A stretch of 32,344 bases of DNA. Origin: an uncultured bacterium. GTDB taxonomy: Bacteria > Calescibacteriota > Calescibacteriia > Calescibacteriales > Calescibacteriaceae. The stretch is taken from contig CALHPK010000030.1 of NCBI GenBank assembly GCA_938036315.1, positions 1-32,344 of the forward strand, read 5' to 3'. The notes beneath the pieces were generated by a model. The model saw only the letters and a program-made list of their open reading frames with translations, was not told the DNA's origin and made no database searches. A program made the translations under genes and the position numbers. This document shows positions 1-32,344 of this stretch, one piece after another. Within the stretch, counting starts at the first letter, position 1. Each line of letters opens with the position of its first letter.

Positions 1-790
1 TACATACTTGCGGATCTTGAATGTTAATAACTATGTCATCTATTTTAATGCTTTTTATGTTCTGGCATATATATCTGTCATCTGAAATTTCTGTATTAAA
101 ACTTGTCTCTAAGTTTATTCTGTTTGGATTCAGGCATGAAGAATCTGGACCGATTTCAAAGATTCCTTTCATAGTCACCTCAGCAGACATCGTGTTCGGG
201 TAGATATTTTGGATATATTCGAAATTCTCAAATGTTGAATTCAGTGTATCTGTCCACTTTGTAAATATTTTACCGCTTTTTACTCTTAGGATGTATCCTT
301 TTGTTGTTTTTGTGTGCAGAACATTTTCTGCGATGATCTCGCCTGTTTTTAAAATTTCCTCCTGAATGTCTATTTTGACGTTGAGATTTTCAAAGAAAAA
401 ACCCTCTCCAGACAGTATCATATTTGTGTAAAGTGTAGCATTAATTCTTCTTTTATCATCATAGGCTTGAATTGATAAGTCAAAAGTGTATCTGTTGCCA
501 GGGGTTGTTTTGATTTTTCCAGTTGTCGTTATTCTTTCTTGATAGCAGTTTAAATATTTTTCTCCAGGGCTTACTTCTTCTGAGCAATCTGGACTTATAG
601 ATAAAATTGCTTTTAAAAAATCAGATATAGCATTGACTATATTTACTTGCTGGTATATTGCACTTACTATTTTAAGAGAGTCGTACTCACTTATTCTTGG
701 AGGTTCTGTTTTATCTCTCTTACAGCATATATGATGAGAAATAATAATAACCACAATTGTATGGGAGAATTTTTTTATTACTGTTTTCAT
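1..790 (-). CDS. Secreted or lipoprotein-like hypothetical protein, C-terminus cut by window edge
   Basis: An open frame reads leftward from ATG at 788-790 and runs off the left edge without a stop (263 complete codons visible). The N-terminus is basic (MKTVIKK) and is followed by a hydrophobic stretch ending in a Cys-Cys pair at residues 22-23, so it looks like an export signal. The lipobox is poor (H-H-I-C or H-I-C-C), so lipidation is uncertain. The rest is polar, rich in Ile, Thr and Asn, with scattered Cys and beta-strand-like character. I do not recognise the family. It starts 53 bp after the flgL stop on the same strand and could be the third gene of the flgK-flgL transcript. No strong Shine-Dalgarno is visible. 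That it is a gene is fairly sure from the long uninterrupted frame and signal-like start; its function is unknown. Confidence 0.7.
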   Translation of the reverse strand, partial: MKTVIKKFSHTIVVIIISHHICCKRDKTEPPRISEYDSLKIVSAIYQQVNIVNAISDFLKAILSISPDCSEEVSPGEKYLNCYQERITTTGKIKTTPGNRYTFDLSIQAYDDKRRINATLYTNMILSGEGFFFENLNVKIDIQEEILKTGEIIAENVLHTKTTKGYILRVKSGKIFTKWTDTLNSTFENFEYIQNIYPNTMSAEVTMKGIFEIGPDSSCLNPNRINLETSFNTEISDDRYICQNIKSIKIDDIVINIQDPQVC

Positions 791-843
791 TCTTATTCTT
801 ATAATATTTTGTGATTGTGCAAAGCTTTTATCTATTTATCTAT

Positions 844-2085
844 CTATATGAATCTTAGTATAGTTAATTCGAAGGCTCTTACTGCTGCGATCATTGATGC
901 TTGGGTAATGCTTTCTTTTAAAGTCAGATTTGCAGAAGCTTCAGCCATATCTAAATCTTCAATATTTGATTTTCTTATAGACTGTTGGGTCTTTAGATAA
1001 TTCAAGAGATCTTCTCTTCGCTCAAGGAAAGCTATTTTTTCCCCAACTTTTGCCCTTTCTGAGTTCACAAGTTCATAAGCTTCTTCAATTTGTAAAACTG
1101 CAGATCTCAGTAATTCTCTTGTACTTCCTTCATGGTTTCTAAATCTTAGTATATCTATAAGATCTCGTAGTATTGTGAGAGTTCCCTTTACTTTCTTGGT
1201 CGGGTCCCCGAAGATTTTTCTTCCGTCGGATGTTATATCAATAATTGAATTGTAAACCTCAACCGACAGCGAAAGAGAATCGCCATGGTATTCAGGAAGT
1301 CCATCTCCACCTAGTTCTGAAATAAGCCCCATGTTATCATCAGTGATTGAAAATGTGAATCCTGGTGTGGACGATGAAAGTTGGAGTTTCCCGTTGGGTG
1401 ATACACTTGCAAGAACAAAACCTCCCCCCGATGTATTTATTTTATTTGCCACAGTGACTATTGTATCTGAATCTGTATAGCTTATATTAGCTGATAAAAT
1501 TAGGTTACCATTTGGATCAAAGACTGAAAGTAAGAATCTTCCTTCCTTTATTTTCAGTGCGTCGCCAAGAGTTGTATTCGGATTTATGCCTTTGGGAGAG
1601 GTCCAGTTTTCTGTTCTATCTAATTCTGCGTCATCGTAAGGTTTTTTGTATGATGTTCCAGTTGGAACGATTTTTGAGCCACCGAAGATGTATCTTCCTG
1701 CTACAGATGTGTTAGCAATTTCTACAGCTTCTGAAAAGAGTTCTTCCACAGCCGAAGCTAATGATGACATCTCTTCAGTTGAATCTGCATCTACACCCCT
1801 TTCTGCATGTAGCTTTGCTTTCGCTAAGATATCTGACACTTTTGATAAGGCTTCTTCTTTGCCACGAAGAAAAGTTAGTGCGCTGTTCACATCTGATAAA
1901 TCCCTTGATAGTTTAGATATATCAACCTGAATCCTTTTTGCTAATGTGAATTCACCTGGAGCATCTGAAGGTTTCAGAAGTTTTAATCCTGATGATATCT
2001 GTTGTTGTATTTTGAAAACCTCGGTTTGGTTTCTAATTATTGAATCTTTTCTTGTTTCAAATAAAAATCTTGTGGGGACTCTCAT
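844..2085 (-). CDS. flgL: Flagellar hook-filament junction protein FlgL (HAP3)
   Basis: FlgL is secreted by the flagellar export apparatus and sits between FlgK and the filament. The 413-residue protein begins MRVPTRFLFE, and its N-terminal flagellin-type helix (residues about 1-135, including QQQISSGLKLLKPSDAP and VAGRYIFGG) is typical of FlgL. The C-terminal helical region (about 320-413) closes the D0/D1 coiled coil. Residues about 182-262 form an insert (GRFLLSVFDPNGNL through ITDDNMGL) that resembles an insert in the adjacent FlgK. Length is larger than the roughly 300-320 residues of enteric FlgL because of this insert. A strong Shine-Dalgarno, GGGAGGT on the minus strand at 2095-2101, fixes the start. 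It lies 90 bp downstream of flgK and is presumably co-transcribed with it. Confidence 0.93.
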   Translation of the reverse strand: MRVPTRFLFETRKDSIIRNQTEVFKIQQQISSGLKLLKPSDAPGEFTLAKRIQVDISKLSRDLSDVNSALTFLRGKEEALSKVSDILAKAKLHAERGVDADSTEEMSSLASAVEELFSEAVEIANTSVAGRYIFGGSKIVPTGTSYKKPYDDAELDRTENWTSPKGINPNTTLGDALKIKEGRFLLSVFDPNGNLILSANISYTDSDTIVTVANKINTSGGGFVLASVSPNGKLQLSSSTPGFTFSITDDNMGLISELGGDGLPEYHGDSLSLSVEVYNSIIDITSDGRKIFGDPTKKVKGTLTILRDLIDILRFRNHEGSTRELLRSAVLQIEEAYELVNSERAKVGEKIAFLERREDLLNYLKTQQSIRKSNIEDLDMAEASANLTLKESITQASMIAAVRAFELTILRFI

Positions 2086-2175
2086 ATTAATTTGACCTCC
2101 CTTTGTGCTTTTTTGTTTTATCTATTATTAGTAATGTCGCCCCCGTTCTGTTATTTATTAATGATGTTGCCATCG

Positions 2176-3897
2176 TCAGCCCCCTCCTCCAGCAAGTCCG
2201 AGTATTGTAAGAAGCATCTCGTCGGAAATCCTTACAATTCGCGCTGAAGCCTCGAACGCCCTCTGATACTCGATTGTCTTTATGAACTCTTCATCAAGAG
2301 ATACTCCAGACCTCTGCTGAATCTCTGCTTCGAGCGTATCTACAACAAGTTTTCTTGCTGACACCTCAACATTTAAAAATGATGAGATGTTCCCAATCTC
2401 ATTTTGTATGTCAAGGTAAATATCTATAAGTGTTCTTGTTCCATCAACTTTTTTGGTTTTTAAAGATGCAAATTCCAATGCCAAATCGTTTGAGTATGGG
2501 GAAGCCGGGTCTGAAGAAGAAGATAGAAACTGCGGATTTTCTTTAAAAGCTTGTTCTACATCAATATCAAACACATTAGCTCCCACAATGAATGAATCTA
2601 TACCAAGGGCTACCCCCAGCCCCCCAGTATCATCATAGATATCAAATTTGAAACCCGAAGTTGCTTCAATCTTTAGCCTGTTATCAGGGGTTATAGATGC
2701 TGAAACATAGCCCGAGTTTCCTGCAGCACCATTTATCAATGATGCTATATTACCTATTCCATCAACATCTGGGTCATAAAAGATTGTGAATGTTGAAACA
2801 AGATTCCCACTTTCATCATATACTGCTATTGAGAGTCTGCCAGCCGTTGCCGAATATGGTAATCCAGCCGAGTTTATTGGGGTAAATGAATCTGATGCCC
2901 TGTATGTTGAGATAATTTCTTTGGGATGAGATATCCCAACTCCGCGTACTTGTATTGAGCCAAAGACCTTTACTATTTGCCTTGCAAATGAATTTAATCT
3001 CAAGATTATGTCATGAGTTACTTTATCTCTTATCTTCAGGAGCCCTCCGATTGTTCCTCCTGTTATGAATGGTGTTATATCCCAAACATTCCCTTTACCG
3101 TCAATGTATTTTATTTTGTGTAATGCTTCGGATTGTTGGACAACCTTAGCTTGGTTTGTCGGATCAATCTCAAACGTAAGTGAATATGCCCTATCTCTAT
3201 CGATGAGCATATGTCCGCCTCTTTTGAGATAAACATTTATCATACCATTTTCGGTTTCAAATGTATTTATATCTATCAGCTCTGAAAGCTTTCTTATGAG
3301 TAAATCTCTTTGGTCTTTTAGTTCGTTTGGGTTTTCTCTTCCCGCCTGAAGCTCCGCTATTTTTTTATTTAGTGTTGCAATTTGCTTGAGCATAGAATTT
3401 ATTTCCTGAATATGCTGTACAATTGCTTTATCGGTCTCAGTTCGTATATTTGCTACTGATTCAGCAGTTTCTCTTAATCTGAAAGTAAAGCTTTGTGCTT
3501 TTAAGATGACATTCTGCCTAAGTCCGGGTGCTTCTGGATTTGTTGATAGCTCTTCAAATGCTGAAAATAGTTCGTCAAGCGAGTTCAGTAGCCCACTTCC
3601 TTGATTATCAGAAAACAATGATTCTATTCTGTCGATCAGATCTTTCTGTGCTGAGAAATCTTTAAGTATCTGAAGTTCCTCATGCATCCTCTTTTCAAGA
3701 AAGGCAAGTCTTTCTCTTTTAGCTCCCGCAAATAAGACCCCGATTTGCGAGGGGGGGAGTGGGGTAAGTAGAGCGGTTTGCCTTGTGTATCCTTCGGTTC
3801 CGGCGTTCGTTATGTTCTTTGATGTAAGCTCAAGAGCAGCCCTTGATGTAAAGATTCCAGTCTTAGCAGCAATGAGAATATCTCGTATTCCTGCCAC
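2176..3897 (-). CDS. flgK: Flagellar hook-associated protein FlgK (HAP1)
   Basis: FlgK is the first hook-filament junction protein. The 573-residue protein starts with GTG and reads MAGIRDILIAAKTGIF, followed by ELTSKNITNAGTEGYTRQ, the conserved N-terminal flagellar rod/hook motif. Residues 150-215 contain the FlgK coiled coil and the NELKDQRDLLIRKLSELI motif. The C-terminus has GVSLDEEFIKTIEYQRAFEASARI (read in two parts, 531-544 and 545-554), the standard closing motif. An insert at about 353-437 is similar to one in FlgL. No Shine-Dalgarno precedes the GTG; instead a sigma-28-like -10 (TCCGATAA) lies 9 nt upstream, so the transcript may be nearly leaderless. A divergent acyl-CoA synthetase gene starts 109 bp away. 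The assignment is secure; the GTG start is likely but inferred. Confidence 0.95.
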   Translation of the reverse strand: MAGIRDILIAAKTGIFTSRAALELTSKNITNAGTEGYTRQTALLTPLPPSQIGVLFAGAKRERLAFLEKRMHEELQILKDFSAQKDLIDRIESLFSDNQGSGLLNSLDELFSAFEELSTNPEAPGLRQNVILKAQSFTFRLRETAESVANIRTETDKAIVQHIQEINSMLKQIATLNKKIAELQAGRENPNELKDQRDLLIRKLSELIDINTFETENGMINVYLKRGGHMLIDRDRAYSLTFEIDPTNQAKVVQQSEALHKIKYIDGKGNVWDITPFITGGTIGGLLKIRDKVTHDIILRLNSFARQIVKVFGSIQVRGVGISHPKEIISTYRASDSFTPINSAGLPYSATAGRLSIAVYDESGNLVSTFTIFYDPDVDGIGNIASLINGAAGNSGYVSASITPDNRLKIEATSGFKFDIYDDTGGLGVALGIDSFIVGANVFDIDVEQAFKENPQFLSSSSDPASPYSNDLALEFASLKTKKVDGTRTLIDIYLDIQNEIGNISSFLNVEVSARKLVVDTLEAEIQQRSGVSLDEEFIKTIEYQRAFEASARIVRISDEMLLTILGLAGGGG

Positions 3898-3906
3898 AAT
3901 TTAACT

Positions 3907-3933
3907 TTATCGGAAATGATCAGCGTTTTTGAA
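3907..3933 (-). promoter_or_regulatory. Sigma-28 (FliA)-like promoter for flgK-flgL
   Basis: On the minus strand TCCGATAA (3907-3914) matches seven of eight positions of the sigma-28 -10 consensus GCCGATAA. Eleven bases upstream is TTCAAAAA (3926-3933), a weak partial match to the -35 TAAAGTTT. The expected start point is about 2-4 nt before the flgK GTG. The -10 is convincing; the -35 is not. Confidence 0.55.
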
Positions 3934-3962
3934 GTCAATATAGTTTGAAGTCAATATAGTTT
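3931..3962. repeat. Tandem duplication, 2 x 16 bp, between flgK and acyl-CoA synthetase
   Basis: The unit GAAGTCAATATAGTTT occurs twice with no mismatch, at 3931-3946 and 3947-3962. Identity extends only 3 nt to the left (TTT), so little microhomology flanks the event. Each copy carries TATAGT on the plus strand (3939-3944, 3955-3960), a -10-like hexamer pointing to the downstream gene, and TTGACT on the minus strand. Confidence 0.95.
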
Positions 3963-3993
3963 TTGATTTTAGATAAAAGCCTAAAAACGTAAT

Positions 3994-3999
3994 TAAGAT
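3994..3999 (+). promoter_or_regulatory. -10-like box (TAAGAT) for a leaderless start
   Basis: TAAGAT sits at -13 to -8 relative to the ATG at 4007. No Shine-Dalgarno is present. The spacing would place transcription initiation at or next to the start codon, as in other genes of this window. Confidence 0.4.
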
Positions 4000-4006
4000 A
4001 CTGCTT

Positions 4007-5788
4007 ATGGCAGAGTTGAGATTCCCAAGCATCCCCGCAGCTTTCTTCAGACAGGCAAGATTGAATCTCGAAAAAACTTTTGAGATATATAAGAAAAATG
4101 GCAGTTGGCTCAAGCGAAGTTTTAAAGATTCAGGAAGTAGAATACTCTCCATAGCCGGGGGATTGAGAAAACTGGGAATAAAAAATGGTGACAAGGTTGC
4201 TATTATGTCCCAGACGCGTTCAGAGTGGACTCTGTGCGACCTTGCAATCCAATCTGCAGGGGGAACTACAGTTCCAATATATGTAGGTATACCACCTTCA
4301 GAAGTATCATTCATTTTAGAAAATTCGGATTCCCAGGTTCTTTTCGTTGAGAAGTTGAAATATCTCAAAGATGTAAAGCTCCCGCGAAACATAAAAGCGG
4401 TTATTGTATTCGATACAGCAGATCAAGAAGGTAAAGTGGAGGGAGAAGATTTTCTACACCTTCAGAAACTTGAGGATCTGGGAAAAGATATACATCAGGA
4501 AATAGATATAGATAGTATAAAGCCCTCGGATCTGTCGACCATAGTCTACACCTCAGGGACAACCGGTGTTCCCAAGGGTGTTATGCTTTCGCATAAAAAT
4601 ATTCTCTTTATGGTGGATTCTGTTTCCAAGATTATAGTTCCCTGTGATGGCGATGTGATTTTTGCATGGCTCCCTTTCGCTCACATTTTCGGGCGTCTGA
4701 TTATATTCTACGCAACATATAACGGCGTCCCAATTGCTTACTCAGAAGGATTAGCAAAGATTCTCGAAAACATCCAGGATGTAAAACCAACATTGTTCCC
4801 ATCTGTTCCGAGAATCTATGAAAAGGCTTATGAAAGAATAAAAGCTCAGGCAAGCTCATCTCCAGCAAAGGAGAAAATATTTGAATTTGCTGAAAAAATA
4901 GGGGCAATCTACGCCGAATACAAAAAGGATGCCGAACCCATACCACCTCATATCCTTGTCGCATACAGAATTGCAGATAAACTCGTTTTCTCAAAGATAA
5001 GGAAAGTTTTCGGGGGAAGAATAAGACTATGTATATCAGGAGGGGCTGCTATTCCACCACATATAGCTAGATTCTTCACAGGAGCAGGAATTACTCTGCT
5101 CGAAGGCTATGGACTTACAGAAACTGCCTCTGTGGTAGCAGTCAACAGAGAAAAGAAATTCAAATTTGGGTCCATAGGACTCCCTATTCCCGGAGTTGAG
5201 ATGAAAGTCGCAGAGGATGGCGAGCTTCTGATAAAATCACCGTCCGTAATGCAGGGATACTATAAAATGCCAGAGGAGAGCAGTAAAGTCTTCACAGAAG
5301 ATGGATGGTTCAAAACCGGTGATATTGTTGAAATGGATGAGGAAGGGTTTATATATTTCAAAGGCAGAAAGAAAAACATAATTGTAACATCCTTCGGGAA
5401 AAACATAGCACCAGAACCAATAGAACTTGAGATACAAAAAGATGCTCTTATAGAGTCCTGCGCTATATTTGGAGATGAAAAACCGTACCTTGTCGCCCTG
5501 ATCTCTCTGAACAAGGAAGAGTTGATGAAGTTTGCAGAAAGTAGGGGTCTCAAAGAAAAAAGCATATCTGAACTCTCAAAATCTCAGGTAGTCAGAGAAT
5601 ATGTTAAATCTGTTATTGATCGGGTTAATTTACACAGACCGTCATACGAGAGAATACATAAGTTTGAGATAATTCCTGAGGAATGGACTGCCGAAACCGG
5701 AGAGCTTACTCCAACTTTAAAAGTCAAAAAACACCTTATATATAAAAAATATAAAGATATAATTGAAGCGATGTACTCATCATCATAA
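4007..5788 (+). CDS. Long-chain fatty acid--CoA ligase, AMP-forming (FadD15/ACSL-like)
   Basis: Activates fatty acids with ATP and CoA through an acyl-adenylate. The 593-residue protein carries the P-loop motif YTSGTTGVPKG (181-191), the adenine-binding motif GYGLTET (367-373), the TGD hinge region (437-439), the GRKKNII segment (453-459) and a C-terminal SFGKNIAPEPIE block (462-473) typical of bacterial long-chain acyl-CoA synthetases of the FadD15/ACSL type. Length and domain order match that group. Membrane association is likely but no transmembrane helix is obvious. It has no Shine-Dalgarno, and a TAAGAT box lies just before ATG. Its last codons (AMYSSS) and stop fall inside a 26-bp tandem duplication. 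The family is certain. Whether it serves beta-oxidation or phospholipid synthesis cannot be told from the neighbours. Confidence 0.92.
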   Translation: MAELRFPSIPAAFFRQARLNLEKTFEIYKKNGSWLKRSFKDSGSRILSIAGGLRKLGIKNGDKVAIMSQTRSEWTLCDLAIQSAGGTTVPIYVGIPPSEVSFILENSDSQVLFVEKLKYLKDVKLPRNIKAVIVFDTADQEGKVEGEDFLHLQKLEDLGKDIHQEIDIDSIKPSDLSTIVYTSGTTGVPKGVMLSHKNILFMVDSVSKIIVPCDGDVIFAWLPFAHIFGRLIIFYATYNGVPIAYSEGLAKILENIQDVKPTLFPSVPRIYEKAYERIKAQASSSPAKEKIFEFAEKIGAIYAEYKKDAEPIPPHILVAYRIADKLVFSKIRKVFGGRIRLCISGGAAIPPHIARFFTGAGITLLEGYGLTETASVVAVNREKKFKFGSIGLPIPGVEMKVAEDGELLIKSPSVMQGYYKMPEESSKVFTEDGWFKTGDIVEMDEEGFIYFKGRKKNIIVTSFGKNIAPEPIELEIQKDALIESCAIFGDEKPYLVALISLNKEELMKFAESRGLKEKSISELSKSQVVREYVKSVIDRVNLHRPSYERIHKFEIIPEEWTAETGELTPTLKVKKHLIYKKYKDIIEAMYSSS

Positions 5789-5820
5789 TTTATTCGATGT
5801 ACTCATCATCATAATTTATT
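5769..5820. repeat. Tandem duplication, 2 x 26 bp, spanning the acyl-CoA synthetase stop codon
   Basis: Two exact 26-bp copies lie at 5769-5794 and 5795-5820. The first holds the last codons and TAA stop of the acyl-CoA synthetase. A third, degenerate copy (ending in the same ATAATTTATT) occupies 5821-5840 and abuts the rimO ATG. Each copy ends in a CATAAT/GATAAT-like hexamer, so the event multiplied a promoter-like element. Confidence 0.95.
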
Positions 5821-5826
5821 CATTGT

Positions 5827-5835
5827 TATGATAAT
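5827..5835 (+). promoter_or_regulatory. -10-like box (TATGATAAT) immediately before rimO
   Basis: TATGAT (5827-5832) overlaps GATAAT (5830-5835), 6-14 nt upstream of the rimO ATG. No Shine-Dalgarno is present, consistent with a leaderless or near-leaderless transcript. Confidence 0.4.
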
Positions 5836-5840
5836 TTATT

Positions 5841-7181
5841 ATGGCGTCCACTCTTTTAAGTAAAAAACTCCGAGGTACCAGAAAATTTTTTCTCGTGAAT
5901 CTTGGGTGTCCAAAGAATCTTATTGATTCCGAGAACCTTTCGCTTGAGCTTATAAAAAGAGGATTTGAACCAGTTCAAGATCCAGATTCAGCAGATGCGA
6001 TAATAATAAATACCTGCGGGTTCATAGAAGATGCAAGAAAAATGAGCCAGAGTTACGCCAATGAGTTTTCAAAGTTCAGAAAGTTTGACAAAAAACTTAT
6101 AGTTCTTGGTTGCTATCCTAAAAGAATAGGAATTGAGAAAGCAAAGCGGAAGATCCCAGCTGATTTTGTCTTCCTCGATTGGAAAGATCTGATTGATGCA
6201 TTTGATAGCATAACACAAATTGGTGATTCAACCGGTAGGAAGATGAGGTTTACTGATGGAACGGGCAGAAATTTTCCATTGAGAATAAATACACTTTCGC
6301 CATTTTCTGCATACCTTAAAATTTCCGAAGGATGCTCACGCTCATGTTCTTTCTGCTCGATTCCACTGATAAGAGGTGCTTTAAAATCACGTCCAGAAGA
6401 GGAAATTTTGAGTGAAGCAAGGTACCTTGCCGATTCGGGAGTGAAGGAATTGATCAGAGTATCACAAGATACTACGATGTGGGGGGTTGATATGAGAAAG
6501 AAGAGAGAAGATTTTCTGAGGTTACTCGATAAACTTTCACAAATAGATGGTATTGCGTGGATAAGGCTTCTTTATATATATCCAGATAGCTTTGCCGAAA
6601 AGCTCATCGATTACATAGCTCAGAATAACAAGATAGTAAGATATATTGAGATTCCTTTTCAACATATAGATGATCAGATACTAAAAAATATGGGCAGAGT
6701 ATCACGCGAGAGCAATATAAGGGCAATAATTGAGAGAATCAAAGAAAAGATTCCAGATATGGCTATAAGAACTGAACTCATTGTAGGTTTCCCAGGGGAG
6801 ACAGATGAAAAATTCATAAAGCTTGTAGAATTTGTCAAGGAATACAAGTTTGATTGGCTTGGAGTCTTTACTTTTTCCCCGGAACCTCAAACAGCATCTT
6901 TTAATATGTGGAAAATAGATAGGATTCCAAAGAAGGTAAAAGAAGAGAGAAAGAACGAGATTATGCGTGTATGGTCAGAGATACTGGAGGAAAAACAGAA
7001 AAGTAGAGTGGGTACAACGCTAAGGTGCATATATGAATCTGAGACATCAGCAAGAGCTTACTTTCAAGCGCCAGAATCAGATGGATTTGTGAAACTGAGG
7101 GGAACAGCAAGTAAAACTCCATTCATCAATGTGAAAATTGTGGATTTTGAATTTGAAAACCTCATAGGAGAAGTACTGTAG
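5841..7181 (+). CDS. rimO: Ribosomal protein S12 methylthiotransferase RimO
   Basis: RimO adds a methylthio group to a conserved Asp of ribosomal protein S12. The 446-residue protein shows the three N-terminal MTTase cysteines C23 (LGCPKN), C59 (NTCGFI) and C91 (LGCY). The radical-SAM cluster is CSRSCSFC (C165, C169, C172). The Q-D-T-T motif appears as QDTTMWGVD, with Trp where Tyr is more usual. The C-terminal TRAM domain covers about 375-446. Length is normal. The initial residues MASTLLSKKLRGTRKF form a short basic leader before the conserved FLVNLGCPKN. RimO is preferred over MiaB because of the spacing and sequence of LGCPKN and the QDTT motif. It follows the acyl-CoA synthetase by 52 bp of repeat and probably has its own leaderless promoter. 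Confidence 0.95.
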   Translation: MASTLLSKKLRGTRKFFLVNLGCPKNLIDSENLSLELIKRGFEPVQDPDSADAIIINTCGFIEDARKMSQSYANEFSKFRKFDKKLIVLGCYPKRIGIEKAKRKIPADFVFLDWKDLIDAFDSITQIGDSTGRKMRFTDGTGRNFPLRINTLSPFSAYLKISEGCSRSCSFCSIPLIRGALKSRPEEEILSEARYLADSGVKELIRVSQDTTMWGVDMRKKREDFLRLLDKLSQIDGIAWIRLLYIYPDSFAEKLIDYIAQNNKIVRYIEIPFQHIDDQILKNMGRVSRESNIRAIIERIKEKIPDMAIRTELIVGFPGETDEKFIKLVEFVKEYKFDWLGVFTFSPEPQTASFNMWKIDRIPKKVKEERKNEIMRVWSEILEEKQKSRVGTTLRCIYESETSARAYFQAPESDGFVKLRGTASKTPFINVKIVDFEFENLIGEVL

Positions 7182-7215
7182 TGTGGAGTGTGGGCATCAG
7201 ACAGGATAATTAAAA

Positions 7216-8517
7216 ATGATTAGGGCTTACGTAAATGCTCTATTAACATTCTATATCATATCTATATTTGTACTATCTGCAGTAAGGACATTATCGGAGT
7301 TGAAAATTTCTGAGAATCCAAACTATTTTTTCTTCTCAAAGTTCTGGTTCTACTCTCTTGTTGTTTACGTAGAATCTATTTTAGCTCAAAGATTCAGCAG
7401 GATACTCGTGTTATCTGTAATTTTCCCTTTTTTCATATTTGCTATATCCACAGAGCTTGATCAGATTCTTTTTTTCAAATCGTTTGATAAGGGGCTATCT
7501 ATGAGCGGTTTTGTGGCATCAATAACAAGCTTTTTTGTTCTGGGGGGTGGGATTCCTAAGGTAAGCTTGATTCTTTTGTTTTCCACCAAATTCATTTTTT
7601 TGCTTTTTTTGGTCATAACCAGAAGGGTTTCTATACTTTACGCCTTAATATTTTTTTCAGTAGCTTACATCCTGTGGAATGTTTCACACATCTATTATTT
7701 ATATGGGAGAATAAAAATTTTTGACGTCATCCTCTTTGAAAATATTGATATCTCATATGTACTGAGCGGGATAGTGTATTTTTCACTTTTTTTAGTGCTA
7801 TACGCAACAAAAGAGAATCACTACATAATAAAAGATTTTTCTCCTCATACCATAATTTATTTGCTGATTTTGTCAGTTCTTGGATTTGCTTCTGCAGGTC
7901 AGCAAGGATACATAAAGATAACCAAGATAATTTTAGATATATTTTCCTTCTATTCAGTAGCATTGATTTTCAAAAAAATAGAGAAGATAGAAAACTATAG
8001 TCACAAAGATGTAAAAGATCTATTAATTTTGCTGGCTGTTATTGTTTCAATATTGACTCAGAGTAGAGGAATATTTGTTGTGGTATTGATTTTTATTTTG
8101 CCTATCTTTGCGGTTTATTACTTACCCCCTCTCCAGCTCAAGGGCACGCTTTTGGGAAATTTGATTTATTCAGCATTTGCTGGACTCCTTTTTATTGTCT
8201 CTCATCTCTCACTAAAAACAACTTTTTCAATAACTTATGAAGCTATCATGATAACTCTGAGTGCTATCTTGTTCTCATTTCTGGCAAAAACTTCAGAAAA
8301 TACCGCCAACCCATCTGTAAGGAGAATTCTTAATACTGCTTTATGCTTTACCCCATTAATACTTTTCAGATCACTCCCAGATATTATTGTAGCTACAGGA
8401 CTTAGTATAATTTCTATGCTTTTCCCTAAATCAAATTTAACAAGGTTTACTTTGATCTTGTATTTCACTTCAAAGTATATTTATCTGAAGGAGAAACTTC
8501 CTAAGTTTCCCTTCTAA
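7216..8517 (+). CDS. Polytopic integral membrane protein of unknown function
   Basis: The 433-residue protein is mostly hydrophobic, with roughly ten or more predicted membrane segments (for example residues about 8-24, 44-58, 63-82, 98-115, 118-136, 140-160, 182-200, 213-228, 266-285, 287-305). Short basic loops and a basic tail (LKEKLPKFPF) separate or follow them. I find no catalytic or transporter signature. AGGA lies about 9 nt before ATG, a modest Shine-Dalgarno. The gene begins 34 bp after rimO and may share its transcript. It ends 9 bp from the convergent lipoprotein gene. The composition resembles envelope polymer or O-antigen-type membrane proteins, but that is only a similarity of character. 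It is clearly a gene; its function is unknown. Confidence 0.75.
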   Translation: MIRAYVNALLTFYIISIFVLSAVRTLSELKISENPNYFFFSKFWFYSLVVYVESILAQRFSRILVLSVIFPFFIFAISTELDQILFFKSFDKGLSMSGFVASITSFFVLGGGIPKVSLILLFSTKFIFLLFLVITRRVSILYALIFFSVAYILWNVSHIYYLYGRIKIFDVILFENIDISYVLSGIVYFSLFLVLYATKENHYIIKDFSPHTIIYLLILSVLGFASAGQQGYIKITKIILDIFSFYSVALIFKKIEKIENYSHKDVKDLLILLAVIVSILTQSRGIFVVVLIFILPIFAVYYLPPLQLKGTLLGNLIYSAFAGLLFIVSHLSLKTTFSITYEAIMITLSAILFSFLAKTSENTANPSVRRILNTALCFTPLILFRSLPDIIVATGLSIISMLFPKSNLTRFTLILYFTSKYIYLKEKLPKFPF

Positions 8518-8526
8518 AATTGGGGC

Positions 8527-10701
8527 TCAATCTATGCATGTCCGGATATCTGATATTGGGGGTTTTTCTCCTTTTTCAATCACGTATTTTGCTTGTTCTT
8601 CTTGTCTATTCCAGAAACACAGGGTGTGGGCTTGTCTGAGGTACCCGAACGGGTAAATAGTGGGATTTGTATACGAGCCTGTTAGTCTTTCCAAATCAAA
8701 TCTCAAAAACTGCTCTCTATTTTTTATTGTTTTTTCCGCCTCTCCCTTTATTTTTTCAGCCTCATCTATGTATTTCTGGAAGTCTTCCCCTTTTATTTTA
8801 CCAATTACTGCCTTATATAGATTGTATGAGTGCATAAGTCGTAGTCGAATAATTTTGAACCCATCGTGAAGCTCAGAACACCAAGTCCTTATAAAAGAAT
8901 CCGAAGCATTACATTTTATTTCCAACTCTGATTCAAGAGGTATTATTTTGTCAGCCATCTCTTTCAGTTTATCTATCTTGTCAGCTTCAAATTTTCTGAG
9001 CTCTTCCTGAGTCATCTTGAGTAGCTCTTCAAACTGTACTCTTTTGGGATGTGTTTCAATTCCGGCCATATATCCAATATCATCGTAGATATCTTCTCCG
9101 GAGATGAAAGGAACTAATCTATTATCAAAAAGGTAGATTGTTTGAAGATTTATGAATTCAAGTAGTAACCTTTCGATTATGTCTGAGCAGTTGCCGTAGG
9201 CTATTGAGTAATGTTCAATGAACTTTTTGAATTCTGACTTAGGATTCCAGAGCATCTTGGCAGTAAGATAATCTGTCATCCAGTAGCCCCATTCATGTCC
9301 AGATGAGAACATAATATGTCCCTCAATCATAGGTAACTTCCTTTTTTCTATCTCATTTACAAGTCCGTTTATATCGATCCATCTTGAATGGATATATTCT
9401 GGTAGAAATGCCGGAACATCAATGTCAGCAGAGCACCAGTAGGCGGACTCGGGTTTATATCGAACTATACGTGATGGTAAAAGTTCAATAAGATAATCTC
9501 TGTGAAGATGGAAATTTGGATGTCCGTACCCTCCCCAGTCCCTGAAAAGATCAAAGAAAAAAACTGTGTGAATGTTGTTCACTATACGAGGATCAGCAAA
9601 CTTAGGAAGGTGATAGTAGAAAATGGATTCGCCTTTGTAATTTATCCAAAGATTAGGATAATTACCTACGTGGTTTACAACAGAGATTGTTACGTGAGGG
9701 TATTTTTCCTCGGTGTATTTTATGATGTAGTTGAGCATATCTATAAGTTCTTCGGGGTTTGATGAGAAGAACTCTCCGAAGCCAATTTCGATATTATCCC
9801 AAGGGATATTCATTAGGAAATCGATCTGGTTTCTGATTTGCTCCTTCCAATTTTTTTCCGATGAAACGAGAACGAATGAATTCTGCAGTGAAGCAGAGCT
9901 TAAAAGTTGAATTTCCGCTCCGACTTTTAAACCTCTCATATGCGCATAATCCACAATGTTTTTAGCATGCTCAATCCATCTAGGAAAGTCAAGGGTTTTG
10001 AGAATACTCCACTGAATGTAGTTTTGTCCAGTTTTTACAAGCCAATCAATAAATTTTCTCGCCTCTTTGAGATTTTCTTCACCCACTTCGTTGAAGGAAC
10101 GAAAATATTCGATCGGATGAAGAAGGTGAAGGTGAATTCCTCTTGTTTTGAATGGGGAGAAATTTTTAGAGTTTAATTCTTGGGGAAGGAAAATTCCGCT
10201 AAATTTTGGAACGAACTCATCAGTAGGGTGGAAAAATCTGATTCCGAGCTCCTCTAAAAAGTTATAAATCGCAAATGATAAGTTGATATTATCTGAAGCA
10301 AAGACTAAGAAAATTGTTGAACTACCAGAATTGATTTTCTTCATTATGAAGCCATTATCTATAGCTTCTCCCAAAAATTTTTTCCCTTCATCAGTTGTTG
10401 AGAACCAGATTATCACAGGTTTAGAAAAATCTGGCTTGCCATCTGAGATTTCAGGAACGTTGTTATTCCATAACCGTTCGATATAGTTTACGAAATCTTT
10501 CTTTGTAATCTCAATATTTTTATCAATGCTTGTATCAAAATAAATAGCGAGATCTTTTGCATCAACTTTCATCATTTTTCTTATACTTGTGATTTCAGAT
10601 GAACTGCATATGTTCTCTGATTGGGGTTTATGATTGCATGAGGAGAGCAAAAAAGAGTAATATAGAAGAAGCAGAATCAGACCAGTAATTGCTCTACTCA
10701 T
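8527..10701 (-). CDS. Large lipoprotein with GH67-type N-terminal domain, glycoside-hydrolase-like
   Basis: The 724-residue protein begins with a lipoprotein signal (MSRAITGLILLLLYYSFLLSSC), lipobox L-S-S-C22. Residues about 50-165 resemble the N-terminal domain of alpha-glucuronidases and related hexosaminidase-type enzymes, ending in the typical AIYNFLEELGIRFFHPTDE. A region from about 180 (FKTRGIHLHLLHPIEYF) to about 450 looks like a TIM barrel, with acidic motifs such as EIGFGEFFSSNPEE and conserved aromatics. The C-terminal 250 residues are helical and charged. I cannot assign a GH family or catalytic pair with confidence. It lies divergently from lnt (the lipoprotein acylation enzyme) and convergently to a membrane protein gene. 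No Shine-Dalgarno is visible; TAAAAT lies 8-13 nt upstream. Likely surface or periplasmic, acting on or binding a polysaccharide. Confidence 0.75.
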   Translation of the reverse strand: MSRAITGLILLLLYYSFLLSSCNHKPQSENICSSSEITSIRKMMKVDAKDLAIYFDTSIDKNIEITKKDFVNYIERLWNNNVPEISDGKPDFSKPVIIWFSTTDEGKKFLGEAIDNGFIMKKINSGSSTIFLVFASDNINLSFAIYNFLEELGIRFFHPTDEFVPKFSGIFLPQELNSKNFSPFKTRGIHLHLLHPIEYFRSFNEVGEENLKEARKFIDWLVKTGQNYIQWSILKTLDFPRWIEHAKNIVDYAHMRGLKVGAEIQLLSSASLQNSFVLVSSEKNWKEQIRNQIDFLMNIPWDNIEIGFGEFFSSNPEELIDMLNYIIKYTEEKYPHVTISVVNHVGNYPNLWINYKGESIFYYHLPKFADPRIVNNIHTVFFFDLFRDWGGYGHPNFHLHRDYLIELLPSRIVRYKPESAYWCSADIDVPAFLPEYIHSRWIDINGLVNEIEKRKLPMIEGHIMFSSGHEWGYWMTDYLTAKMLWNPKSEFKKFIEHYSIAYGNCSDIIERLLLEFINLQTIYLFDNRLVPFISGEDIYDDIGYMAGIETHPKRVQFEELLKMTQEELRKFEADKIDKLKEMADKIIPLESELEIKCNASDSFIRTWCSELHDGFKIIRLRLMHSYNLYKAVIGKIKGEDFQKYIDEAEKIKGEAEKTIKNREQFLRFDLERLTGSYTNPTIYPFGYLRQAHTLCFWNRQEEQAKYVIEKGEKPPISDIRTCID

Positions 10702-10732
10702 ATTTAGAATTTTACTTATTTAGAATTTTACT
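10701..10732. repeat. Tandem duplication, 2 x 16 bp, in the lipoprotein/lnt divergent region
   Basis: TATTTAGAATTTTACT is present twice without mismatch, at 10701-10716 and 10717-10732, starting at the last base of the lipoprotein start codon. The bases flanking the copies do not extend the match, so microhomology is essentially nil. Read on the minus strand, each copy contains TAAAAT, the presumptive -10 of the lipoprotein gene. Confidence 0.95.
10709..10714 (-). promoter_or_regulatory. -10-like box (TAAAAT) for the lipoprotein gene
   Basis: TAAAAT on the minus strand lies 8-13 nt upstream of the ATG at 10699-10701, with no Shine-Dalgarno between. A second copy sits 16 bp further upstream because of the tandem duplication. 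Confidence 0.4.
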
Positions 10733-10790
10733 CATATTTATTATAATTCTTTTTTCTTTTTTTCTTTTTTTAGAATTCTACTTGCTTTTT

Positions 10791-10796
10791 TATAAT
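10791..10796 (+). promoter_or_regulatory. -10 box (TATAAT) upstream of lnt
   Basis: A perfect TATAAT ends 15 nt before the preferred lnt ATG at 10812. No clear -35 stands at 17 bp, the upstream DNA being a T-rich run. A start near 10803 would leave a leader of about 9 nt. Confidence 0.45.
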
Positions 10797-10811
10797 TTTA
10801 ATGGATCTGAG

Positions 10812-12413
10812 ATGCTAAAATTCGTAATTGTTTTTTTGATTCCGGCTTTATTTTCTGCCATTTTATATACACTTTCTCAGCCCAAGTTTAATATATGGTT
10901 TTTATCTTTATTTTTCGTTCTTCCGCTACATGTTATATGGAGGAGAAGGGGGAGCATCAAAGTTTTCTTTCTGGCTGGATTTTTGACTTTTTTCTTCACA
11001 GTCCACTGGATAACCCACGCGATAACTTATTACGGAGGATTTCCTTATTTATTTGCCATCTTGCCCCTTGCGCTTTTAAGTTTTGCCCTTGGAATGTTTC
11101 ATCTTTTTTTTGGGTTGATAAGATCAAAGATATCAAAGCTTGGTATACCATTTTCAATAATAGATCCACCGGTTTGGGTTACAATGGAGTTTATGAAAAC
11201 GTTTGTGTTTACGGGCTTTCCCTGGGCGCTTGTTGGATACTCGCTGTGGCAAAACCCTTCACTGATTCAGATTTCAGATATCACGGGAGTTTACGGGGTT
11301 TCATTTCTTGTTATGATCTTGAATGGATTTTTCTGCGATCTGGCAGATCTTCTGATGTTACGCTCAAGGATAAGTTTGAAAAAAATTATATCAAGTCTGA
11401 TATTTACCTTATCCGCTATCGTTTTAGTAGTTGCATATTCGCGCTTTAGGGAAGCGGAAATAGTTTCTCTGATGGAAGATCTTAAAGAATTCCCGGCTAT
11501 TGTAGTTCAGCCTAACATACCCCAGGATATAAAGTGGAGTTACTATCTGAAGGAAAAATTCTTTTCAGATAATATATCCCTGACGTTTTCTGCTTTGGAC
11601 TCAAATTATGAAAATGTATTGGTAATCTGGCCAGAGACCGCTTTGACTTTTTTCATTGAAAAAGAGAAAGAGTTCGCAGATAGGCTTATTGATATGGCTC
11701 ACAAAGGGTTTTATATAGTAGCTGGGGGGCTGGGGTTCTCCTCAGACAATGGAAAAATAAAATATTACAACAGAGCATTCTTTATAACTCCAGCAGGAAA
11801 AATATACTCTTATGATAAAACTCATCTTGTTATGTTTGGGGAGTATATCCCTCTGAGAAATTACCTTGAGAAAATTCCATTTATCAAAAAAATGATCGAT
11901 GAGATTGAGAAAGTGGCGGGAGATTTTGAGCCTGGCAAAGAAATTAAAGCGCTGGGCGACAAAGGTGATATAAACATAGCTGTACCAATATGCTTTGAAT
12001 CAATATTCCCATATCTTGTCAGAAAAATGGGAAAACATGCAAATATTGTAGCTGTTATAACAAATGATACATGGTTTGGCAGGTCCTCAGGTCCACATCA
12101 GCATTTTTCTGCATCGGTATTCAGAGCAGTTGAACTGAGAAGGTTTGTACTGCGAAGTGCAAATTCTGGAATTTCAGGAGCCATAGATCCTCTCGGTAGA
12201 ATTTTAGCAAAAACTCAACTTGATCAAAAAACTTCCTTCATTGTGAAGGTTAAGTTCCTCGATATTCAGACCTTTTACTCAAAATTCGGAGATATTTTCT
12301 CGGTTGTATGTGTGCTGGTAACTTTGGGACTTTTCCTGTTCGCCACATCATATCGAAGCTATGCATTGTCAGGCAATTCTAAGAAAATCTCTATTAAGAA
12401 AATCTCTATTTAG
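10812..12413 (+). CDS. lnt: Apolipoprotein N-acyltransferase Lnt
   Basis: Lnt transfers an acyl chain from phospholipid to the N-terminal Cys of lipoproteins in the inner membrane. From ATG at 10812 the protein has 533 residues. It has about six N-terminal membrane segments, then a nitrilase-fold domain with the Glu of WPETA, the Lys of YDKTHLVMFGEYIP and the nucleophile Cys of PICFES, and finally one C-terminal membrane helix. The frame is open back to a TTG at 10689, but the extra 41 residues would lie in the repeat and T-rich promoter DNA; ATG 10812, after TATAAT at 10791, fits the family length better. The C-terminus ends KKISIKKISI because of an in-frame 15-bp duplication. Lnt also supports that the adjacent lipoproteins are triacylated. 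Confidence 0.9.
   Translation: MLKFVIVFLIPALFSAILYTLSQPKFNIWFLSLFFVLPLHVIWRRRGSIKVFFLAGFLTFFFTVHWITHAITYYGGFPYLFAILPLALLSFALGMFHLFFGLIRSKISKLGIPFSIIDPPVWVTMEFMKTFVFTGFPWALVGYSLWQNPSLIQISDITGVYGVSFLVMILNGFFCDLADLLMLRSRISLKKIISSLIFTLSAIVLVVAYSRFREAEIVSLMEDLKEFPAIVVQPNIPQDIKWSYYLKEKFFSDNISLTFSALDSNYENVLVIWPETALTFFIEKEKEFADRLIDMAHKGFYIVAGGLGFSSDNGKIKYYNRAFFITPAGKIYSYDKTHLVMFGEYIPLRNYLEKIPFIKKMIDEIEKVAGDFEPGKEIKALGDKGDINIAVPICFESIFPYLVRKMGKHANIVAVITNDTWFGRSSGPHQHFSASVFRAVELRRFVLRSANSGISGAIDPLGRILAKTQLDQKTSFIVKVKFLDIQTFYSKFGDIFSVVCVLVTLGLFLFATSYRSYALSGNSKKISIKKISI
12381..12410. repeat. In-frame tandem duplication, 2 x 15 bp, at the lnt C-terminus
   Basis: AAGAAAATCTCTATT occurs exactly twice (12381-12395, 12396-12410), followed directly by the TAG stop. 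It duplicates the pentapeptide KKISI at the end of Lnt. Only one flanking base extends the match. Confidence 0.95.
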
Positions 12414-12434
12414 TAAAATTTATGCAATTTTTGA

Positions 12435-12440
12435 TATTTT
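12435..12440 (+). promoter_or_regulatory. -10-like box (TATTTT) before thyX
   Basis: TATTTT lies at -13 to -8 from the ATG at 12448, in a 34-bp gap after lnt. There is no Shine-Dalgarno. It is a weak match to the -10 consensus, but the position repeats that seen at other genes here. Confidence 0.3.
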
Positions 12441-12447
12441 TGTAATT

Positions 12448-13236
12448 ATGAGGTGTGCAAGATGTAAGAGAGGATTTCTACTTGATGTGAAATTTGGAGG
12501 GGAAACTTTTCAATTTTGTGGCTCGTGCAACTCGTTCAACGTTCTTGATAAGGGGTTTATAGCTCTTGTTGATTTTGTTGGTGGAGATGAGATGGTCGTC
12601 AGAGCCGCGCGTATATCATATGGAAAGGAGACAAAGGGTGTGGATCAGGATAAAAAGCTGATAAAGTATATGATGGAACACAGACACGGCACCCCTTTTG
12701 AGCATTCTTTGTTCATCTTCCACGTTAAAGCTCCAATATTTGTTGCTCGTCAGTGGTTCAGGCATAGAATAGGCTCTTTCAACGAAATCTCAGGAAGATA
12801 TGTCGAATATGAAGATGATTTTTATATACCGAAAAAGTTGAGAATCCAGCATCCAAAGAACAAGCAGGCAAGTATCTACGGTGACATACCAGGTGAGGAC
12901 GAACTTATTTCACTTTATGAAGAAGTGGTAAGAAAATCCTATGAGGTATACAAAAGATTCTTGCAAGCTGGTGTAGCGCGGGAGATATCAAGAACTATAC
13001 TCCCGTTGTCCTTGTACACACAATTTTACTGGTCCGTAAATCCACGCTCACTTATGAACTTTATAAATCTGAGAGCATCAGAGGATGCCCAAGAAGAGAT
13101 AAGAGAATATGCTAAAAGAATTTCTTTTTTCTTCTACGACAGGATGCCGTGGACATTTTCGTCATTTGTGAAGTATGCCTTTGATGGAAAAAGCCAATTT
13201 ATACAAAACCTTAAGGAAAAATTAGAAAATCTATAA
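12448..13236 (+). CDS. thyX: Flavin-dependent thymidylate synthase ThyX with N-terminal zinc-ribbon extension
   Basis: ThyX methylates dUMP to dTMP using methylene-THF, FAD and NADPH. The signature RHRx7S is present (R105-H106-R107 ... S115, in RHRIGSFNEISGRY), as are conserved segments RAARISYG (52-59), EHRHGTPFEH (78-87), ARQWFRHR and NPRSLMNFINLRASEDAQ. From ATG 12448 the protein has 262 residues. The first 35 form an unusual extension with C3-x2-C6 and C24-x2-C27, a probable zinc ribbon. The frame is open back to ATG 12361 inside lnt, but that start would add 29 residues out of the overlapping lnt end. No start codon exists between the extension and the ThyX core, so the extension belongs to the protein. 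It lies downstream of lnt, probably with its own promoter. Confidence 0.93.
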   Translation: MRCARCKRGFLLDVKFGGETFQFCGSCNSFNVLDKGFIALVDFVGGDEMVVRAARISYGKETKGVDQDKKLIKYMMEHRHGTPFEHSLFIFHVKAPIFVARQWFRHRIGSFNEISGRYVEYEDDFYIPKKLRIQHPKNKQASIYGDIPGEDELISLYEEVVRKSYEVYKRFLQAGVAREISRTILPLSLYTQFYWSVNPRSLMNFINLRASEDAQEEIREYAKRISFFFYDRMPWTFSSFVKYAFDGKSQFIQNLKEKLENL

Positions 13237-13360
13237 ATGTTTCCCCAAAGATATACACTGCCTAAAAATTACTAAAATTATAACCTTCCTGTTAATTAAA
13301 TTAAACTAAATTTGCTTAAGATACAGCAGAAATTGAAAAATAAAATGGAGGTATAGCAGC

Positions 13361-13822
13361 ATGTCTGTGGAAAAGAAAAGTTCGGAAGCACCAAGGAAAA
13401 AAGTTGGAACAAAGAAAAAAAAAGAAAGTCCAAAGACTGAAGTGAAGGCCGAAGAAGAAAAGAAAGAAGAGCAGGTAAAAGAAGACATACCTGTAGTAAC
13501 CGGAGCGGAACCTACAGAGACTTATAGTTCCACCGAGAGAGCCGAAATAAAATCTGCCTTTTCTCCTTGCTCCGATGTGAGATCTTTTTTTAGTGTAGAT
13601 TCATTACTCAAACTTGGAGAGAAGGCAAAAAGCAGAATTCAAGCTCAGATCCAGATGGTGAAAAGTATGTATTCGCTGTTCCAAGGTATGAAACAGTCCT
13701 ACGGAGGTGATACTAAGAAAGTTCTCTCCGTTATATTTAGTTTTGCAAAAGAGGAGGCAAAAAGAAGAATCAATGAGACTAAATCTAAGCTAAGAAAGAA
13801 GATAATCGGAGAGTTAGATTGA
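13361..13822 (+). CDS. Lys/Glu-rich hypothetical protein with helical C-terminal domain
   Basis: The 153-residue protein begins with a disordered, strongly charged segment (about 1-45; runs such as TKKKKES and EEEKKEEQ) and continues with a Ser/Thr-rich linker (about 45-70). A helical domain (about 75-153) follows, containing LLKLGEKAKSRIQAQIQMV and ending KSKLRKKIIGELD. No family is recognised. A strong Shine-Dalgarno (GGAGGT) about 9 nt before ATG, and a 124-bp upstream gap with TAAGAT at 13317-13322, suggest an independent, well-translated gene. It has no signal peptide or membrane segment, so it is probably cytoplasmic. The basic low-complexity tail plus amphipathic helices would suit a nucleic-acid or polymer-binding protein, but that is speculation. 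It precedes metK by 57 bp. Confidence 0.75.
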   Translation: MSVEKKSSEAPRKKVGTKKKKESPKTEVKAEEEKKEEQVKEDIPVVTGAEPTETYSSTERAEIKSAFSPCSDVRSFFSVDSLLKLGEKAKSRIQAQIQMVKSMYSLFQGMKQSYGGDTKKVLSVIFSFAKEEAKRRINETKSKLRKKIIGELD

Positions 13823-13867
13823 TGTAGATTTTCTTGTTGTTTTTTATATTTTTCTGAAGAGAAAGAA

Positions 13868-13873
13868 TAATGT
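13868..13873 (+). promoter_or_regulatory. -10-like box (TAATGT) before metK
   Basis: TAATGT lies at -12 to -7 from the metK ATG at 13880, with no Shine-Dalgarno. It fits TANNNT spacing for a leaderless start but is a weak -10. Confidence 0.3.
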
Positions 13874-13879
13874 AGCGAT

Positions 13880-15031
13880 ATGGTAAAGCTTCTGTCATCT
13901 GAGTCTGTAACAGAGGGACATCCTGATAAGCTTTGCGATAGGATTTCGGATGCCATCCTTGATGCTCATATAAAGCAGGATAAATTTGCAAGGGTTGCCT
14001 GCGAAACTCTGGCAAGTGGGAACATTGTTGTAATAACAGGGGAGATATCCTCTACAGCATCGGTGGATTATGAAGAGATCTCAAGAAGAGTGGTCAGAGA
14101 TGTGGGATATGAAGATGATAAAAACGCAATAGATTGGAGAACGTTCCAGATAATAAAGTATATAAAAGAGCAATCTCCAGATATAGCAAGGGGAGTGATT
14201 CAGGAAGGAGATATAGGAGCGGGCGATCAGGGTACGATGTTTGGATATGCTGTTGATGAAACTCCAGAACTTATGCCCCTGACAATTTCTTTAGCTCACA
14301 AAATTACAAAAGTTCTTGCAGAAAAGAGGAAAAAAGGAGAAGCCCCATTCCTAAGACCAGATGGAAAAAGCCAAGTTACGGTGGAATACGAAAATGGAAT
14401 CCCCAAAAGAGTTCACACGGTGGTTGTATCAACTCAGCACGCATCTGATGTAGATATGAAAACACTGAGAGAATACATTATCGAAGAGATCATAAAAAAG
14501 GTAATACCTAATGAATTTTTGAAAGGTACAAACTACTACGTGAATCCTACGGGGAGATTTGTGATAGGAGGCCCCCTGGGGGATGCTGGGCTCACTGGCA
14601 GAAAAACTATAGTCGATACTTATGGCGGTCATGCAAGGCACGGTGGCGGAGCTTTCTCCGGTAAAGATCCAACAAAGGTAGATAGATCCGCAAGCTATAT
14701 GGCAAGAAAAATCGCAAAAACAATTGTCGCATCAGGGGTAGCTAAAAAGTGTGAGGTTTGTCTTGCCTACATTATCGGTATTCCCGAGCCAGTTCATATC
14801 ACAGTGGAAACATTCGGCACCTCTAAAGTCCCCGAAGAAAAAATAGAAAAGCGCGTGAAGGAAATCTTTAAACTCAAACCCAAGGATATAATAGATTACC
14901 TTGATCTGAGAAGACCTATATATGAAAAAACATCTGTATACGGACACTTCGGCAGAGAGGAAGAAGAATTCACTTGGGAAAAAATTTCGAAAGAAGAAGT
15001 AGAAGCATTTAGATCACTTATAAGAATATAG
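13880..15031 (+). CDS. metK: S-adenosylmethionine synthase MetK
   Basis: MetK makes SAM from methionine and ATP. The 383-residue protein has the N-terminal SSESVTEGHPDKLCDRISDAILD, the ATP-binding GAGDQGTMFGYA (about 114-125), the glycine-rich loop GGGAFSGKDPTKVDRS and the GPLGDAGLTGRKTIVDTYGG motif that defines the family. Length matches bacterial MetK. There is no Shine-Dalgarno; the start follows a TAATGT box, and ATG is the only plausible start before the conserved SSESVTEGHPDK. A 57-bp gap separates it from the preceding unknown gene and 77 bp from hpf. In this window the SAM users are RimO and possibly other radical-SAM enzymes. Confidence 0.97.
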   Translation: MVKLLSSESVTEGHPDKLCDRISDAILDAHIKQDKFARVACETLASGNIVVITGEISSTASVDYEEISRRVVRDVGYEDDKNAIDWRTFQIIKYIKEQSPDIARGVIQEGDIGAGDQGTMFGYAVDETPELMPLTISLAHKITKVLAEKRKKGEAPFLRPDGKSQVTVEYENGIPKRVHTVVVSTQHASDVDMKTLREYIIEEIIKKVIPNEFLKGTNYYVNPTGRFVIGGPLGDAGLTGRKTIVDTYGGHARHGGGAFSGKDPTKVDRSASYMARKIAKTIVASGVAKKCEVCLAYIIGIPEPVHITVETFGTSKVPEEKIEKRVKEIFKLKPKDIIDYLDLRRPIYEKTSVYGHFGREEEEFTWEKISKEEVEAFRSLIRI

Positions 15032-15108
15032 ATATATATAAATTAACTCAGAAGAATGCAAATGTAAAATAGAAATAGATGTAGTGTAACAGAAAAGGAG
15101 GATAAACT

Positions 15109-15705
15109 ATGGAAGAAAGAATAGATGAGGTGGAGATATCGTTTGTGGCAAGGAATATAAAGCTTACCGACTACATAAAGGATTATTTCAAGGAAAAATT
15201 TGAAAAAGTTGTAAACAAAATCCCGCAGGGTTTAAGGAAGAATTCAAAAATATTTTTCATATATAGAAAGGATGGAGATACGCGCTCTGGAGCAGTTATA
15301 GTAACTTTTACAAAAAAAATATCGCCGATTTACACTGAAGAAACTGCAGATGATCCTCGAGTAATGATTGACATTCTTGCAGAAGAAATAGAAAGACAGG
15401 TAGGAAAATTGAAAACAGAATTCGAAAGAGCACTTAAGGAGGAGATGAGATCAAAAAGAGAGTTTATCCCAGCCCATACATATGAAGAAGCTCCTGATGT
15501 GAAAAATGAACCAAATGTGCAGAGGATTAGAGTGAAAATAGAAAAACCCATAAGTCTTGATGACGCTATAATAATACTTGAAGAGGAGGAAAAGAAAAAA
15601 TCCGGCAGGAGACTCCCTATTTTCATTTTTAATGATATAGATGGTAAATTCAAAGTGATATATAAACAAGCTGAAAATAACTACACTCTTTTTGAGGTTG
15701 ATTGA
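15109..15705 (+). CDS. hpf: Long-form ribosome hibernation promoting factor HPF
   Basis: Long HPF binds the 30S decoding region and dimerises 70S ribosomes into inactive 100S particles. The 198-residue protein has an N-terminal S30AE domain (about 7-105, starting VEISFVARNIKLTDYIKDYF) and a C-terminal dimerisation domain (about 138-197) with KPISLDDAIIILEE, FIFNDIDGKFKVIYKQ and NNYTLFEVD, the usual closing pattern. A charged linker joins them. A good Shine-Dalgarno (AGGAGG) lies about 8 nt before ATG. Its stop overlaps the start of glyS by one base (TGATG), so the two are translationally coupled. The upstream 77-bp gap is AT-rich and may hold a promoter. Confidence 0.93.
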   Translation: MEERIDEVEISFVARNIKLTDYIKDYFKEKFEKVVNKIPQGLRKNSKIFFIYRKDGDTRSGAVIVTFTKKISPIYTEETADDPRVMIDILAEEIERQVGKLKTEFERALKEEMRSKREFIPAHTYEEAPDVKNEPNVQRIRVKIEKPISLDDAIIILEEEEKKKSGRRLPIFIFNDIDGKFKVIYKQAENNYTLFEVD

Positions 15706-17552
15706 TGGCTATAATAGAGCTAGGATTTGACGACCTTCCCGCACTATACCTTATAGAACTCTCTCAAAAGAAAAAAGAATTCAGAAAATTATTCGGACAC
15801 AACTCACAGTACTTCCTCACACCACGCAGAATAATAATAAAGCTTGATCAGTACGATCAGAACATAAGAACAAAAATTTTCGAATTTTTATACACAGGTT
15901 ACAAATCAATGAAATGGGCTGAAAACCAATCAACCCCATTTGTCAGACCATTACGTTGGATCCTTTCGCTCGATAAAGATAAGCTGATCAATTTAGATAT
16001 TCTTGGAGTCCACTCTTCAAATTTTACCTTCTCACACAGAGCAATTGGGAATAAAAAAATTTTTATACAAAGTGAAGAAGAATATTTCCAAAAAATCAGA
16101 GCTGACGGGAAAGTAGAATTTTCCCATATTGAGCGACGGGAAAAAATAAGGCAAATCTTGAAAGATGCTGGAATTTCCGAAGACGAAACAGATGATATCT
16201 TAGATATACAAACCTTTTCAACAGAATTTGTCGATTTCATACAAGAACATGTAGATTCAGAAGGAATACCACCAAAAATTGCTGAAAGTATCATCAGAGA
16301 AACCCTTTTTCTTTTTCCCATAAAATCGAAGTCCGGATCTGTTCTTGGCGATAAGGTGGTGGGATTCATTGGAATTATAGATAATCCATCCGCAGATAAG
16401 GAGAAAGTAATTCAGGGATATAAATTCGTCATACGAAGCAGATTTGACGATGCCCTATTTTACATAAAGGAAGATAGAAAAATCCCGTTTTCTCAGAGAA
16501 TTCATGAACTTGATAAAATAGTGTTTAATGAAAAATTCGGATCTTTCTATGACAGGGCTGTTTTTCTATCGAAAATTGCTGATTTTATACAGGCAAAAAC
16601 CGGTCTCAGCTCAAGGACAAAGATAAGGAGAGCAAGTATGTTAAGCAAGGCCGATATAACAACAGGGCTTTTCCGTGAATTCCCAGAACACCAAGGTTAC
16701 ATAGGCATGTTTTATCTGATCTCAGAGGGAGAGGACGAAGAGGTGGCAAAGGCTGTCTACGAGCACAGACTCCCTGTAAGGCAGGGAGATCAACTCCCCG
16801 AAACTGAAACGGGAATTGTATTATCAGTTGCAGATAAAATTACTCACATCATCACAGCTTTCTTGACCGGCATAGAAGTGAGATCCGAGGAGGACCCATA
16901 TGGAATCAGAAGAGCTGCTAGAGGGCTTCTTCGTATACTTACAGAACTCAGAATAGATGTGGATTTTGAAGAACTCTTTAACTTCTTGAGTCCTTTGATA
17001 GCTTCTCACTACACATCAAAAGGTATAGATTTCTCAGAGGAGCTTATCTCCCAGAAGCTAAATTCAGCCCTGGATTTCCTAAAGGATAGGCTTGAAGTAT
17101 TTCTTTCTGAAAAGTTTAAAAAAGATATAGTTAAGGGAGTTATAGCAAGGTGTTTTTCTCCTTATGATGCTATGCTCAGAGTTAAGGCTCTTTCTGAAAA
17201 TGACTTTTCCTCACTGTTTTATGTCGCAAGGAGGGTAGGGAATATTCTCGAGCAGGCCAGACATAAGGGATTTTTAGAAACAGTAGATTCCCCAGAGCTG
17301 AAGTTTGAAGTTGAAATGAAGCTCCTACAGGAGGCATTAGAACTTGAAAAGAGCAACCTTGTTGAACAGAAGAAGTACCCTGAATTTGTAGCAAGGTTTG
17401 ATGGTATAAGGAAAGTGATTGATGATTTTTTCAACTCTGTTGTAGTTCTCACAAATAATGATGCGGAGAGAAAGGCAAGGTTGACAATTCTTTCCATTCT
17501 TTTTCACCATATTAACAAATTTGCTGACTTTTCCGAAATAGAAAAAAGATAG
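15705..17552 (+). CDS. glyS: Glycyl-tRNA synthetase beta subunit GlyS, shortened N-terminal region
   Basis: GlyS is the tRNA-binding beta subunit of the bacterial alpha2beta2 glycyl-tRNA synthetase. The 615-residue protein keeps the N-terminal IELGFDDLPALYL, the TPRR motif (39-42), PFVRPLRWIL (78-87), the FGSFYDRAVFLSKIADFI block, KADITTGLFREFPEHQGYIGMFY, the ADKITHIITAF segment with DPYGIRRAARGLLRIL, and a C-terminal anticodon-binding-like helical domain. It is about 75 residues shorter than E. coli GlyS. The loss is concentrated between TPRR and the SMKW motif (68-71), where usual GlyS has about 105 residues and this one about 25. The ATG overlaps the hpf stop by one base. No glyQ is in the window, so the catalytic alpha subunit must be elsewhere. 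Confidence 0.93.
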   Translation: MAIIELGFDDLPALYLIELSQKKKEFRKLFGHNSQYFLTPRRIIIKLDQYDQNIRTKIFEFLYTGYKSMKWAENQSTPFVRPLRWILSLDKDKLINLDILGVHSSNFTFSHRAIGNKKIFIQSEEEYFQKIRADGKVEFSHIERREKIRQILKDAGISEDETDDILDIQTFSTEFVDFIQEHVDSEGIPPKIAESIIRETLFLFPIKSKSGSVLGDKVVGFIGIIDNPSADKEKVIQGYKFVIRSRFDDALFYIKEDRKIPFSQRIHELDKIVFNEKFGSFYDRAVFLSKIADFIQAKTGLSSRTKIRRASMLSKADITTGLFREFPEHQGYIGMFYLISEGEDEEVAKAVYEHRLPVRQGDQLPETETGIVLSVADKITHIITAFLTGIEVRSEEDPYGIRRAARGLLRILTELRIDVDFEELFNFLSPLIASHYTSKGIDFSEELISQKLNSALDFLKDRLEVFLSEKFKKDIVKGVIARCFSPYDAMLRVKALSENDFSSLFYVARRVGNILEQARHKGFLETVDSPELKFEVEMKLLQEALELEKSNLVEQKKYPEFVARFDGIRKVIDDFFNSVVVLTNNDAERKARLTILSILFHHINKFADFSEIEKR

Positions 17553-17713
17553 CGCATCTTCTGCGTCTGTGGTCATTGAGTAGATGGGCAAACAATAGTT
17601 AGCTATACTAAATATAATTATGTGAAAGATATAATTTTAATCAGAAAATTTTTTAAAATTTTGCTAAACTTTCTCATTTATGATTACGATATATTTACTT
17701 AGGAAAAGGAAAA

Positions 17714-17720
17714 AGGAGGT
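17714..17720 (+). promoter_or_regulatory. Shine-Dalgarno (AGGAGGT) fixing the PilZ gene start
   Basis: AGGAGGT ends 7 nt before ATG 17728. It rules out the earlier in-frame ATG at 17680, which has no ribosome site and would add a basic 16-residue leader overlapping the site itself. Confidence 0.8.
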
Positions 17721-17727
17721 AAAAACC

Positions 17728-18645
17728 ATGATTTTCAGTTCATTATTTAAAAAAGAGCAAAAAGAAAAGATGGAAGATGAGGAGAAATTGTTAACCAAAA
17801 CAGGAGAATTTGAATCTTCTGGAAAACATTCAGAAAAATTTATAAAATATAGTAGTAGAGAAAAAAACAGTAAAGAGGAAAGTAAAACAATTATGATCGG
17901 GGAGCAAAAAGACGTAACTTTGTTCTATGTTGAGGAATTACACAAGGAACCTGTAAGGGTAAAGCACGTGCAAGAGCTTGCAACTCATCAGCTCCCCATA
18001 AAAGCTATAATCCCAGGAGATGACCGCTCATACTTTACTATAGTAGAAAAAGTCGTTATAACAAAAGAAGGCTATGCTGTCTTGTTGAAAGAGTTCGAAA
18101 ACCCAAAATACAAAGAGAAGTTAAAAGTTGGTACCAATGTGAAGTTTGAGTATTCAGATATGAACGGAAAGTTCTCATTTGAGTCAACATTCAAAGGGGT
18201 GTACAAAGGATCATTAGTTTTTACTCTACCTCAGAAGATAGATAGGGTAAGTGGAAGGGCAGCTTTCAGGGCAAAACCTGATCCAGCTGAGCCTATTGAG
18301 GTTGCTCTGGAATTACCACAAATTGGTGTTACAAAATGTAACCTGGTAGATATAAATGAGTATGGTATGGGAGTGGATGTACAGATCCCAAAAGACAAGT
18401 TGAAAGTTGGGCTTGTTGCGAAGGTAGCATTTAGGATTCCGATTAAGGAGGGGCAGAAAAGGCACGAGTGGCCAATTGTTTCAGCAGAAGCTGAGATTAG
18501 GTTTATAGGAGATGCGGAGGGCGGTAAAATAAAGCTCGGATTGCAATTTACAAAAATCGAAGACGATGATAGGAAAAACGTCAGGGACTACTGGCTTATG
18601 AGACAGCGCCAGGAACTCAGAAGAAAGCTCGAATATGAAGGATGA
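17728..18645 (+). CDS. YcgR-like PilZ-domain protein (c-di-GMP flagellar brake type)
   Basis: The 305-residue protein has a charged N-terminal 60 residues, a YcgR-like N-domain (about 62-170, split barrel) and a C-terminal PilZ domain (about 172-285). The PilZ c-di-GMP site shows RxxxR as R177-AAF-R181. The second motif, normally D/NxSxxG, reads D208-I-N-E-Y-G213, with Asn in place of Ser. Proteins of this layout bind c-di-GMP and slow the flagellar motor or act in other envelope responses. The flagellar genes at the left of the window make that role reasonable but not proven. The gene stands alone: 175 bp separate it from glyS and 187 bp from the next gene. The upstream gap is AT-rich with no clear promoter. 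Confidence 0.82.
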   Translation: MIFSSLFKKEQKEKMEDEEKLLTKTGEFESSGKHSEKFIKYSSREKNSKEESKTIMIGEQKDVTLFYVEELHKEPVRVKHVQELATHQLPIKAIIPGDDRSYFTIVEKVVITKEGYAVLLKEFENPKYKEKLKVGTNVKFEYSDMNGKFSFESTFKGVYKGSLVFTLPQKIDRVSGRAAFRAKPDPAEPIEVALELPQIGVTKCNLVDINEYGMGVDVQIPKDKLKVGLVAKVAFRIPIKEGQKRHEWPIVSAEAEIRFIGDAEGGKIKLGLQFTKIEDDDRKNVRDYWLMRQRQELRRKLEYEG

Positions 18646-18832
18646 TAGATAAAAAATTAGTAAATTCCCTTGCCTGGGGTGTTATCCCCTGCGTCCCAAA
18701 TCTTATCTGATGCTTTAGCAAAAAACTCAAAAGAATTCCTGAAATTCTGCTTATAGCAAGCTATCTGAATTTCTTGACAAAACATTTAATTGATATGAGA
18801 GAATATATTATTTGGTTTTGGAGGATCAAAAT
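18646..18832 (+). other. 187-bp intergenic region with three hairpins, before NIL-dxs
   Basis: Three inverted repeats follow one another: GGGG/CCCC with a 6-nt loop (18676-18689) in an unusually GC-rich patch, AGAATT/AATTCT with a 5-nt loop (18732-18748), and ATAGC/GCTAT with a 2-nt centre (18753-18764). A consensus TTGACA lies at 18774-18779, but no -10 stands at 16-18 bp from it. It may be a structured leader, terminator debris or promoter region. No riboswitch class is recognised. Confidence 0.35.
18820..18825 (+). promoter_or_regulatory. Shine-Dalgarno (GGAGGA) fixing the NIL gene start
   Basis: GGAGGA ends 7 nt before ATG 18833. The alternative in-frame start at 18812 lies upstream of this site and adds only VLEDQN-type residues derived from it. 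Confidence 0.8.
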
Positions 18833-19081
18833 ATGAGACATGTAAGAAGGCGGATGTATCTTGTGTATCCGGGAGAACTTGTAAACAAACCAATCTTATG
18901 GGAATTTATAAAAACATTCGATATAGTTGTGAATATAAAAAACGCATCAATGAAGGGAGAAGTCGGACTCGTAACGGTGGAGCTTGAGGGTTCAGAAGAG
19001 GAAATAGAGAGGGGGTTAAAGTGGTTGGAATCCAAAGGGATAAAGACAGAAAGGATTGAGCAGGATGTTATTGAACCATGA
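18833..19081 (+). CDS. Stand-alone NIL-domain protein
   Basis: The 82-residue protein is a single NIL domain, the ACT-like ligand-binding fold found at the C-terminus of MetN-type methionine ABC ATPases and in small proteins. The sequence VRRRMYLVYPGELVNKPILW, then TFDIVVNIKNASM, GEVGLVTVELEGSEEEIERGL and WLESKGIKTERI matches the family's strand-helix-strand pattern. GGAGGA 7 nt before the ATG sets the start. It overlaps dxs by 4 nt (ATGA), so the two genes are translated together. The ligand is unknown; NIL domains in transporters sense methionine, and by analogy this one may sense a small molecule and act on DXS or its expression. Confidence 0.85.
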   Translation: MRHVRRRMYLVYPGELVNKPILWEFIKTFDIVVNIKNASMKGEVGLVTVELEGSEEEIERGLKWLESKGIKTERIEQDVIEP

Positions 19082-20949
19082 TCGTTGAAAAAATAAACAG
19101 CCCTCAAGATATAAAAAAGTTATCCTTGCAAGAACTCGAAGTCCTTGCTAGCGAGATAAGAGAAAAGATAATAGATGTTGTGTCAAGAAATGGAGGACAC
19201 CTTTCTTCCTCTTTGGGGATGGTTGAACTTGTGCTTGCAATTCATTATGTATTTGATCCCCCAGAAGATTTCCTGGTCTTCGATGGAGGTTACCAGGCAT
19301 ACTCTCATAAGATAATAACTGGGAGAAGAGAATACTTCGACACGCTGAAAGTGTTAGGGGGTCTTGGAGGATTTTTGCGAAAAGATGAATCCATCTATGA
19401 TACTTTCGGTGCTGGTCATGTTGGAACTTCGGTATCTGCAGGACTTGGAATAGCAGAAGCCGTAAAAAGACTGAAAGGGAATTCAAGAAAAATCGTTGTA
19501 GTGATAGGGGATGGTGCTATGACCTGTGGAATGGCGTACGAAGCCATGAACCATGCAGGTGAACTTAAGTCAAACCTCATTGTAATACTCAATGACAATG
19601 GAATGTCCATTGCCCCGAACAGAGGTGCCATCGCTCAATATTTCTCAAAAATAATGATCCAGCCAACATTCTACAGAGCAAGGGAAGTAGTCAAAAAAGT
19701 AATAAGAGAAATATTTTCAGAAAAAAGTGAGGATATAATAAGGATCATAAGAAGAGTAGAGGAATCGGTTATATCCTTGTTCACTCCTGGGATTCTATTT
19801 GAAGCTTTAGGATTTTACTATTTTGGTCCTGTGGATGGACATGATATCAAGGAGCTCATTGAAATTCTGAAAAAAGTTAAAGCTTGGAAAGGTCCTGTGC
19901 TCGTTCATGTGAAAACTAAAAAGGGATTCGGATATAGGCCTGCTGAAGAGGATCCTGAAACTTTCCACAGAACACCTCCGTTTGATAGAAAAACCGGAAT
20001 TCCGATCAGAAAATCAAAAAATCCTTCTTTCTCTTCTGTCTTTGCAGATTTTTTAGTAAAGCTTGCAGAAAAGGATGATAGCATAGTAGCAATAACCGCT
20101 GCGATGCCACAGGGAACAGGGCTTGATAAATTCCAAAAAGTTTTCCCTGACAGATACTTTGATGTCGGGATTGCAGAACAGCACGCGGTTACTTTTGCTG
20201 CAGGACTTGCAGTGGGGGGACTCAAACCCGTTGTTGCAATATATTCAACTTTCTTGCAAAGAGCCTATGATCAGATAGTGCATGATGTAGCAATCCAAAG
20301 ATTACCGGTTCTTCTGTGTATAGATAGAGCTGGAATAGTTGGTGAGGATGGTTCAACTCATCATGGGGTATTTGATATTGCTTATCTGATATCGATTCCA
20401 AATATAGTCCTTATGTCCCCTGCTGATGAAAATGATCTTAAAGACATGATTCTTACTGCGCTTGACTGTGGTCTCCCATGTGCTATAAGATACCCAAGAA
20501 GTGATATTTTTGGATTTGCGGAAAGAGTACCTCGGTCTATCCCTATTGGCAAGGCAGAGATGAAAAAAGACGGGAGCGATCTTGTAATATTTGCTTACGG
20601 CACATTAGTTTACTCTGCGCTGAAAGCTGCTGAAGAGATGGAAAAGGAGTTAGGGTGCTCTATTGCGGTAGTAAATGCAAAGTTTGCAAAACCCCTGGAT
20701 GTGGAGCTCATATGCGAGCTATCTGAAAAGACAAAAAGGGTAATAACCGTAGAAGAAGCAAGAAGAAATGCTGGATTTGGCTCGGCAGTTCTCGAACTTC
20801 TGTCTGACAAAGGAATAAAAGTGGAAAGGTTTATAAGGCTAGGAGTCCCAGATGAATTTGTCGAGCAAGGATCACGTCAGGAACTCCTTTCTATTCTTGG
20901 TCTTGATGAAGAAGGTATAAAAAGGGCAATCCAGAAAGCCTTACTCTGA
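19078..20949 (+). CDS. dxs: 1-deoxy-D-xylulose-5-phosphate synthase DXS
   Basis: DXS condenses pyruvate and glyceraldehyde-3-phosphate to DXP, first step of the MEP isoprenoid route and a thiamine and pyridoxal precursor. The 623-residue protein has GGHLSSSLGMVEL with H41, GAGHVGTS (H114), the thiamine-diphosphate motif GDGAMT (from 144) through NDN (172-174), FGPVDGHD, and the transketolase-type AEQHAVTFAAGLA and IDRAGIVGEDGSTHHG. An oddity is residue 72. The usual D-x-G-H-Q-A-Y reads DGGYQAY, with Tyr replacing a His that is highly conserved. The ATG lies within the NIL gene end. A hairpin terminator follows 36 bp after the stop. ThiD, another thiamine gene, is 3 kb downstream. Confidence 0.95.
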   Translation: MIVEKINSPQDIKKLSLQELEVLASEIREKIIDVVSRNGGHLSSSLGMVELVLAIHYVFDPPEDFLVFDGGYQAYSHKIITGRREYFDTLKVLGGLGGFLRKDESIYDTFGAGHVGTSVSAGLGIAEAVKRLKGNSRKIVVVIGDGAMTCGMAYEAMNHAGELKSNLIVILNDNGMSIAPNRGAIAQYFSKIMIQPTFYRAREVVKKVIREIFSEKSEDIIRIIRRVEESVISLFTPGILFEALGFYYFGPVDGHDIKELIEILKKVKAWKGPVLVHVKTKKGFGYRPAEEDPETFHRTPPFDRKTGIPIRKSKNPSFSSVFADFLVKLAEKDDSIVAITAAMPQGTGLDKFQKVFPDRYFDVGIAEQHAVTFAAGLAVGGLKPVVAIYSTFLQRAYDQIVHDVAIQRLPVLLCIDRAGIVGEDGSTHHGVFDIAYLISIPNIVLMSPADENDLKDMILTALDCGLPCAIRYPRSDIFGFAERVPRSIPIGKAEMKKDGSDLVIFAYGTLVYSALKAAEEMEKELGCSIAVVNAKFAKPLDVELICELSEKTKRVITVEEARRNAGFGSAVLELLSDKGIKVERFIRLGVPDEFVEQGSRQELLSILGLDEEGIKRAIQKALL

Positions 20950-20984
20950 AAAATCCATAAAATGGAATCTATCCTCTGATTCTC

Positions 20985-21010
20985 TAAACCTTCGGTTTAT
21001 GATTTTTTCT
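20985..21010 (+). terminator. Rho-independent terminator after dxs
   Basis: TAAACC-TTC-GGTTTA forms a perfect 6-bp stem (20985-20999) followed by TGATTTTTT (21000-21008). The stem is AT-weak, but the tetraloop-like CTTCGG centre stabilises it. The right arm and T-tract are duplicated immediately downstream. Confidence 0.7.
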
Positions 21011-21034
21011 CCTGGTTTATGATTTTTTTTCTCT
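20994..21034. repeat. Tandem duplication, about 2 x 20 bp, of the dxs terminator right arm
   Basis: GGTTTATGATTTTTTCTCCT (20994-21013) is followed by a near copy with two extra T (21014-21034). The duplicated part is the 3' half of the hairpin and its T-tract, so an alternative 3' arm is available. Confidence 0.85.
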
Positions 21035-21062
21035 CCGCTACAATATTGAACTGCAAGGAAAT

Positions 21063-21068
21063 TAAATT
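21063..21068 (+). promoter_or_regulatory. -10-like box (TAAATT) before the ABC ATPase gene
   Basis: TAAATT lies at -12 to -7 from the ATG at 21075. No Shine-Dalgarno is at normal spacing. TTGAAC at 21046-21051 is too close for a standard -35. Confidence 0.3.
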
Positions 21069-21074
21069 TGATAT

Positions 21075-21866
21075 ATGGCTGGAGACATTCAAAAAATACC
21101 AGAAGATCGGGCTTTAGTCAAAATTGTGAATATAACTAAAAAATTTAGTGAGGTTACTGCTCTTGAAAATGTTTCATTTGATATTGAAAAAGGGAAGATA
21201 ACAGCAATACTTGGTCCTTCTGGTTCTGGAAAATCGGTTCTTGTCAAACTTATTTTGGGGCTTATGGAGCCTACGGCGGGTCAAATAATTTTCAAAGGAG
21301 TAAATATTTTTGACTTAACAAAGGAGATGATGTACAAAATGCGGGAGAGTTTCAGCATACTTTTGCAAGATGGAGCTCTGTTTGATTCAATGACAGTTGA
21401 GGAAAATATAGCTTTCCCTCTCAAGATCAGAAAGTTACCAAAGCAGGAGATAAAAAGAAGGATAGATTTTTATCTTGAGAATGTTGGGTTGGCAGGATTT
21501 CATAGGAGGTATCCATCAGAGCTTTCGGGAGGACAGAGGCGCAGAGTTGCTCTTGCCAGAGCTCTTGCTACCGAACCAGAAATCATAATTTTAGATGAAC
21601 CGACAACAGGTCTTGATCCGATAACAACGGAAAGCATAGAATCTCTGATAATAAATATAAAATCACAAAATCCAGATAAGTCATTTATACTTATAACCCA
21701 TGATCCATTTTCGGCTTTCAAACTATCCGATAACATTGCAGTCCTGCTTTTCGGTAAACTTATAGCATACGGTCCCAAAAATAAAATTATCCTACTGATG
21801 GAAGAGAACAAAATAATCTACGACATATTCAAAAGAGCTAATATAAGGTTGATTCAGGCTGTTTAG
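21075..21866 (+). CDS. ABC transporter ATP-binding protein, MlaF/Ttg2A-like
   Basis: The 263-residue ATPase has Walker A GPSGSGKS (47-54), Q-loop LLQDGALFDSMTVEENIAF (97-114), signature LSGGQ (150-154), Walker B IIILDEP (170-176) and switch His209. The phrase QDGALFDSMTVEENIAFPL is characteristic of the MlaF family, which powers phospholipid transport between the outer membrane and inner membrane with MlaE permease and MlaD. No MlaE or MlaD homologue flanks it here, so partners must be encoded elsewhere. It stands alone between the dxs terminator and the thiolase-like gene. The ABC class is certain; the Mla assignment rests on motif similarity. Confidence 0.82.
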   Translation: MAGDIQKIPEDRALVKIVNITKKFSEVTALENVSFDIEKGKITAILGPSGSGKSVLVKLILGLMEPTAGQIIFKGVNIFDLTKEMMYKMRESFSILLQDGALFDSMTVEENIAFPLKIRKLPKQEIKRRIDFYLENVGLAGFHRRYPSELSGGQRRRVALARALATEPEIIILDEPTTGLDPITTESIESLIINIKSQNPDKSFILITHDPFSAFKLSDNIAVLLFGKLIAYGPKNKIILLMEENKIIYDIFKRANIRLIQAV

Positions 21867-21905
21867 ATGCGTTTTTGTAAATTCTGAAAAATTCAACATT
21901 TTCCA

Positions 21906-21911
21906 TATTGT
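21906..21911 (+). promoter_or_regulatory. -10-like box (TATTGT) before the thiolase-like gene
   Basis: TATTGT at -13 to -8 from ATG 21919, without Shine-Dalgarno. The same hexamer with a different first base (GATTGT, AATTGT) occurs at exactly the same position before thiD and mnmA. Confidence 0.4.
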
Positions 21912-21918
21912 CATTTTT

Positions 21919-23274
21919 ATGGCGTCGATTGAATATGTTTGTGGATATATCCCATTCCTCAGAATAAAGGGAGATGAAATTAGATCTCAGGCTAGGGTGA
22001 GGGGACCAGCTGAAAAATGTGTTGCAAACTACGACGAAGATCCAATCACTCTCGCATATGAGTGTGGTTCAAAAATATTGGAAAGAATTGAGAAAAATGC
22101 CGGTAAAATAAGAATGCCTGTGGCAATTATTTTTGTCTCATCGTCAATTGATGGCGAAAAAAATCCCGCTGTGAATCTGCTGGAAGCTTTGGATCTACCC
22201 CCTGGCTCCTTTGCTACTTCCATCTCTGGTGGACCCAACGCCATTGTAGATGCAATATATATTGGTAAAAATCTCGTGGAATTCGGCTCTTATTTTTACT
22301 GCATTATTCTGACAGGGGAGAAAAGAACAGGACAAACATGGGATGTAGATTTTGGTCTAAGTAGCGCAGGCGGAGGTATCCTCATATCTAAAAGGGAAGA
22401 CGGAGGATTGTTTAAAATAGGAAAGTTCCACTTTATACTAGAAAGAACATATGACGTTTCAAAGATTGATGGAAAGATAGTAGCCTATGACGAAAGATTC
22501 GCCACATCTGAGGAGTATCTGAAACTTCTCAGATTCATAAAGTATGAAGGGAAAATAATCTTTTCTGCTCCAACTTTTGGAATCCTCACGGGGATAGTCA
22601 GGGCATTAAAAGTAAATGATGATGTAATTAATTCTTTTGGGTGTCTGGGGAATGCTCAGATTCCTGTATCTCTTGCCTATTCGACCGGGATACTCAAAGC
22701 TGGTGAGAAGCTTTTAGCAGTTGGTTTTGGAGATGGACTGAAGGCAGTTGAGCTGATATTCGAGGGAGATTCATCTCCTTATGATGAAATACTACGTAGT
22801 TTTGAAAGAAAGAAATATATAAATTTCGGTCATTACTTCAGAATAAAAGATATGGAAGGATTTCCAGAAGACGAAATTTCCGTACCTATGTTATGGAGAG
22901 AAAGAAAGCAGAATTTAAGATTTTATGGGCAGATGTGTGGCGGTTGTGGGAATATTCAATTTCCAATGCAGAACTACTGTATAGTATGCGGAAGTAAAGA
23001 TCTTAAAGAAGAAAAGCTTCCAAAAGTTGGTGAGATTTTTACCTTTACAGAAGATTTCCTGACCCAATACTCTGAGCTCGAACCCCCGCTTCCAATGCTA
23101 GTTGTTAAGCTCAAAAATGGAGCCAGAGTATATCTTCAGGGTGTGGAATTTGATTCCAGCCCGAAAATAGGCGATAAGGTGGAGCTAACACTGAGGATCT
23201 TGAATAAATCGGAGGGACAGAAAAACTACTTCTATAAAGCAAGGAAAATTTCAGAACTTTCATTTGATTTTTGA
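21919..23274 (+). CDS. Thiolase-fold (KAS III/HMG-CoA synthase-like) protein fused to DUF35 zinc-ribbon/OB domain; catalytic residues apparently lost
   Basis: Residues 1-290 resemble the KAS III/HMG-CoA synthase fold. GNAQIPVSLAYSTGILKAGEKLLAVGFGDGL (244-274, here read as two blocks) is the usual C-terminal half. Residues 330-360 form a zinc ribbon (C340-x2-C343, C354-x2-C357), and 361-450 an OB-fold, together the DUF35 module that in other organisms channels acyl-CoA to a partner thiolase. The catalytic triad seems absent. The nucleophile Cys region reads ATSISGGPNAIV (99-110), the His region SAPTFG (216-221), and the Asn region SFGCLGNA (239-246). The protein may therefore be a scaffold or acyl-binding subunit. 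No Shine-Dalgarno; TATTGT precedes ATG. The stop lies in a direct repeat. No partner thiolase is nearby. Confidence 0.75.
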   Translation: MASIEYVCGYIPFLRIKGDEIRSQARVRGPAEKCVANYDEDPITLAYECGSKILERIEKNAGKIRMPVAIIFVSSSIDGEKNPAVNLLEALDLPPGSFATSISGGPNAIVDAIYIGKNLVEFGSYFYCIILTGEKRTGQTWDVDFGLSSAGGGILISKREDGGLFKIGKFHFILERTYDVSKIDGKIVAYDERFATSEEYLKLLRFIKYEGKIIFSAPTFGILTGIVRALKVNDDVINSFGCLGNAQIPVSLAYSTGILKAGEKLLAVGFGDGLKAVELIFEGDSSPYDEILRSFERKKYINFGHYFRIKDMEGFPEDEISVPMLWRERKQNLRFYGQMCGGCGNIQFPMQNYCIVCGSKDLKEEKLPKVGEIFTFTEDFLTQYSELEPPLPMLVVKLKNGARVYLQGVEFDSSPKIGDKVELTLRILNKSEGQKNYFYKARKISELSFDF

Positions 23275-23323
23275 TCTTCAATCTCTAATTTTGATTTTTG
23301 ATTTTGATTTTTGATCTTCAATC
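23263..23323. repeat. Direct repeats, 21 bp, 40 bp apart, at the thiolase-like gene end
   Basis: A 21-bp sequence beginning TTTGATTTTTGATCTTC occurs at 23263-23283 and 23303-23323. The space between contains a partial third copy (from 23290). The first copy holds the TGA stop of the thiolase-like gene and the second reaches into the 3' end of the convergent small gene. Confidence 0.9.
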
Positions 23324-23626
23324 CTCTCCTAAGTCTTTGCTGGGTTCCTCCCACCCTCTACGGAGATTCAATTTTGCTGGTGTCCTATCAGGCCTTTTGA
23401 AAGGAGATTTTTCGAATGGGGATTTTTCAAAAATCCTTCTCCTATCTTTTTCTCTTTTGATTTTGAATTTTTCAAGTCTGGGAGCCGGAAGATCAGCTCC
23501 GCCCGGCTCAGTTATAGCCTGAACTCTTTTCTGAGGGACAATCAAAGAAACTACCGGAGCAGAAAATATTGAGATTTTAATCAACTCTCTCCTTAGCTTG
23601 TCTACATCTTTCTGTCTTCTTTTCAT
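23318..23626 (-). CDS. Small protein with Tat-like signal
   Basis: A 102-residue frame starts at ATG 23626, just after an in-frame stop at 23639-23641. Residues 12-37 read LRRELIKISIFSAPVVSLIV and then PQKRVQA, which resembles a twin-arginine export signal (RRxLIK plus a short hydrophobic core). The remainder is basic and charged, with a duplicated EKSPF EKSPF caused by a 15-bp near-repeat (23399-23428). No family is recognised. The ATG itself lies in a 16-bp tandem repeat array, and no Shine-Dalgarno is clear. The plus-strand frame over the same DNA has no comparable features. It could be a genuine secreted protein or a decaying gene. Confidence is moderate. Confidence 0.5.
   Translation of the reverse strand: MKRRQKDVDKLRRELIKISIFSAPVVSLIVPQKRVQAITEPGGADLPAPRLEKFKIKREKDRRRIFEKSPFEKSPFKRPDRTPAKLNLRRGWEEPSKDLGED
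23399..23428. repeat. Near-perfect tandem repeat, 2 x 15 bp, inside the small Tat-like gene
   Basis: Two 15-bp units (23399-23413 and 23414-23428) differ at two positions. They are in frame and encode EKSPF twice on the minus strand. Confidence 0.85.
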
Positions 23627-23675
23627 CTTGTTTTCTCTTCATCTTGTTTTCTCTTCATCCTGTTTTCTCTTCATC
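23622..23675. repeat. Tandem repeat array, about 3.4 x 16 bp
   Basis: TTCATCTTGTTTTCTC occurs at 23622-23637 and 23638-23653 exactly, at 23654-23669 with one change, and partially to about 23676. On the minus strand each unit contains ATGAAGAG, and the first supplies the start codon of the small Tat-like gene. Because 16 is not a multiple of three, each added unit shifts frame. Confidence 0.95.
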
Positions 23676-23835
23676 TCCCCAAACTCTGTTTTTCCTGTAT
23701 TTCTAACCATCTTAGTTTTCAATTCAACCTTAATTTAAGTTTAGTAACTTGTCCCTATTTTAACTGATTTTATGATAAATTAGTTTTAAATTTTGTGTTT
23801 TTTGTATGGTTTGATATTCGGTTTTAAATTGAAGT

Positions 23836-23841
23836 GATTGT
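23836..23841 (+). promoter_or_regulatory. -10-like box (GATTGT) before thiD
   Basis: GATTGT at -13 to -8 from ATG 23849. It overlaps the alternative GTG start (23834), so if it is the promoter the ATG is the true start. Confidence 0.3.
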
Positions 23842-23848
23842 AAGTGGT

Positions 23849-24646
23849 ATGTTTCGAGCATTGACAATAGCTGGTAGCGACAGTAGCGGTGGAGCTGGAA
23901 TTCAGGCTGATCTCAAGGTTTTTCAGGTGTTTGGTGTTTTTGGTATGACAGCTGTAACGTCAATAACTGCTCAGAATACTTTTGAAGTCTCAGAGATATA
24001 TGATGTTCCTGGGATGGTGGTTTATTTGCAAATAAAGGCAGTGGTTGAGGATATAGGGGTAGATGCTGCTAAGACCGGAATGCTTTCTCAGGAGGACATT
24101 ATTGAGAATGTTGCAAGAGCTATCAAGGACTTTAGGCTTGAAAAATTAGTGGTAGATCCTGTTATGGTTGCTAAAAGCGGTGCGGAGCTTTTGAGGAGTT
24201 CTGCAATTGAATCTTTTATAAAGGAGGTGATACCTAAAGCTTTAGTTATTACTCCAAATATCAGGGAAGCTGAAAAAATAGCAAATGTGCAGATCAGAAG
24301 TAAAAAAGATATGAAAGATGCAGCAAAAGCCATATATGCTTTGGGAGCAAAATGTGTCATCGTAAAGGGTGGGCACATCAAACTCGATGATAGACCCGGT
24401 TCCGTTACGGATATAGTATATCTTAATGGAGAATTTTACGAGTTGGTGTACCCCTTTGTTGAGACAAAAAATACGCACGGAACTGGTTGTACCTTCTCGG
24501 CTGCAATAACTGCAAATCTTGCTAAAGGTAAGGATATTCTCACATCAGTACGATTAGCCAGGGCTTACCTTCAATCTACAATTGAGAATTCCCTGAACAT
24601 CGGTCGCGGTGCGGGTCCTGTGTCTCATGAGCCTTTTATTTTGTAG
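23849..24646 (+). CDS. thiD: Hydroxymethylpyrimidine/phosphomethylpyrimidine kinase ThiD
   Basis: ThiD phosphorylates HMP and HMP-P in thiamine diphosphate synthesis. From ATG 23849 the 265-residue protein begins MFRALTIAGSDSSGGAGIQADLK, the family's opening. It continues with TAVTSITAQNT, VVDPVMVAKSG, ITPNIREAEKI and the anion-hole motif NTHGTGCTFSAAI. Length is normal. A GTG five codons upstream (23834) keeps the frame but adds VIVSG before the conserved start, so ATG is preferred. It stands alone: 222 bp from the upstream minus-strand gene, and convergent with the lyase gene. No thiamine riboswitch is recognisable upstream. The product feeds TPP used by DXS in this window. Confidence 0.93.
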   Translation: MFRALTIAGSDSSGGAGIQADLKVFQVFGVFGMTAVTSITAQNTFEVSEIYDVPGMVVYLQIKAVVEDIGVDAAKTGMLSQEDIIENVARAIKDFRLEKLVVDPVMVAKSGAELLRSSAIESFIKEVIPKALVITPNIREAEKIANVQIRSKKDMKDAAKAIYALGAKCVIVKGGHIKLDDRPGSVTDIVYLNGEFYELVYPFVETKNTHGTGCTFSAAITANLAKGKDILTSVRLARAYLQSTIENSLNIGRGAGPVSHEPFIL

Positions 24647-24654
24647 CCATTCTT

Positions 24655-24684
24655 AAGTAGAATTCAAGTAAGTAGAATTCAAGG
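24655..24684. repeat. Tandem duplication, 2 x 15 bp, after thiD
   Basis: AAGTAGAATTCAAG followed by T (24655-24669) or G (24670-24684), just after the thiD TAG stop. It lies in the gap between two convergent genes. Confidence 0.92.
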
Positions 24685-24690
24685 TACCAC

Positions 24691-24717
24691 AAAGGTCAGT
24701 ATCAGATACTACTTTTT
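24691..24717. terminator. Possible terminator between thiD and the convergent lyase gene
   Basis: AGTATC-A-GATACT is a perfect palindrome (24698-24710). With AAAG on the left and CTTTTT on the right it could fold into a weak interrupted stem followed by a T-run. It may equally be a protein-binding palindrome. Confidence 0.35.
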
Positions 24718-24754
24718 ACACCTTATGCAAAAGTGGTTTATGAGTTTTGATAGA

Positions 24755-25738
24755 TTAGTAGCTTATTTCGAATTCAACGCCTTCGAACACATCTACAGGG
24801 ATTTGCAGTTCTTGGATCTTGCCCGCCTTTTTTGCATACAGAAGTTTTTTGAATTCTACTCTTATTGTAGCTGCGTCTACCATTTCTCCATCGATTGCAA
24901 ATGCCCAAGCTCCTTTTTCTTTTTCAACCTTCCTGTATTCTTCTATGATTTTCAGGCTTCTTTTTATTTCTTCATCGGATGGAGTAAAAGCTTCATTGAC
25001 TATGCTTATTTGAGCTGGATGTATTACCCACTTGCCATCGAATCCAAACCTTGCAGCCCATTCTGCGTCGCGCCTTACAGCTTCTGTGTCCCGAAAGTCC
25101 AATGTCACACAATCTATAGCATCTAGTCCATATGCTTTAGCATATGTGACGACAGCTTGTTTAACATATAGAAAGTTTATATGCTGATCTTTTTTCATTT
25201 CCCGGGCTCCTATTGATGCAGAAAAGTCTGCAACTCCGAATATCAAAGCTTCAAGTCTTGGCGAAGCCTCACATATCTCCCTAAGACGAACAACTGCCTG
25301 AGCAGTTTCTATAAGAACCTCAAGTCCTATCTTCCCAGGTTTGTACCCTAGTTTTCTCTCAAGCTGGGTCAGAAGTTGGTCGACAGCTACTATTTCCTCC
25401 GGACCATATATCTTTGGCAAAACAATAACATCGATATTCTTGATAGCTTTTGAGACTACGGTGATTATATCCTCATACCAATATTGAGTTCTTAAGTTAT
25501 TTGGTCTGAATGCTCTTACTTTACCCTTGAAGTTTAGTGTGTTTAGAGCTTCTGCTACTGTGGAACGTGCGCCCTCCTTTTCTGCAGGTGGAACAGTATC
25601 TTCAAGATCAAACATAACCCAATCAGCATCGGATTCGGCAGCCTTTGCCATCATCTTCATGTTGTTCCCAGGACAGGTCAATTCCGACCTTCTGACCCTT
25701 ACCGGTTTTTTCCTCTCATAATGATGCCAAGCCCACAT
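24755..25738 (-). CDS. CitE/malyl-CoA lyase family protein (L-malyl-CoA/beta-methylmalyl-CoA lyase-like)
   Basis: The 327-residue protein belongs to the HpcH/HpaI-CitE superfamily of Mg-dependent acyl-CoA lyases. It shows RRSELTCPGNN (16-26), ADWVMFDLEDTVPPAEKEGAR (38-58, in parts), GLEVLIETAQAV (138-149), SPRLEALIFGVADFSAS (159-175) and a C-terminal GKWVIHPAQISIVNEAFTPS. The pattern matches Mcl1-type malyl-CoA/methylmalyl-CoA lyases better than the shorter citrate lyase CitE. Such enzymes split malyl-CoA to acetyl-CoA and glyoxylate, or act as thioesterases. A strong Shine-Dalgarno (AAGGAGGG) lies about 7 nt before ATG. The divergent mnmA begins 71 bp away. No other gene of a malyl-CoA pathway is nearby, so the substrate is unknown. 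Confidence 0.87.
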   Translation of the reverse strand: MWAWHHYERKKPVRVRRSELTCPGNNMKMMAKAAESDADWVMFDLEDTVPPAEKEGARSTVAEALNTLNFKGKVRAFRPNNLRTQYWYEDIITVVSKAIKNIDVIVLPKIYGPEEIVAVDQLLTQLERKLGYKPGKIGLEVLIETAQAVVRLREICEASPRLEALIFGVADFSASIGAREMKKDQHINFLYVKQAVVTYAKAYGLDAIDCVTLDFRDTEAVRRDAEWAARFGFDGKWVIHPAQISIVNEAFTPSDEEIKRSLKIIEEYRKVEKEKGAWAFAIDGEMVDAATIRVEFKKLLYAKKAGKIQELQIPVDVFEGVEFEISY

Positions 25739-25796
25739 AACTTTCCCTCCTTTACCTTGAATGTAGGACAGAAGATTTAAAATTGTAATTATTCAG

Positions 25797-25802
25797 AATT
25801 GT
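25797..25802 (+). promoter_or_regulatory. -10-like box (AATTGT) before mnmA
   Basis: AATTGT at -13 to -8 from ATG 25810, no Shine-Dalgarno. It is the poorest -10 match of the set; support comes mainly from its identical position. Confidence 0.25.
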
Positions 25803-25809
25803 TGCAGAT

Positions 25810-26943
25810 ATGGTAGCCAGCAAGAGAAAGACTGTTTTTGTTGCAATGAGTGGAGGAGTCGATTCCTCAGTATCTGCTTTACTGCTAAAGCAGATGGGTT
25901 TTGATGTCGTCGGCGTGACAATGTTGCTTTATAACCCTAATAAAGGCGCTGGCAGATCATGCTGTTCAGTTTATGATATCTCAGATGCAGAAGCAGTAGC
26001 AAGAAAAATAAAAATCCCATTTTACGTAATGGATATGAGAGAGGAGTTCAAAAAATTTGTTATAGATAATTTTATATCAGAGTATCTGAACGCAAGAACT
26101 CCTTCTCCTTGTGTCCATTGCAATAACTTTATAAAATTTGATCTATTCCTGAAGAAGGCAGAAAAAATAGGGGCGGATTATATAGCAACTGGTCACTATG
26201 CTGTAAAGCTTATAGAAGGTACTGATTTTGTTGTGGGAGTTGCCAAAGATAAAAAGAAAGATCAATCATACTTTTTGTTCGGGCTTACTTCAGAACAGCT
26301 GAAAAAAATTATATTCCCAGTGGGCAATATGACGAAATCTTTGGTAAGAAAAGTAGCAGCCGAATATGAACTCCCTACAGCGGTAAAACCCGATAGCCAA
26401 GATCTCTGCTTCACCGAAGGAAAAGATTGGAAAGAGATAATCAGAGCCTGCGTCGGCAAAGAAAAGCCCGGATATATAGTAGATGAGAAAGGAAAAATTA
26501 TAGGAAAACATGCGGGATACTTTTTCTTCACGGTAGGGCAAAGAAGAGGATTAGAAATAAAGCTAAGAGCAGGTACCCCTCTTTATGTTACAGAAGTGGA
26601 CAAAGATAAAAATCTTATAAAAGTAGGAGATAAGGAATCTCTTATCATCTATGAGTTCGTAGTAAAGGATGTAATCTTCCCATCTGATATAATACGTGAA
26701 AAGTTTAGGAAAGGAATAAAGGTTGTAGCAAGGGTAAGATACACTCATAGCGGAACTCCTGCTTTTGTAAGGCTTATGGAAAATGGAGAAGTATACGTAA
26801 AATTTGAGGAAGGCTACGGTCCAGTAGTTCCTGGGCAGGCTTGTGTCTTCTACAGCGGTCAATCAGTACTAGGAGGAGGATTTATCTCCTATACCTTCCC
26901 GAGGCGATCTATAAATCCCCAGTACGACGATCAAAAATTATGA
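25810..26943 (+). CDS. mnmA: tRNA-specific 2-thiouridylase MnmA
   Basis: MnmA thiolates U34 of tRNA Lys, Glu and Gln. The 377-residue protein has the PP-loop SGGVDSS (14-20), the TGHYA segment, PDSQDLCF with C200, and TPSPCVHCNNFIKF with C101 and C104. Three cysteines (C101, C104, C200) in this arrangement are those described for iron-sulphur-dependent tRNA thiolases, as opposed to forms with a single Cys in the first motif. C-terminal domains include FFTVGQRRGL and the beta-barrel. Length is normal. No Shine-Dalgarno precedes ATG; the short MVASKRK leader before the PP-loop strand supports this start. It is divergent from the lyase gene. Confidence 0.95.
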   Translation: MVASKRKTVFVAMSGGVDSSVSALLLKQMGFDVVGVTMLLYNPNKGAGRSCCSVYDISDAEAVARKIKIPFYVMDMREEFKKFVIDNFISEYLNARTPSPCVHCNNFIKFDLFLKKAEKIGADYIATGHYAVKLIEGTDFVVGVAKDKKKDQSYFLFGLTSEQLKKIIFPVGNMTKSLVRKVAAEYELPTAVKPDSQDLCFTEGKDWKEIIRACVGKEKPGYIVDEKGKIIGKHAGYFFFTVGQRRGLEIKLRAGTPLYVTEVDKDKNLIKVGDKESLIIYEFVVKDVIFPSDIIREKFRKGIKVVARVRYTHSGTPAFVRLMENGEVYVKFEEGYGPVVPGQACVFYSGQSVLGGGFISYTFPRRSINPQYDDQKL

Positions 26944-26975
26944 AAATAAAATCAATTATTTACTTAGGATAATAC

Positions 26976-27018
26976 TATTATAATAAAAGTGAAATAATGC
27001 GTATTATAATATATAATA
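26976..27018. promoter_or_regulatory. Repeated AT palindromes upstream of gyrB
   Basis: TATTATAATA occurs at 26976-26985 and 27002-27011, 26 bp apart (about 2.5 helical turns). The second copy extends to a 17-bp palindrome TATTATA-ATA-TATAATA (27002-27018). This could be a regulator site, a set of overlapping -10 elements or an easily melted segment before gyrB. Confidence 0.4.
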
Positions 27019-27056
27019 ATTATGTATAAATCCTATAGTTTATATTAGATTACAGA

Positions 27057-27062
27057 TATAAT
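27057..27062 (+). promoter_or_regulatory. -10 box (TATAAT) for gyrB
   Basis: A perfect TATAAT 27 nt before the gyrB ATG, with no good -35 at 17 bp. The implied leader of about 20 nt contains the Shine-Dalgarno GGGGTGAG (27076-27083), so this gene is not leaderless. Confidence 0.5.
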
Positions 27063-27088
27063 ATCTTTATCAGCAGGGGTGAGATTCG

Positions 27089-29206
27089 ATGGGTAAGAGG
27101 AAATTGAATGAAAAAGTTAACAAAAATGAAGATATTAAGTCAGTAACACAGCAGGTTGAGAAGGAATCAGAATCAGGGGGCAGTTACACAGCTGAGCAGA
27201 TAAAAATCCTCAAAGATCTGGAAGCTGTAAGAAAGCGTCCAGCAATGTACATAGGTTCTACAGGAGTCCAGGGACTGCACCATCTCATCTGGGAGATTGT
27301 GGATAATTCTGTTGACGAAGCTCTTGCTGGCTATTGTAATAAGATAATTGTTAGGATTTTGGAAGATGGAGCTTGTGAGGTCGAGGACAATGGTAGAGGT
27401 ATACCTATTGATATTCACCCTGAAACTGGGGTATCTGCTGTTGAGGTAGTGTTTACAAAGTTGCACGCAGGAGGTAAGTTTGAAAAAGGTGTTTATAGAG
27501 TTTCTGGAGGACTTCACGGTGTTGGTGCATCTGTGGTTAATGCTTTGTCGGAAGAGCTTGAGGTATGGGTTAAAAGAGATGGAAAGCTGGCATACCAAAA
27601 GTTCAGAAGAGGGAAGCCAGTTCACCCCCTTAAGATCAAAGTTCAGGAGGGAATCGAGGAAACAGGGACCAAAGTTAGATTCAGGCCCGACCCCCAGATA
27701 TTTGAAACGACTGAATTCTCATATGATATTATCATGGAGAGATTAAGGGAGATCTCCTATCTTGTGCCAGGGCTTAAGATAATTTTCCATGATAAAAGGA
27801 CTGATCAGAAAGAGACTTTTTACTCGACCGGTGGTATTCAGGATTTTGTGAAGGAACTAGGTCAGAATTTTTCGCTTCTCTTTAAAAATCCAGTATATAT
27901 TGAATGGGAAAAGGAGGACATCAGTTTCAAGTCGGCATTCTTATATAAGGATGAAGCTGGGGAGAATTTTCTCTCTTTTGTAAACACCATAAGAACAGTT
28001 GAGGGAGGTACTCATGAGACTGGATTTAGATCTGCGCTAACTCGGGCACTGAATCAGTTTGTGGAAAAAGTTCTGAAAAAGAGCATAAGTTTCTCTGGGG
28101 ATGATATTCGTGATGGGTTAATATGTGCTATTTCTTTATTTATACCGGATCCGCAATTTGAGGGGCAGACCAAGACCAAGTTGGGCAATACTAAGGTCAA
28201 AAGTATTGTTGACTCGTTGGCTTATGAGTCGTTGATAAAGTTCTTTGAGGAGAATCCAAAGGTGGTTGATGCTATAGTAAAGAGGGTTTGGCAGACTCAT
28301 CTTGAGAGGGAGGCTGAGAGGAAGGCCCGGGAGCTTGTGAGGAAAAAGGCAAAGGGAGATTCTGTTCTGCCAGGGAAGCTTGCAGATTGTCAGACTGATG
28401 ATCCAGAAAAAGCCGAGCTGTTTTTGGTTGAAGGCGAAAGTGCTGGTGGAAGCGCAAAGCAGGCAAGAGATAGGAGGTACCAAGCCGTTCTACCGTTGCG
28501 CGGGAAAATCCTAAATGTTGAGAAAGCCTCGGTGATGAAGATGCTAAACCATGAAGAAATACAAGCTATAATATCTGCTCTGGGATGTGGGATCGGTAAA
28601 GATCTTGATCTCTCAAAACTCAGGTATCATAAGGTTATTATTCTGTCCGATGCTGATATTGATGGCTCACATATAAGAACTTTGCTTTTGACGTTTTTTT
28701 GGCGCTATATGAGACCGCTTATTGAGAATGGTCACGTCTACGTCGCTCAACCACCTCTGTACAGGGTTAGGGAAAAATCAGGTGATATATATCTTAAAGA
28801 TGAAGAAGAACTCAGAGAGTATATAATAAATAGGGGACTTCTAAAGCTTATGCCTGGTAGAGACCCTAAAGAGCTTCATCAATTAAGTAAACTTATATGT
28901 AAAGGAAAGTTCGATGAAATAAGATCAAAGTTTAAGCTCGGTGATGTCGAAAAATTAGCAAAAACCGCTGAGCAGGTAGGTAAAGAGAACATTCTTATCC
29001 AAAGATTTAAGGGATTGGGAGAGATGAATCCCTCTCAACTTTGGGAGACAACAATAAATCCCGCAACCAGAATATTAAAGAAAATCTCGATTAAGGATGC
29101 AGAGGAAGCTGAAGAACTATTTAGCGTTCTAATGGGAGAGCGAGTTGAACCCAGAAAAGATTTTATTATAAAGCATGCGCTTGAAACAGAGAATCTCGAT
29201 ATATGA
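27089..29206 (+). CDS. gyrB: DNA gyrase subunit B
   Basis: GyrB is the ATPase subunit of gyrase. The 705-residue protein has a polar, lysine/glutamate-rich extension (about 1-32) before the usual start, then the GHKL ATPase with EIVDNSVDEAL (E69, N73), DNGRGIP (100-106), SGGLHGVGASVVNAL (139-153) and QTKTKLGN (360-367). The TOPRIM domain has LVEGESAGGSA (E448) and DADIDGSHI (D521, D523, D525). The C-terminus QLWETTINPATRILKK ends in the typical LETENLDI. Identity as GyrB rather than ParE is supported by QTKTKLGN and the C-terminal motif, though the two are close. GGGGTGAG 5 nt before ATG fixes the start. The stop lies 5 bp from the convergent CDSGH-type iron-sulphur gene. Confidence 0.95.
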   Translation: MGKRKLNEKVNKNEDIKSVTQQVEKESESGGSYTAEQIKILKDLEAVRKRPAMYIGSTGVQGLHHLIWEIVDNSVDEALAGYCNKIIVRILEDGACEVEDNGRGIPIDIHPETGVSAVEVVFTKLHAGGKFEKGVYRVSGGLHGVGASVVNALSEELEVWVKRDGKLAYQKFRRGKPVHPLKIKVQEGIEETGTKVRFRPDPQIFETTEFSYDIIMERLREISYLVPGLKIIFHDKRTDQKETFYSTGGIQDFVKELGQNFSLLFKNPVYIEWEKEDISFKSAFLYKDEAGENFLSFVNTIRTVEGGTHETGFRSALTRALNQFVEKVLKKSISFSGDDIRDGLICAISLFIPDPQFEGQTKTKLGNTKVKSIVDSLAYESLIKFFEENPKVVDAIVKRVWQTHLEREAERKARELVRKKAKGDSVLPGKLADCQTDDPEKAELFLVEGESAGGSAKQARDRRYQAVLPLRGKILNVEKASVMKMLNHEEIQAIISALGCGIGKDLDLSKLRYHKVIILSDADIDGSHIRTLLLTFFWRYMRPLIENGHVYVAQPPLYRVREKSGDIYLKDEEELREYIINRGLLKLMPGRDPKELHQLSKLICKGKFDEIRSKFKLGDVEKLAKTAEQVGKENILIQRFKGLGEMNPSQLWETTINPATRILKKISIKDAEEAEELFSVLMGERVEPRKDFIIKHALETENLDI

Positions 29207-29211
29207 ATATT

Positions 29212-29424
29212 TCAAGTTTCAGTTTCGGTTGCCACTATTGTGGTTTTATCTGCTTGAAATCCTGTCTTGTTATGAGTCCCATCACAGAAGGGTTTATTTT
29301 TTGAGTGCCCGCATCTGCACAGATAAATAATTTTCCCCTTCTCATCTTGCCCCTCTACTTTAAAGTAGCCTCTGCTTATTTCTATTTTATATGGACCATT
29401 TTTCATCGCTTCAATTTTTATCAT
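29212..29424 (-). CDS. CDGSH iron-sulphur domain protein
   Basis: The 70-residue protein carries CRCGHSKNKPFCDGTH (36-51), the complete CDGSH motif C-x-C-x2-S-x3-P-x-C-D-G-T-H, which binds a redox-active [2Fe-2S] cluster through three Cys and one His. It is the single-motif, soluble bacterial type (no membrane anchor). Its partner is unknown; such proteins act in electron transfer or iron-sulphur handling. It converges with gyrB (5-bp gap), so mRNA ends overlap, and is divergent from khtT. A TATACT box lies 10-15 nt upstream of ATG, with GAGGG only 3 nt from the start codon, too close for a standard ribosome site. Confidence 0.9.
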   Translation of the reverse strand: MIKIEAMKNGPYKIEISRGYFKVEGQDEKGKIIYLCRCGHSKNKPFCDGTHNKTGFQADKTTIVATETET

Positions 29425-29433
29425 AATCCCTCA

Positions 29434-29439
29434 AGTATA
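29434..29439 (-). promoter_or_regulatory. -10 box (TATACT) for the CDGSH gene
   Basis: TATACT on the minus strand lies 10-15 nt upstream of the ATG at 29422-29424, so initiation would fall about 3 nt before the start codon. Confidence 0.45.
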
Positions 29440-29502
29440 GTATCCCCCACATCTTTTGATAATAATAACTGAAATATTTGCTATTGAAACAAGAAGGAGC
29501 AT

Positions 29503-29508
29503 TATAAT
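29503..29508 (+). promoter_or_regulatory. -10 box (TATAAT) before khtT
   Basis: A perfect TATAAT at -15 to -10 from ATG 29518. AGGAG at 29495-29499 is too far upstream to act as a ribosome site and would lie outside the transcript. Confidence 0.5.
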
Positions 29509-29517
29509 ATCAGGATT

Positions 29518-30021
29518 ATGTCTCTTAAAGTCAGGGAAACCGAGCTACCAGGCATAGGAAAGAAAATCTTGTTCAAGCTTAAAAATGGAGATGAGATTAC
29601 TATTGTTGCAAGGAACATAGGAGTGAAGGATCTGTATATAATTGAGAGTGGGAAAGATGAGCCGTCATTCTTCATATCGTTAGATGAAGAAGAAGCAAAG
29701 GAGATAGGTATAGCCCTTATAGGAGCTGAATATAAGGCTTCCATACAACCGGAGAAATTAGATTTTATCGCAAAGGAGCTTGCTATGGAATGGGTTAAGG
29801 TTGGAGAAAAATCAACTTTTTGTGGTAAAACAATAGGGGAGATGCAAATAAGGAAGAAGACGGGAGCAACCATAGTAGGTATAATGCGTGGAGATGAGTT
29901 CATCCCCGGTCCAGGTCCAGAGGAGAAAATTCTTGCTGGAGATCTTCTTCTTGTCATAGGTAAAATGAGAAATATAAAAAGTTTCTTAGATTATTGTGGG
30001 GAGTATTCAACAAGGTGGTAG
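29518..30021 (+). CDS. khtT: KhtT-like TrkA-C regulatory subunit of K+/H+ antiporter
   Basis: The 167-residue soluble protein has an N-terminal KhtT domain (about 3-72; RETELPGIGKKILFKLKNGD and LDEEEAKEIGIALIG) and a C-terminal TrkA-C/RCK-C domain (about 82-160; GKTIGEMQIRKKTGATIVGI and AGDLLLVIG). In Bacillus, KhtT gates the KhtU potassium exporter in response to nucleotides such as c-di-AMP and to pH. Here the stop overlaps the khtU start region by 7 nt, so the two are coupled. No Shine-Dalgarno; TATAAT is 10 nt before ATG. Confidence 0.9.
   Translation: MSLKVRETELPGIGKKILFKLKNGDEITIVARNIGVKDLYIIESGKDEPSFFISLDEEEAKEIGIALIGAEYKASIQPEKLDFIAKELAMEWVKVGEKSTFCGKTIGEMQIRKKTGATIVGIMRGDEFIPGPGPEEKILAGDLLLVIGKMRNIKSFLDYCGEYSTRW
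29998..30003 (+). promoter_or_regulatory. Shine-Dalgarno (GGGGAG) selecting the khtU GTG start
   Basis: GGGGAG ends 11 nt before GTG 30015. The alternative TTG at 29994 precedes the site and has no ribosome site of its own. Confidence 0.5.
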
Positions 30022-31154
30022 AGATTTCCTATTTAAAATCTGCGGTTCTTTTCCTGCTCATATTCGCATTTGCCTATGTACTGAGGAGATTCCCACCAGT
30101 GTTACCCTTTATATTGAGCGGTTTTGTGGCCAAGTTTTTTATTCCATCAGATGAAATTACTCACTTATCATTATTTGATAGGTCTGCAGTTTTCATTCTT
30201 TTTTTCTTCATAGGTCTTGAATTCTCTTTTGAAAAACTCAGGCATATGGTTAATATCTGGATCCCAGGATTTATAGAGTTTCTATTTTGCTTTTTACTTC
30301 CGATTCCATTTTTTTTGAAATTGGGGTATGAAATCACGTCTTCTACTCTTTTGGCACTGTTAATTTATCCGACAAGTTCTGTTATATTTGTAAAGTTGAT
30401 TTTGGATTCGAAGCGAGCTGGTTTCCCCGAAACTGAGTTTTTGATTGGACTTCTGATATTTCAAGATATCGTTTCGGTTATCATATTATCCTTTGTTTTA
30501 CCTTTGCATGAGTATGGAGAAGTCGATTTTACAAATGCCTTCTATTTAATTATCAAAATTTTGCTTGTATTTGTGATATTTGTATTTCTATTGAAGTATC
30601 TGCCTTTTAGGTTATTCGATGATATAGCAGAGAGTGATTCTTTTATTTTCTTCATCTGGGGTATTATTCTTTTTGTTGGTTTCCTATCTGAAAGATTTGG
30701 AGTTCTCCCCGCATTATCGACATTTCTTCTGGGAGTCCTTATACCAGAAAAATCCAAAATGTATGAAAGGATATTGAAAGAATTCTCTGTTTTTAGAGAA
30801 CTTTCTATAGGGCTTTTTTTCTTCTTCTTCACATTCAAGTTAGATCTTGACAAGTTTGTTATTCGATCGGATGTAATTTTGTTAGTTGTTGCCATATTTG
30901 TAGTTTCGATGATAACAAAAATTCCGCCAATATATATTGGTGGACGCCTGAGTGGTCTTGATAGACCGCAAAGTTTAAGAGGAGCATTTTCATTCTTTGT
31001 ACGCGGAGAATTTTCTGTGTTAGTTATTGATTTTGTGAATGATGCTGTGATCAAAACTGCCGGAACAATATATGTATTTTTATCAATTATCTTTGGTGTA
31101 ATAATGTTTATCTTAGCTCCATCGATATCAAGAATTTTAAGAAGGATCAGGTGA
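30015..31154 (+). CDS. khtU: CPA2-family K+/H+ antiporter KhtU
   Basis: The 379-residue membrane protein (from GTG 30015) has about 12 membrane segments and belongs to the CPA2 monovalent cation:proton antiporters. Typical features are FFFIGLEFSFEKLR near residue 60-75, FQDIVSVIILSF with the family's Q-D pair, and a glycine-rich second half containing FFFFTFKLDLDKF. It lacks the cytosolic RCK-N (TrkA-N) domain of KefB/KefC, consistent with a separate KhtT subunit. It overlaps khtT by 7 nt. Together they likely export K+ (or NH4+) under osmotic or pH change. The start could also be TTG 29994. Confidence 0.9.
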   Translation: MVEISYLKSAVLFLLIFAFAYVLRRFPPVLPFILSGFVAKFFIPSDEITHLSLFDRSAVFILFFFIGLEFSFEKLRHMVNIWIPGFIEFLFCFLLPIPFFLKLGYEITSSTLLALLIYPTSSVIFVKLILDSKRAGFPETEFLIGLLIFQDIVSVIILSFVLPLHEYGEVDFTNAFYLIIKILLVFVIFVFLLKYLPFRLFDDIAESDSFIFFIWGIILFVGFLSERFGVLPALSTFLLGVLIPEKSKMYERILKEFSVFRELSIGLFFFFFTFKLDLDKFVIRSDVILLVVAIFVVSMITKIPPIYIGGRLSGLDRPQSLRGAFSFFVRGEFSVLVIDFVNDAVIKTAGTIYVFLSIIFGVIMFILAPSISRILRRIR

Positions 31155-31169
31155 TATTGAACCGACCAC

Positions 31170-31754
31170 TTATTTCATCTCAGCTTCCATTTCCTTAACT
31201 TCGACGTTATCTGAATCCAAATTTATCTTTATTATATTCCCTTTTATTCTTAAGTTCTTCTGGATTACCTGAGGGTTTCCTTTCAGAATTAATTCTTTGT
31301 TTTTTGGGAATATTTCAACTTCATCTGATTTTGCTTCTTTTCCACCTGTGATAATGGTGATGTTTCCTCTACCGATGATTTTTTCCACCTTTTCATCCTT
31401 CAGATATATTCTTGCTCTGTCAAGTTCAGCGTATATTTTTTCAGATCTGAACTTTATGTTCCCAATAAGTTCAATTGTACCATCTCTCATATTATATATT
31501 GATCTTTCTGCTGTTATTTTTACCTCTCCTATATTTTCCATTGAAAAGTTTAGTGATGTATCTTGAGCATATGCTATGGAGTCGAAAATGAGAGATTCCT
31601 CGACTGATATTCCTAATTTCCCGTGCTCGATTTTTCCGCCGATCACCTCTATGATACTATACCTGGTTTTGTTGGGATAACTGAGTATAAGCAGAATTGC
31701 TAATGAAAATATAATAATTGAAATTATCCCGAAGAATTTCCTGTCATCTATCAT
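31170..31754 (-). CDS. LptA/LptC-like (OstA-type) envelope protein
   Basis: From ATG at 31752-31754 the 194-residue protein has a short charged N-terminus (MIDDRKFF), one hydrophobic segment (about 8-28) and then a periplasmic beta-rich region. Its C-terminal half (about 85-190) has the repeating OstA/LptA pattern: ITAERSIYNMRDGTIELIGN, GRGNITIITGGKEAKSDEVE, NKELILKGNPQVIQKNLRIKG (read in parts). Together a membrane anchor plus LptA-type strands suggests an LptC or LptC-LptA-type bridge component of lipopolysaccharide transport. The open frame extends upstream to a TTG at 31841, adding a second hydrophobic stretch; I prefer the ATG. It converges with khtU and diverges from carA; no other lpt gene is present. 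Confidence 0.75.
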   Translation of the reverse strand: MIDDRKFFGIISIIIFSLAILLILSYPNKTRYSIIEVIGGKIEHGKLGISVEESLIFDSIAYAQDTSLNFSMENIGEVKITAERSIYNMRDGTIELIGNIKFRSEKIYAELDRARIYLKDEKVEKIIGRGNITIITGGKEAKSDEVEIFPKNKELILKGNPQVIQKNLRIKGNIIKINLDSDNVEVKEMEAEMK

Positions 31755-31852
31755 ACAACGTATCAATAAGATAAAAAGATAAATTAGTAGTCTTTGGATA
31801 AAAATTCCGAAGCTCAGATTTTTATATATTTTATGTATCAAACTAGGTTAAG

Positions 31853-32344
31853 ATGGCAAAAAAAGCGATAATCTACCTTGAGGATGGGACACTACTTTTT
31901 GGTAAAGGGTTCGGGGCAGAAGGGACTACAGTAGGTGAAATAATTTTCAACACGGGAATGACCGGATATCAGGAGATATTAACCGACCCTTCATATAAAG
32001 AACAGATTGTTATTCTTACTTATCCTCATATCGGGAATTATGGGATAAACTATGAAGATGATGAATCTGAAAGAATATTCCTTTCGGCCTTTGTTGTAAG
32101 AGAACTCACATATGAGCCATCTAATTGGCGTTCAAAGATTTCATTGGAGGAATTTCTTATCAAAAACAATACAATAGGAGTTCAAGGTGTAGATACACGA
32201 TTTCTAACCAGAAAGATAAGGGAAAAAGGAGCTATGAGAGCTGTCGTTACAACTGAGGATGTTGACAGTACAACTTTGAAAAAATTGATCGCTGAGTATC
32301 CGGGGCTTGAGGGGCGAGATCTTGTGAAATATGTCACATGTAAA
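31853..32344 (+). CDS. carA: Carbamoyl-phosphate synthase small subunit CarA (5' part, cut by window edge)
   Basis: CarA is the glutamine amidotransferase subunit that supplies ammonia to CarB for carbamoyl phosphate in pyrimidine and arginine synthesis. The visible 164 residues are the N-terminal CPSase_sm_chain domain: AIIYLEDGTLLFGKGFGAEG, GEIIFNTGMTGYQEILTDPSY, ILTYPHIGNYGIN, then GVQGVDTRFLTRKIREKGAMRA. All match CarA closely. The class-I amidotransferase domain with the catalytic Cys lies beyond the right edge. The start ATG follows AGGTTAAG, a weak ribosome site. It is divergent from the LptA/C-like gene with a 98-bp AT-rich gap. Confidence 0.96.
   Translation, partial: MAKKAIIYLEDGTLLFGKGFGAEGTTVGEIIFNTGMTGYQEILTDPSYKEQIVILTYPHIGNYGINYEDDESERIFLSAFVVRELTYEPSNWRSKISLEEFLIKNNTIGVQGVDTRFLTRKIREKGAMRAVVTTEDVDSTTLKKLIAEYPGLEGRDLVKYVTCK

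Follow-up and report, generated by a model that had tools for sequence, protein, structure and literature searches.

Defective flap processing in yeast rad27 mutants and in bacterial polA nuclease mutants yields duplications that typically have short direct repeats on either side. The birth of tandem repeats from non-repetitive DNA is poorly understood, and in the literature on bacterial mutators for such births we found a single case, a laboratory topA R168C mutant of E. coli that acquires repeat-independent tandem duplications of 2-19 bp at hotspots (Bachar et al. 2019, PMC6954433). Small tandem duplications have also been ascribed to the fill-in of staggered breaks (Schiml et al. 2016, as cited in PMC8355091), a process that in mammals requires Ku (PMC8355091).

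Here we describe short head-to-tail duplications in a natural bacterial genome. The window analyzed, 32,344 nucleotides long, is the whole of contig C30 in a draft genome of 1.87 Mb (32 contigs, 85% complete) from a hot-spring bacterium. GyrB searches assigned this host to a small family that also contains Candidatus Calescibacterium; the other members share 71-75% GyrB identity with it, and among the relatives found in this way there was no second genome of the host's own genus. Two family members, G001 and G003, belong to the same sister genus (mutual DNA identity about 88-90%) and provide the sister-genus counts (748 kb); the samples from G002 and G004 were too small for a verdict. The genome-wide counts cover 1.81 Mb (1,814 kb) of the host genome, joined from separate stretches. 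Genes were called with a simple longest-ORF scheme, so that a few genic or intergenic assignments are wrong in detail, for example that of a repeat at 10701-10732. Flanking genes in the window were identified with Pfam and NCBIfam as flgL, flgK, an AMP-binding ligase, rimO, lnt and thyX, together with dxs, phosphomethylpyrimidine kinase and a CitE-like lyase.

An earlier, sequence-only reading had listed ten tandem repeats in the window. All ten are present, six of them perfect with a unit of at least 15 bp. flgK (-) and the AMP-binding ligase gene (+) diverge from a gap that holds a 16-bp perfect duplication with a junction overlap of 3 bp (3928-3962); the orthologous gaps of relatives differ too much to be aligned. 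At the end of the ligase gene, a 26-bp perfect duplication (5769-5821) spans the final codons and the TAA stop; relatives have no second copy 3' of this stop. Another 16-bp perfect duplication (10701-10732) occupies the divergent gap between the gene at 8527-10701 (-) and lnt (+), and the final lnt codons are themselves formed by a 15-bp perfect in-frame duplication (12380-12410, KKISI KKISI stop), short of which the Lnt proteins of relatives stop. The gap 3' of dxs contains an imperfect duplication of 20/21 bp with one indel (20994-21034). Identical 21-bp copies, 40 bp apart, are found at 23263-23323 (starts at 23263 and 23303), the first lying over the stop of the gene at 21919-23274, and a 13-bp perfect tandem duplication (23288-23315) lies within the same segment. 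Two repeats are held by a small ORF at 23318-23626 (-), which encodes 102 aa without a Pfam match and may not be a real gene: a 15-bp in-frame duplication with 13 of 15 positions identical (23399-23428) and a 16-bp array of 3.4 copies (23622-23675), perfect over 23622-23659 and with a single mismatch in the third copy. A 15-bp perfect duplication (24654-24683) lies in the gap 3' of the phosphomethylpyrimidine kinase gene. Finally, flgL has at its 3' border the 8-bp repeat TTTATCTA (2.1 copies, 827-843), of a size for which the chance background is sizeable: across the intergenic DNA of the whole genome, 35 such repeats were observed and 7 expected. The repeats had been placed, with one exception, in or beside intergenic DNA. 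Two corrections apply: the lnt duplication, besides touching a border, lies inside the 3' end of the gene and in frame, and the array at 23622-23675 extends over the small ORF's start codon.

The feature is broader than seen in the window, whose repeats are a sample of a genome-wide pattern. Perfect tandem duplications with a unit of 12-31 bp number 135 in 1.81 Mb. The intergenic DNA (146 kb) holds 93 with a unit of at least 12 bp, where an order-3 Markov model predicts 0.1, and 124 perfect ones with a unit of at least 10 bp, against 1.1 expected. The genome-wide comparison with random DNA proposed in the sequence-only reading thus gives a large excess. Between 8 and 31 bp the counts tail off gradually with unit size, and a genome search up to 300 bp found no unit longer than 31 bp. 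Sizes had already been judged too varied for a single transposon footprint, and the continuous 8-31 bp spectrum bears this out; target-site or excision scars of transposons, for which a fixed unit length is expected, were therefore rejected. The window is the densest contig, with 7 duplications of unit at least 12 bp compared to 2.4 expected (P = 0.012, uncorrected for its having been picked). Density shows no significant dispersion between contigs (P = 0.13), and therefore the entire genome is affected. At the ends of two contigs (C12:88-144 and C14:88-141) the same 24-bp array, GGAAGGGATTAAGAAAGGTAGGGA, occurs at equal offset with slightly different perfect lengths; it is probably a repeat that broke the assembly.

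The sister genus shows no comparable excess. G001 and G003 together contain 6 perfect duplications in 748 kb versus 135 in 1,814 kb of the host (P = 4e-14), a 9-fold lower overall density, and for intergenic DNA alone the counts are 2 in 44.5 kb versus 91 in 147 kb (P = 9e-9), which puts the host about 14-fold above the sister genus per intergenic base. When G001 and G003 were compared with each other over 16.7 kb of aligned intergenic DNA (14% divergence), one of 72 indels of 8-40 bp was a tandem duplication. In G003, but not in G001, what appears to be coding sequence contains a tandem duplication of 65 bp (L179:644-774). Orthologous gaps had been expected to reveal single-copy ancestral states, and at C10:37283, where a thiolase-like gene has its stop codon within a 22-bp unit whose second copy lies downstream, both G001 and G003 have one copy. 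Single-copy ancestry is direct at this site alone; at most other borders the relatives have diverged too far to align, and there it is suggested. Duplicated protein linkers aligned with relatives likewise gave almost no spanning matches. Beyond the family, E. coli, a Ligilactobacillus plasmid and assorted GTDB loci (non-thermophile and mixed, 381 kb) yielded 2 duplications. Two thermophile plasmids, each represented by small samples, reached 33/Mb (Thermus pTT27; L185 and L213) and 80/Mb (the AT-rich Deferribacter pDF308; L194 and L212), so the excess may not be unique to the host genome. Thermophily alone was rejected as the cause given the low density in family relatives, although these two plasmids are high.

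The copies differ in age. Tandem pairs with 0, 1, 2, 3 and 4 mismatches were observed 46, 46, 28, 28 and 80 times, compared to 0, 0, 1.3, 7.8 and 40 in simulated sequence. Copy pairs span every stage of decay, which supports a long-running process. Copies of all ages, together with a density far above that of the sister genus, uphold the lineage-specific mutational process that had been postulated from the window. We consider it likely that the duplications record a mutational bias towards tandem duplication that is specific to this lineage, has acted over a long time and is filtered by purifying selection. The host lineage would make de novo head-to-tail duplications of about 8-31 bp at a far higher rate than the sister genus, and purifying selection would clear coding DNA of them, sparing those that keep the frame and fall in tolerant linkers or at the ends of genes. 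Survivors would therefore be located in gene gaps, where they would decay by point mutation.

Junction microhomology averages 1.41 nt, compared to 0.90 nt for hypothetical duplications placed at random, in line with the weak flanking microhomology reported earlier; 36 of 91 junctions have none (44 expected at random), and there is a mild excess of 2-4 nt microhomology. The units are poorer in GC than their flanks (25.5% versus 29.6%), no association with hairpins was found, and no clear sequence preference or motif was apparent at the junctions. Weak microhomology, AT-rich units and the absence of a hairpin link together disfavor slippage at repeats as the sole source. With slightly less than even confidence, we attribute the duplications to repair events in AT-rich DNA, at nicks or strand breaks that lie close to one another, and not to slippage alone. 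Such repair would comprise fill-in or strand displacement followed by Ku-independent rejoining, which might sometimes be guided by 2-4 nt microhomology. The fill-in and joining of staggered breaks offered by the sequence-only reading fits the weak microhomology and the AT-rich units, but less well the modest microhomology excess and the failure to find Ku.

Slippage during replication, or annealing at microhomology, that proceeds at the usual bacterial rate and is merely better tolerated in AT-rich, weakly constrained intergenic DNA seems to us an unlikely explanation. The mild excess of 2-4 nt microhomology leaves room for slippage-type annealing, and intergenic DNA (29.5% GC) takes a larger share of the host genome than in relatives. 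However, composition is already built into the Markov null, the number of junctions without microhomology is near that expected at random, and per intergenic base the host exceeds the sister genus about 14-fold.

Genes for repair and DNA topology were inspected in the host. No match to a Ku end-joining gene was obtained in the host (85% complete) or in the family members searched, while control genomes were positive, and Ku end joining was rejected as the cause on this ground. PolA is present with its N-terminal 5' nuclease motifs, and the nuclease domain looks intact; a DHH/RecJ-type gene and a MutS gene are present too, so that loss of any of the three does not explain the duplications. Duplications from a polA/FEN flap defect were likewise rejected, given the PolA nuclease motifs and the weak junction microhomology. 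TopA (C21:24051-25934; L112:4051-5934) retains the equivalents of R35 and R168 and the catalytic residues checked, and since neither R168C nor R35P occurs in it, these substitutions themselves are not the cause. In its AHExIRP motif the host TopA has Leu at the position of E. coli P370, whereas Pro is found in 6 of 6 other type IA domains compared and in the Thermotoga and mycobacterial TopA of known structure. A lineage-specific change in TopA could leave closely spaced single-strand breaks that are then repaired into tandem duplications, comparable to the de novo, repeat-independent 2-19 bp duplications of E. coli topA R168C (PMC6954433). We regard this as quite improbable, as R168, R35 and the checked catalytic residues are intact and the junctions have no preferred sequence. 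Moreover, at least two private changes at otherwise conserved sites are also seen in other members of the TopA set, so that the Leu is a weak lead and may be neutral. A scan of viral contigs found no TopA relatives. The genome has one more type IA topoisomerase ORF (C2:104858-108652; 1264 aa), which reads as a putative reverse gyrase, as expected in a high-temperature organism.

Where the duplications lie also speaks to selection. The unit length is a multiple of three in 32 of the 37 fully genic cases (P = 3e-11), and the genic survivors occupy linker-like stretches of proteins that, judged by sequence alone, appear to be SecA, Rho, sigma-54 and a kinase. Gaps between convergent genes are densest (0.89/kb), followed by divergent (0.71/kb) and co-directional ones (0.54/kb), and duplications are fewest just upstream of downstream start codons. 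The 91 intergenic units share no motif, every 6-mer being found in at most 8 of them; a dispersed regulatory repeat family was rejected for want of such a common motif. Such a distribution favors neutrality, being the outcome expected of purifying selection acting on random duplications, and gives no hint of regulatory selection. That regulatory or terminator duplications were retained by selection since they tune expression, the regulatory payoff that had been suggested earlier, is therefore very improbable: many duplications do lie at gene borders, and an 11-bp unit doubles a Shine-Dalgarno-like sequence between two ribosomal protein genes, but the lack of a common motif, the maximum in convergent gaps, the minimum near start codons and the genic copies in protein linkers all argue against it.

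An assembly artefact, in which overlaps stayed unmerged where contigs were joined across AT-rich, low-coverage gaps, would suit a metagenome-type draft of 32 contigs with repeats clustering in AT-rich gaps but is just as improbable, because unmerged overlaps would be identical and yet imperfect pairs match perfect ones in number, those with 1-3 mismatches being as frequent as ageing predicts; moreover, genic units preserve the reading frame, unit sizes are spread continuously, arrays of at least three copies with a mismatch exist (e.g. 23622-23675), and both relatives have one copy of the 22-bp unit that is repeated at the thiolase stop codon.

A further proposal is that a natural bacterial lineage lives stably with a mutator of this kind, which might be a variant topoisomerase or break-repair enzyme, and that de novo birth of minisatellites is in consequence a major force shaping its intergenic DNA and protein linkers; this is possible but doubtful. 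A roughly tenfold excess beside a sister genus without one offers a comparative handle on the cause, and the causal change should accordingly be among the differences in replication, topology and repair between the two genera. The results also caution that short repeats at gene borders are not regulatory elements by default.

Compared with known systems, the host duplications share with bacterial VNTR or minisatellite loci the location at gene borders, the tandem units of 10-30 bp and some arrays of at least three copies; unlike these loci, they are nearly all two-copy, unrelated in sequence and very numerous, and are newborn repeats, not expanded arrays. The duplications of rad27 and polA mutants are similarly tens of bp long in otherwise non-repetitive DNA, but the host junctions mostly have 0-3 nt of microhomology and its PolA nuclease domain looks intact. 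Staggered-break fill-in likewise produces duplications that are head-to-tail, tens of bp long and poor in microhomology, although its eukaryotic route is Ku-dependent and Ku was not found in the host. With topA R168C the host has in common short head-to-tail duplications (2-19 bp in the mutant, 8-31 bp in the host) that are largely independent of existing repeats, as the 36 of 91 junctions without microhomology illustrate. The host differs in being a natural lineage with Arg at TopA position 168 and an intact R35, in the genome-wide spread of its duplications and in their longer units. On this comparison, the host pattern appears to resemble the topA R168C mutator more than classical slippage.
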